From Spirogloea muscicola (lineage: Eukaryota > Streptophyta > Zygnematophyceae > Spirogloeales > Spirogloeaceae), in NCBI GenBank assembly GCA_009602725.1, contig WELB01000021.1:885079-949078 (forward strand): a stretch of DNA of 64,000 nucleotides, in the 5' to 3' direction. The position numbers were made by a program, and so were the translations under genes. Positions within the stretch are counted from its first letter, which is position 1. Every line of letters starts with the position of its first letter. The notes beneath the pieces were generated by a model. That model saw nothing but the letters and a program-made list of their open reading frames with translations. It was not told where the DNA came from and ran no database searches. Below, piece by piece: positions 1 through 64,000 of the stretch.

Positions 1-430
1 GGGCAATGGAGCCGCCGCCGTCGCCGCCGGCGGCCGCGACGGCGGCGGCGCGAGCGGCGGGCGCGGGCACTCAACGGTCAGGAGGGGAAGTAGTGAAAGC
101 GTGGCCAGTTAGAACGACCAATTGAGTATTACGAATGAGGGAAGCAGCGTCTGCCGCGTCGCTCTGGCGCTGAGCAAAGGCATGAAAACAAACCCCCTGA
201 CGAAAGCCAGAGGCAGCCAAGGCATGGCCATGGCAGACGATAGTACCTGACCTAGACCTAACCTTGAAATCTCTTTCTGGGGGTGAGGCCAGTGCGTAGA
301 CACACCAACCGTTGGACGCTTAGGCTCTAGGCGTGGCGACGCTTTTCAGCCCTCTGCTTATTCCGTCTGCAATTGCTGACCGGAGCTTTTTGAGCGTCCA
401 TTCACAGAAGTCACAGAAGTCACTCCGCGT
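1..430. other. GC-rich left edge, no gene assigned
   Basis: The first 80 bases are a CG-trinucleotide-rich tract. An ATG at base 6 opens 39 Pro/Ala-rich codons that end at a TGA near base 123. This could be the first exon of a gene but nothing else supports it. The remainder has no recognisable domain or LINE tail and no counterpart in the right arm. Confidence 0.3.
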
Positions 431-1690
431 TCTATGCCCCTTCCAGCCGTCAGACCTTCCATCTGCGTCATTTCGTGTCTAGTTGTACATTTTTTTTGGG
501 CACCTTTTTGTGGCCTTTGGATATTGTCCATTCTTTTCTGGGCTGGCTTTGCTAGCCCCTCTCTCCTCTTTTTCTATGGGCGAGCAAGTTCTTGTCAGAC
601 CTTGTTGAAAGCGTCTTTCTCTCTCTTGTTCACTCCACTTGGGCTGGCCTCTCACAGCCACTGCCTTACTTTGAACGACCTGTTTAGGACCTATATTTCT
701 CCCTTCCTGAGTGACTCTTCTCCAGCTGCAAGTCACTCCGACCTGTGGCTGCTGACTCGGGTTACCAAGCTCCCATCCGCTGCAGTCACTTGCATAGCTG
801 TGAGGTTTTAGCGCTTTTCGGCCCTTTGGACCTTGTCCATTCTTACCGGACTAGCCTTTCACAGCCCTCGACCCCTTCAGGCCCCGCAGTCGCTGCTTAG
901 CTCGTACTTTGGCCCCTTCGAACCTTGTCAATTCTTTTCGGGCTGGCTTCTAACAGCCCTTGCCCCCATTGGGAGAACCACTTCTTCTTTGGAAGAGCGA
1001 CTCTCTTTTTTGCTTGATACTTGCTTAGCTGTGTCGCTGTGTTGCAAGCTCTAATTGCGCTGGCCTCTCACTGCAATCGCCTCACTTTGGACAAGCTGGT
1101 TCTTCTTTCCTCGCGAGAGTGCTTCTTCTCTGTTCGTGCTCGGCGTGCCCTGACTTCTGCCTCCTCTACTGGGAAGGAGTTGCTCCGCAACTCCCTAATC
1201 CTAAACCCCGCAACTCCCTTCCTGCTGCTACTTTTACTGACTTGCGGCTGCTAACTAGGGGTTACTGAGCAGGCACACGTAGTAATCCCTCCACGTTTTC
1301 CTCGGCTCCACTGGACTTTGTTCATATTATGTAGGCAGGCTTTCCGCAGCCCTCCCCCCTTGAGAAAAACAGCTCTTCCAATGTAAGGAGATGGCTGTGA
1401 GCAGCTCTCCTATTCAAGCTGCGAGTTACTCCGACCTGCGGCTGCTGACGAGGGGTTTGAGCTCCTATTTGCTGTGGTCACATGCATAGCTGTGTGCTAT
1501 GAGCACCATTCAGCCATTCGGACCTCGTCCACACTTTTTGGGCTGGCTTTTCACAGCCCTCGCCCCCTATGGACGAGCCACTTTCTTTGCACGAGCTGCT
1601 TCTCTCTACGTGCTGCTACTTCTCCAACTTGCGGCTGCTAAATTGGCGATTATTGAACAGGCACCCCTAGTGGTCTTCAAGCTTTTCTGA
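430..1690 (+). mobile_element. Array of truncated LINE 3' ends
   Basis: At least six LINE 3' ends lie head-to-tail here. Each has a pyrimidine-rich lead (CTTGTCCATTCTTTT-like), a hairpin close to GGGCTGGCTTTTCACAGCCC and a short tail. Several also keep the last codons of the ORF, read as SDLWLLTR or similar before the stop (about 735-770 and 1430-1455). Hairpins sit near 540, 645, 850, 940, 1060, 1345 and 1540. From about 690 onward the array matches 62.7-63.6 kb in reverse. The stretch around 590-690 is extra in the left arm. No copy is long enough to code. Confidence 0.75.
880..988 (+). mobile_element. 105-bp LINE-tail unit, left-arm insertion 1
   Basis: Runs from CCCCGCAGTCGCTGCTTAGC through the hairpin near 940 to GAACCACTTCTTC. 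The matching place in the right arm (about 63.37-63.41 kb) has the flanks joined without it, so it inserted after the arms separated. It is nearly identical over its whole length to the units at 2.23 and 18.56 kb, including the 5' end. Confidence 0.7.
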
Positions 1691-1789
1691 CTCGTTTGGC
1701 CTCCCTTTCCTTTCCTGCGCACCACGCGCCTTCTCGCTTTCCTCTAGCACTGTTCATGAGGCGAAGTGACGGGAGGTGAGTAGCAGTGA

Positions 1790-2180
1790 TACCCAAAAGT
1801 TCTTGCCAAAAGGGGGCTCTGGTTGTGCCAGGCCAGCCCAAAAGCGATAGACAAGGTCCGAAGGGCCGGTTAGGGCCAAACCAGACAGCTACGCAAGTGG
1901 CTTCCACGAATGGCTGCATGGGCCTCATTCATCTGATATTGGGGGTGCCTCGTGCCAGATTATGGGATGCTCCTGCGCCTTCCGGCATCTGGTATTTGCC
2001 ATCTGGTGTTCAGGCATCGATTGGCGACCTCTAAGTGTTGACCCGTGGTCACTGAGCCGGTCAACTTGCAGGGGGTGATGTACGTCATTAGATGTGCTTG
2101 CCTTTGTACTTCTGCCAGTTTGCCTTTCGGTTCTTTCAACTTTACGAAAGTTCTTCCTTCCGGCCCTTTCAGACCTTAAT
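1790..2180 (+). mobile_element. LINE fragments of a second subfamily
   Basis: A minus-strand hairpin tail (about 1790-1880) is followed on the plus strand by the end of a second LINE subfamily. The reading PSGVQASIGDL near 1990-2033 corresponds to the ORF end seen better at 17.31-17.51 kb. Its 3' tail carries the conserved run GATGTGCTTGCCTTTGTACT near 2093-2112. The reverse copy is at about 62.2-62.6 kb. Short and non-coding. Confidence 0.6.
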
Positions 2181-2227
2181 TATAGTTGGTTGGAGTGGTC
2201 CATCCTCCCCAGTTGTGCCATAGCCTC

Positions 2228-2338
2228 TTCATACCCCGTAGTCGCTGCTTAGCTCGTAGTTTGGCCCCTTCGAACCTTGTCAACTCTTTTCGGGCTGGCT
2301 TCTCACAGCCCTTGCCCCCATTGGGAGAGCCACTTCTT
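2228..2338 (+). mobile_element. 105-bp LINE-tail unit, left-arm insertion 2
   Basis: Same unit as at 880-988: starts CCCCGTAGTCGCTGCTTAGC and ends GAGCCACTTCTTTC. The right arm (about 62.17-62.22 kb) shows a shorter, continuous LINE tail at the matching position, so this copy is also specific to the left arm. Confidence 0.7.
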
Positions 2339-2339
2339 T

Positions 2340-2960
2340 CTCACAGCGACTGCCGTATAAGCTGTTTCTTTTTGGTTGCCCTGTCATACGCTGGGCCCCG
2401 CACGCCGCGACGCTTGCTGACCAACTCTTGCTGAGTACTTGGAAGTCCGCGGGACTTCCAGCTGGGTGCACACCAGGTCGTGGCGCAGCCGCTAGAGCGT
2501 GGCGACGGCGGCCCGCAAGCGCCACCGTCAAACACCACCACCCGGCCCCCCACCGCCAATTAGTCGCAAAGACCTACCTAGAGGCTGCGAAAAGCGTGCA
2601 AAACAAGGACAGTTGCTGGAGGCTTCAGCTTGGCGAGGGTGCCGCCACAGGACGGAGGCACTAAGAAGGCAGTGTGAAGGGGCTGACTTCACATCGCCCT
2701 TGTGCCACTGTTTTGCTTATTCAGCTGGCTAGGTCAAGCGCACCTTCTATTGTATTCATGAGTATTCTTGAGTGTTGTGTACCGCGACCTGTGGAGCTCG
2801 GGTAGCCAAAAGGCAAGCAGAAGCCTCGATGTTGCCCTCAACTCGCACCTTCTTCACGACTTCTCGCGAGGCCTCCACTGAGCGCCTGACCAAGTCTGGC
2901 AGATGAGCCTTCTCACAGCCTGAGATTTCCGAGTACCTAGCGCACTTTTCCAAAGGGCAA
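2340..2960. other. Conserved inter-gene stretch, no gene assigned
   Basis: GC-rich around 2400-2550 and duplicated in reverse at about 61.6-62.15 kb. All six frames are short and none shows a family I know. It may contain the promoter side of gene C, whose first plausible ATG is at 2977. Confidence 0.4.
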
Positions 2961-2976
2961 CCTCTTCAGCAGACCA

Positions 2977-5163
2977 ATGGAAACTGTAGGTAGAGCTAAC
3001 AACGACTCTGCTGACCAGCTCAATGGAACAGCGCAGACTGTAGCTAGAGCTATCATCGACTCTGCTGGCAAACTCAACGGAACAGCTTCATGAGCTGCTG
3101 GTAAGGCTGTCTGCTTTCTTCATTAAGAGAGGTTGCCCAGTCAACAAATTCATTTGCACATGCAATGCCTCCACCTTTGGCTCCTAGGCCACTTGGCAGC
3201 ACAGCTACTACTCACGCGAGCTGCCCTTCTTGTGCAGCTCGAGTCGGGGAATCAGCGGAAGCAGCAAAAGCTACCATGGTACAGATGAATGTTGCGGGCA
3301 ATGCCTTTTCCAGTGCAGCCACTCATGCTGAAGAAGTAGCATATTCGGCTCAGGTTGCTTGCACCAAGGCTGGCAATGCAAGCAATGCCATAGAAAAACT
3401 AGCCAACACAACAGCATCATTGGTGGGAGAGCTTGGACCGAGGATTAGTACGACATACGATCAAGCATCGTCAACTCTTGGTGCTGTTCAAGATTCTGTC
3501 AACTAGATCACACCACAGGCCGCCTCGACTGTGGAGACGGTCCAAAACTCTGTCCAAGACTTGACGCCCACTGCACAAAGTGCACTGCACTCGTTGAGTG
3601 CCACAAGTGAGGCAGTGAGACAAAATATTCCAGCCTTGGTGCAAAGCTGTCAGGTCATTAGTTCAGCAAGCCTGCTTTTGCTTGTTGACTTAGTGCTGCT
3701 CGCTGCATTATCGGCACGCTTGGTCTGACATACAGGCTGTGCTCATACCAAGCACAAACTGCTATATTTGAAGCAACGGAAGATCATGAATCTCACAATC
3801 TGTATGGTCCTAGCCTTGGACGAACTTTTCTATCCGCTCTATCGGTGTTTCTTGACTGATTGCTTTGTCAGTGTTTCTTGACTGTTTGCTATGTTGACTG
3901 TTTCTCTTCAGGCTGCAGCTGTAGCAACTGTTGCAGGCGCTGCAGCTTTGGCTAGAACAGCTAGGGGTCTGAAAAGAATTGCTGTGAATTCTTCAAGAAT
4001 GGTTGCTACGAAAGAGGCCAGCCCGGTCTCCCGAGCAGCTGATAGAATTTCCAACAGAGCAGGCGGTTTCTTCAAGGCTTTGAAGGATGTTCAGCATGGC
4101 TTATTCATCCCTGCCACTGAAGATGCATACTTGATGTGCTGCAACCACTTCACCAAAGAAATGCAAGAGCGTCACTTGGCCAGGTAAGTAGCAACATCTC
4201 AAGAATGGCACACTGCCACCTCACACAATGCGATCCAACCATTCGTGCTGTGCTTTCAGTACAATGCACTACCCAGCAGTCCTGGCCCGCTTCTCAAGTC
4301 TATGTGAAGGCTTTGCAGCGATCCAGTCTAGCTGACGTTCCAATATAAGCTTCAGTGACTCTTTTCTGTCATTAGGCTGGGCCATGAGACATTGAAGATA
4401 TGTATGAAAAATGTGTCATATGCTGCAGGACACCAAAGCATGCAATAGAGAAAGTCAAGGCAATGCGCGAAAGTGGTGTGCTGCTAAAAGAGAAGGAGGT
4501 TGTCTACCATCGCGATGTCATTGTTGCCACCTGTGATAAAGCCATCATTGAGATGCCAGAAAGGATGGGTCGCTTTATAATCTGTGGCAGCACTGACTTG
4601 CATGGACAGCCTTACATCCAGCTGAAGGGGATAATTTGTGACATGGACAAGCCTGGTGCACCAATGGGGAAAGTCATGAATCTAGGATGGCAACCTCAAC
4701 ATGCTGCACTGGAGATGGTCTTCAACTTGCTTACACTTGCTTACCTTGATTGCAATTGCCATGCACACGTGTAGAACTTTGGATCAGGTGAACGTATCAG
4801 TCTGCTCGTGCCAAGAACGTAGAGATGAAGAAATCTAAACTCAAGGAACATATCTCGACCTGACCGTCCAATATCGGTTTGTCATACTCTCGTGAAGGGA
4901 GCATTGTGGTCTGCAGCTGGAGGTGTACTTGGAGGTGCCTCGCAAGCAGTTTCTATGAAGTTGTTGGGCACAGGGTTGATCAAGCTTGCACTTAGATCCT
5001 GCCTTGGTAGTGTAAATTCCAGGATATTGTAATAACAACCACAACTGTGTTGGAGGGATTTACTTTCTGGGCGTGCAAGCAGTACAAGGTGCCAAAAGAC
5101 AAGCAGGTGGAGAGAGGGCTGTTCCATGGCGGCAATCCTTTACCAGTATGCGAAGCAAGTTGA
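2977..5163 (+). pseudogene. Gene C, left copy: helical membrane-protein family, broken
   Basis: Function not recognised. The 5' part has short repeats (TVxRAxxDSAxxLNGTA, about 2980-3095). After an acceptor near 3237 comes a long helical segment, then a hydrophobic stretch (LLLLVDLVLLAALSA, about 3663-3720). Further exons are 3912-4183 (acceptor TTCAG, donor GTAAGT) and 4429-about 4720. Their joint restores one codon (LAR/TPKHAIEK). A last exon near 4917-5163 encodes GGVLGGASQAVSMKL. Lesions seen: an in-frame TAG at 3504-3506 in a helical repeat where the frame otherwise continues, and an indel near 5010-5030 relative to the right copy. The motif PATEDAYLMC resembles AATYDAYYAC of gene B. Exon limits after 4700 are uncertain. 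Confidence 0.6.
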
Positions 5164-5169
5164 GTGCGA

Positions 5170-6500
5170 GCTGAGCCACCAAAATTAGTAATGACTATGG
5201 TAACATAGGGAACCAGCTGGGCTGGGAACCCACTGACTCAGCCCTGTGGTCAACTAAAGTGCTTGTCTGTGTCAAGAGCGCACCAGTACATCGGGCTCAG
5301 TCATTCCGAAGCCAAAAACTCTTAATGTTACTGAGGCGAGCGAGTCTGCGTGCATGCCCTAGCTATTGCTGCTATCCACCATAGGCGCGAGCTGAGCCTG
5401 TAAAACTTTTGATTTGTCTGCCGCCATAAGCGGTGCTCGTCTGTACCCCTTGGAAAGGGAAACGGCAAGCTAAGTACCTTTGGTTGGGGAAGACAATAAT
5501 TGGCGGTGGCGACTTTCGAAGCCAATCTGGACATGCCACTTGATGTGTAGCCAGCTTTGACTAAAATTAAGTTTGGGCCCACTGGGCTGCTCGCAGCTCG
5601 TCCTCTCCCAAGCTGTCACGTCATGCATCCTGGACAATCTGGAGATACAAGGCAATAGAGCTGCTTTACATTAGGGGCGTATGGGGGTGTTGTAGATTTT
5701 CAGCAAGTTCAGGGCTTTGTCAGCCAACCTCTGGGGAGAACGCTCTAGCTGCGACCATAGTAGTCAGTTTCATCTGAGGACTAGCTGGTCGGCATTGTCA
5801 TTAAGCCGCTCGCTAGCGAGATAAATATCTGTATCTAAAGGCAAGCTTGAGAACAGAAGAAGTGACAGCACGTTCCTGCATGTGACTGGCAAACATACGA
5901 GTTCAGGAAGACGAGCCTGTACAGGACCTTGTTAAAAGTGAATGCTTTGGTGCTACAGATTGCGGAACATTGAAGCGGCATTTCTAGCTAGGCATCAGCT
6001 GCTCACCGTCCTCATGGGGTTTCCACCTGAATGCAGTGCTCTGTACGATTCCTTCCAGATGGTAGCTGGGGAGCATTAGACGCTACACTATGTGCTGGAT
6101 TGCCTGCTTCACAAAATGAAGCAAGAGAGTTGGAGGGACTAGGGTGAGTTACCAGACAGCACATCGACCAATCCAAGTGGACGCCATTCAGGAACAAGGC
6201 ATATACTAGCAAATGTTAGCGTACTACCGTCGCCAGATGACATAGTCAAAGAAGATGTCACATACCTGTGATGAAGACTGCCACTCTCTACATTTCCATC
6301 TTCCTACTCCACCTGAATCCTGGGCTGAAGCCATGACTCACATACTCATACCGAGCAGGTGATCTACCAAAGCAGTGGAATGCACGAGGCCACATGATCT
6401 TTGGACACGAGACAAGCCCACCTTTGCCCATCCTAGGGTGTTCGACTTCTGTGGGTGGATGAGCAATCCAAGTGGATTACAACACAACTTGCAACATAAG
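5170..6500. other. Intergenic stretch shared by both arms
   Basis: No recognised domain. The reverse match is about 58.85-60.15 kb. One short reading on the minus strand at 6012-6212 (66 aa, containing NSLASFCEAGNPAHS) is kept open in both arms with conservative changes, so it could be an exon of gene E, but I cannot place its splice sites. Confidence 0.35.
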
Positions 6501-6520
6501 CTCGTCGGTGTTATGGTAGA

Positions 6521-7044
6521 TTACAGTAAGCAAGTAAAGAGACCTTGTTTGATCTTGAGGTAAGGAATATAGGTATACAGCAAATATGCAGTTTTTGGAC
6601 GGAAAGGAGGTCCAGATGACTCCGCCTGTCTCCTCAGGCCTTCAAGATAGTAGGTGACGTACAATAGTGGCCTGCACCTGACGAATCTAAGCTTGTAGTT
6701 AATGAGGAGGCAGGAGATGAGACTGGCGACTGAGTCGAGTGAAGTGCAAGGAGTTGACAAATGAGGCTGCTGCATTAGTGAGAGACAGGCCGAAAAGCTG
6801 AAGGGGAGGTAGCCAGGTTATATACGCCAGATTTGAGAGAAGCTAGTGCTCTTGCCAATGCAATTGTTCTTGAGCCTTTCAGCATGTAATAAGCCATGAG
6901 CAGTGCTGATGCTACGAAGCAGGCTGCTATCCCCAAGAACTCACACAGTGAAAGGAGAAATGCTGATCCATGCTGGCTATGGATGAGTGTCACCTTTTCC
7001 CACCCGTTCACTGGCAGGGTAATACTGAAACTTGTCAGATCCAT
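6521..7044 (-). CDS. Gene E, left copy: hypothetical membrane protein
   Basis: Not recognised. The ATG at 7042-7044 begins MDLTSFS. About 34 residues later comes a hydrophobic segment (LGIAACFVASALLMAYY) followed by basic residues (MLKGSR), as in a single membrane span. A second conserved block at 6521-6775 on the same strand contains SLISCLLINYKLRFVRC and VTYYLEGLRRQ, and probably belongs to another exon. The whole is duplicated at 58.3-58.8 kb. There the reading has a stop soon after the start, so the left copy is the better one. A TATA-like CATAAAAG lies just upstream of the ATG in both arms. Exon joints not resolved. Confidence 0.4.
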
Positions 7045-7159
7045 CCCGCTCCTGCATGGCTCCCTTTTATGGACGGGCAGATCAGAACGCCCAAGAGCAC
7101 GGCTACGCAAGAAAAGTTGGAAGGCAGTGTGTCGGCTAAAACCATGACCAAGCAAAGAA

Positions 7160-8150
7160 GTCCACAGGCGTCAGACGGTGGATGAGGAAATCACTCGCCC
7201 CCACACACTCACGTTGTCCCCTTTACAGCCTCCCTGCCCTTCCGGCCTCAAGTACACCAATTTTATATCTGTGATGAGTAATTATCAAGTATCTGCCATC
7301 ACCGGCGTACACCCACGGCCCTACACCGACCATCTACCCTTGGTGTACTGCCACCGGAAGCTGTATCAGTAATTTGTTGATGAAACTCATGAAGGCGTCG
7401 TTCCTGCACAGTGTCCTCTAGACCACTGGAATTGTGAATATACACCTGAAGTGCTGCTGTCTGTAATATCTGGCAGTGGCCCGACCAATCTTGCTTAGTA
7501 GCCTCCACAGCCACAACCGGGATCATGTCCTGGCAGAACTATGTCAGCTAGTAGCTATTGCGTCTCTCGATTACAACCAGAGTACACAACAAGAAGGCCG
7601 AAGTACTCAGATTTGTCACATCTTAGAAATTATTATGCACACCTTGCTGGAGGTGCTACTCGTCATTGAGTGACATCAGGCAGCTCAGACCGAACAGGTC
7701 AGATGTGATGAATGAACTGACACGCTGTAAAGCGTGAAGTGCAATTATCTGCACGAAAAGGTGGAAGGTTGGACGTGCATCTCATGGATATCAGGGTTGG
7801 TAATTTAAGAGTATCTCTGAGGCGCTTCAAAGTGCCTCAGGAAAAAATGTCTGGTAGATTAATGCTCTTGCGGAGGGAAGCGAAAGCCCGTGTGCACATA
7901 ACACAGAAAGTGCAGCAACATCGTTGCATGGAAGTAATTATTCGATGGAGCTCGAATACTTCCAAAGCAGAGTCTGGACATTGGAATACTTCCAAAGCAG
8001 AGTCTGGACATTGGTAGCATCTCAAAACTCCACCAGGCCTAGTCTTTATACCAGTCACCAAGCTAGAATGCACATGCGAATGTATACTAGAACCACCCTG
8101 TATGCCATTGACATCCTTGCTCATGATCCTTGAACCTCTTGAACCATAGG
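7160..8150. other. Stretch between gene E and WRKY
   Basis: Shared by both arms. A minus-strand reading at 7299-7526 (containing ALQVYIHNSSGLEDTVQER) stays open in both copies with few changes. It may be an exon or chance conservation of young duplicates. Nothing else was identified apart from the 30-bp tandem repeat listed separately. Confidence 0.3.
7954..8013. repeat. 30-bp tandem repeat, two units
   Basis: Two identical 30-bp units (7954-7983 and 7984-8013, core TCCAAAGCAGAGTCTGGACA), 138 bp beyond the WRKY stop codon and so probably in or near its 3' untranslated region. Both units are also present in the right arm at 57336-57395, with slight differences, so the repeat predates the duplication. 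Confidence 0.9.
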
Positions 8151-10087
8151 TCAGCTCCACATATTGTCGAAGTCTGAGAGACCTAGCGGTGCAAAGCCAT
8201 TTCCTGGTTCTGCTGTTTCTCCATAAGGCAGACGCCAGTGACCTTGCGAGTGCAAGTTATGTGCCTTCACTGGACCTGCTTCTGACTGGGAGCTGAAGAA
8301 GGATTCGACAGCCTCAGATTCCGGGGAGAATCCCAGGGACTCGCTGGAGCTTGGTGTAGAACTGTAGTCCTCCATGTCTTCCGCCCCTGAGCCCGCTGCA
8401 GCGACATCCTCATAGCCTGCATCCTGTCCCTCGAAGATTGCTGCGATGTTCATGTTGCAATCTGCATCAGCCTTATGTGTGTACTGCTCACATGTGATCC
8501 ATGGGTCCACGGGCACACCATTTGATGCTTTTGAAGTTGCTGGTGCAGGCCCCAATATCTGAGCTCTCGTATGTGGAAGTGCGGCAGTGCTTGGTCCTCC
8601 TCTAGGTGGCGGATGAGGATCTCTTGGACCGATGTCAATGGGCGGGCCCCCATTCTGGCCGATGAGAGAGATCGTGATTGGTTTTGGAGGGGCAGCGTGG
8701 GTATGATAGCCAAGATAGGTGACAACATACACATTCTTGTCGTCCTTAGATACCTCCACTTTCTTCTTTGCCAGGCATGGCTGGTCAGAGTCCTCCAGGC
8801 TGCAGTGGAAGTAATTGCGAGGATTTGGGGAGCTCTTGATGGGCTTCCTGCCGTATTTGCGCCAACTCCAACCATCGTCAGGGATGTGCTTCTCGTCCAA
8901 GGGCACTTGGCTTATCACGTGTATCTCCTTAGTGGGCACCTTTGGTCTGCAAAAGTTGGATGTTGAAGGTGTTAGTACACATGTAGATTGCGAAGTTGCC
9001 ACAGCTAGCCGCTCACACGCCGTGCCAGCAATTTGAGATGACGTCCAAATTCGATACAATGAGACTGTTGTCGTGTCGATGTTGATGAGCTCAGATTTCT
9101 CGTGGTGAGCAAGCTCATGCAATGTGGCTCATTGCAATTGACCACACCCAAATGCATGTAGCACTCACTTTCTTAGAGATTGGCGACTGCCATCTCTCCT
9201 GTCGCCATTGGAGCATCTGGTCCGCTTGGCTCCGCCACGTTTGTCAGCATACTGGTTGAGAACAACAGCTCCCTCGTCGCAGTGTGATTCATTCGTCGCC
9301 CTATCGGCACTGGCTTGCAAGCAGACATCCTCCTCCATCTTCACGGGTAGCAGGGCTGAGTATCCAGCGAGGTGAGACGTGCTCTTCTCACTGGAGGTTG
9401 TCGATGCAGACATTGGGCTCGGGGGTGCCGTATGCGGGCAAAGGGAGAAAGGTCCTTGGCTGCTGCATGCTCCCAGATGGACCACTCGATCAAGGGCGAG
9501 AGAGGGAGAAGAAGCATGTGGACTGGCTACTTCCAAATGGCCTGCAAGGACACAGAACTCCAGTAACTGCTCTTGGGCTTGCAGCAATGTGGCCGTGAGA
9601 TCCGCAAGCTGCCTCTGCCCAGTGCTTGTTGTACACGTGGCTGCTGATGCCCCGAACTTTCTGCAACAAGTAGGAAGGCACGAAGTATTGAAGGATCCGC
9701 GAGCGCCAGACGTTGGAGCAGCTTCATCACACAATGTAGCACACTCAAGCACAGCAAGGTTCCAGGTAGCAACTGAGCAGATGGGCGGGTAGGATCAAGC
9801 AGCCGTGTGGAAGGCTTTACAAAAAGACTCGCTACTGCGAAGGGCGGTCTTGTGTCTGAGCGCCGAGAGCTGTACCCAGCTGCAGCTGCCCATGGTGCCA
9901 GCTGAGCGAGGTCGTGACACATCTCTTGCTGGCAAGCAGAGCTCCTCTGGATCCACAGCAGCTCGGCGAGAGTCGCGAGGTTGCCGACGGTGAGGCTGAG
10001 AGCGGAGGCGGCCTCCATGAGCCGGCGCGCAGCGTGAGCGTGGAGGTCCGAGCCGCCCGCGGGGCTTCCTTGGGGCAGCCGCGCCAT
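8151..10087 (-). CDS. WRKY transcription factor, left copy, intact
   Basis: A DNA-binding regulator expected to act in the nucleus on W-box (TTGAC) sites. Three exons fit together exactly: 10087-9876, 9660-9169 and 8946-8151, giving 1500 nt and 499 residues. Donors are GTACAG and GTGAGT, acceptors TTGCAG and TTTGCAG, and a TACTAAC branch site lies 24 nt before exon 3. Residues 1-110 are helical (LATLAELLWIQ; QLADLTATLLQAQEQLLEF). A basic stretch (KRGGAKRTR) before the domain may be a nuclear signal. The WRKY domain is at about 258-320 with WRKYGRK (263-269) instead of WRKYGQK. Zinc ligands are C283, C292, H316 and H318, spacing C-X8-C-X23-H-X-H. The tail is acidic and Ser-rich, like an activation region. 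Family assignment is firm; the subgroup (IIe-like) is inferred. Confidence 0.9.
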
Positions 10088-10425
10088 TGGGAAGACGGCG
10101 CAAGGGCTTGGGAGTGGCGGGGGCGCTCGCTTAGCAGGGGCTGGGCCTTCCGCGACGAGGAGCAGCGGCCGGGGAGCCGTCGCGGCGGTAGGTGGGCAAT
10201 GCGGGCTTGTGCTGCGAGACGGGGCCCCGCGGCGCTTATATGGGCGCGGCGGCGGCGGCGGCGGCGGCCCGCGCCGGAGTCCGCCCGCCCGGCCGGGCTC
10301 CGCCACTCCGCCACCGCCACTACCGTTTACACGTATCTTGGACTCCGCCCTCGTGGGCGGGGGGGCCCGGCCGGGCGGGGCCCGCCACCAAGGTCAACGC
10401 CCGGCTGGCCGGCCGCCACGTGGCG
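10087..10425 (-). promoter_or_regulatory. WRKY promoter, left copy
   Basis: On the minus strand a TATA box (TATAAG, 10235-10240) lies about 150 bp before the ATG at 10087, which predicts transcription from about 10205. Further upstream are a W-box (TTGACC, 10392-10397) and a G-box (CACGTG, 10417-10422) in very GC-rich DNA. The TATA box and G-box are kept in the right arm at matching places. The W-box is TTGACC only here and is CTGACC in the right arm. Binding of the protein to its own W-box would be typical of WRKY genes but is inference. Confidence 0.65.
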
Positions 10426-10594
10426 CTGGCTCAGCTTCCCGCCACTCTGCTGTGCGCGAAACCTGGCCGGCTTCCCGGCAGCCTCCAGTAGGCGTCGGGA
10501 TTGCCAGTTCTTGCTCTGCGCAGACAGCAGCCCATCCTCGAGACGCGAACGCTTGCGTGGAAGAGAAGAAACGCTTTTCCAGTTTAGGGCGCTG

Positions 10595-10640
10595 GCTGTG
10601 ATTAGCCAGCCCATAAAAGAAGGAACAAAGTGCGTCAAAT
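10595..10640 (-). mobile_element. LINE hairpin tail upstream of WRKY
   Basis: A short LINE tail (GGGCTGGCTAATCACAGCCA on the minus strand) lies about 530 bp upstream of the WRKY start. It is present at the matching position in the right arm (54735-54780), so it inserted before the duplication. Confidence 0.6.
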
Positions 10641-11045
10641 CTAGTCACAGGCTCGCTCTCCCGGCTTCTGCCGGGCCACTTGACAGGCTACTCGCGTATC
10701 CTGCGCCACATCTGTATCGTCTTTTAAGCGTGGATGTCGAGCGCACCGTCATCACGAATTGCTTGTCCATGAGCCGCCACCAGCAAGGCGCTGTTCTAAA
10801 GCTGGGCTGGCTACCATGGCCACAGCCCCCTGGAATAGCTTCTTCTGCTCGAGCTAGCAGTGCTGACCACATTGTCCAGATGACATATAATCGAATCGCA
10901 TGGTCTGGGTTGGCGGCAAGCGCACATCCTCGATCTGGTGGCACGAACAACATTGCATCGAGATCTCAAGACGCAAGCTACCACCCCTTGCATGTTCAAT
11001 GGACCTGCAACAACCAGACCGCTTGTTCTTGAAGGTAGGGAGTGA

Positions 11046-11216
11046 ATGGATCTGACACAGGAAGCAATCCGTAATTTACACCGAGCCCTATTGCTACTCT
11101 TATTCAGCAGACTAGTTATTTTAAGTATGATGCTGGCGTTATTAAACCTTGTCGACTGCAGCATTGACTTGAATTTCAGAATGCTGGCCCTGATAATCCC
11201 TGCCGACTGCGGCTGA
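11046..11216 (+). CDS. Small hydrophobic ORF, left copy
   Basis: Not recognised. 56 codons from ATG (MDLTQEAIRNL) to TGA. Leucine-rich core RALLLLLFSRLVIL followed by MMLALLNL, so probably membrane-embedded if made. It is divergent from the WRKY gene, about 0.96 kb apart. The right arm copy (54310-54038, minus) reads through the stop position (TGC-GGC-AGA in place of TGC-GGC-TGA) and has 90 residues. It could equally be chance in young duplicated DNA. Confidence 0.3.
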   Translation: MDLTQEAIRNLHRALLLLLFSRLVILSMMLALLNLVDCSIDLNFRMLALIIPADCG

Positions 11217-11924
11217 GAAAGTCATGTGCTTCGAATGGCCCCCATCGCGCCCATCCTACATAGTCCAATGCATGAGCAGATGTTCACAGTCAAGGATTCG
11301 CTGGTCCAGTCAAGATGATGCACGATGACATGAGAATTATTTGTGCTATCACAGCCAAGGGCGTTCCCTGAGGTACAGCACATGGAGCTGTACGTTTATG
11401 AACGGCACATTACTGTCAATGCTCGCATTTACGAGACTGATACTGAAAATGAAATTTACATGGTATGATAAAGTGACAATAGAATCAACAGTCCTCTTGC
11501 ACTTTCGAAAACTGCGTGTATTGAGAAAATAGAAGGCCAAAGTGGCCAAGTACCACGGCAAGCACATCTGTTGACGTACTTCACCCACTGAAAATGCACC
11601 CGATCATCATCTACGGGTCAGCCCGAAGAGGTCGCGAATCGATGCCTGAATATTGGATGGCAAATCCAAGCCATTCTGCCACCAAGTAGAGCTCGCCCAG
11701 CTTTCTGGTGCTAAGCATGAGCCTGAGCACGCTGCAAAACGGCCGACACACGATGGAGCAAATACGGAAATTATGCAGCTGGCAAGCCCATCTTGGCCGG
11801 AAGCACATCTTGCGCGTCCTGCATAGCATAGACTGGCAAAATTCAAGGAGGGTGTGGAAAGGAGGACCTATACAGCCAAAGATATCGACTGCAGCTGAGA
11901 ACGCCGAGCGATCGCGAGAGAGAG

Positions 11925-12145
11925 CGAGGAAGGGAGAGAGACGGATATAGGAAAAAAGGGAGAGAAGAATAGAGAGGGAGAGAGAGGGAGGAGAAAGAGT
12001 GAGGGGGGGGAGAGAGAAAGACAGAGAGAGAGAGAGAGACAGAGAGAGAGAGAGGGAGAGGGAGAGGGAGAGAGAGAGGGAAGGGGGAGGGAGAGGGAGA
12101 GGGAGAGGTAGAGAGGGCGAGAGGGAGAGCGAAAGAAAGCTGAAG
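11925..12145 (+). repeat. GA microsatellite, left copy 1
   Basis: About 220 bp of GA/GGGA units with scattered interruptions. The order of interruptions is almost the same as in the CT tract at 53228-53460 in the right arm, but different from the GA tract after the gap at 14146-14345. Confidence 0.9.
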
Positions 12146-13024
12146 CCTCTGAGGCATCTGTGATTTTCCAACGCTGCATAAAGGCATTTGCGTTCCTCCT
12201 AATGCTGCCTCTGCACTGCAGCAATCAACTCCACAATTGGCGCTGATTGCTTTTGACCAAGTGCATGTCGTGTGTAAGTCTTCGCCAAAATCGGAAGTTT
12301 GGGCTTGCGTGATTGCTGCCTTCTGAAACGTGTTATCAATGCTGGGAAGGCGTGGTGTGAGCTCGTGGTTCAGTATTGCACAGGGAGTAACATGTTTTGA
12401 GGGACGGAGGGCCAAAGTGACCAGAAACAAAGGCAAGCACATGCATATTGTGCAGGGCAAAGCACAGGCAGGTGAAGAGGGGCCAGGCGTGACCAGAACG
12501 AGCCCGGTGATTGTGTGCAGCAGCAAGCCCGGTGTTGCAGCCATGACGTCGGTCGCCAAGTATGGGCTCGAGAAGGTGACATGAGGCTTTACCTGCATCA
12601 GCAATGTGCTTGCTTGGAGGCAGCCGTTGTCAGCCCCGCCTTGCTATCCATTGGTACAGCGCTTGGCCCGTGCGCTCTGCTGTGGACGCCGCAGGTTGCT
12701 CAATGGCCGCTTGTTTGCTGCCTGAACGATGGCAGTGGGCAATGACCATCCTCCACTCTGCGCCTCCCGGGGTGTGGCCGTCTTGGCTTCGTGCCTCGAC
12801 CCTGACGGGGCGGCCGCTTTGTCGCCCCAGGTCTCTGTCCACGCTCACATTTGTACAACGATTCCAGGCCTGCACTCCGAAGAGACGGGAAAGCTGGGAG
12901 GATAAGTCGAGTAGGCGGCGGCCATGGACGCGGCAGCGCGTCGCGACGAGCTTGAAGAATTGCAGCTGCTGAACTAAAGAGCGTTTGTAAAAGCCAGCCA
13001 GGTGCATAGAGCAGGGCGCTGCCT

Positions 13025-13100
13025 GGACGACATAGGGCCCACGGCTCCACATCGGGCCCACGGCTCCATATCGGGCCCACGGCCCGCCATCGGGCCCACG
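13025..13100 (+). repeat. 18-bp GGGCCCACGGC minisatellite
   Basis: Four units of about 18 bp built on ATCGGGCCCACGGCTCC. The same array is at 15234-15309 in tandem copy 2 and, inverted with small changes, at 52262-52335 in the right arm. Confidence 0.8.
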
Positions 13101-13479
13101 GCCAGCCCAGCTTGTCGGTGGTACGTCGACCCCTGCGCGCGGGGTGAATGCGCCTGATTGGGCGGAAGGACCTCGCCCGGCCGCCCGTTGACCTCCAAAT
13201 GGGAGCTTGTGGGAGGGAGCGGTTGACCCGACGGAGACTTCACCTTCGAATTGGATTGTGGAGCGCACGTTTCTCCAGCTCCTCGGTGCCCTCCTCGGCA
13301 AGCAAGGTCCCCGCCCTTGTCTTGGATAGCGCTGCGTTGGGCAGCTCGCTGCCTGCGCGTGCAGGAAGCAGCGGCAGAGAGGCGCAGCTCACACTCCCCG
13401 CTCAAGAGCACACTCCATAGGTCCATATGGCAATGTAATGGGCTGCAAAGGCTCTGCGTGTGTAACATCACCACAGTAT

Positions 13480-13830
13480 TCCACTCAGCGTCCGACACCA
13501 CTGACCAAATGCTTGTGTTATCCGATGCTAAGGACTGCAATGCAGTAGTCAAGCGTGGCTGATTGCTCACGCTTCAGTGAATGCTGTCACCTGATGATAC
13601 ACCAAGGATGTGAACCACGGCTGGATCACCCCTGGAGTCAATACACACTCCATTCCTGAGCAATCGACCACCACAAGAGTACCATGTTTAGTGGCTGCTC
13701 TTGCTTCTGACCTTCAAGCATTTTTACTTGCAATAACACAAGTGCGGACATTCTTGTAGCAGCCCGTGCATGTGAATTACCTTTTTGACTAATCTGCAGC
13801 AACTCACATTGGCAAAGCACTATATGATAG
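13480..13830 (-). other. Gene D segment, left arm (also 15690-16040)
   Basis: Inverted match to 51560-51870 of the right arm, where the plus strand reads MEVLEFSQARAVTEYGTLVV. Here the equivalent minus-strand reading is shorter and disturbed. Probably an exon or exon remnant of gene D. The second left copy, after the gap, is identical. Confidence 0.4.
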
Positions 13831-13915
13831 ATCTTCGTTTCTTTTTTGTGCTTGATGTTCTTCGTACTTCCCCTGGCCCCTTCTCGTCCTTTGTTCATTC
13901 TTTTTTGGGCTGGCT

Positions 13916-14145
13916 NNNNNNNNNNNNNNNNNNNNNNNNNNNNNNNNNNNNNNNNNNNNNNNNNNNNNNNNNNNNNNNNNNNNNNNNNNNNNNNNNNNNN
14001 NNNNNNNNNNNNNNNNNNNNNNNNNNNNNNNNNNNNNNNNNNNNNNNNNNNNNNNNNNNNNNNNNNNNNNNNNNNNNNNNNNNNNNNNNNNNNNNNNNNN
14101 NNNNNNNNNNNNNNNNNNNNNNNNNNNNNNNNNNNNNNNNNNNNN
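13916..14145. other. Assembly gap, 230 N
   Basis: A run of 230 unknown bases. Left edge: a LINE tail. Right edge: a GA microsatellite. Both flanks belong to copies of the same 1.8-kb segment, so the gap sits exactly where two overlapping or duplicated contigs were joined. Confidence 0.98.
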
Positions 14146-14197
<52 letters not shown>

Positions 14198-14345
14198 GGA
14201 GAGGGAGAGGAGAGTGAGGGAGGAGAGAGACAGGGAGAGGGAGAGGAGAGTGAGGGAGGAGAGAGGGAGAGAGAGAGAGAGAGAGAGGGAGGGGGGAGGG
14301 AGAGGGAGAGGGAGAGGTAAAGAGGGAGAGAGGGAGAGAGAAAGA
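14146..14345 (+). repeat. GA microsatellite after the gap
   Basis: About 200 bp, beginning with a pure GA run directly after the N gap, then GGGA-rich. The pattern of interruptions differs from the tract at 11925-12145. Confidence 0.9.
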
Positions 14346-14349
14346 AAGC

Positions 14350-16124
14350 TGAAGGCTTTGAGGCATCTGTGATTTTCCAACGCTGCATAAAGGCATTTGC
14401 GTTCCTCCTAATGCTGCCTCTGCACTGCAGCAGTCAACTCCAAAATTGGCGCTGATTGCTATCACCAAGTGCATGTCGTGTGTAAGTCTTCGCCAAAACC
14501 GGAACTATGGGCTTGCGTGATTGCTGCCTTCTGAAACGTGTTATCAATGCTGGGAAGGCGTGATGTGAGCTCATGGTTCAGTACTGCACAGGGGAGTAAC
14601 ATGTTTTGAGTGACGGAGGGCCAAAGTGACCAGAAACAAAGGCAAGCACATGCATATTGTGCAGGGCAAAGCACAGGCAGGTGAAGAGGGGCCAGGCGTG
14701 ACCAGAACGAGCCCGGTGATTGTGTGCAGCAGCAAGCCCGGTGTTGCAGCCATGACGTCGGTCGCCAAGTATGGGCTCGAGAAGGTGACATGAGGCTTTA
14801 CCTGCATCAGCAATGTGCTTGCTTGGAGGCAGCCGTTGTCAGCCCCGCCTTGCTATCCATTGGTACAGCGCTTGGCCCGTGCGCTCTGCTGTGGACGCCG
14901 CAGGTTGCTCAATGGCCGCTTGTTTGCTGCCTGAACGATGGCAGTGGGCAATGACCATCCTCCACTCTGCGCCTCCCGGGGTGTGGCCGTCTTGGCTTCG
15001 TGCCTCGACCCTGACGGGGCGGCCGCTTTGTCGCCCCAGGTCTCTGTCCACGCTCACATTTGTACAACGATTCCAGGCCTGCACTCCGAAGAGACGGGAA
15101 AGCTGGGAGGATAAGTCGAGTAGGCGGCGGCCATGGACGCGGCAGCGCGTCGCGACGAGCTTGAAGAATTGCAGCTGCTGAACTAAAGAGCGTTTGTAAA
15201 AGCCAGCCAGGTGCATAGAGCAGGGCGCTGCCTGGACGACATAGGGCCCACGGCTCCACATCGGGCCCACGGCTCCATATCGGGCCCACGGCCCGCCATC
15301 GGGCCCACGGCCAGCCCAGCTTGTCGGTGGTACGTCGACCCCTGCGCGCGGGGTGAATGCGCCTGATTGGGCGGAAGGACCTCGCCCGGCCGCCCGTTGA
15401 CCTCCAAATGGGAGCTTGTGGGAGGGAGCGGTTGACCCGACGGAGACTTCACCTTCGAATTGGATTGTGGAGCGCACGTTTCTCCAGCTCCTCGGTGCCC
15501 TCCTCGGCAAGCAAGGTCCCCGCCCTTGTCTTGGATAGCGCTGCGTTGGGCAGCTCGCTGCCTGCGCGTGCAGGAAGCAGCGGCAGAGAGGCGCAGCTCA
15601 CACTCCCCGCTCAAGAGCACACTCCATAGGTCCATATGGCAATGTAATGGGCTGCAAAGGCTCTGCGTGTGTAACATCACCACAGTATTCCACTCAGCGT
15701 CCGACACCACTGACCAAATGCTTGTGTTATCCGATGCTAAGGACTGCAATGCAGTAGTCAAGCGTGGCTGATTGCTCACGCTTCAGTGAATGCTGTCACC
15801 TGATGATACACCAAGGATGTGAACCACGGCTGGATCACCCCTGGAGTCAATACACACTCCATTCCTGAGCAATCGACCACCACAAGAGTACCATGTTTAG
15901 TGGCTGCTCTTGCTTCTGACCTTCAAGCATTTTTACTTGCAATAACACAAGTGCGGACATTCTTGTAGCAGCCCGTGCATGTGAATTACCTTTTTGACTA
16001 ATCTGCAGCAACTCACATTGGCAAAGCACTATATGATAGATCTTCGTTTCTTTTTTGTGCTTGATGTTCTTCGTACTTCCCCTGGCCCCTTCTCGTCCTT
16101 TGTTCATTCTTTTTTGGGCTGGCT
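14350..16124 (+). repeat. Tandem copy 2 of the 1.8-kb segment
   Basis: Second copy of 12150-13915. It carries the same LINE-related reading (minus strand), the minisatellite at 15234-15309 and the gene D segment at about 15.69-16.03 kb. Unlike copy 1 its 5' part does not match the right arm closely. Confidence 0.85.
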
Positions 16125-16165
16125 TTTTCAGCCCCTACCCTCAATGGGCGAGCCCTTTCTCAATA
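16040..16165 (+). mobile_element. LINE tail closing tandem copy 2
   Basis: Tail of the CTTCCCCTGGCCCCTTCTCG type, ending in a hairpin (GGGCTGGC...CAGCCCC) and CTCAATGGGCGAGCCCTTTC. The same tail is cut off by the gap at 13840-13915. Related tails are at 18.36-18.54 and 48.54-48.72 kb on the minus strand. Confidence 0.7.
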
Positions 16166-16189
16166 TGACAGGGTCACTGTCCCAAGGGC

Positions 16190-16690
16190 ACACAGAATGC
16201 AAGATCTAGAATCAAAGAGAACATGCATCCATGCAAGAAAGCACTTGCTCTCTAAGAATAGTGGTAATCTTTTCAAAGTCCTGCTCTTCATCGTGGTATG
16301 AGAAGGTGGTCATGATCATCAGAAACCACCTCGGCCAGCTTAAATGCAGATTTTTCTGAGAGTTGGTGGTGAGATCTGCATGCCTACAATTAGCATTCCC
16401 AGACAAGACTTCTGACCATATCATTGTAAATGTCTAAGCAGGAAGACATGTCAGCTAGCACGCCTTGTATGATTGGAATTATACATGGAAGTGGTGGTGC
16501 ATGACTACATCGCTGGAAAAAGTGTAGAGCTTACTGTTCTCCTTCTTGCTTTTGGCCTAGAGAAGCAGACAGCACCACCATCGTTCTTGGGTCAAGTCTG
16601 TTGTTGCAAAACAAGGTGGAGCCAATCGTTCTCAAGTCAATTGACGGCAGCTGCTGTAAAAGCTCGCCAATAGTCAGGTATACCTTCATA
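16190..16690 (-). CDS. Gene D, left copy, two exons visible
   Basis: Not recognised. A minus-strand exon at about 16680-16545 reads IGELLQQLPSIDL and then VLSASLGQKQEGE and ends at a GTAAGC donor. A later block (16212-16424) reads LSWPRWFLM and FSYHDEEQDFEKITT. Both blocks recur in the right arm on the plus strand with the same spacing (50270-50412 and 50490-50735), which is good evidence that this is a gene rather than chance. In the left copy the first exon is open. The link between the two exons shows stops, so either further introns or decay separate them. Confidence 0.45.
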
Positions 16691-16699
16691 ATCTCCAAA

Positions 16700-17220
16700 A
16701 TCGATCAGTGCTTAAAGGCAATCTGGTCCAGATTTGTATGACCCGCAGGGCAATACAGAAGGGTTTACAGTAAGTCAGACAACATGGATTTGATATACAT
16801 TTGCAGGCACAGCAAACTGCTCAGATTAGGTGACAGAAGGGGCATTGCGAGGCTGCGCTTGAGACTGGCGCTTCCGGGAGGTTTCCTCACCTACATCGTC
16901 CGCGTTCAAGGGATGGCGGCGCTCAAGGAGGTCGCGATGCTCTCCACACGTGGTCGTGCACAGCGTCCGCCGAGACAGGTGCCCCCGCCGTGGACCGCAG
17001 CCTGCGGATAGAGAGAAGCGAGTGTTTAACGAGAAGCTCGCTACTGCAGAACCCCTGCCCAGTGCGGACTGGCAGAAGGGTTTAGGAGGGGCGTTCATGA
17101 AGACGCGGAGGCTCGTCTGCCGAGGGCGTTGGAGACGGGGCTTTTGGCTTTTGGGTATCTACAGTGGGGTTGTGGAGACCCAGCTGGCGGCAAGCGCGCC
17201 GCCGCTCCTGGGGGCGAAGA
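16700..17220. other. Unique stretch, no gene assigned
   Basis: Lies just inside the left arm. Moderately GC-rich after 16.85 kb. Overlapping readings on both strands show no known family. Confidence 0.4.
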
Positions 17221-17224
17221 AAAA

Positions 17225-17810
17225 TCGTGTATTTGAACGAAGGCCAAATGGCCCAGTACAAAGGCAAGCACATCTGAAGACCTACATAACCTACAGCAGG
17301 TTGACCCGCTTAGTAAGCACGGGTCAAAACATAAAGGTCGCTAATCGATGCCTGAATACTAGATGGCAGATACGAAGCCCTTCTGCCACCAACTAGAGCT
17401 CGCCCATCTTTCTGGTGCAAAGCATTCGCCTGAGCACGCTGCAAACAGGCCGAAACTCGTCGTCGCAAGAATGACAGATATGCAGCTGGCAAGCCCATCT
17501 CAGCCGGGAACACATCTGCATGTCGTGTGTAGCCTAGATCTGCAATTTGAAGGAGAGTGTGGAAATGAGGACCTAAGCAGCCAAAATGTCGACTGCCGCT
17601 GGCAGGAGCTGATCCGCAGTGAGCGAAGGGTCGGGGAAGGTGGCTCGGCTTGCAGGGGAAGCAGTGGCGGCGAGAAAGTCGCCAAGTCGTCTCAGCGACA
17701 ATATGGACAGGAAGGGAGGGGGTGGGAAAGGAGGATGCGGCTGCTGACCTTCAGAGAGCGGCTGTAGACGCCAGCCAGATGCATGCGGGGGGTGTTCTTG
17801 ACTTTATCAG
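17225..17810 (-). mobile_element. LINE subfamily 2, 3' end
   Basis: The clearest ORF end of this subfamily: on the minus strand 17513-17310 reads RRRVSACLQRAQANALHQKD, then DGRALVGG, then ASISDLYVLTRAY-stop. This parallels subfamily 1 (MRLAVSLQRSLAFAVH...RAGRALAAAS...SYSDLHLLTRGY). The tail with GATGTGCTTGCCTTTGTACT follows to 17225. The upstream part to 17.81 kb contains MHLAGVYSRSL and matches parts of the long repeat at 11.5-13.1 kb, but lacks its microsatellite. Confidence 0.6.
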
Positions 17811-17884
17811 CGGAGCCACAGGCTAGGCAGCCAGGGCGCTATTACTACCCCCTTGCCGGCAGAGAAACAAGACGGGGAGGGTGG

Positions 17885-18540
17885 GGAAGGGGGAGGAGGG
17901 GGGTGAGAGAAGTGCGCGCCCATAGAGAAGAGGGGCTGGCAAAACCAGCCCAAAAAAGAATGGACAATGTCCAAAGCCAAAGAAAGAGGAGCCGGAAAAT
18001 GGACTACACTACAAAACACTGCAGAACACAGACACGATGCAGGGAAGCTCAGTACCCACGAGTGAGCAACATCAGGTCTGAGTAGCTCGCTGCAGGGAAA
18101 GAGGCACTCAGGCGGCGGCCATAGCACGGCGGCGGCGGCCATAGCGGGGAGGGTGGGGTTGGATTGGTTTGTCGTGAGGGCCCAAGCCCGCCCATGCGCC
18201 CCAGCGTTGTCCAGGTGTCAAGACTTTTCCCGGGCGGCAAGAAGTCGACAAGCCAGTGGACGTTGCCACCGGACATTTGCCGCACGGGGATGCCCTGGAC
18301 CACCAGGTGGGGACTCGCACGGCCACGTCGCCGCTGGCTTCTTCGCCCTCGATGAAGGGCTCGCCCATTGAGGACAGGGGCTGGAAAAAGCCAGCCCAAA
18401 AAACAATGAACACAGGACGAGAAGGGGCCAGGGGAAGAACGTAGAACAACAAGCACAAAAAGAAGCGAAGCAGCTACGAAGCACTCAGTAACCCCTGCTA
18501 AGCAGCCTCAGGTCAGAGAGACTGGTTCCTGGAAGCGGTC
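17885..18540 (-). mobile_element. Nested LINE fragments, three in a row
   Basis: Read on the minus strand: a tail ends at about 18360 (CTCAATGGGCGAGCCCTTC). Directly after it comes an internal coding fragment to about 18150 (MSGGNVHWLVDFLPPGKSL). Then comes another LINE end at 18120-17905 (AASYSDLMLLTRGY-stop near 18050) with its hairpin tail. A near-identical end is at 63.56-63.78 kb. This is the arrangement left by LINEs inserting next to the 3' ends of earlier LINEs. Confidence 0.6.
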
Positions 18541-18554
18541 CCCAACCCTCCCGC

Positions 18555-18662
18555 TAGGCCCCGAAGTCGCTGCTTAGCTCGTAGTCTGGCCCCTTCGAAC
18601 CTTGTCAATTCTTTTCGGGCTGGCTTCTCACAGTCCTTGCCCCCATTGGGAGAGCCACTTTC
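18555..18662 (+). mobile_element. 105-bp LINE-tail unit, third copy
   Basis: CCCCGAAGTCGCTGCTTAGC to GAGAGCCACTTTCTC, with the hairpin near 18617. Same ends as the units at 880-988 and 2228-2338, although it lies outside the duplicated arms. Confidence 0.7.
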
Positions 18663-18841
18663 TCCCGCTGTGGAACTTTTTCCTCTCGCTTCTACCCTCC
18701 CGCCAGGACTAGCCCTGCTTAGACTTCAAGCTCCACCGCGCGGGGCTGTGCCGCTGCCGCCGCTGCCGCCGCTGCTGCCAGAGCTCCGAGTCCAGACACG
18801 ATACAACAACGCCGTGTGCGTCGCCCGCAGCTCGCAGGAGC

Positions 18842-19973
18842 ATGGGCAAGGCCCGGAGCGGCACACAGATGAAGACACTCCAGTGTCACGACTCTAGCAG
18901 AAGCAAGGGTGGCAGGACGAGCCCATTCAAACTTGCTCCACTAACATTAGTAATGTCAACATCAACCAGCCAGGGTGACTGCAGCCAGCCAGCATTGGTG
19001 AGAACAGCCGTCCAAGGACTTGCACTTTGACAGGGAAGCCTGCCTTGCCTTGCAGACAGGTACATCAAGAAGCGCCACATTGCACAAAGTTCCGCACGTT
19101 TACAATGTGGCAATATTGTGCTCACACGACAGACTGCAGGCAGCAGGACTATGTTTATGGCAAATGTGCACAGCACTCATTCTGCTTTTCTGTCTTCTGC
19201 AGCTTCGTACCTCTTGCTTGCTTACTGATATTTTGTATGCGTGCTCTCCTTGAGGGTGATTCGTGTTCGGCATGTCCTGCACCGCAGACCCTCCACAAAG
19301 TCTTCAAGCTCATTGGTGAAGGTATTCTGAGTCAGTGGTCGGTGAAGTCACAGAGCCTCCCTCAGAAAGCCGAGAGTCTCATTCAGCTCTTGAATCAAGG
19401 TTACAATGACATTCAAGCTGCAAAAGCCGAGTTGTTGAAGATGGGCATGACATTGACACCAGCTTGCCTGAAGGCCCTCGAGAGGTTCTTTGAGGCCATG
19501 CAAGAAGCCTCCAGCTCCTGCAGATCCTTCCTTAAGGTGAGGCCATAAGTGCGCAGAGCTTATTTCAACCAGACAATGCGCTAAGGAGTCACGAGCAGAC
19601 GCGAATGCCTTATAGAAATCTGAGGATCAGCAACACCCTCTGACATGAGCATACATTGTCAGCTCCACCATAAAATGAGCTATGGGATTTGACCAATACT
19701 TTGAAGTAAATCCTCGAGCACTTTGCTTCCTCTTTAGCCATTTCCTCTCATTGACCTGATTGCGGAATAAGTAGTGATGCAATGACTGACAATGTGCTGG
19801 ATCACTCTGCAGATGTGGTTTCCAGCCGCCTGCCCTGGGCTTTTGCAAGCAGCGCGTAACGACTTTGTTGTCCAGCACTTTCTGATATTGCGAGCCTTGG
19901 ATTATGAAGCTAAAGGTCACGTCCAGCTTGTGCTGCTGGATACGAATACTCAAAAAAGTCAAGCACTCAAGAG
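18842..19973 (+). CDS. Gene A: hypothetical helical protein
   Basis: Not recognised. A good candidate start is the ATG at 18842 (MGKARSGTQM), downstream of GC-rich DNA. Two firm exons follow: about 19286-19535 (acceptor CACCGCAG, donor GTGAGG; reads KVFKLIGEGILSQW, then KAELLKMGM and ALERFFEAMQEASSSC) and about 19812-19972 (acceptor CTCTGCAG, donor GTATGA; reads LLQAARNDFVVQHFLILRAL, then DYEAKG). Both exons have counterparts in gene B (41.7-43.5 kb) in the same order. The protein is mostly amphipathic helix. Exons between 18.9 and 19.28 kb and beyond 19.97 kb were not resolved. Confidence 0.5.
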
Positions 19974-19979
19974 GTATGA

Positions 19980-22900
19980 GCTTTTGCTCCTCTCAATCAG
20001 ACATGCAGACTTGTAGGCGGTTGTGAATGTATGAACAACTTGATGCTGCTTGTGTCAAAAGCTCCAAGAGCCTAATGTCTGGAAGAGTCAAGAAAGGGAA
20101 GCAATGAGCAACGAGGAGGGATGGATGATGCCATCCCACACTCTGCATTGCTGCAATGTCGGCACCTATTTCTCCAGCATGAGATATCCCACACCAATCT
20201 GCTGTAGAAATTGCTAAACGAATTGATGCTAGCTGTCATCTCCATGAACTGGGCCATAAGAAGTGGTATCATATAATGGACACGATTATTTGAGCAGCTA
20301 AAGCATGTGATTGCTTATGGTTGATCTTATTGCTTCAAGGAGAGGGAACTGATGTTGGCCTATTGCCTTCTGCAGGTGGGCAGTAGATTCACACTACACT
20401 GCTGCGGCATTTATGGTAGTCCTTGTGCTTGTTCTCATTCTCTCTGCCATACTACAATCCTCCGGAGTGCCGCGCTTTGCCAGCTTTCCAGACTGGCAAA
20501 TTGGAGTATTTCAGGCACTGAAACACTGCTCACAGCTATAGTGAGACCCTGCATACACTAGCAGGTCCAGTAAGTAGACAGCCTTTACTTGACACAGGTG
20601 ACTACGATGACCGGCACTGGGCAGATGTTGCACATTCAGCCGCAAGCTATTGGCGGGGCCACTCATTTCCTGCTGCTACTTATTCGACCTGTGGCTATTT
20701 GTTTACTGGAGATTACTGAATGGTCGTCTGTACACTAGCTTTGCTGGAAGAAATAGAGCTTTCCGGCCTGTTAGGACCTTGTCCTTGATCTTGGGCTGGC
20801 CCTTCCACGCCCATCGTCACCGTTTTATACAGCGACTTGTCGTTCGAATGACCTGTCCCGCCAGGAAGCTCTTGCACGTAACAGAATCTGTGCTCAATGG
20901 TGGGTAATAGAATCCCCCTTTATTTGATTATATCGTTTCAGCAGCCGCATGTTACGCTGGAAGAGCTCACTTCTTCCCCCTTGCTGTCCCGCGCCCACAC
21001 TGTTACCTTAGCTCTTTCATCACAGAGCTTCGCTGCATGGAGCACCATACACTAGCTTTTGCCCAACAGTTGAGGAACTCAAATTGGCTTCCCTTCAGTT
21101 CTTGCGCACCCTGCGCCTCTTCTCCTAAGCAACGCTGGCGGCAATTGCCGAACCCTGAACCCCACCACCATGTTCGGCGCTTGCTACCCCCAAGCCGTGT
21201 CCAGCGATGGCGGCTGTCCTTGGAAATCCAAAGCGGCTTCCCAATCGTGGCCAATGCGCCTCTCGCTGCCTTGCTTGCGACGTCGCCATGGCTGCCGCCA
21301 CGCCCTCCGCCTCCAGCGCCACTGCGGCCTCGTCTCCACTAATGAAATGCCCTGCCGCCCTATCCGATGGCACCGTACCTGCAACTGCCTCGCCGCCAAG
21401 CGCGTAGCTTGAGCTCCAGGGGTCCGACTTCATGGGTGCTCAGCTCGTCAGCCATACTGATGCAGCTCCGGCTGACGCAGTATATCTATGCTGGTCTTCA
21501 TCTTCCTCCAACGTGTACATCCTGCTGTATCTTCCAGCCTCTGGGTCGTGAGACAGTGGCAGGAGACGACCAGATATAAGAGATGCCAAATAGATGTTGT
21601 GGCTTTGCGGCACTTGGCGGCCATCTGAGACACACAAGCAGTAGGTCAGGTCACGTCCCGAGAGTGCAATGGCACTCTTTCTGCAGGTTGCCAAGGCTGG
21701 CAGCAGGGAGAGCAATCACCATGGAAGTTGTGCCGGTTGGGAGGCAGGCGTGCAAACTCACTGGGCTAACTTTGCAGCTGGTCAGCCAGAGAGCTTCTTC
21801 AGCCGGCATTGGAGAAGGTCCACAAGTGCTAGGGTCAGGAGCCCCTGCCACTCCGGTCATGCGAAACTCGTACCTTTCACAATGTTGTCCTTCCTGCAGG
21901 ACTGCTGGCGCCAAGGACTTCAAATCAGCCAACGGGCTCCTGCGGATGGAACATGCAGCCTTGCAGTCTTGTAACGAGCTTTTTGCTGACTTTTCATCAG
22001 CTGCACCTTTCGGGGGGCAAGTGTCTGACTTGCAGGAGACCAGCACCACCTATGAATTGGCAATGAACTGTGCATGGAGTTGGCCTGCAGTTTCTTGCCT
22101 GTCATGCTGGTGGGATTGTGGGTTAGGAGGCGGTCATGTTTTGCTGGTGGCCTGGTGCACCAACCCACAGCTGTGCTTTGCAAGGCAGCCTTGAAGCGCG
22201 AACCCACTATAGGCACCTGACTTGACCAGATTCAGTATTCCTGTGAAAGGCATGTAGTCACAGTCCATAAGCCCTAGCTCTCTTCAGCCGACAGTGCAAC
22301 AGGCTAAAAATGGAGTAATCTGTCAAGGAGCGGGCACAGCTCGACCCAGCTTCAGATCTTGATGGCCCGTCTGCCCGGGGACGTACACCAAGTCGCCACT
22401 ATTTTGGAGCACCTGGAAGTAGCTACATATGTGGTGGACCCTGCTTCCCCTGTTGGCGGCGTTGTACAATGCAGTATAAGCCTTGCTTGGTTTGCTCTTT
22501 TCTTGTAAGCGGCGGCTTGAGACGTCTTGGAGCAGGCACAAGTAGTGCCTGGGCCTGGCGGAGACGCGGCACGCGCGTCCCTGCCGCAGAAACACTCCGG
22601 CCAGACCGACAGCGGCCTCCGGGCCTGGGTGTGTGGGATGGCGGAATGATTGATTTGTAATATATGGTATGATTTGGCATCTTCTTGTGGGGGTCCGCCG
22701 CCATCTATCTAGTAGAGGGTCCTACCAACAGCAGCACTTGGCTAAGATTTGATCTCTGGAGGTGTGTGCTGCTTGGAAGTTCTTCCAGCGCTTCTTGACC
22801 AATTCATGTGGAGAAAGAGCGCGATGAAGATTGCCCATTCCTTATACACCTCAGGAGTGGAGTTCTGACTTAGTCCCACCAGTGGTAGGGAGTTCCCAGT

Positions 22901-24260
22901 AATATGTGGTGGCAATTCCCACACGTGACGCCGGGTGCTACCACATAGCAGAACGCTCTGATAAGTTGTTCAACCAGACCTGAAGGATCGAAGCAGGAAT
23001 GCACAAGAGACTCTTTGTCCATGCTTGGGAGGAGAGGGTTGCAGGTCTATATGCATGCATGCGATGTTGGCCGGCAGCTTGCAGTCGTTATGAAGATTTT
23101 GTGACAAGCGGAGGATGACGGGTGGGGCTGCTAGATTGGACCGAGCTGCGCTTTGACCTATTAGCCACTCTTGCTTCTTGTTGGTTTGCCTGCTTTCGAC
23201 AGTCGGCTTTTGACTCGCGGGTAATATCACTGCTGATGCACTTGGAGCAGAGAGGTTAGTGGCCTGTTGTACATCACATTTCGCACAAATTCATGTATAA
23301 CAAGGCAAGGCGCTTTCAGAGAAGACAGCGGCAGTGGACACATGGATGACAGGCAGAGTTTGCAGCTTCACTGAAAACGGCAGTATTGCAGAGATTGATG
23401 ACTCTGGCCCTAAGGAGCACAGACTACCTGCTGGTAATGACAGCCAACTCTTGCAACAAAATTCAGAACCTTTTGTCCCTTGTGGAGACAGTGCTTTGTT
23501 ATGGTAGATGCATCACACTCTCAATCACAGACCTGCAAGAGTAACCATGCAACCAATGTTTTATCTTGTCCTTGCTTCCCTTCCAATATGACATCATTCC
23601 TCACACCTTATGTCTTGATCAAATTTTCTCAATTGTCAAAAACCTCATGCAGCTCATCACCAACTCATTGATCATCCATCTGGCATAGCCCCTGAATCTA
23701 AGAACGACTAGAGATGTCCGTACTTCTCAGTGTACAGACTTCCATGCAGCCTTCATCCTACAACCTGCCACCAAGACGGCCATCAATAGCTGTTAGACTT
23801 TGTGTAAGACATTTGTGATCCCACTGTGTGAACCAACCATGTGCAGGAGAATTCCCATACATAATATCACAACAACTGCACGATAGGTCCAAGTACACAT
23901 GCAGTCTGTGTGATACTTCTACCTTAAGACCTGATCAGAAGCTTTACTACTAATAAACACCTAGCAGCCTGACTGGAAGAGAGGGTGCTTTTATTGGGTC
24001 CAATAGTAAAAGCAGGTCTGCCAATCTTCTGCAGCAAGGAAAGGAAAATAGATGAGATTAATAATATGAGCTATAATCTGAGATTGCCAGAATCTTTAGA
24101 ATGAGACAAAGTCGAACCGATCAGACATACGGGTCCCTTGCAAATTACTACTACTCGCAGAATACTATAGCAAGTGACTAGTAAAGCTCTGACTTAGCAT
24201 CCTTGGAAGGGGGATTTCAGAAAGACAACAATTTGCAAGTTGGTTCAGGGAAGCTTGATG
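19980..24260. other. Gene-poor stretch with one LINE remnant
   Basis: 20640-20830 (plus) is a LINE 3' end (STCGYLFTGDY-stop near 20680-20720, hairpin near 20793). A GC-richer block at 21.0-22.2 kb has several overlapping readings. The plus-strand one at 21583-22194 (203 aa) is the longest but shows no domain I know and sits in a region open in both strands. 22.2-24.26 kb is AT-richer, with nothing recognised. Confidence 0.35.
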
Positions 24261-24269
24261 CCTATTAGA

Positions 24270-24740
24270 AGAGAATGCGGCTGCTGATATTGAAAGAGCG
24301 GCTGTGATAGCCAGCCAGATGCATACAGGTGTTCTTGACAGAGCCACAGGCTAGGCAGACAGGGCGCTCTTAGTACCCCCGGGTCAGCAGTAGGAAATCA
24401 GATGAGCTGAGGGGAGGAGGAGCAACCCCGCTGCGCGGGCCAGAGGCTGCTGCAAGGGCGCGACCGGCGCGGCGGTGCAAAGCAAGCGCTTGGGAGCGCT
24501 GGAGGGACATAGACAATCGCATGCGGTAGCAGGACACAGGACCCAAAGGCACCGAGCCACCGGGGAGTGCTGCACCCTGTTCCCGGCGCCGCTGGTCAGC
24601 TTGAGATGTTAGCAGCGAAAATAACGAGGACCACCGACCCCCGTAAGACCCATGGATGTCCATGGCCAGGGGGTAAAAGGTATCACCCGCCGGGTGGTCC
24701 TTGTACTTGTGCAACTTCTTCTGTTCGGCCACCTTCACGG
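24270..24740 (-). mobile_element. LINE 3' end with RT C-terminus
   Basis: Coding part 24740-24370: AEQKKLHKYKDHP, then FYPLAMDIHGSYG, then YRMRLSMSLQRSQALALH, AGRALAAAS and SSDFLLLTRGY-stop. This is the C-terminal end of a LINE polyprotein after the reverse-transcriptase core. The 3' tail to 24270 holds a hairpin variant (GGCTGGCTATCACAGCC). The copy is 5'-truncated at about 24740. Confidence 0.7.
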
Positions 24741-24989
24741 GTTAGCCGGTCTCAAAAGTATGGGGGGCCCTGCGTCCGGAAGCTGTCGGTAAGACCGACG
24801 TCCATATTAGAAGGAGCTAATTTGAACAGATACTTGACGAGGTGGAATGTCTCCTCACAATGGTTGGCTTCCTTGGCTGGCACATTCTGCTTACAGTCTG
24901 TGTCTTTCTCTAAGACTAGCAATCCATAGCCAATTAGAGGAGCTTACTGCTTCCTTAGTGCATTGTCATTTCGGATTGACCTTTCACAA

Positions 24990-26960
24990 CCTCGCCCCCT
25001 TGGGAAGCGCTTACGATCTGTTGGGCTGGCCTTTCATAGCCAATGTAGAAAGAGCTGCTGTAAAAGCCAGTCAGGTGTTCACAGCCATCGCCCCTTTCTG
25101 CTTGCCTTCGTACATGGCCACTCAGGCCCTCCACCACTGATTACACACTCCAATTTCTTTTTTTTGGAGGCGACCAGCGCTTGCTGACTAGGGCTCGCTA
25201 CCAGTCTGCGCAGCGCCCTACTGGGCGCAGAAGCCATATTGGCGCTGCCGTCGGTGCGACGGTGATTAGGCGTGCTCACAGCCGCGTATGCAGCCGCAGC
25301 TGGCGAGCGCGGTGCTTACTGCTGAAAGCTCCTGGCGCGGCGTTAATTGAGAGCCCTAAAGCCTTAACCTAAACCACGAGTGACGGCGCTGTTGCCCACG
25401 TTGCTGTCTGGGTGCGGAGTCAGCTGTAAGGCACAGTCTCATAGCGGCGTCGACAAGTCGGCCGTCCGCAGCGGATTAGTCGTGCCGCCCACACGGGCGG
25501 CTTGACTTTCTCACGCTTTGATATTTTTCTCGCCCCTTCGAACATTGTTCATTCTTTTCTGGGCTGGCCAATCACGGCCATCGTCCTCTACCCTAAAGGC
25601 CTCGCCTCCTATGTGCTTGCCTTGGTACTTGGCCACACAGGCCCTCCATCTCTTAATACACACTCATCCCTTTCTTTGTACTTGGCCAATTTGGCCTTCG
25701 ATTGTTTCAAATACACGAATCCATATTCTTTCTTTGGCAGAGTCCATACTAGTCTTTCTGATTTGCGGCCCTCACTCGTGGTTACTGAGTGATACATCCT
25801 ACCGGCCAAGCTCTGAGAGCGCTTTTGGCACCTTCGGAGTTTGTCAGTATTTTATGGCTGGCTGTTCATGGCCCTTGCCCCCGTTGGGAGAGCCACATTC
25901 CTTTTCACTGAAGAGTCTTTCTCTTTACGACTCTCGCCGGGCACAACTTGCCAACTTGGTTGGGCCGCCTCGTTTCCAGCTGGAATGGCTGACGCCGTCT
26001 TGCTGCGAAGCCGAGGAGAAGCAGCTCAAGTGCCAAGGCGAGGGCTATGAAGAAGCCATTTCGCCCACAATGAATGAACAAGATGCAAAAGCGCCGGTGA
26101 CAATTTGCTGAAGACCAGAACGGGTGCCGGCTGTCCTAAAGGGGGCAAGGGCCGTGAACAAACAGCACGAAAAGAATGGGCTGGTCAGAATGGGCCGAAA
26201 AGCGCTGTCTTAGAGCTTGGGTTGGATGATTTACTTAGTGAAGGAAACAGCTCCTCCAAATTGACAGCAGTGGTTGTGAGAGGCCAGCCCTAAGGAATGT
26301 ACAGGTTCGGAAAGGGCCGGATGGCGCAGAAAGCAGATATCAGGCTCTACGACATCACGAGTGACCACGAGTGAGGAGCCGCAAAACCGAAAGACTAGCA
26401 GCCGGAAAGCAGTCCCCCTGACGCTAGCCAGAGGCTGCAGCTAGAGCACGGCTAGAGCACGGCACGGCCAGCACGCAGGCCTCCGCGTCATTTTATGTGC
26501 ACCGCGCGCCTTCTGTCTCTCACAGCCATTGCCGCAAAATGTAAGGGCTGTTTCTCTTGGGGCTGCACCCTAGACCGAGCCGATTCTCTTTCACGTTTCC
26601 TCAGCTGGAACTTACCCAGCTACGACGACGGAGGCGTCCACTGCCCGGGTCCATAGGGAAGTAGACAAAAGGCAAGCCCAGTATAATACATCAAGCTCTG
26701 AAGGCAACCCCAAGCTTTCAGCTTTTAGCTGTCTGTCCCATTCCACGGTGCCGCACACGTGAGCAGCTCGAGGCTGAAGGTAAGAGAGGGGCCCTTAACA
26801 TCTGAGGCTGCTTAGCAAGGCTTACTGTGTGTTTCGTAGCTGCTTGATTCCTTGTGTGCCAGCTACAGCGCTTTCCCTGGCCGCGTCGAACTTTATACAT
26901 TCTTCCTTCTGGGCTGGCCTCTCCCAGCCAACGCCCTCTCCTAGAAGCGTCTCTCTCTCT
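24990..26960 (+). mobile_element. Cluster of LINE tails
   Basis: Short tails with the hairpin at about 25030, 25565, 25858 and 26915 (plus), and 26170-26200 and 26275 (minus). Subfamily-2 tail sequence (GTGCTTGCCTTGGTACTTGG) lies at about 25612 and a related one near 25095. GC-rich, unassigned DNA lies between (25190-25500). No coding part is preserved except ORF-end codons. Confidence 0.55.
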
Positions 26961-27680
26961 CTTATCATCGAGCTGCTACTTGTGCAGGTTCCTAGCGCAC
27001 ATTGACTCTACGGCGCATGTCTGCAGTCCCTTCAGGAAGACAAGACAGAGGGATACTTGTGGTAGGAGATGGTGAAAAAGTTTGAGACATGGATACCTTA
27101 CTGCTTGCTGCTTTTGCCTGTCACCTCCGCCCAGCAGCATGCCAGCCTCAGCAGCAAGTTCAGCCACTGCATAGACGAGGCTTATTTGCATCAAGAGGAA
27201 TGTATCACAGAGCAGCCTGTGGGGCCGTTGGCGTCATCGGTCGCCTTGGCCTGCCGCGGCCTGCTCACCATCTAGCCTGACAAATCTCAGAGCATTTGCC
27301 TACGCTGCTCAAGCAACTTTCCAGCACCAGAACAGCCTAGAGTTGCAGATTTGTGGAGCATGGACGGATGGAGCTGAGCAAATTGCAAAGTGGACGGCCC
27401 AAGTGGCAAAATGCCAGCTCATGAAGCAAGGTGTTAGGCTGGTCCTATTGAGCAATCACCAACCCACACAAGCAAAATCCAAAGTTTCCATGAGGTCGCC
27501 TGTCGCCATTGTACAGTCTGTTCCATGATGGTATATTGGGCACATTTAAGTGCTGTGGGGCTTACTTGCCTGGCATGCAGATGATTCACCCCTGCCAGCG
27601 CTCATGATTACAACAACATCAAATTACCTCATGGGGCAAGGTCAAAAGGGAGGACGTGGTACTGAAATGTCGAAGGGGCC
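26960..27680. other. Unassigned stretch
   Basis: A plus-strand reading at 27069 begins MVKKFETWIPYCLLLLPVTS, like a signal peptide, but stops after 68 codons with no support. A reading near 27300-27460 is helical (ICGAWTDGAEQIAKWTAQVA) and could be a stray exon of the gene A/B family. Low confidence for both. Confidence 0.25.
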
Positions 27681-27688
27681 AATAGGAT

Positions 27689-28656
27689 TCAAGTACTTCG
27701 TTCAATCAGAGTAATCTGAGGCTTGTCCTTCTTGGCCTGGCAAAATTGTGTGCCCAAATGGTCATCTTCAGGAATGCGATAGTGGCACATGCGCCCTGAG
27801 CAGGAAACCTTGTTCTCAAGACAGAGAAATTCGTCACTCTGATCTTGCTCCACTTTCCTGGTAATATCATGTACCAGCACGTCAGTTCCACCAGGCGACT
27901 GTCTATTGTGGGCAAAGACCGCAGCTGTGAAGATGGGAGCCATCCGCCCAGGAGCGCTGTGTCGCCAGCCCACAGGAGCATCAATGATGATCACATCCCA
28001 GTCCACGTGAAAGAGTTGCCTGCACTGACGCATGGTTAAGGTCATGGCTCAAGGAAAGCACCAAGTGAAGACATGATGTCAACCCAATACCAGCAACAAC
28101 TGTGTGAGAAGCTAAACACTGATTTTGTGCCTTCAAGAAGTAGCAAGATGGCCTGTTGGGTGTTAAGTCTGCTCGTACTTAGGGAGCTGAGTCAAAGTAA
28201 GGTTGCACTTGCTTGACTCCAGATCTTGATGCGGCTTGCAGACCCCCGTCCTCGCCGCCTTCGCATAACTCATCAGCTCGTGTGCTTGAGAGAGTATCGT
28301 CTTGTAAACAATATGGTACATTTCCAAGTTGATGCCAGCCTTCATCACTTTCTATGAGCATGACATTGGGCATGTCAGTCACTCTCCCGTAGAGACGATT
28401 TCAAGCTGATGGCTCTGCTGAGTAGTGTGCATGCAGCAAGTCGTATGCATGCTGCAGCAAACAAAAGGAAGGAGGTTGGTAAAAAATCACCAACCAGGTT
28501 TGTGGCCGCCATCCAATCGAGTGAATCCTCCAAAAATACTGTGCGACCACCAGCATTCAGTGCTGCCCAAAGTGGGCTGTCTTGGGCCAACCCAAAAGCG
28601 AGCACATTGCTAGGACCCCGCTGCTGGAGGATGTCGAGCATGATTGTAATCTCTTC
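27689..28656 (-). CDS. DUF579 (IRX15/GXM-like) methyltransferase, copy 1, partial
   Basis: Member of the family of Golgi polysaccharide-modifying proteins that includes glucuronoxylan 4-O-methyltransferases (GXM) and IRX15. The methyl donor is S-adenosylmethionine. Three exons: 28656-about 28510 (EEITIMLDILQQRG, VLAFGLAQDSPLWAALNAGG), 28351-28179 (GINLEMYHIVYKT, SSKCNLTLTQLPK) and 28019-27689 (VDWDVIIIDAPVGW, APGRMAPIFTAAVFAHNR, VLVHDITRKVE). Intron positions and phases equal those of copy 2. The first exon ends ATG-GCGGCC where copy 2 has ATG-GTCAGT, so the usual donor is lost. The exon with HYATS and TPQQ seen in copy 2 was not found upstream. Probably truncated and perhaps non-functional. 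Confidence 0.75.
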
Positions 28657-28659
28657 CTG

Positions 28660-29940
28660 GAGCAAGCACACAAAACAGCTCAGTGGCAATCCATACATGT
28701 CACTGCAAAGTGGCCTGGCAGAAATGACAGGCTAAAGGACCGGAACAACTTGCAATGCTTCTCTTACTGCCCTGCACATATAAATCTATCTGGCATGACA
28801 TGGTGCATTGCAAGAGCTCTCCCATTTACCTTGGTCTTATCAAGAGGTTTACGGCTTGTGGCAAAGTAAATAAGGGCCCTGGCAGCTACTCCAGGGAGGC
28901 CTGTCGCCCTATCCACCTTTGCCCTTGATCTGCACGACGTCCCTCAGAACATGGCAGGCCAAGTGAGTGCTTGCCACCTACTAAGGCATGACGAGATAGG
29001 TCACTGGCAGCATGGAAAGCCATAGATGGTTGCTTCTAGAAAACTTCAGCAGGCGCAGCAGACAGACTGGACCAAAAATGCTGTCAGTGAGAGCTGAGTT
29101 TGTTGTCCACTTCAGAGTGCGTGTTTTTGTATTTGCTTAAATAGCTGGTACGTGCTTAGTATATTCGCTTAAGTCACTGGTGCCAATGAAGCATATGCTA
29201 GTGTCCTGCTTGATGCATAGCTGAAGTCTCTGCAGCACTCATGACATCAAGCACTGCAAGGATCCTACCTTGTTCATCAACATGTCCAGACACAATACAA
29301 ACAACATAGAGGTGACAGAAATAACTGCTCGGTGTAAGTGGCTGTGCAAGCCAGCCTAGCTTGCAGGGAAGGACATGAGAGCGTGCATTACCAGTGAGCA
29401 AAGGGAAGGTCCAAGGCCACTATGACCACTACTTCCCAACATGATGTTGCAGACACATGTCTGCAGCACCAGAATGAGAAGCTTACCCTCCAGTCCTGAC
29501 ACCAAGAGTAGACTTGGGCTTGTGGTTGTCGTAACTGCTCCTTGAACTTGCATTGATGAGGAGACCCACGATTCTGCAGCCACAGTCCATGAATATCCAC
29601 TTGCTTATGCAGGAGGTCTATTCAAGACATCAATCGCACCATTTCAGTCATGGGTAGCCACAGTCACCACACCTCTCAGCCACAAGGCGGACCTCCAGTC
29701 ACTCTGTTCGAGCACTATCCAGGACGGAATCACCCTTGCTTTAGCGACTCCCACAGCTGCACCCTCTGCCTTGCTGGCAACAGGCAACTCACATGGTCAC
29801 CAGGCACACCACCGCCAGCCCTCGGAGGTGACGAGGGCTCATCGTCCGTAGGGCCCCTGTCAGCGAGGGGGCGCCGCCGAGGCTAACCGGCCGCCCAGAG
29901 CTGCCGCCTGCCGGGGGCTCGGAAGGCTTCTTCCTCTCAG
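28660..29940. other. Unassigned stretch
   Basis: No family recognised on either strand. Readings of 60-80 codons (for example 29356-29583, minus) have no partner elsewhere in the window. Confidence 0.35.
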
Positions 29941-31020
29941 CTTGGCGCATCGGAAACGAGCCAGCAGCACCGGAGGCTAGTCAGAGGCCCCACGCGTGAA
30001 CGGCGGCCGGCGGCAGTGGTGGCGGCAGCGATGGGGGGCGTCGCTGTAGTCGCACTTTGGAATGGTGGTGGAAGCGGCGGAGGCGGCACCGCCGCCGGGC
30101 CCCGGAGGCCAGAGCCTGGACGCGACGGACGGCAGGCGCTGGTTTGAAAGCGGAGTGAGCTCATCCAATGATAGGGGCCGAGGGCTGTGAGAGAAGTGGC
30201 CACTTCTCTCACAGCTCTGCCAGTGGGCGCAAGGGCTGTGAGTAGCCAGCCCGAAAGCGAATCTCGACAAGATGGTTCGGTAGGGCCGGGCGACCGGCAG
30301 GCCGGGGCCGACGGCAAGCGAGACCCGGGAAGTGGACGCCTCCGCCGTTGTAGCTGCGTGAATCCCAGCGCCTTTGGCGCCAAATGGCTGGACCTACTTC
30401 ACCGCCTTGCGCGGCGAGCAGCGGCCCGCCGCCACGGGCAGCAGGGCGAGCAGCCTGGCTTCCATGTCGCCGGGTCCCTCGCCCAAGTTTTCCGGATGCG
30501 CCTGGCCGTCTCTTTGCAGCGGTCCCTAGCTTTTGCGGTCCACTTGCGCGCAGGCCGTGCTCTGGCGGCGGCCTCCGGCTTCCGTCAGGGCGACGTCTTT
30601 CCGCCTGCTAGCTACTCAGATTTGCATCTACTGACGAGAGGTTACTGAGAGTTCGCTTACTGCTGTCTCAGTCCTTAGCACTCCGACTCCTTCAGACCTT
30701 GTCCATTCTTTTGGGCTGGCCTCTCCCAGCCACCACTTAATCTGGCCGCGCTTGCTCTCAGCCAAGGAAGAGGAAACAGGGTCGGTCTAGGGTGCACCAA
30801 CGAGAAAGAAGTGCGCGCCCATAGAGAACAGGGGCTGGCAAAGCCAGCCCAAAAAAGAATGGACAATGTCCAAAGCCAAAGAAGGAGGAGCCGGAAAAAG
30901 GCCTACACTACAAAAGACTGCTGAAAGAGCTCTTCCAATCTTCGGCAATGGCTGTGAAGAAAGTGCTCGCCCACAGAGTAGAGGGGCTGGCAAAGCCAGA
31001 GGGAGAGAAGGCGCGCGGTG
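29940..31020 (+). mobile_element. LINE fragments around a GC-rich core
   Basis: Minus-strand hairpin tail at about 30190-30290. On the plus strand 30300-30648 holds a LINE C-terminus (KWLDLLHRLARRA, AGSLAQVFRMRLAVSLQRSL, RAGRALAAAS, SYSDLHLLTRGY-stop) with its tail and hairpin to 30740. More minus-strand tails at 30790-30905 and 30930-31020. The plus- and minus-strand copies abut, so several insertions in both directions occurred here. Confidence 0.7.
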
Positions 31021-31900
31021 CGCATGAAATGAAACGGAGGCCAAATCACAGCCCCCGCCCGAGGCTGCAATAAGGCACGGCCGGCGGGGATGACGAAGAG
31101 ACACTTCGTGGAAGGGGATGATGTAGCTGATTGACGGTGGGGGGGGGGTTTGCACTGGGTGCGGCCTGGCCTCGAGCTGCCCAGTGAGCATTCTCCAGCA
31201 CCGCGTGACGGCACAGGCAGCCAAAAAGCCAAATGCTTGGATTTACCTTGTCGACTCTTGTGGGGCTCTGGCTTGGCCAGCCCCCGCTTCTCGAAGGGCG
31301 CGCCATTCTCTCCTAGGAGAGCCACTTCCTTAAACAGCTCGAACATTGGGCCAGCTCAGACCAATGGACATATAAGGAAGAATGAAAAGACTGGACCAAA
31401 TCTGCAGAGGGGCCGGAAAGCACACAGCTTGTCCGCAAACATTCCCCCGGGCGGATTCGAGGCGGATTCGAACCGCCGCCCCCCGGCCCGGCCGGCAGCC
31501 CGCTCCCGGCCGCGCCCCCAGCCGCGCAGCCCGGGCCCGGCGGCCATCCGCGGCGGCGGCGCCAGCGACGGGCCGCGACGGCGGGGTCTAAGGCCAGAGC
31601 TCTGACGCTCAGGGACTAGGGATCCGGCGCAGCCTCGCCGCTGGCCGCCACTCCTTCGGCGGCCTTCCAGCTTCGTGGAAGAGACGCTCAGTCGGCCTGG
31701 GCGCTGCGCTCGCGGCAATGTCTCCGTCGCGCTCCGTCGGCCATTTCGTGGCGCTGGCCGCCGCGTTCATTCTGACCGGGTGAGCGGCGGCGCTGCCCGG
31801 GGAGCCGAGTCGCCGGCTTCACGGGAAGTCTTGCTGCCTGGCATCCGACGTACACACGAGAACGTCAAACGCGAACGTTGTGACCGAGAGGACGCTTGAT
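31020..31900. promoter_or_regulatory. GC-rich stretch before DUF579 copy 2
   Basis: 31440-31810 is strongly GC-rich, like the stretches before the WRKY gene and gene B, and may be the promoter region of DUF579 copy 2. An ATG at 31718 (MSPSRSVGHFVALAAAFIL) leads into a GTGAGC donor and could be a signal-anchor exon. No TATA box stands out. Confidence 0.35.
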
Positions 31901-32515
31901 AACACAACGACTGCATAGGGATGGTCAGGTGCTCAGGATAGCTTGCGACTGGACTTCCCCTCTCCTCGACTCAAGCTCGTGCTCGTGCCTGGTTCTGCAA
32001 TCACAGAGTCGTCTGCGCCCTTCTCTACGCTGGGCCCACCAGCAGAGGCATCTGGAGTGCTGACCGCACGCTCGAGGTCAACGTCACCGAGTAAGCCTTC
32101 GTGCTTCTGCGTTGTGATGCTTGTTGTCCTCTGCATTGGGATGCTAAGCTTCATGCACCTCTGGCGAGCTTGAGCTATCCATGGCGGGCTCGAGCAACCG
32201 AACAGCGAGGGCGTTGCCTCAAATAACACGAAGCACTTGGAAGCCGCGAGGGCCTTCAGAATCAGAGCCATGATGGCATCTCGTGCCAGGCGCCTTGCCT
32301 GCAATATGCTTTGGCAGTGCCACGAAGCTCATTGCAAGCTGCAATATCTGCTCTCCTTTTGAATCGAAGAAGTGTCTGGCCAGCAGCTTTTGATTAATCT
32401 TAGCTGCAGTCCGCAGTGCCTTTGGAGAATTCGCCCTCTCAACCTGCCCCATTGACTATCTCAGAGCCTCATTACCACGATAATGTCTATCTTCTCTGTT
32501 ACATTCTGTATACAG

Positions 32516-33787
32516 CCTGGCTTCCAAGAGATTACAAGGGCAGGCTGGCCAGGGATCTGCCCTCCAGAAAGAAGCCGCTAGGGCTCTTGTTCACTATGCC
32601 ACCTCCACAGTCACTCCTCAGCAATCTTTGGTGAGAACCTCCTTGAACTGCAGCTTGTTAGATTTGCAGAAACTGCAGTCAACACCTGCTGGCAGCCCAG
32701 TGAGCAGTCAAGAAGCATGCAGGTTTGTCCAAATCAGTCAGTGCTCACTCATGTCGTAATAGCAGGTTTCAAGCTTGTCAAAAGCTAAGGCTATAAGTGC
32801 TTGTCGTGTGTGTTTGCTTGCGTACTAGGAGGAGGTCTTGATCACGGTCGACATTCTCCAGCGACGGGGACCGTGCAACATGCTCGTCTTTGGGCTGGGC
32901 CAGGACAGCCCAATGTGGGCAGCACTGAATGTGGATGGTCGTACAGTTTTCCTGGAGGATGATCATCTATGGATGGTCAGTCTTGAGAAGGTTGTTCCTA
33001 TGCCAAGCTCCTAGCATTCATCGCAACCACATGTACTACTTATGCTGGATGCAAGGCATTCAAGCTGGTCAACTTGGTAGAGATTAACAAATGTCTCCAT
33101 TTTGATGCTTCAGAAATTGGCAAAGGCCAAACTTCGCCTGGAGATGTACTACGTTCCTTACTTGACAGAACTTCATCAAGCAGACATGCTCCTGCAACAT
33201 GCAAAGGCAACCAGACGTGGTGACTGTGCACCCCATCAGGATGTGGGGTCAAGCAAGTGCAACATCACCTTGACACAGCTACCCAAGTAATCTATCAGAT
33301 CAGCATCTCGGTGCTAAGCAGTATTTGTCACTGATAGATGTCTCCTCAATGTTGCCTCCTGTGCTTCTCTCTTCTGACTCCTCTTTCTGTGTTATAATAC
33401 TTGCCATGTCATGATCACACCTTGCCCCGACCCCAAATTCTATACCTGTCCTTGGGCCATGACAATTTCCTCCGTCAGTGCAGGCAGCTGTATGAGGTGG
33501 ACTGGGATGTGATCATGGTTGATGCTCCTGTGGGATATGCAACGCTTGGTCCTGGCCGCATGATGTCCATCTTCACGGCTGCGCTGTTTGCACACAACCG
33601 TCGGACCCCTGGTGCAGTCGATGTCCTGGTGCATGACATGGAAAGAAGAATCGAGTGGCAGTGGAGCCATGAGTTCCTCTGCACCAAGAACAAGGTGACC
33701 TGCCGCAGGATCTTGTGCCATTTCCACATTCCTGAAGATGACCGTCAGAGCACTGAATTCTGCCCAGCCTCTGCAGACATATATTAG
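32516..33787 (+). CDS. DUF579 (IRX15/GXM-like) methyltransferase, copy 2
   Basis: Expected to methylate a cell-wall or Golgi polysaccharide using S-adenosylmethionine. Substrate unknown. Exons: 32516-32630 (RALVHYATSTVTPQQS, donor GTGAGA), 32829-32975 (ILQRRGPCNMLVFGLGQDSP, GRTVFLEDD, donor GTCAGT), 33114-33286 (LRLEMYYVPYLTEL, KCNITLTQLPK, donor GTAATC) and 33484-33787 (VDWDVIMVDAPVGY, GPGRMMSIFTAALFAHNR, VLVHDMERRIEWQ). All joints are in frame. The FGLGQDS and MVDAPVGY blocks correspond to the conserved FGLGHDS and MIDAPxGY of the plant proteins. The first exon starts mid-protein (phase 1). N-terminal exon(s) with the membrane anchor lie upstream: 32.1-32.16 kb holds a hydrophobic reading (CFCVVMLVVLCIGMLSFMHL) that could serve. 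Confidence 0.82.
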
Positions 33788-33789
33788 TA

Positions 33790-34640
33790 TTTTCTTCACA
33801 TTCATTTACTTTATCCAAGGAATAGAATAGGGCAGGTCATATCTGCAGAGTCATGAATGGGATGTGAATACAGCTGACTGGGTGTATAGTAGAAGCTTCT
33901 GCTAATGGGTACACTATTTTATGACCCCTTTGAGGTCCTTAGAGGTTATTGCTTAAAATAGCCACGTCTTTCCCTGTGAGATGGGTCTTGTTGCGTGATG
34001 CATAACTTGCTGCTTGGAGCTTGGAGCCTCTGGCGATCTCAGCACTTGTCACCAGCTCCGGTGCCCAGCGCCCAGCAAGAAGTCAAGATCATGTACAGGT
34101 CATTACCCAGCCTCCACAGCCTACCTCTCCCAAGACCTAAGTTGTGTTGTAGCTGCTGCAGAGGACTGTTGAAGGCCAACGACAGGGCTTTGATCAATTT
34201 CCGGGGGACTATTCGAATAAGAAAAATTCAAATATACTCGAAAATATTAAGCTGCAGAAAGCGTCTGCCAAGTGGAAGTTCAACTACGTGAGGGTCTCGT
34301 GTAGCGTCGGGCGAGGAGGAGATTGCCAACTTAACGGGCGTGGGCAAGTACTAGAATGCTCAGTAATTTGGAAGCATCAGTGGGCATCTTCCTTCTCGAG
34401 CAAGCAGCAGGACGGACTTGCCTCAGTACTTGGCCTGAAGAGTCGCCTAGTTGTGTGCACCAGAATGCAAACTGCTTAACGTATCGTGCAGGGTGTGCAA
34501 GATGCAGTGCATCCTTGCCACTAAGCTGAAGTGGTCTGTTTCAGTGGACCTATTACTTTCAGTATGTGTTAACACTACTTGCCCTCAACGCCCACTAGCA
34601 ATCCCAAACGCACTCACTTCTTCTTGGACATAAAGAGAAG
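33790..34640. other. Unassigned stretch
   Basis: Downstream of DUF579 copy 2. Short readings only (for example 33995-34291, plus, with CCSCCRGLLKANDRALINF). No family, no repeat partner. Confidence 0.35.
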
Positions 34641-35030
34641 TGGCACTCCCAATGGGGGCAAGGGCTGTGAAAAGCCAGCCCGAAAAGAATTGACAAAGGT
34701 TCGAAGGGGCCAAATGACGGAAGGGCCTAAAAAGCGCTAAGCAGCTACGAAGGGGCCTGAAGATGCTATGTCAGAACGGTGATGGACCACTCAGTAGTCA
34801 CGAGTGAGGAGCCTCAAATCCGCCAAAGTAGCTGCCGGACAAATATCCCCCTGCCGAAAGCCTGAGGCCGCAGCAAGAGCCCGGCCAGCACGCAGATGCA
34901 AGACTGGGCCATGGACCGCTGAAGGGAGACTGACAATCGCATGCGGTATACCAGGGCCGCGCTGTTTGCATGAAATGAGATGGAGGCCAACTCAAGCGGA
35001 AAGCGCAAAGCAGAGGAAATGGAAGAATCG
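34640..35030 (-). mobile_element. LINE 3' end with full tail
   Basis: The minus strand reads YRMRLSVSLQRSM, and in another frame LADLRLLTRDY-stop (ends about 34797). The tail follows (CTTCAGGCCCCTTCGTAGCT, then a lead, the hairpin GGGCTGGCTTTTCACAGCCC near 34666-34685, then CCCCCATTGGGAGTGCCACT) to 34640. It shows the complete tail order and suggests the 105-bp units elsewhere are deleted versions of it. The coding part is frameshifted. Confidence 0.7.
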
Positions 35031-36280
35031 GATCTTCCGATTCATAACAATCATAAATAGGAACCGACGTCGAACATCCGGCGGGCGATGTGAGCGGCTG
35101 TCCGCGTGCAAAGCGTCGGCATCGACAGAATACCGACGCGGCGCGTTCGCGCCTTCGCGCGCAATGAAGACTCCCCAACTCAACGGAGCCCGCCCCGAAC
35201 GCGACGAGACGACAATGCGAAATCGAGCGCCACCGCGTCGCCGCGGCGTGCCCCCGCCCGCGATGTGCGGCCCCGCCGCAAAACGGCGGCACTGTTGCTA
35301 GTTTTTGCGCCTTCCGGCTCTTTCGAACCTTGCGTTAAACCTCTGGGCTGGCCCCTCACAGCCCTTGCCTCACATTGGAAGATGTCTCTCATGGCAGCCG
35401 TAAGCCATGGACGAACCTGCTCGACCGCTTGTAGTGACACTCGCCAGCAGCTCGCTGTCAGCACGCCTTCGCTGGCGCGACGACGGCAGCAGCAGGCTGG
35501 GTACCTTTGGAGAGCCACTTCTTCTCACACCACCGCCCTGTCCTTTGTCAATTCTTCTCGTGCTGGCTTTTCACAGCCGTTGCCCCCATTGGGAGTGCCA
35601 CTTCCTGGAAGCGACCTTTCTTTCTCTGAGTGTCGACGAACTGACCAGACGGGCCGTTCCCACCAATGCCGGCAACCCCGGAGTGCGCCGTCAGCGGCGC
35701 CGCCTTCGTCACCCTGACACCCTCCTCCCATCTCACCCCCACCTCACATCCCTGCCCGGCGCATTTGGCTGCCGCTGTGGGCTGCCGCTGTGGGCTGCCG
35801 CTGCTGCCATCAGCAACTCCCAGATGAGAGGAAACAGCTCTTCCAGACTATATTGCTGTGAGAGGCCAGCCCAAAGGAATGGACAAGGTCTGAAATGGCC
35901 GGATGGCGCAAAAAGCAGGATACTGGTTTGCAAGACGTCAGCACTGGGGCTCTCAATAACCTGTACTCAGTAAGTGCAAAGCTCCACGCAGCGCCAACAA
36001 ACTCACAAACGCCGAGAAGAGAGGCGCTACAAGATTGCATCGACCTCCCCAATCCGGCACACGCTGCTCTTCCCAGTCCCCAGGAAGGAGCGGCCCGCAC
36101 TGTTGAACAATGGCCATGAGCTGCAGCTGCTTACGCCAGCCTTTTCCGGCAAGGAAATTGCTAGCAAGCGCCACTGAAGAGTGCCAAGGTAGAGGGAGAT
36201 GGGGGCGATGATGGTGGCCAAAAGCAAGCAATGACAGGCAGCAGGTCATTGCCATCCCTCGGAGGGGGAGGGGTGGCAAG
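35030..36280. other. GC-rich stretch with LINE tails
   Basis: Hairpin tails on plus at about 35300-35390 and 35500-35620, and on minus at about 35820-35910. The rest (35.03-35.3 and 35.9-36.28 kb) shows no family. It follows the 3' end of the DUF7796-FkbM gene. Confidence 0.5.
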
Positions 36281-36284
36281 GGGG

Positions 36285-38960
36285 TCACGACTCCACGACT
36301 TGCCGGAACATGCCAGACTTGCACTCAGATGGTGACAAGGAAACGCACTTGCTGGGGCTGCCATCGGTCGCCAGTTGCACGCAAGAGACAAGTTCGAGCC
36401 CAAGGAGCTGCAGAGTTGTCACTGCCGCATCACAAAGAGCTATGCCCTGCGCGCCTAGCCACCTGCTCGCGAAGCAGACAAGGAGCTGGCACACCCGCGG
36501 CAGCACGTCTCTTGCACCCCACGCCTCGATCATTTCAAATTCCGCCCCCTCCACAGACAGCTTGAGCACGTCCACACGGGCATGGCCGAGGCCAGCCATT
36601 GCCGCCGCCAGCGTCGTCACCTGAACAGCAACCTGCTCGGGCCCCAGCTCGTACGGTGCCGCGACAGCCGGCAGTATTGTGAGGGTGCCCACCTGCTTTC
36701 CATTTTGCAACACGGCGCGCACAGTCGCGTTACGCTTGTGCGCCCCCAGGCAGGCGTCGTGGATGACAACATTGTCGGGCAGCAATTGGGCGCCAATGAA
36801 ATCCTGAGAGGGGGCACCAAGCGGCGTGGCATCAAAGGCGTGCACAGTGCAATTGTACCGCCCGGGACTGTCGATTCCCAAGACAGGTCCTCACCCATGC
36901 CGCCCGAAAACACGACACTGCTGTTGTCAAGGAACTCGTTGAGGAAGGCTGGCCACTGACAGGCGCCAGAGCCCATGATTGATGGGGCGCCCAGGCGGCC
37001 GTGAAGCCAGATCAGCTCCGGCGTCGGGCCATCGTAGGCTGCTGCGGAGCCCTGCAGGGCTGCCATCTCGGTGACGCACCTGCCATAGCCCCGCGCACCG
37101 ACATCAAGGCGCAATGCAGCGGCCTCAGGGCCAGCTGCTACATCGAAGATGGCCTCCCAGCCAGCTTCTCAGGGCCCACGTGGGTCGCAAAATTCCACGC
37201 CGTCGCCGTGGTCAGCCCAATCGCCGTCCACGGCGCACACCAGGGCTAGCGCCTAGTCGCCAACCGCCGCTGGTTTGCATGGCCGGCACTTGGCGCCGTT
37301 CACGAGTCCCCGGCTGCTCAGTGACACAACTTGCACGCCACGCGGCCAGCCATAGCGCCGCATGCTCAGCGCGCAGAAGGGAAGGTCAACCTTTGTAACC
37401 GCCACGCCACGCACCTCCAGCTGCGCTCGAAGTGCTCTTTCCGAGTTTAGCCATCTGTAGCCAGCGCGCTGGATCTCGCGTAGCAGGCTCAACCGCGCCA
37501 GTGCAGCGCTGCTTGTGTTCAAGACTCTCATGCCAAAGCGGTCATTGTAGCCGCCGTAGCTGCAGCCATGGGGCGCGGTGTACTTGCGAGGATTGTACGC
37601 CGCCAATGAGTGTGGTAGTCCCGTCCAGAACCCGTCCACACGTGTACGCAGCACCCACCTGTAGCTCACCCCAGCTGCTGCCTCTCAGTCGCTGATAAGC
37701 TTCAGGCAGCCTTCAACGAGGTTGAAATACTGCAGCAGGCCCTGCGGAAGCGCGGCAGGCGGGCACCCAGGGACAGGGCGAGCAGTGCCAGATGAGCAGA
37801 ATACATAGAAGAAGAATATATACACACCAACTCTTAAACCTCGACATGACACATACACATGCTCGTCTCAGCTTCTTCAGAGCATCGTACTTGCCTGACA
37901 TGCACTCAATAGCAGTCCGTGAAGACCTGTATGGATCTGAAAGTTCAACAGCTCCTGAAATCGAAGCCCTCAAGCGGAAATCTTGTGCTCCCAGGATAAG
38001 GGCTCACTGTATTCCACCTGCAGGCCGTTTGGGGACCCTGATGCCATGAGCACGGCCTTTGCAGCATCGAGCCCCCCAATGGGCGTCTGCAGGAAGAAGC
38101 GCAGTGAGACGAGGTTTTGTGCGCCAAGCAGGACAGTCATCTTGTGCGTGTTCTCATCCACCGGCACATTGATGAGGACGTCAGCAGCCTCGAACGCACG
38201 TAGCACATGCTGCTTGATGGTGGGTCCAGTGAGCTCAAACATGCGCGCCCCGCCAACAAGACAGATGGCCACCCTGTTCAAGTGCAAGAGGGCGCGGATG
38301 CTGAGGCTGTTGAGCTACTTGGCATTAGTAAGGATTCAGCCTCAGGTGAGGCGACTGCTCAAGCTGCGCAACTTGAACGAGCTGAGCGTTCCGCTCTGCC
38401 GTTCCGCTGCAGACGCTCCGAGCTGACACGCCGGCCGCACGCAGGCCTTTCTGCCATGCTATCATCAGGTGGTGACAACGGCCAGATGCGCCGCTCACCT
38501 TGATGCTGTGCACGGCAGGGACGCGCTCCTCATCCAACAGCGTGGGCTCGTCAGACGGGGAAGGCGATCCTGCGGCGTCACGCGCCGCCGCCGCCAGCGA
38601 CGCCGCGCTGCTCGCCTCCAGGACGCGGCCTCCTTCTGCTCAGCGTGAGCTGCTGCGCCCGAAATGGAATGAAGCTGGCAGGGTGGCTGCTAGTCGTCTG
38701 CGGCGTCCTGCGAGCCGTCGCCGACGAGAAGGTAGGGCAGGCCGGTGGCGGCGGCGATGGCCACCAGCGCGGCGCAGGCCAGCAGGCGGGCGCAGGCGGG
38801 GCCCCCTGTTGGCAGCCACAGCTGGGGCCNGCAGGCAGGCCTGCCGCCGCCTGCGGCCGCCGGTGCGCTCGTCGGGGCCGCCGCGCGCGAGCCGCGAGGC
38901 GGCGCGACGGGCCCGTGGAAAGCTCCAGCTGAGATTTAGGGCCGGGGTAGGGCAAACTCG
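36285..38960 (-). pseudogene. DUF7796-FkbM fusion gene, decayed
   Basis: A plant-type glycosylation gene, probably type II Golgi-anchored. From 38.9 kb downward: a hydrophobic anchor (CAALVAIAAATGLPYLLVG), then a DUF7796 part at about 38300-38018 (VAICLVGGARMFELTGPTI ... SPNGLQ) and 37741 onward (GLLQYFNLVEGCL, SYRWVLRTRVDGFW, GGYNDRFGM, NGAKCRPC). An FkbM methyltransferase part follows (GGMGEDLSW, YNCTVHAFDATPL, VDVLKLSVEGAEFEMIEAW), stop at 36285. The joint CAG/GGC is in phase. One frame runs through both domains but is broken by TGA at 37685-37687, TAG at 37253-37255, TGA at 37169-37171 (where relatives have Trp) and a frameshift near 36.88 kb. A TAG also follows the anchor. One ambiguous base (38830) lies in the first exon. 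Confidence 0.75.
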
Positions 38961-39835
38961 CACTTAGGTCGGCCGGTCGCGCCAATGGGTACGTGGGTAC
39001 CGAAGTCCCTTCACAGCCGACTTCTCCAGTGTTACCTTATTCACTTTAGCCTAGGGCTTCACTTGTGCAGCCTTTAGCTGTCTGGACTGTGTTGGCTTTC
39101 CTAGGCCTCCTTTCACTCCATGCGCACCCTGCGCCTTCTCTCTGGGCATCATCAAAACGAACACCCCCCTTTTGGTTCTCGTCCCCATACTTGGTAGTCA
39201 CATGTAGTGCCACCCTCCCTCCCTGTCAGACCTTGTTCATTCCTTTGGCCTGGCCTCTTACAGCCATTGCCTTACATTGCTAGAGCTGTTCCTCAACAAG
39301 GTGCGATGCGCGCATGAGAAACGAGAGGGAGGCCAATGCAAGCCGGTACATCGGTTGTAAGAAGAAACAAGTTACAATCTAAGAGGGGCTTAGGTAACAA
39401 GAAGGGAAACGTGATTGAAGGGGGACTCTAGCACCCACGACGGAGCACATACATACATGACAGACAATTTGTGGTGGGGTGGAGAACCAGTCAAGTAAGC
39501 TCATCCAAAGGTGGGGTGGGCCGTGAAAGCCAGCCCTAAGCCAGTCACCTGGCTTAGTGCTCGCCCAGCACATTGATGTGTGGCTAGAGCCTCGGAACGC
39601 TGCAGACTAAGCGAAAGCTGCATTCTGCACTAAACAACCAATGCTTATGGGATGCTAGTAGGCCCTAAGCCACCGGCCCGACTACAACGCATCGACCAAT
39701 TGGGCCAGCCGATTATCTGAGGAGGGATGACCACTTGATATCGTAGCTGTCATCGATGTCCATAGCACGCGGTCAAAAACTGGTGTGTTTAGGAAGTGCC
39801 GATCCTTCTTTCTTTCTGCATGCTTTGCTTACCTT
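38960..39835. other. Intergenic, one LINE tail
   Basis: Upstream side of the DUF7796-FkbM gene. A LINE tail lies at about 39200-39300 (plus) and a partial hairpin at 39520-39545. Nothing else recognised. Confidence 0.4.
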
Positions 39836-39839
39836 ATTG

Positions 39840-40450
39840 GAAGATGTGAGACTTCCAGATGGGGCGAGGCCTGTGAAAAGCCAGCCCGAAAAGAATCGAC
39901 AAGGTTCGAAAGAGGTCGAAAATCGCAGTAACACACATCTAAGCATGCACCATGTAGGATAGTCACTTAGTGACCTCTAGCTAGCAGCCGCAAGTTAGAA
40001 AGACTAGCCGCCCAAACGTAGTCACCTTTGACGAAAGGCAGAGGCTGCAGCTAGAGCACGGCCAGCACACAGATGCAAGGCGTGGGCCATGGACCGCGGG
40101 AAGGTTATGGATAGGCGCATGCTAAACATCTCCGCCAGCGGGCCAGCGGCGTTGAAGTCGGCCTGCTCGCCCCGCCTGCATGACACAGCGCAACGCGCCA
40201 GCCGGGTTAACAGGTCAAGCCACTGAGACCCAAAAGCCCCGTGCACATAGATGGCCAACGGAACGAACTCGTCCCTTTCCGGGTGGTCCACGTACTTGGC
40301 CTCTTTGCCACAAACGGCGTTCGCTGCTGCCTGCCCAGCCTTTAAAGTAGAAGAAGGGCTTGCCCATTGAGGATAGGGGCTGGAAAAGCCAGCCGTAAAA
40401 AGACTGAACAAAGGAATGAACAAAGCAGAGAGCTCCAACATGGAGCGGTC
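39840..40450 (-). mobile_element. LINE 3' end inserted at the tail of another LINE
   Basis: Minus strand: an older tail (hairpin near 40380, then CAATGGGCAAGCCCTTCTT) ends at about 40350. The next base begins a LINE body reading KEAKYVDHPERDEFVPLAIY, then GSQWLDLLTRLAR, then MRLSITFPRSMAHALH and GRALAAASAF. After the ORF end its own tail runs to 39840 (hairpin near 39875). This is a clear tail-to-body junction. Confidence 0.7.
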
Positions 40451-40459
40451 AACCACATA

Positions 40460-41690
40460 TTTTTGGGAGAGCTTTCGAACCAGCCCAGCCGGGCATCTAG
40501 CCGTGGGTGCCCCAGCCCAACAGCAGTGGCACCGACGGCAGGGTCAGCAAGGTGAGGGCCACTTAACAATGCTGCGGCTTTCGCTGGCTCAGTAGAGTCG
40601 CATACGCCTTTCCGTCTCTCTGCTTGCCCTCCAAGCGTCCTCCTTGTACTTACTCGCTGGGCGTGCATTGTGTAATGCTTTCACCCTGTCTGGGCGATTA
40701 ACCCCGTCTTACCGCTGGAACATAGTAAATGTGGCGCGGGGCCAGTCCTGACCATTTTCCCGCGCTTGAAGCCGTCAGCTTCGTCATGCTAATCTGTCAC
40801 CATCTTGATCGGTAGTCAACGTCACGTGGTGGCAGCATGTCACTGCTACCGGCATATGCGATTAACCCCGTCCGTCGTTGCAAGGTCATGGCGTGGTGCA
40901 CCCAGGTGGCCCTTATGGAACACGTGCTGCTTGCACGCAGGTGCCCCGCCTGGGCTCCTCATTCCGTGGGCTCTCACCGGGCTTTACACGGGGCCTTTTG
41001 CGCGATGAGTGGCCGTGGTCGATCTCCCGAGAGAGTCAGGGATTGGTCAGCGCGCGGCTGGCGGATGGCCTCCATGTGGACAGCAGATGGCTTCAGGTAG
41101 GAATTGGGTGTGTTTGAAACAAACGAAAAAGAACACAAGGTCTGAAGGGCCGAGAACCGGGATGTTGAACCGGGATCATCCCCTGGCCCCCCTCTCGTAC
41201 TTTGTTCCTTCTTGTTTGGCCTGGCTTTTCCAGCCCCTATCCTCAATCGGCGAGCCCTTTCTTTCATCCGATATCATTTCCGGTTCCCATGTGAATAACG
41301 GGAGTTTTCAAAATCGGAGGGGCTGCGTGGCGCGCAAAGTTTGCGCGGCGGCGGGCAACAATCATATCCCAACCACCCTAGGCGGCGCTGGGGCGACCAG
41401 CGCTGCACCGCCCGCCGCAGCTTCGCGACGGCGACGGCAGCCTTGGCGCGAAGAACGCCATCTGTACCCCTCGGCTTCCGCCAGCCGCCAGGTGGGTCGT
41501 CCTCGCCCTCCCCCTCTTTCGTGAGCCGCTTGGGCTGTCGTGCTCCGCATTTCTCCTGCGCCGCTTTGCTTGGCCCTCTGCTCTCCGCGTGCACGGCTCG
41601 CTGGCGGCGCCGGATCGCTCGGACTCTTGACAGCTGCGCGGCTCGCAAATGAAGCTCCGCACCGTTGCCTCTGGCGTAGACAGGAGGCCC
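40460..41690. other. GC-rich stretch before gene B
   Basis: A plus-strand reading at 40837-41100 (VMAWCTQVALMEHVLLARRC) is not recognised and may be a LINE fragment. A LINE tail lies at 41180-41260 (plus). 41330-41690 is GC-rich and is the likely promoter of gene B. Confidence 0.4.
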
Positions 41691-41694
41691 TCAT

Positions 41695-43524
41695 ATGACG
41701 CCAGTGATCTCAGAGCAGCCACCCGAGTCCATGACAAGCAGTGTGGCTGACGCTCAACGCCCTCTTGACAGCGCTCTCGATAGGCCAGCTACAGTAAGTG
41801 AGATCTTTAGGATGCAGATCTTGGACAGGTGATGCCATGTCAGCAAGTAGGCTCCAGATCTACATTGCACCTGGAAGCGGTAGCAGTCACGTTCCAACGA
41901 TTTGCCGCAGCCTTCATGTTTTTGCATCTTGTCGCTGGTTGCACGAGGTCATGGACAAAGTGCTTGTTATGTCCATGCTGACGGATCCCACTGCTGTGAG
42001 TTCGTGTTACTAGTTTGCTTGTAGACAGCATACTTGACTAATTTGATTACCTGCTTGTGCACGAAGCTATATACCACCGTGAAAGAATCTGGGGAAAAAG
42101 TCCTGAGACATTGGCCTGGCAATCGAGAAGATTCGCAAGAAGCATTCAGAGAGCTCGTATCGGAGGCTATTAGATCTATCCTGAACATTCTAGTGGAGTT
42201 CTGTAAATCCAGTCGAGTTCCTTCCAGTGGAATCAAAGTTGTGGTTGAGAACTTTGTGGCAGCTACGTATGATGCATACTATGCTTGCGGGAAGGTACAT
42301 AGTAGTGTCTTCATGTACATGTGCCAAGCCTTCCTGTGATGCCGCAGCTTGAATCGAAGACGTTCTACCTACTTTCAGGCTTTCTTACTGCTCATTTGTC
42401 AGCAGTCTAGCTTCTAAACCTTTTAGATACATCAAGCAGAAGCTTGTCAACGTCATTGACGGCGGACTTACTTACAGTAGGTTAAGTTAATTGAGCTAAT
42501 GATGTACTGTTGTTACGAGCAGACACTTGCCTTGTCATGGGGCCCATCGCAAACTTTGAAAGCGGCACGCAATGACTACGCTGTTCAACTCTTTCTAGCC
42601 CTTCGAGTTCTTGACGTTGAGGCAAAAGGTTATAATCAGTATCTCTTGCCTGAGCCCTTTCTCCATCAAGTGCAAACCACGTCTTGGTGAGTTGCAGGCT
42701 TGCTTATAGAACGCACATATTTGTATGTATGTCCAAGCTGTGATGCACAGCCTGGACCTCATCTCATACGGAATGATGTAAGATCTTTAGCAAACCAATT
42801 CGTGTTCAATTGGCCCTATGTGCTTTGCTCATCATGCTACCAATGGCCTGTGTGAGCCTCTCACAGATGTCTATGTCTTCCTCAAAGGGCCACTAACACC
42901 CAGGAGGTCCAAGAAACCACATCTAATTGTTTGCTATTCTTTAGCAGGCACGTGCCATATCTTGGAGCTTTAATTGCGGGCCTCCTCAGTATCTCAATAA
43001 TATTTGCTGCTCATTTCAATCAACCACAGTGACAAGGAGGCCTTGGCATTACTGGTGGCGCTGAAGCCCATTTTCATCTCACAAGGGAACCAATGTCTAC
43101 TTTGCGTGAGTACTTTGTTAACACACACCAGCTTATACAGTGGTCCTCTGACATGTATAACCACCGTTTTGACCACTCTCTAAGGGGACTTGCTTCTATG
43201 CAAGCCCAGTGGTTAGCTTTCTTGATTGCAGTATTGTCAAGCTGCTCAATTTTCAGGATGCAGAAATTACAGCAGCAAAGACAACAAAATGCCATCTTGC
43301 CTTGGATCACCGCACAGGCATGCGACATTGTAAGATATAAGATGATTGAGTTGCAATCACAGCAGAAGGCTAGTAATACTGCAATTAGCATTGCTCTGAT
43401 TGGTTTGCTTGGACAAAAAATTGTGCTCTTGTTAGAGAAGGCAGCGGTAATAACCATGGGGGCTAAGCATTGCAGTGGTCCACGTGTCCCTGCCTACGCG
43501 TTCTTGAAAAAACCACAGCATTAG
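41695..43524 (+). CDS. Gene B: hypothetical helical membrane protein
   Basis: Not recognised. The ATG at 41695 (MTPVISEQPPES) is followed by 33 codons and a strong donor (GTAAGT at 41794). Further exons by splice signals and partner matches: about 41835-41998 (donor GTGAGT), 42067-42294 (TTVKESGEKVLRHW ... NFVAATYDAYYACGK, donor GTACAT), 42522-42687 (TLKAARNDYAVQLFLALRVL, DVEAKG, donor GTGAGT) and two 3' exons at about 43030-43524 (QWLAFLIAVLSSCSIF and AISIALIGLLGQKIVLLL, stop at 43522). The two middle exons align with those of gene A, and the DAYxxC motif also occurs in gene C. Likely a lineage-specific family with C-terminal membrane spans. Exon limits approximate. Confidence 0.5.
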
Positions 43525-43529
43525 CTCCT

Positions 43530-46500
43530 GTATATTTTGGGCTCACCATTCCATGCGTACCTAACCTACCTTGCTTGAGAGATTCCTTTGGTATCATATG
43601 TTGACGGACCTCGGAAAATGTCCAAATACCTCTTTTCTCAAAATGGTCTCAAGCATTGTCATGGATATGGTGATGTTAGCCTCATATGTGATGCTCTGCG
43701 ACCAACAACACCATTCACTACAAGGGAAGTGAAGCAGGCAATCTCAAAGGAGGCATAGGCTGCAGCTGTGAGTGGGGAGCACTGTGGTCTGCAGCTGTGT
43801 GGGGAGCACTTCTGGAAAGAAGTCACAGGCACTGGTTTAGATAGTTTACAGATGTGCTCTTGACAATTTATGGTCTGAGAAACTGGTGCCGGGAGCTCCT
43901 TCAGGGAGGGGGAGCATTACGGCCTAAACATCTGCAGTCTCTGATAAGTTTTTGCCAGAGGCATGGGGCTCAGTCTGACTCTGCCGGCACGTCATACTCC
44001 TTCCTCACCAGCCGGTTTTGGACCCGCTTGGCGGGCTTGGCATCACTTTGCGGCACCCATCGGTCCTCCCTGTCCCTCCCTCCTCGACCTCGAAACTGAT
44101 GTTGCCTCAGCATTTGTTGGAGATTGCTACAATGGTGCAGCACGAAAAGTCATGTTTCACATTCAGGATTCAGCATATAGTAATGCTGAATCTGGAATAG
44201 AAAAGCCGCTACTAGTAAATGTAGTAAAGCTGACCACATCGCATTTATGCAACAGCAAGATCACTCAGTAGCACCAAAATAGGCGCAGATGGCTTTACCT
44301 ACGTATGCGAAACTCCTGGGCTAGGGAGCCAGCGGCGTTGAAGTTGGCCTGCTCGCACGGCCTGCAAAATAGCGCGGCGCGCAAGCCAAGTCAATAGGTC
44401 AAGCCACGGAAACCCGAAAACCCCGTGCAATACAGATGCAATCAGGAGATCCTGGTTGATATTGCTTGCCATACCTGCGAAAATCTCAGTTGAAGTGGAC
44501 AGTCTTGGGCATGTCAATGAGGAGGATTTCTTCTTGCATAGTGCATATCTTACTTGCATTCATCATATTGAGTTGTTATGGCAGCATCTCTTGCTGCAAG
44601 CCACAGAAACACTACATCTCAAGTAGAAAGAAAAAGTGAATCGTCGCTTCTGCATGCAAGCTGGCAGTCATTTGTGATACCTGTTGAAAGCCACTGTCTC
44701 ATAGCAAGTAGCAGACTACCTCATCAGGCCTTTATGAGTGGAAGGAGAGTGGAAAGAACTCGTGCATTGACATGTGCAAGTGAGGATCTTCTCCAGCAGA
44801 TACTTCAACTTCAATTCTTGCACGCCATTTCAAGCTGATAATCTCTGAGTGCCAGGATAAGGAAGTCATTTTTTATCATGCTTGTTCCTCCCTGCCTGTG
44901 CTGACATACTCCCATCAACCTTTTTCTGCCATTCTCTATTCCTTGACCGAAGTGAGTATCAAATTGAGCCTTACACGGCCAAAGTCCCGGATTTCGCTTG
45001 CTCAGATTACGCTTGCTAATGACAATAGACACAGCACCTGCTCCGCTTGTACGCCTTAATTGTAGTTGTCCTGCATTACCATAGACAACCATACAGGCAG
45101 CCTTGTTGACGTGAGCTGCCGTGAGAACGAGCAAGCTGCACAGGCCCCATGGTCGCCTTGCTTAGTAGCAGGGTCTACAAGCATGCAAAGATGAGTTGTG
45201 GCGTTTGGCCCCTTGTACACAGGTAGGAAATGAATGTGCCCTTGTTAGCTTAATTACTTAGGACAACCACCCGCCACGAGGAAGTACTCCAGCACAGCAT
45301 AAGTCTTGCCCTGTGATGCTGCCGCTAGGCAGCGGCTCTACTTGGGTTCGCTCACCGCAGACTTGCCTCAAACGGGATGCCGCCATGGTCTCCATGGCGA
45401 GCCGGCAACGAGCTGCGCAGCAGCGGTCTGCAACAGCAGACAGCAGCAGGGTTGCACCTCTCTTAGAGCTTCACTGACTCCCCGACCTCCGGTCAGGTCT
45501 CTGCATCATATGGGTTCCTCCGTGCCACCCTCCCTCCAGGGTGCACGGCGGTCGCCTCCAGGCCCGCCCCGTGAGGAGCGTGCCCGACGAGGGATCCACG
45601 GGCTATCTCGACAGGTGCCATGCCGTCGAGCACGGCCGTGGCCGAGCATGCCAGGTGCATGTGAGGGCATCCGGACGAGCTTGGACGCAATAGACTGGAC
45701 TGCACAAGTGCCAGGGCGGCATGGACCGCCCTGCACAAGGCTGATGGCCATGGTGATCCGGGTAAGGTCCGGAAATTTGCCCACAAGTATGGACACCATG
45801 TAAGCGTTAACAGCACTCTTTGGCGCTCACAACCGTGGGACCGCGTTACATGAGTTGTCTGTTGGCTGTGATTATATGCATATTCAAGATGGATGAGAGG
45901 ATATACATTGGAGACTTTGCCATGCTATCCACAAGACCATGCCATAACACGCTTGTAAGCACCAACTTGCCCCTGTTTTTGCAAGGATGCCTAGCTTATG
46001 CTTCTTGACATGATGCTTCTCCACCATTACCAGAATCTCAATTGCTTCCTTACTGTACACCAAGCTACTTTGGGAAGTCGTAGGAAACCTGTCACTTGGC
46101 TCATACTAGGCAGAGCCCCAACCAGATGTGATTACTGCATGCTGAAATGTCTCATGCTTGAGACTTGCATGCCATGTGGTTCTCCAGTCATGGTGTATGC
46201 CTATGCTACACAGTTGGTTGATGTATAGGATTCAGCGCTTGACCACATGTGAATTTCTTGCTTGAAGTGCTCGACCACATGCGGATAGCCAGTAAGTTCC
46301 GCCGGGCTGACATGTTCTGTGCGCAATTTGGCCTCTCTGGGTCGAGTTTAAAGCAGTCAACAACTGCTTTCTTCCGGAGTGATCATCTATGATCGAAGTA
46401 GACACCTATAATTCAAAAGGAGACACCTAAATTCGTCGTCAGGATTTCTCAATCAGTACCGGGAGAAGCGTGAGCGCGTGCCACAACCAATCACGCCTAT

Positions 46501-46790
46501 AACCAAACCACGCCAGGCCTTGGTGGCGGGCTCCAATGCGGAGGTTGAGGCTTGATTCCTCTCAGAATGTACAATTCAGCTATCATCGCTGAAGATGACC
46601 TCCCCAAATTCGTCCGCAGGAAGCAGAGGGGAGCTGGTGACTTATTAGGCAGCAGGAGGAAGGGATGTGAGGATCGAAGACAGACCACACGATCTCTGCA
46701 ACCAAGCTCCTGGACGCCCAGCAATTTGCACGCAGGGCCTGAGCTCGCGAACAAGAGCCCGAGGACAAAGTGGTCCGGGCACGTCTATGG
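43530..46790. other. Gene-poor stretch with a LINE remnant
   Basis: 43760-43812 contains two copies of a roughly 25-bp CTGCAGCTGTG...GGGGAGCACT repeat. 44290-44460 (minus) is a LINE body fragment (HGVFGFPWLDLLTWLARRA). Readings at 45.3-45.8 kb are open on both strands in GC-rich DNA and show no family. Nothing else recognised. Confidence 0.4.
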
Positions 46791-46799
46791 GAGATTTTC

Positions 46800-47410
46800 G
46801 TGTAATGAAGTAATTGGAAGGCCAAAGTGGCCAAGTACAACGGCAAGCACATCTTACGACTTACACTACCCACTGCAAATGGACCCACTCAGTAACCACG
46901 GGTCAGTCAGCACGTAGTATGGAGCTCCACCAGGCGGCAGCAGGAGCAGAGCGGCGACGGGCCAACGATCACTCACTCCTGCTGCCATGGTGCAGTACCA
47001 CCAGGCGGAGCAGGCGATACCAGTTGAGCGTACAGCAGGTCAGTAGCAATCGGATTGGACCCCAACGGTGTGCATTTGTGACTACGCTTGCTGTGTCCTT
47101 GCCTGGTCAGGCCCTTCATGACTCTGTGGAGGCCACTCGCTCGGCTGGGGTTTGTCCTCTCTCGTTCTGCTTCCTCGAAGATATCTGTCCTTCCTGTGAA
47201 GCTGGCCGATCTCTGCCCTCCAGGAAAGAGCAGAAGAAGAAGCAGCAGAGAAGAGAAAGAAGCAGCACTTTGAATGTAAGGCAATGCCGTGAGAGGCCAG
47301 CCCAAGAAGATCGGACAAGGGCCAGACGGGGCGTCGGCTGTGGAAACAATGTAAGCTCAATTAGAGGGGGCGAGGGCTGTGAAAAGCCAGCCCGAAAGAA
47401 TGGGAAAAAG
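46800..47410 (-). mobile_element. LINE tails
   Basis: 46800-46920 (minus) is a subfamily-2 tail with GATGTGCTTGCCGTTGTACT. 47275-47330 and 47360-47405 (minus) are subfamily-1 hairpin tails in close succession. The sequence between (46.93-47.25 kb) is unassigned. Confidence 0.55.
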
Positions 47411-48480
47411 AAGTAAGCTAAGGTGAAGGTCTTGGCAAGCCTGCTGGCGGTGCTTGCAGATCTGGCTACGACCACAATCAGCAAATTTGTGGGTGCTTCT
47501 GCAGGCGGGCCAGTACTGGGACTGCTGATTCAGGTGGTGCACCTGCAGCACAGGCGAGACGAGGCTGGCCTGTTCTTCTCACCATGCACAAGCAGGAGAG
47601 GAGCATAGGCACATGCGACTCTCAAGAGGGAAGCTGCTTTTTTGCAGAGGGCGGTGGCTGAGGAGAGTTAGCCTGAAAGCAGGGACATGTGTCTGCAAGG
47701 AGACCATAACAATTAGACACAAACTCTACACAGCGTGTGGCCGTTGCATAAGCACTTTACCCACGAGTCACGACTGCAAGTCAGATTGCAGTCGCAGCAG
47801 GACGACAGTTGCCTCGAGTGTCCCAGAGGCGGCAGTCAAGGACAAAAGCTGCCATAGAGATGCATGCAAAAGGGCAGCTTGTGAAACTCAAGAAGGGCTG
47901 CGTAAGATACGAGGAGCGTGATTGATGGCAGCGGCGCCGTGCAGGCCAAAGTAGATCTTTGCATGGTAAATGCATGATGGGGAACGGGCAAAAAACCGTT
48001 AGCATCGGAGAAGATTCTCGGACTTGCGTCGGAGACTATTTCTCGCAGCCAGTTGCACACCCGCCTCACCGCCACTTACTTTTGGACTCACACTGTTGTG
48101 AGACTGAAGCGGCTGGCGGCAGCGCATGTGAGTGCCATCCATGTGCGTCGACCTTTTTCTTCCCTTCCCTTCTTATAGCCTCCTCTCACAAGCCCAGTCT
48201 CTCGCGGGCTTCGCTCCATGCGGGTCACCAGACTTGGTGGGACGCGCTTGCATCCGACTGCGCGAATGGTGGTCATTGCTACTTAGTGGTACACGCCGCA
48301 TGACCACCCCAATCGAGCTCAATCTGCTCAGCGGCAGCACGGGAGGCTCCAGCAACCCCCGGTTGCGGACAACGCCCGCACGGCAAGTGGCTGTGGACGG
48401 CGCCGGTGCAGCAGGAGCCGGGAGGGACCCGCCTGGCCGACCGGCCGGCGGGCTGGCTAAGGCCCTCCGCCGTGGCGGAG
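47410..48480. other. Unassigned stretch with a possible exon
   Basis: A plus-strand reading at 47423-47540 (VLASLLAVLADLATTTISKF, then GLLIQ) is hydrophobic and helical and ends beside a GTGGTG sequence. It could be an exon of the gene A/B/C family, but no partner match was found. The rest shows nothing. Confidence 0.25.
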
Positions 48481-48489
48481 CCCGCCCGC

Positions 48490-48960
48490 TTATTGGAAAC
48501 AGCTCTTCCAATGTAAGGCAATGGTTGTGAGCTCAAAGAGAGAAGGGCTCGCCCATTGAGGATAGGGGCTGGAAAAAGCCAGCCCAGAAAAGAATGAACA
48601 AACGACGAGAAGGGGCCAGGGGAAGTACAAAGAACAACAAGCACTAAAAAGAAGCGAAGCAGCTACGAAGCACTCAGTAACCCCTGCTAAGCAGCCTCAG
48701 GTCAGAGAGACTGGATTCCTGGAAGCGGGTCCCCTGGCCAGAGCCAGAGGCAGCAGCGAGGGCTCTGCCTGCACGCAGGTGCAGCGCGCAGGCCATAGTC
48801 CTCTGCAGCGAGACGGCCAAGCGCATGCGGTACACCTGCGCGAGCGACCCTGCTGCATGGGAGTCCACCGGCTCCCCATGGAAGCGGCGGACAATGGCGT
48901 GACGTGAGAGCTGGTTGAGCAGCTCGAGCCACCGAGCGCCCAGCGCCCCGTGCGTATCGA
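48490..48960 (-). mobile_element. LINE 3' end with RT C-terminus
   Basis: The minus strand reads AAGSLAQVYRMRLAVSLQRT, then RAGRALAAAS and LSDLRLLSRGY-stop (48674). Its tail and hairpin (near 48570-48585) end at about 48550. A further hairpin remnant lies at 48490-48530. The tail is almost the same as at 18.36-18.54 kb. Confidence 0.7.
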
Positions 48961-50200
48961 TGGCGAGGAATGTACAAGGTCTGAAAGGGTCGGCCTTGGA
49001 TTCCTATCGGGACGACCGTGGGACGACTGCCGGTGAACGACCCGGCCTGACGACCTCTAGACGGCGTGCATGAGCAGGTGCTTCTTTCTCTCGGCCCTTT
49101 CTGTCCTTCATCGATCCAGTTTTGGGCTGGCCATTCACATTCCATATCCATGGGTTATTGAGCTCCAAGCGAATGTAGTCTCTTGCATAGCTGTGTGATT
49201 CTGGCGGCGGCCCTTTGGACCTGTCCTATCTTTCTGGGCTGGCTTTCCATAGCCTCTGCCTCCTCTGGAAGCCTGTCCAAAACCTTCTGACTACCTGTCT
49301 CTTACACAGCCACAATCATGCAGGTGACTGCCAGCAGCGACAAACATCCATCCTGCTCAGCTCATGCTGCATTTGCCAAGCTTGCTCAAGGCTTCTGCCA
49401 GTTCTAAGCAGTTGTGCCGCAGCTCTTAGAAGTCAAAGAGTCGCAAATACAAATGCTTACCTCCAGTACATGCCACGCCATCCAGACCTGCAGCCCTAAC
49501 TCACATATGCTCACATGTGCTCACATTTAGATTCTTTCAGCTACTGTAAGCAGAGCAGACAGCTCGCACCATTGTCACCACAGGTCTCAAGGACAGCCCC
49601 TTCGGCTGAAAGGGGTCTGGCCAGAGACTGCTGGGTCCGCTGCTTCTGCTTTGAACGTGTAGCGAGGACCGAGCAGTTGCGTGGAGCGAACCCGTGGAGC
49701 AATCTGCATAAAGAATGAGCAGGTAAGTGTGCAACAACACATGGACGAGACGACGTTCTTGTGCATAGCCGACCAGCATATGCTGGCTCTTGATTCTCCA
49801 GTCAGGCTACAGCGGCACCTAAACCCTCACCGCACTGCAACTCACTGCATGTGTCGCACACAGGTAACAGCTGCGGTGCCGGACCTACCGAAGGTAAGGG
49901 TGCTCGGTGATTGGTGCGAGAATAGCAGCTTAGCACGTGCCACCACCTATCAAAGTGTTTCGAGGAGCTGGTTGCCAGGTAGTTGTGGCTCTCTGCAATG
50001 TCGAGTTCAACTTGGAAGTATCAGCTACGTTTTGCAAAAGATTGACGGACATCATTAGTGGTGAATTTTGGAGGGTTGATGATGTATGACTATTCCTTGT
50101 GCTGCTGTGTGGTAAGCAAAGCAATCCCTATCATCAAGAACACATCGACTGTTGTCAGACTTACTGGAGCTCCTTGTGTATTGCCGTATTGCCGTGTATT
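48960..50200. other. Unassigned stretch with LINE tails
   Basis: Hairpin tails on plus at about 49110-49140 and 49215-49260. Readings at 49.6-50.06 kb show no family. Confidence 0.4.
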
Positions 50201-50269
50201 ACAAATCTGGGCTACAGTGCCCTGAAGTACTGTTGGACTGAAGGACTGTTGGACTTTGGAGAAGGTACA

Positions 50270-51870
50270 GCTGGTTATTGGCGAGCTTTACAACAGCCGC
50301 AGTCAACGGACTTGTGAACAACTGGCTCCACCTTGTCTTGCAGCAACAGAAGTGACCCAAGGGCAGTGATGGTGCTGTCTGCTTCTCTAGGCCTAACGCA
50401 AGAAGCAGAACAGTAAGCTCTACGCTTTTTCCCAGCAATGTAGTCATGCACAACAACTGATTTCAATGTCACAAGGCGTGCTATCTGACGTGTCTTCCTG
50501 GTAGACGTCTACAATGTTCTGAGCAGATCTCTTGTCGAAAGAGCTTATCATGCACAAGTTAGGGAAGGCATGCAAATCTTCACCAAGTCTCAGCAAAAAT
50601 GGCATTCCAGCTGGCCAAGGTGGTTCCTGGTAAACTTGACCACCTTCTCATACCATGATGAAGAGCACGACTTCAAGAAGGTTACTACTTTCGCAGAGAG
50701 CAAGTGCCATTCTTGCATGAATGAATCTACTATTTGATTCACTATCATGCATTTGTGTGCCTTTGGATCAGTGACTCTGTCATCTCGAGTGCTTTGCCAA
50801 TGTGAGGTGCTGCAGATTAGTCAAGAAGGTGATTCACTTGCATGATTGCTTCTAAGTGTTCGCACTTGTGTAATAGCAAATGGAGGTGCTTGAAGCTTCA
50901 CAAGCAAGAGCAGCCACAAAGTATGGTACTCTTGTCGTGGTCGATGTGTTCAGATGTGATCCAGCTCACATTGGCAAAGCACTAGAGATGACAGAGTCAC
51001 TGATCCGAAGGCACACAAATGCATGATAGTGAATCAAATAGTAGATGCACTCATGCAAGAATGCACTTGCTCTCTGCGGAAGTAGTAACCTTCTTGAAGT
51101 CGTGCTCTTCATCCAGCCGTGGTTTACATCCTTGGTGTATGATCAAGTGACACAGCATCTACTGAAGCGTGAGCTTCGAGCCACGCTTGACTACTGCATT
51201 GCAATCCTCAGCATCGGCAATTGTTTGGTCAGTGTGACGGATGCGTAAATGAATTCCTCTGGTGATGTTACACATGCACAACCTTTGCAGACCATTACAC
51301 CGCCATATGGACCCATGGAGTGTGATTTCGAGCGGGGAGTGTGAGCTGTGCCTCTCTGCCGCTGCTGCCGCTGCGGCGCTGAGCTTTCTGATGTACATGG
51401 CCACCTCATCATCCCACGACGAAGAGCAGGACTTCAAAAATTTTACTACTTTTCGTAGAAGCAAGTGCCTTCTTGCATGAATGCAAGGTCTATCTGATCT
51501 AGATCATGCATACTTTTTGCCATTGAAACAGTGACCCTGTCATCTAGTGCTTTGCCAATATGAGTTGCTGCAGATTGGTCGAGAAGGTAATTCACTTGCA
51601 CGGGCTGCTTCTAAGAATGTTCGCAGTTGTGTCACAGCAAATGGAGGTGCTTGAATTTTCACAAGCAAGAGCAGTTACAGAGTATGGTACTCTTGTCGTG
51701 GTCAGGAATGGAGTGTCTATGAAATTCAGGGGTGATCCAGCCGTGGTTTCCATCCTTGGTATATCGAGTGACACAGCATTTACTGAAGCGTGAGCATCGG
51801 GCCACGCTTTTACACTGCATCGCAATCCTCAGCATCGGAGGATACAAGTGTTTGGTCAGTGTGTCGGATG
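50270..51870 (+). pseudogene. Gene D, right copy, with repeated exon segments
   Basis: Not recognised. First exon 50270-50412 (GSTLSCSNRSDPRAV, VLSASLGLTQEAEQ) is disturbed relative to the left copy. A long open block 50490-50735 reads VFLVDVYNVLSRSLVERAYH, then WPRWFLVNLTTFSYHDEEH. The MEVLEASQARAATKYGTLVV segment occurs at about 50880-50995 and again, as MEVLEFSQARAVTEYGTLVV, at 51640-51700. The DEEHDF block recurs at 51410-51475 as HDEEQDF. So 3' parts of this gene have been copied locally two or three times, once in inverse orientation (see the fold-back). Function unknown. Confidence 0.45.
50658..51113. repeat. Fold-back: 148-bp inverted repeat around a 159-bp spacer
   Basis: 50658-50805 and 50965-51113 are near-perfect reverse complements. 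Paired positions sum to 101770-101771 throughout. The arms include GAAGAGCACGACTTCAAGAA and its complement. The spacer, 50806-50964, holds the gene D segment. Transcribed, this would form a long hairpin. Confidence 0.85.
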
Positions 51871-51899
51871 CTAATTGAATGCCTCTGGTGATGTTACAC

Positions 51900-53840
51900 A
51901 GGCAGAGCCTTGCAGCCCATTACATCGCCATATGGATCTATGGAGTGTGGTCTCGAGCGGGGAGTGTGAGCTGCGCCTCTCTGCCGCTGTTGCCGCGGCG
52001 GCGCTGCACGCGCAGGCAGCGAGCTGCCCAACGCAGCGCCATCCAAGACAAGGACGGGGACCTTGCTTGCCGAGGAAGGCACCGAGGAGCTGGAAAAACG
52101 TGCGCTCCACAATCCAATTCGAAGGTGAAGTCTCCGTCGGGTCAACGGCTCCCTTCCACAAGCTCCCATTTGGAAGTCAACGGGCGGTGGACGAGGTCCT
52201 TCCGCCCAATCACGCGCATTCACCCCGCGCGCAGGGGTCATACGCACCACCGACAAGCTGGGCTGGCCGTGGGCCCGATGGCGGGCCGTGGGCCCGATGT
52301 GGGGCCGTGGGCCCGATGTGGGGCCGCGGGCCCCATGTCGTCCAGGCAGCGCCCTGCTCTATGCACCTGGCTGGCTTTTACAGACGCTCTTTAAATCAGC
52401 AGCTGCAATTTCTCAAGCTCGTCGCGACGCGCTCCCGCGTCCATGGCCGCCGCCTACTCGACTTATCCTCTCGGCTTTCTCGTCTTCTCGGAGTGCAAGC
52501 CTGGAAACGTTGTACAAATGTGAGCGTGGAGAGAGACCTGGGGTGACAAAGCGGCCGCCCCGTCAGGGTGAGGCACGAAGCCAAGACGGCCACACCCCGG
52601 GAGGCGCAGAGTGGAGGAAGGTATTGCCCACTGCCATCGTTCAGGCAGCAAACAAGCGGCCATTGAGCACCCTGCGGCGTCCACAGCAGAGCGCACGGGC
52701 CAAGCGCTGTACCGATGGACAGCAAGTCGGGGCTGACGACGGCTGCCTCCAAGCAAGCACATTGCTGATGCAGGTAAAGCCTCATGTCACCTTCTCGAGC
52801 CCATACTTTGCGACCGACGTCATGGCTGCAACACCGGGCTTGCTGCTGCACACAATCACCGGGCTCGTTCTGGTCACGCCTGGCCCCTCTTCACCTGCCT
52901 GTGCTTTGCCCTGCACAATATGCATGTGCTTGCCTTTGTTTCTGGTCACTTTGGCCCTCCGTCCCTCAAAACATGTTACTCCCTGTGCAATACTGAACCA
53001 CGAGCTCACACCACGCCTTCCCAGCATTGATAACACGTTTCAGAAGGCAGCAATCACGCAAGCCCAAACTTCCGATTTTGGCGAAGACTTACACACGACA
53101 TGCACTTGGTCAAAAGCAATCAGCGCCAATTGTGGAGTTGATTGCTGCAGTGCAGAGGCAGCATTAGGAGGAACGCAAATGCCTTTATGCAGCGTTGGAA
53201 AATCACAGATGCCTCAGAGGCTTCAGCTTTCTTTCGCTCTCCCTCTCGCCCTCTCTACCTCTCCCTCTCCCTCTCCCTCCCCCTTCCCTCTCTCTCTCCC
53301 TCTCCCTCTCCCTCTCTCTCTCTCTGTCTCTCTCTCTCTCTCTGTCTTTCTCTCTCCCCCCCCTCACTCTTTCTCCTCCCTCTCTCTTACTCTTCTCTCC
53401 CTCTCTTCCTATATCCGTCTCTCTCCCTTCCTCGCTCTCTCTCGCGCTCGCTCGGCGTTCTCAGCTGCAGTCGATATCTTGGCTGTATAGGTCCTCCTTT
53501 CCACACCCTCCTTGAATACTGCCAGTCTATGCTATGCAGGACGCGCAGATGTGCTTCCGGCCAAGATGGGCTTGCCAGCTGCATAATTTCCGTTCTTGCT
53601 CCATCGTGTGTCGGCCTTTTTGCAGCGTGCTCAGGCTCATGCTTAGCACCAGAAAGCGGGCGAGCTCTACTTGGTGGCAGAAAGGCTTGGATTTGCCATC
53701 CGATATTCCGGCATCGATTCGCGACCTCTTCGGGCTGACCCGTAGATGATGAGCAGGTGAATTTTCAGTGGGTAAAGTACGTCAACAGATGTGCTTGCCG
53801 TGGTACTTGGCCACTTTGGCCTTCCATTTTCTCAATACAC
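51900..53840 (+). mobile_element. Long LINE-related repeat, right copy
   Basis: Plus-strand counterpart of 11.53-13.5 kb: minisatellite 52262-52335, MHLAGFYRRSL near 52355-52390, CT microsatellite 53228-53460, subfamily-2 ORF end (DIPASIRDLFGLTRR-stop near 53700-53747) and tail GATGTGCTTGCCGTGGTACT at about 53789. A long open reading (52288-53490) crosses the microsatellite and is not a real gene. Confidence 0.55.
53228..53460 (+). repeat. CT microsatellite, right copy
   Basis: About 230 bp of CT/CCCT units. Reverse complement of 11925-12145 with almost the same interruptions. Confidence 0.9.
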
Positions 53841-54037
53841 GCAGTTTTCGAAAGTGCAAGAGGACTGTTGATTCTATTGTCACTTTATAATACCATGCAA
53901 ATTTCATCTTCAGTATCAATCTCGTAACTGCGAGCATTGACAGTAACGTGCCGTTCATAAACGTACAGCTGCATGTGCTGTACCTCGGGGAACGCCCTTG
54001 GCTGTGACAGCACACATAATTCTCATGTCATCGTGCA

Positions 54038-54310
54038 TCATCTTGACTGGACCAGCGAATCTTTGACTGTGAACGTCTGCTCATGCATTAGACTATGCAT
54101 GATGGGCGCGATGGGGGCCATTCGAAGCACATGACTTTCTCTGCCGCAGTCGGCAGGGATTATCAGGGCCAGCATTCTGAAATTCAAGTCACTGCTGCAG
54201 TCGACAAGGTCCAATAACGCCAGCATCATAGTTAAAATAACTAGTCTGCTGAATAAGAGTAGCAATAGGGCTCGGTGTAAATTACGGATTGCTTCCTGTG
54301 TCAGATGCAT
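54038..54310 (-). CDS. Small hydrophobic ORF, right copy
   Basis: 90 codons from ATG at 54310 (MHLTQEAIRNL) with a leucine-rich core. Counterpart of 11046-11216, which stops after 56 codons. Function unknown. It could be chance. Confidence 0.3.
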   Translation of the reverse strand: MHLTQEAIRNLHRALLLLLFSRLVILTMMLALLDLVDCSSDLNFRMLALIIPADCGRESHVLRMAPIAPIMHSLMHEQTFTVKDSLVQSR

Positions 54311-54947
54311 TCACTCCCTACCTTCAAGAACAAGCGGTCTGATTGGTGCAGGTCCATTGAACATGCAAGGGGTGGTAGCCTGCGTCTTGAGTCTTCAACG
54401 CAATGTTGGTCGTGCCACCAGATCGAGGATGTGCGCTTGCCGCCAACCCAGACCATGCGACTCGATTATATGTCATCTGGACAATGTGGTCAGCACTGCT
54501 AGCTCGAGCAGAAGAAGCTCTTCCAGGGGGGCAGTGGCCATGGTAGCCAGCCCAGCTTTAGAACAGCACCTTGCTGGTGGCGGCTCATGGACAGCAGCAA
54601 TTCGTGATGACGGTGCGCTCGACATCCACGCTTAGAAGAAGTTACAGATGTGGCGCAGGATACGCGAGTAGCCTGTCAAGTGGCCCGGCAGAAGCCGGGA
54701 GAGCGAGCCTGTGACTAGATTTGACGCACTTTGTTCATTCTGTTTTCTGGGCTGGCTAATCACAGCCAGCGCCCTAAACTGGAAAATTCATTCTTCTATC
54801 CCACGCAAGCGTTCGCGTCTCGAGGATGGGCTGCTGTCTATGCAGAGCAAGAACTGGCAATCCCGACGCGTATCGGAGGCTGCCGGGAAGCCGGCAGGGT
54901 ATCGCGTGACAGCAGGCTGGCGGGAAGCGGAGAGCCCGGGCCAGCGC

Positions 54948-55253
54948 CACGTGGCGGCCGGCGAGCGGGGGCGCTGACCTGGGCAGCGGGCCCCGCACGG
55001 CCGGGCCCCCCCCCAGCCCACGCGGTAGTGGCGGTGGCGGAGTGGCAGAGCCAGCCGGCGCTGCAGGCGGATTCCGCTGCGGGCCGCCACCGACGCCGCC
55101 GCCGCGCCCATATAAAGCGCCGCGGGCCCCCGTCTCTCACAAGCTCGCATTGCCCACCTACCGCCGCGGCGGCTCCCCGGCCGCTGCTCCTCACAGCCCC
55201 TGCTGCTAAGCGAGCGCCCCCGCCACTCCCAAGCCCTTGCGCCGTCTCCCCAA
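54948..55253 (+). promoter_or_regulatory. WRKY promoter, right copy
   Basis: G-box CACGTG (54948-54953) and TATAAAG (55111-55117), 142 bp before the ATG at 55253. The W-box of the left copy is CTGACC here. Confidence 0.65.
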
Positions 55254-57196
55254 TGGCGCGGCTGCCCCAGCGAAGCCCCGCCGGCGGCTCGGACCTCCAC
55301 GCTCACGCTGCGCGCCGGCTCATGGAGGCCGCCTCCGCTCTCAGCCTCACCGTCAGCAACCTTGCGACTCTCGCCGAGCTGCTGTGGATCCAGAGGAGCT
55401 CTGCTTGCCAGCAAGAGATGTGTCACGACCTCGCTCAGCTGGCACCATGGGCAGCTGCAGCTAGGTACAGCTCTCGGCGCTCAGACACAAGACCGCCCTT
55501 CGCAGTAGCGAGTCTTTTGTAAAGCCCTCCGCACGGCTGCTTGTTCCTACCCGCCCATCTGCTCAGTTGCTACCTGGAAACTTGCTGTGCTTGAGTGTGC
55601 TACATTGTGCGATGAAGCTGCTCCAACGTCTGGCGCTCGCGGGTCCTTCAATCCTTCGTGCCTTCCTACTTGTTGCAGAAAGTTCGGGGCATCAGCAGCC
55701 ACGTGTACAACAAGCACTGGGCAGAAGCAGCTTGCGGATCTCACGGACACATTGCTGCAAGCCCAAGAGCAGTTACTGGAGTTCCGTGTCCTTGCAGGCC
55801 ATTTGGAAGTAGCCAGTCCACATGCTTCTTCTCCCTCTCTCGCCCTTGATCGAGTGGTCAATCTGGGAGCATGCAGCAGCCAAGGACCTTCCTCCCTTTG
55901 CCCGCATACGGCACCCGCGAGCCCAATGTCTGTATCGACAGTCTCCAGTGAGAAGAACACGTCTCACCTCGCTGGATACTCAGCCCTGCTACCCATGAAG
56001 ATGGAGGAGGATGTCTGCTTGCAAGCCAGTGCCGATAGGGCGACGAATGAATCACACTGCGACGAGGGAGCTGTTGTTCTCACCCAGTATGCTGACAAAC
56101 GTGGCGGAGCCAAGCGGACCAGATGCTCCAATGGCGACAGGAGCGATGGCAGTCGCCAATCTCCAAGAAAGTGAGTGCTACATGCATCTGGGTGTGGTCA
56201 ATTGCAATGAGCCACACTGCATGAGCTTGCTCAACACGAGAACTCTGAGCTCATCAAAATCGACACGACAACAGTCTCATTGCATCGACTTGGGACGTCA
56301 TCTCAAAAAGAATTGCTGGCACGGTGTGTGAGCGGCTAACTGTGGCAATTTTACAATCCACATGTGTACTAACACCTTCAACATCCAACTTTTGCAGACC
56401 AAAGGTGCCCACTAAGGAGATACACGTGATAGTCCAAGAGCCCTTCGACGAGAAGCACATCCCTGACGATGGTTGGAGTTGGCGTAAATACGGCAGGAAG
56501 CCCATCAAGAGCTCGCCAAATCCTCGCAATTACTTCCGCTGCAGCCTGGAGGACTTGGACCAGCCATGCCTGGCAAAGAAGAAAGTGGAGGTTTCTAAGG
56601 ACGACAAGAATGTGTATGTTGTCACCTATCTTGGCTATCATACCCACGCTGCCCCTCCAAAACCAATCACGATCTCTCTCATCAGCCAGATTGGGGCCCC
56701 GCCCATTGACATCGGTCCAAGAGATCCTCAGCAGCCACCTAGAGGAGGACCGAGCACTGCCACACTTCCACATACGAGAGCTCATCAGATGTTGGGGCCT
56801 GCACCAGCAACTTCAAAAGCATCAAATGGTGTGCCCGTGGACCCATGCATCACATGTGAGCAGTACACACATAAGGCTGGTGTAGATTGCAACATGAACA
56901 TCGCAACAATCTTCGAGGGACAGGATGCAGGCTATACAGATGTTGCTGCAGCGGGCTCAGGGGCGGAAGCCATGGAGGACTACATTTCTACACCAAGCTC
57001 CAGCAAGTCCTTGGGATTCTTCCCGGAATCTGAGGCTGTCGAACCCTTCTTCAGCTCCCAGTCAGAAGCAGGTCCAGTGAAGGCACATGTCTTGCACTCG
57101 CAAGGTCACTGGCGTCTGCCTTATTAAAAAACAGCAGAACCAGGAAATGGCTTTGCACCGCTAGGTCTCTCAGACTTCAGCAATATATGGAGCTAA
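55253..57196 (+). CDS. WRKY transcription factor, right copy, C-terminally shortened
   Basis: Counterpart of the left WRKY gene with the same exons: 55253-55464, 55679-56170 and 56398-57127, joints in frame, branch site TACTAAC at 56367-56373. It keeps WRKYGRK and the C-X8-C-X23-H-X-H zinc ligands, with Arg for His just before the first Cys. An early TAA at 57125-57127 (GGA-GAA in the left copy is TAA-AAA here) gives 477 residues. The original frame continues open to TAA at 57194-57196, so 22 residues are lost. Exon 3 proteins of the two copies are about 90% identical by eye. The DNA-binding part is whole, so the product may still bind DNA. Expression unknown. Confidence 0.85.
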
Positions 57197-57335
57197 GCTA
57201 TGGTTCCACAGGTTCAAGGATCATACGCAAGGATATTACCGGCATACAAGGTGGTTTGTGGTATATATTCGCATGTGCATTGCTAGCTTGGTGACTGGTA
57301 TCAAGACTAGGCCTAGTGGAATGTTGAGATGTTAC

Positions 57336-57395
57336 CAATGTCCAGACTCTGCTTTGGAAGTAATCCAATGTCCAGACTCTGCTTTCGAAGTATTC
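57336..57395. repeat. 30-bp tandem repeat, right copy
   Basis: Two units (57336-57365 and 57366-57395), reverse complement of 7954-8013. The second unit has one substitution. Confidence 0.9.
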
Positions 57396-57399
57396 CACC

Positions 57400-58300
57400 T
57401 CCGTCAAATAATTACTCCCATGCAACGATGTTGCTGCACTTTCTGTGTGATGTGCACACAGGCTTCCGCTTCCCTCCGCAAGGGCATTACTCTATCAGAC
57501 ATTTTTTCCTGAGGCACTTTGAAGCGCCTCAGAGATACTCTCAAAGTGCCAACCCTGTTATCCATGAGATGCACGTCCAATCTTCCACCTTTTCGTGCAG
57601 ATAATCGCACTTCACGCTTTACAGCGTGTCACATTATATCATCACATCTGACCTGTTCGGATTGAGCTGCCTGATGTCACTCAATGACGAGTAGCACCTC
57701 CAGCAAGGTGTGCATCATAATTCCTAAGATGTGACAAATCTGAGTACTTCGGCCTTCTTGTTGTGTACTCTTATTGTATTTGAGAGACGCAATAGCTACT
57801 AGCCGACATAATTCTGCCAGGACATAATCCCGGTTGTGGCTGTTGAGTCTACTAAGCAAGATTGGGTGGGCCACTGCCAGATGTTACCAACAGCGGCACT
57901 TCAGGTGTATATTCAGAAATCTAGTGGTCTAGACGACTCTGTGCAGGAACGACGCCTTCATGGGTTTCATCAACAAATTACTGATACAGCTTCCGGTGGC
58001 AGTACACCAAGGGGAGATGGTCGGTGTAGGGCCGTGGGTGTACGCCGGTGATTGCAGATAGTTGATAATAACTCATCACAGATCAAAAATTGGTGTACTT
58101 GTGGCCGGAAGGGTAGGGAGGCTGTAAAGGGGACAACGTGAGTGTGTGGGGGCGAGTGAGTTCCTCATCCACCGTCTGACGCCTGTGGACTACTTTGTTT
58201 GGTCATGATTTTAGCCGACACACTGCCTTCCAACTTTTCTTGCGTAGCTGTGCTCTTGGGCGTTCTGATCTGCCCGTCCATAAAAGGGAGCCTTGCAGGA
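57400..58300. other. Stretch between WRKY and gene E, right arm
   Basis: Counterpart of 7.05-7.95 kb. A plus-strand reading at 57836-58051 stays open in both arms. No family recognised. Confidence 0.3.
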
Positions 58301-58305
58301 GCGGG

Positions 58306-58824
58306 ATGGATCTGACAAGTTTCAGTATCACCATGCCAGTGAACGGGTGGGAAAAGGTGACACTCATCCATAGCCAGCATGGATGAACATTTCTCCCTTC
58401 ACTGTGTGAGTTCTTGGGGATAGCAGCCTGCTTCGTAGCATCAGCACTGCTCATGGCTTCTTACATGCTAAAAGGCTCAAGAAAGACAGCATTGGCAAGA
58501 GCACTAGCTCTCTCAAATCTGGCGTGTATAACCTGGCTACCTCCGCTTCAGCTTCTGGGCCTGTCTCTCACTAATGCAGCAGCCTCATCTGTCAACTCGC
58601 ACTGCCTCGACTCAGTCGCCAATCTCATCTCCTGCCTCCTCATTAGGTACAAGCTTAGATTCGTCAGGTGCAGGCCACTATTGTACGTCACCTACTATCT
58701 TGAAGGCCTAAGGAGACAGGCGGAGTCATCTGGACCTCCTTTTCGTCCAAAAACTGCATCTTTGTTGCATACCCATATTCCTTTCCTCAAGATCAAACAA
58801 GTTGTCTTTACTTGCTTACTGTAA
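58306..58824 (+). pseudogene. Gene E, right copy, early stop
   Basis: ATG at 58306 (MDLTSFSITMP). After SQHG the frame meets TGA (58382-58384) where the left copy has TCA (Ser). The same frame then continues open through the membrane segment (LGIAACFVASALLMASYML) and the block NLISCLLIRYKLRFVRC ... VTYYLEGLRRQ to 58824. A 1-bp length difference from the left copy lies near 58510. Function unknown. Confidence 0.4.
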
Positions 58825-58849
58825 TCTACCATAACAAACTGACGAGCTT

Positions 58850-60170
58850 ATGTTGCAAGTCGTGTTGTAATCCACTTGGATTGCGCATCCACCCACAAAA
58901 ATCGAACACCCTATGATGGGCAACGGTGGTCCTGTCTCGTGTCCAAAGCATGTGGCCTCGTGCATTCTACTGCTTTGGTAGATCACCTGCTCGGTATGAA
59001 TATGTGAGTCATGGCTTCAGCCCAGGATTCAGGTAGAGAAGGAAGATGGAAATGTAGAGAGTGGCAGTCTTCATCACAGATATGTGACATCTTTGTTGAC
59101 TATGTCGTCTGGCGACGGTCGTACGCTAGTATTTGCTTGTATATGCCTTGTTGCTGAATCGTGTCCACTTGGATTGGTCGATGTGCTGTCTGGTAAATCA
59201 CCCTAGTCTCTCCAACTCTCTTGCTTCATTTTGTGAAGCAGGCAAGCCAGCACATAGTGTAGCGTCTAATGCTCCCCAGCTACCATCTAGAAGGAGTCGT
59301 ACAGAGCACTGCATTCAGGTGGAAGCCCCATGAGGACGGTGAGCAGCTGATGCCTCGCAAGAAATGCCGCTTCAATGTTCCGCAATCTGTAGCACCAAAG
59401 CCTTCACTTTTAACAAGGTCCTGTACAGGCTCGTCTTTCTGAACTCGCCAGTTACATGCAGGAACGTGCTAACACTTCTTCTGTTCCCAAGCTTGCCTGA
59501 AAACTCAGATATGCATCTCGCTAGCGAGCTGCTTAATGACAATGCAGACCAGCTAGTCCTCAGATGAATTGACTACTATGGTCGCAGCTAGAGCGTTCTC
59601 CCCAGAGGTTGGCTGACAAAGCCCTGAACTTGCTGAAATTCTACAACACCCCCATACGCCCCTAATGTAAAGCAGCTCTGTCGCCTTGTATCTCCAGATT
59701 GTCTAATATGCATGACGTGACAGCTTGGGAGAGGACAGGCTGCGAGCAGCCCAGTGGGCTGAAACTTAATTTCAGTCCAAGCTGGCTACACATCATGTTG
59801 CATCTCCAGATTGGCTTCGGAAGCCGCCACCGCCGATTATTGTCTTCCCCAACCAAAGGTACTCAGCTTGCCATTTCCCTTTCCAAGGGGTACAGACGCA
59901 GCACCGCTTATGTCCGGCAGACAAACAAAAATCTTACAGGCTCAGCTTGCGCCTATGGTGGATAGCAGCAATAGCTAAGGCATGCACGCAGACTCGCTCG
60001 CCTTAGTAACTTTAAGGGTTTGGCTTCGGAATGAATGAGCCCGATGTACTGGTGCGCTCTTGACACAGACAAGCACTCTAGTTGACCACCGGGCTGAGTC
60101 AGTGGGTTCCCAGCCCCGCTGGTTCCCTATATTACCATAGTCATTACTAATCTTGGTGGCTCAGCTCGCA
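58850..60170. other. Intergenic stretch, right arm
   Basis: Counterpart of 5.2-6.5 kb. Short plus-strand readings (59133-59333, 59364-59567, 59699-59965) have partners in the left arm but no known family. Confidence 0.35.
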
Positions 60171-60171
60171 C

Positions 60172-61620
60172 TCAACTTGCTTCACATACTGGTAAAGGAT
60201 TGCCGCCATGGAACAGCCCTCTCTCCACCTGCTTGTCTTTTGGCACCTTGTACTGCTTGCACGCCCAGAAAATTAATCTCAACACAGTTGTGTTTCTTAT
60301 TACAATGCCATATCCTGGAAGTACACTAACAAGGCAGGATCTAAGTGCAAGCTTGATCAACCCTGTGCTCAACAACTTCATAGAAACTGCTTGCGAGGCA
60401 CCTCCAAGTATGCCTCCAGCTGCAGACCACAATGCTCCCTTCACGAAAGTATGACAAACAGATATTGGACGGTCAGGTCGAGATATTTTCCTTGAAGAGT
60501 TCAGGTTTCTTCATCTCTACGTTCTTGGGACGAGCAGACTGATACGTTCACCTGATCCAAAATACTACACGTATGTATGGCAATTGCAATCAAGGTAAGC
60601 AAGAAGACCACCTCCAGTGCAGCATGTTGAGGTTGCCATCCTAGATTCATGACTTTCCCATTGGTGCACCAGACTTGTCCATGCCACACATTATCCCCTT
60701 CAGCTGGATGTAAGGCTGTCCATGCAAGTCAGTGCTGCCACAGATTATAAAGCGACCCATCCCTTCTGGCATCTCAATGATGTCTTCATCACAGGTGGCA
60801 ACAATGACATCGTGATGGTCGACAACCTCTCCCTCTTTTAGCAGCACACCACTTTCGCGCATTGCCTTGACTTTCTCTATTGCATGCTTTGGTGTCCTGC
60901 AGCATATGACACACAATTTCCATTCACATCTTCAATGTCTCATGGCCCAGCCTGACGACAGATAAGAGTCACTGAAGCTTATATTGGAATGTCAGCTAGA
61001 CTGGATCGCTGCAAAGCCTTCACATAGAGTTGAGAAGCGGGCCAGGACTGCTGGGTAGTGCATTGTACTGAAAGCACAGTACGAACGGTTGGATCGCACT
61101 CTGTGAGGTGGCAGTGTGCCATTCTTGAGATGTTGCTACTTACCTGGCCCAGTGACGCTCTTGCATTTCGTTGATGAAGTGGTTGCAGCACATCAAGTAT
61201 GCATCTTCAGTGACAGGGATGAATACACCATGCTGAACATCCTTCAAAGCCTTGGAAAAACCGCCTGCTCTGTTGGAAACTCCATCAGCTGCTCGGAAGA
61301 CCAGGCTGGCCTCTTTCGTGGCAACCATTCTTGTAGAATTCACAGCGTTCATTTTCAGACTCTTAGCTGTACTAGCCAGAGCTGCAGCGCCTGCAACACT
61401 TGCAACAGCTGCAGCCTGAAGGAAAACATAGCAATCAGTCAGGAAACACTGACAAAGCAATCAGCCAAGAAACACCGATGAAGCGGATAGAAAAGTTCGT
61501 CCAAGGCTATGACCATACAGATTGTGAGATTCATGCTTTTCCGTTGCGGCAGTTGGTCTGCTGAAGGGGGTGCCCTTTGGAAGAGTGCGCTAGATACTCA
61601 GAAACCTCAGGCTGTGAGAA
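60172..61620 (-). pseudogene. Gene C, right copy, 5' exons deleted
   Basis: Exon 61415-61144 (AAAVASVAGAAALASTAK ... VTEDAYLMCC, donor GTAAGT), exon about 60900-60660 (TPKHAIEKVKAMRESGVLL, MGRFIICGSTDLHGQPYIQL) and the last exon 60444-60172 (GGILGGASQAVSMKLL ... YGIVIRNTTVLRLIFWACK). The last exon is open here but broken in the left copy. A 1-bp loss (GGGGAAAG to GGGAAAG, about 60660) shifts the second exon. About 0.8 kb of the left copy (2985-3780), with the helical repeats and the hydrophobic segment, is missing at about 61560. Confidence 0.6.
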
Positions 61621-62200
61621 GGCTCATCAGCCACACTTGGTCAGGCGCTCAGTGGAGGCCTCGCGAGAAGTCGTGAAGAAGGTGTGAGTTGAGGGCAACA
61701 TCGAGGTTTCTGCTGGCCTTTTGGCTACCCGAGCTCCACAGGTCGCGGAACACAACATTCAAACATACTGCAATAGAAGGTGCGCCAGACCTAGCCGGCT
61801 GAATAAGACAAAACAGTGGCACAAGGGCGATGTGAAGTCAGCCCCTTCACACTGCCTTCTTAGCTGCCTCCGTCCTGTGGCGGCACCCTCGCCAAGCTGA
61901 AGCCTCCAGCAACTCAGTCCTTGTTTTGCACGCTTCTCGCAGCCTCTAAGCAGGTCTTTGCGACTAACTGGCGGTGGGGGGCCGGGTGGTGGTGTTTGGC
62001 GGTGGCGGTTGCGGGCCGCCGCCGCGACGCTCTGGCGGCTGCGCCACGACGTGTGTGCACCCAGCTGGAAGTTCCGCGGACTTCCAGGTACTCAGCAAGA
62101 GTTGGTCAGCAACTGTCGCGGCATGCCGTGGCCGCGTATGACAGTGCAACCGAAAAGAAACAACTTATACGGCAGTGGCTGTGAGAGCCAACCCAATAAC
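61620..62200. other. Conserved inter-gene stretch, right arm
   Basis: Counterpart of 2.34-2.95 kb, GC-rich near 61.97-62.05 kb. No gene recognised. Confidence 0.4.
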
Positions 62201-63620
62201 ATTGAACAAGGTCTGAAAGGGCCGGAAGGAAGAACTTATGTAAAGTTGAAAGAATCGAAGGCCAAAATGGCCAAACACAAAGGCAAGCACATCTAACGAC
62301 GTACATCACCCACTGCAAATTGACCGGCTCAGTAAGCACGGGTCAACACATAGAGGTCGCCAATCAATGCCTGAACACCAGATGGCAAATACCAGATGCC
62401 GGAAGGCGCAGGAGCACCCCATAATCTGGCACGAGGCACCCCCCAATATCAGATGATGAGGGCTATGCAGCCACTCGTGGAAGCCACTTGCGTAGCTGTC
62501 TGGTTTGGCCCAAACCGGCACTTCGGACCTTGTCCATCGCTTTGGGCTGGCTTGTCACAACCATAGCCCCCTATTTGCAAGAACTTTTGAGTATCACTGC
62601 TACTCATCCCCCGTGGCCACTTCGCCTCATAAATAGTGGTAGAGAAAAGCGAGAAGGCGCGCGGCGCGCAGGAAAGGAGAGGGAGGCCAAACGAGTCAGG
62701 AAAACATGAAGACCATTAGGGGTGCCTCTTCAATAACTGCCCATTCAGCAGCCGCAAGTTGGAGAAGTAGCAGCACGTAGAAGGAAGCAGCTCGTGCAAA
62801 GAAAGTGGCTCGTCCAAAGGGGGCGAGGGCTGTAAAAAGCCAGCCCAAGAAGTGTGGACGAAGTCCGAATGACTGAATGGTGCTCATATCACACAGCTAT
62901 GCAAGTGACCACAGCAAATAGGAGCTCAAACCCCTCGTCAGCAGCCGCAGGGCGGAGAAACTCGCAGCTTGAATAGGAGAGCTGCTCACAGCCATCTCCT
63001 TACATTGGAGGAGCTTTTCTCAAGGGGGGAGGGCTGCGGAAAGCCAGCCCACAAAAAAAAAAAAACAAACTCCAGTGGAGCCGAGGAAAACGTGGAAGGA
63101 TCACTAAGTGTGCCTGCTCAGTAACCCCTAGTTAGCAGCCGCAAGTCCGTAAAAGTAGCAGCAGGAAGGGAGTTGCGGGTTTTAGGATTTGGGAGTTGCG
63201 GAGCAACTCTTTCCCAGTAGAGGAGGCAGAAGTCAGGGCACGCCGAGCACGAGAAGAATAGAGAAGAAGCACTCTCGCGAGGATAGAAGAACCAGCTTGG
63301 CCAAAGTGAGGCGATTGCAGTGAGAGGCCAGCCCAATCAGAGCTTGCAACACAGCAACACAGCTAAGCAAGTATCAAGCAAAAAAGAGAGGTCGCTCTTT
63401 CAACGGGTCGAGGGCTGTGAAAGGCTAGCCCGGAAAGAGTGGACAAGGTCAAAAGGGCCGAAAAGCACTAAAACCTCACAGCTATGCAAGTGATTGCAGC
63501 GGATGGGAGCTTAGTAACCCGAGTCAGCAGCCACAGGTCGGAGTGACTTGCACCTGGAGAAGAGTCACTCAGAAAGGAAGTGCGCGCCCATAGAGAAGAG
63601 GGGCTGGCAAAGCCAGCCCA
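62200..63620 (-). mobile_element. Array of truncated LINE 3' ends, right arm
   Basis: Counterpart of 0.69-2.2 kb, without the 105-bp insertions. Subfamily-2 tail at 62240-62400. Hairpin tails near 62200, 62545 (plus), 62840, 63035, 63330, 63425 and 63610. ORF-end codons (DLRLLTRGY, SDLWLLTR) lie near 63120-63145 and 63510-63545. Confidence 0.7.
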
Positions 63621-63717
63621 AAGAAGAAGGACAATGTCCAAAGCCAAAGAAAGAGGAGCCGGAGAAAGGACTACAATACAAAACACTGCAGAACACATAG
63701 ACGATGCAGAGGGAAAA

Positions 63718-64000
63718 TCAGTACCCACGAGTGAGCAACATCAGGTCTGAGTAGCTCGCTGCAGGGAAAGAGGCACTCTGCCGAGACCCAGAGGCGGCGG
63801 CCATAGCACGGCCTGCTCGCGTGTGGACAGCGTGGGCAAGGGAGCGTTGAAGCGATATGGCCAGGCGCATGCGGAAGACTTGTGCGAGCGAACCGGCGGC
63901 GTTGAAGCCGGGCATCGCCCCTGGCAGACCCGGCCGCCGGTCAATGGCCTGGCGGGCAAGCCGCTGAATGAGATCCAGCCTGCGGCTGCCGAAAGCCCCG
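63718..64000 (-). mobile_element. LINE C-terminus at the right edge
   Basis: Runs off the window. The minus strand reads GAFGSRRLDLIQRLARQAID, then FNAAGSLAQVFRMRLAISLQ, then RAGRAMAAAS and SYSDLMLLTRGY-stop. It lies outside the inverted arms. Its tail leads straight into the array at 62.2-63.6 kb. The end sequence is nearly the same as at 17.9-18.1 kb. Confidence 0.7.

Follow-up and report, generated by a model that had tools for sequence, protein, structure and literature searches.

Inverted WRKY-bearing arms in Spirogloea muscicola look like part of a larger cluster of duplicated segments

Introduction

Plant transcription-factor genes, those of the WRKY family among them, form tandem and segmental clusters. 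A stretch of 64,000 nucleotides in Spirogloea muscicola (C21:885079-949078, called the window here) carries a WRKY gene twice, once on each of two long arms in opposite orientation. Do these arms form a giant isolated inverted repeat, as they appear to at first sight, or do they belong to a more ordinary kind of structure? We mapped the inverted repeat by self-BLAST of the window and searched 153 Mb of sequence in 471 contigs for further copies; the genome is given as 174 Mb in 17,449 scaffolds in PMC11096116. Among the titles listed in literature searches on S. muscicola, its WRKY genes and inverted duplications, none names this locus.

Results

Two diverged inverted arms surround a 33.4-kb centre

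The inverted repeat is genuinely present in the assembly. The left arm (699-16784, forward strand) has its outer end at or beyond 699 and its inner breakpoint at 16784, and contains a gap of 230 N and a doubled stretch. The right arm (50150-63580, reverse strand) is inverted relative to it, and its inner end runs on into the right end of the centre, as it does in the related copies U1, C25 and C370. The centre (16788-50149, forward strand) is 33.4 kb long, and 19.4 kb of it are matched, block by block and in reverse order, by U1 (C21:785-822 kb). The inverted arms of 13-16 kb and the 33-kb centre claimed in the initial annotation are thus seen by self-BLAST. Inverted blocks pair 699-877 with 63580-63402, 989-2177 with 63403-62208, 2339-2977 with 62186-61553, 3773-13830 with 61547-51537 (92.9% over 10,116 columns), 14146-16039 with 53442-51537 (90.1%) and 16159-16784 with 50789-50150 (75.9% by self-BLAST, 80.5% with a finer alignment).

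The arms are 93.8% identical (10,680 of 11,386 bases, for 699-13830 and its partner with a suspect tract at 11979-12556 left out), a divergence too high for a simple fold-back error, as had been argued from the outset. Identity per 500-base bin from 1000 to 13499 lies between 89 and 97%, apart from the bin at 3000, which is empty owing to a deletion in the right arm, and the bin at 12000, which reaches 100%. Further inward it drops to 83% at 15612-16011 and to 80.5% in the innermost 0.6 kb. The pair is an inverted segmental duplication in the sense of two arms longer than 1 kb, at least 90% identical and in opposite orientation, except for its innermost 1.2 kb. We rejected a palindrome kept alike by arm-to-arm gene conversion, which requires near-identical arms; the bins of 89-97%, the inner end of about 80% and the single identical tract of 578 bp do not fit it.

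About 790 bp of the left arm (2978-3772, forward strand) are absent from the right arm, where the junction lies at 61547-61553. U1, C25 and C361 have this stretch too, and C370 has it from 3050 onward, so its absence from the right arm is a deletion. At the outer end of the right arm lies a dispersed repeat (63571-64000) with 25 near-full copies at 95-97% among the matches listed. Rfam and tRNA scans gave zero matches.

The left arm contains probable assembly faults

Contig 1 of the scaffold covers window positions 1-13915 and lies between two runs of N. One of 14,664 N stands immediately left of window base 1 and hides the outer end of the left arm; it is either a gap or a withheld stretch. 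The other is the gap of 230 N at 13916-14145 seen in the self-BLAST. Contig 2 begins at 14146, has one N at 38830 and carries the entire right arm as well as the innermost 2.6 kb of the left one. The end of contig 1 (11935-13915, forward strand) is repeated at the start of contig 2 (14146-16124, forward strand), probably as an unmerged overlap. All 69 substitutions between these two copies fall within 11942-12402, and the next and last 1513 bases are identical.

The contig 1 copy also contains a tract of 578 bp (11979-12556, forward strand) that is 100% identical to 52810-53387 in the right arm and spans a (GA)n tract. The second-longest identical run between the arms is 99 bp, and a run of 578 bp is expected by chance 2e-13 times. 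At variable sites from 12130 to 12402 contig 1 agrees with the right arm at 16 of 16, and thereafter with contig 2 at 140 of 140. Over the same tract the contig 2 copy differs from the right arm at about the usual rate, and in its first part it is probably the true left-arm sequence. The pattern suggests errors of gap filling at the (GA)n tract, made with right-arm sequence, as the source of both the doubled 2.0 kb and the perfect tract. A fresh conversion tract lying beside an unconverted copy, with inverted units 33 kb apart converting each other over many kb, is a less likely source of the perfect tract and seems to us rather improbable. We also rejected, though not strictly, a real 2-kb tandem duplication; each copy stops exactly at one edge of the N gap, and over 1513 bases the two are identical. 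The left arm, at first sight 16 kb long, is therefore probably about 13.9 kb, given that 2.0 kb stand twice around the gap. The overlap that would tie contig 1 to contig 2 starts with the tract shared with the right arm. Both the placement of contig 1 (1-13915) and the joint at 16784/16788 are as given by the assembly.

The arms belong to a cluster of WRKY-bearing units

Long matches to the WRKY segment occur at 10 places among 43 matches: five on C21, both arms included, and the others on C370, C25, C421, C361 and C9. Pieces of the segment lie on C394, C23 and C1. The repeat unit consists of an arm with the WRKY gene and a centre, and spans about 46 kb in U1 (C21:776-822 kb). Positions 785161-821207 of C21 match window positions 57.3-18.8 kb in reverse, in blocks of 75-89%; with smaller blocks included, U1 covers 19,412 of the 33,362 centre bases, and its arm extends outward to 776.6 kb. 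Judged by these blocks, the centre with the right arm is an inverted copy of U1. The order of arm and then right end of the centre is kept in U1, C25 and C370. Several C21 arms share one orientation and one unit, the centre with the right arm, is inverted; in C361 the arms lie head to tail. Within the centre of the window unit, a stretch of about 1.8 kb (47420-49270) is inverted relative to U1, and in C25 and C370 the part at 47.4-48.5 kb likewise runs the other way. That the arm pair stands within a cluster, that much of the centre is itself duplicated and that the left arm holds two likely assembly faults had escaped the initial annotation.

A search for the WRKY domain gave 25 matches, of which 11 are full-length and in one exon, five of these 11 on C21. 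Ten of the 11 coincide with the long-match places named above, and the eleventh, on C82, is a distant relative. The remaining matches group as C471/C114/C42, as C290/C83/C151 (two pieces each) and as C243/C227 (two pieces each), with a fragment containing a stop on C23. In a Pfam scan, open reading frames of the centre match IRX15/GXM, an FkbM-type methyltransferase and DUF7796, which together with the WRKY matches indicates a plant lineage.

Kinship between units changes along the arm

A MAFFT alignment underlies the mosaic counts, four trees, the identity of 93.8% between the arms and the dN/dS comparisons. Five of six trees join the two arms as sisters (support 0.936-1.0). The sixth tree covers the innermost 0.6 kb, and here the right arm pairs with C370 (89.9%, support 0.997) while the left arm stands apart, 79-82% identical to each of five other copies. 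The close kinship of the arms thus reaches only to about 15.6 kb; across the inner end of the left arm (15612-16784, forward strand) identity to the right arm is 83% and then about 80%, and this end is nearest to no particular copy, the right inner end being nearest to C370. The lack of sisterhood at the inner end argues against one clean event in which the unit, or the arm as a whole, was duplicated in inverted orientation. It favours a left arm whose inner end is old and whose remainder came to resemble the right arm through copying or exchange.

U1 is distant from both arms at 3.8-9.6 kb and close to them at 10.2-11.9 kb. At informative sites between 4.5 and 9.4 kb the left arm matches C25 over U1 by 809 to 231, and between 10.1 and 12.9 kb it matches U1 over C25 by 520 to 73. 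The maximum excursion of this switch is 587, compared to at most 173 in 2000 permutations. The counts for the right arm are 800 to 230 and then 519 to 74, so the switch is common to both arms. Taken from the aligned copies, such switches along the arm show that units recombine. At one control place outside the units the best copies are 87-90% identical; judged from this one place, the two arms probably became alike after the genome triplication.

As assembled, the left arm ends at a derived joint

Arm homology stops at 16782-16784, an endpoint supported by eight places elsewhere and by the right arm, and far-end homology with C120, U1 and C370 starts at 16788/16789, which places a derived breakpoint at 16784-16789. 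No dispersed repeat is seen at the 16784/16788 joint, the position of which is ambiguous by no more than a few bases. To either side of it the sequence is 70-83% identical to other copies. The left arm abuts the far end of the inverted unit's centre, at the point where U1, C120 and C370 continue into a common flank; the U1 flank beyond this far end is collinear in C120 and C370. The C370 contig ends before its centre would begin, and its read-through bears on the flank and the joint position only. The left arm appears, as assembled, to sit at a derived joint, because arm and far-end homologies meet there while U1, C120 and C370 read on into the flank. In a search for this far flank, the long matches listed lie only at U1, C120 and C370, besides a short piece in the window; the right unit's own flank was found nowhere else. 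With only 83% identity, the end of C370 was rejected as the sequence that truly belongs to the left of the right unit.

Both arms carry a WRKY gene

The transcription-factor gene first noted in the arms is a WRKY gene; the WRKY domain PF03106 is found in both the right arm (E = 1.1e-21) and the left arm (E = 1.6e-20), above the curated score, and solved WRKY domains match the right copy. The open reading frame with the domain lies at 8151-9128 on the reverse strand in the left arm, open to a stop after ...NMWS, and at 56249-57127 on the forward strand in the right arm, where it stops 23 codons before the end of the left one. Both point away from the centre. Upstream of the domain, a frame with a putative coding role lies at 9165-9794 on the reverse strand; it is open also in the right arm and C370, with dN/dS near 1. 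A frame upstream of the right domain (55509-56174, forward strand) likewise has a putative coding role. A third left-arm frame (9527-10393, reverse strand) contains a conserved 65-codon stretch (MARLPQ...) of what would be the left WRKY gene. The copy in C361 reads WRNYGRK.

In ten pairs of five copies dN/dS is 0.14-0.47 for the WRKY domain and 0.17-0.40 for the 65-codon upstream stretch. For the 148 codons between them it is 0.76-1.22 in five pairs, with dS 0 and dN 0.040 between the two arms. This middle stretch shows no sign of constraint, and the gene model is therefore uncertain there. Over a longer WRKY stretch the arms differ by a dS of 0.041 and a dN of 0.043. The two copies look less constrained than the family. 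A coding scan of the aligned copies did not single out the WRKY gene.

Short dispersed repeats, not LINE coding sequence, are found in the arms

The arms had been described as LINE-filled, with shared LINE insertions. Counting as dispersed any repeat with at least two hits in 147 kb of neighbouring sequence, we find that such repeats account for 7.7% and 5.7% of the left and right arm, respectively, and for 11.9% of the centre. Four are common to both arms at matching places and at least two are confined to the left arm, so sharing holds for short dispersed repeats. It does not hold for LINEs: the reverse-transcriptase motif [YF][AVMC]DD occurs in none of the six frames of the window, a search that LINE kinds lacking the motif would escape, and neither transposase nor reverse transcriptase is found in the 18 window open reading frames scanned with Pfam. 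The sole reverse-transcriptase match is weak, below the Pfam cut-off and outside the window in neighbouring L019, and tblastn with 44 open reading frames of L019 gave only short matches of at most 54 residues. With no LINE coding sequence found and short repeats at only 5.7-7.7%, we discarded the description of the arms as LINE-filled.

Discussion

The inverted repeat looks ordinary in kind, a product of duplication and exchange inside a larger cluster of WRKY segments and no stand-alone structure. We propose that segmental duplication enlarged this cluster in the genome, probably triplicated, of a streptophyte alga. The left arm would be the remnant of a unit in the same direction as U1 and like it. 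One deletion with a non-homologous joint may have removed the centre of that left unit together with the far flank of the inverted unit; a single deletion between a same-direction left unit and an inverted right unit would account at once for the absence of the left centre and of the flank. The closeness of the arms up to about 15.6 kb would come from the copying of one arm or from a long exchange between units, and either duplication or exchange may be the source of the likeness. We regard the whole account of cluster, deletion and exchange, gap-filling faults included, as on balance probable. The 14.7-kb run of N, or DNA left out of the assembly, could hold the centre of the left unit or the missing flank.

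Other histories would dispense with an older left unit. A single template switch or fold-back event, with no deletion, may have placed an inverted copy of the arm alone at the centre's far end, which agrees with a joint that lacks a repeat and is ambiguous by a few bases at most, and with the closeness of the arms over most of their length. The arms are no sisters beside the joint, however (80.5%, the right arm being nearest to C370), and later exchange would be needed in addition; moreover, the far flank of the inverted unit would be expected left of the left arm, and its long matches listed lie only at U1, C120 and C370, although the 14.7-kb N run could hide it. We consider such a copy fairly unlikely. 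The same small chance is given to a recent inverted duplication of the whole unit, arm and centre, in one event followed by deletion of the left centre. One duplication and one deletion would then yield both the closeness and the joint, yet the inner end of the left arm should be sister to that of the right, contrary to the tree, unless a C370-like end later replaced the right one. Such a replacement would fit the piece of the right unit's centre at 36.2-38.4 kb, which is 94% alike to C370.

The structure might also be an artefact in which two haplotypes or homeologous loci were misjoined on one scaffold. Contig 1 is indeed flanked by runs of 14,664 and 230 N, a doubled stretch and a likely chimeric tract stand in the left arm, and the genome holds many homeologous copies. 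Against this, contig 2 by itself carries 2.6 kb of the left arm and all of the right arm, the sides of the joint are 70-83% identical to other copies as expected of old sequence, and the arms differ by the 790-bp deletion, by insertions and by 6% substitutions. We found no competing far flank for the right unit, that of C370 being only 83% identical. The best copies of the control place outside the units reach 87-90%, which is not haplotype-like, and searches with 5000-7000, 8100-11000 and 60000-64000 gave no long copy above 93% except dispersed repeats, with one 442-bp fragment at C21:674785 at 94%. On these sequence comparisons we judge a haplotype misjoin unlikely. That the arm is a large mobile element carrying the WRKY gene is barely credible. 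Its copies do stand on at least seven contigs with non-coding sequence in common; in U1, C25 and C370 homology nevertheless does not stop with the arm but carries on into the centre, so that the common ends expected in all copies are absent, and the 18 tested window open reading frames contain no transposase or reverse transcriptase, nor the window any YxDD-type motif.

Inverted segmental duplications and inverted copy-number variants formed by fold-back, template switching or ODIRA, as described in the accessible parts of PMC3907307 and PMC10766186, are alike in their large opposite arms and a joint without long homology; here, in contrast, the arms differ by 6% and are separated by 33 kb within a multicopy cluster, and the joint is best explained by deletion. 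Plant WRKY clusters are alike in their adjacent related WRKY genes, unequal constraint and decayed copies. The units here differ in being long (about 46 kb in U1), with one inverted, and in switching kinship along the arm, also with other contigs.

The available part of PMC7994812 gives three DCL2/3/4 copies in S. muscicola, and the three loci with a Dicer-dimerisation domain that we find agree with this count. Two other WRKY groups occur in threes and one as a pair; the DNA primase domain is found at two loci, not three. The genome was probably triplicated, in keeping with the Dicer-dimerisation loci, the two WRKY groups in threes and the control copies at 87-90%. The present WRKY type, by contrast, has 11 full domains, five of them on one scaffold, rather than three, and segmental duplication is the likely source of these 11.

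What appeared as a striking, giant and isolated inverted repeat is better read as a cluster of WRKY units, one of them inverted, in which a breakpoint and switches of kinship could be mapped. The locus also flags a place where the assembly is not to be trusted for arm length or gene conversion. For the alga, one WRKY type stands at 11 full domains while the other WRKY groups found come in twos or threes. The arms would provide extra copies of a WRKY regulator under partly relaxed constraint, and a special role of the inverted layout need not be invoked. If the units did convert each other, then, together with the kinship switches, this relative of land plants would hold a WRKY cluster that still exchanges its upstream and coding parts separately.

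Repeats and coding frames around the WRKY units

The centre carries a sharply bounded dispersed element, about 400 bp long (window 17215-17622), for which at least 36 near-full copies at 90-94% identity were found among the matches listed (40 candidates scored). Self-BLAST places related pieces (78%) in both arms, at 11532-11897 in the left and 53462-53824 in the right. Just outside the window, a single open frame of 499 aa on the minus strand (L019:3486-4982, corresponding to C21 about 952.6-954.1 kb) matches the copia-type gag domain in Pfam (PF14223, 1e-19). Behind this domain it shows similarity to a reverse transcriptase (PF00078, 0.02), but the match is weak and falls below the cut-off. 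The frame probably represents a fused or nested retroelement. The WRKY-domain search of the genome also returned a match on another contig (C290:44968-45063, minus strand) within an open frame of 7309 aa, which is perhaps a mere effect of N runs read as open.

Arm copies and probable exchange between units

Arm stretches at C21:699 kb and C21:781 kb are 94.9% alike in direct orientation and form a second young pair. Pieces of the arm's outer part at C21:672.8-675.2 kb, 92-94% identical to the right arm, represent an additional young copy. Sequence comparison with U1 (C21:776-822 kb) reveals a local inversion in the right unit's centre (window 47420-49270), whose 47.4-48.5 kb part is opposite in orientation in contigs C25 and C370 too. 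Window 36.2-38.4 kb is 94% identical to C370:3238-5484, whereas the C370 arm is only about 83% alike; C370 is also the closest relative of the right arm's inner end. This similarity pattern is another sign that the units have exchanged sequence.
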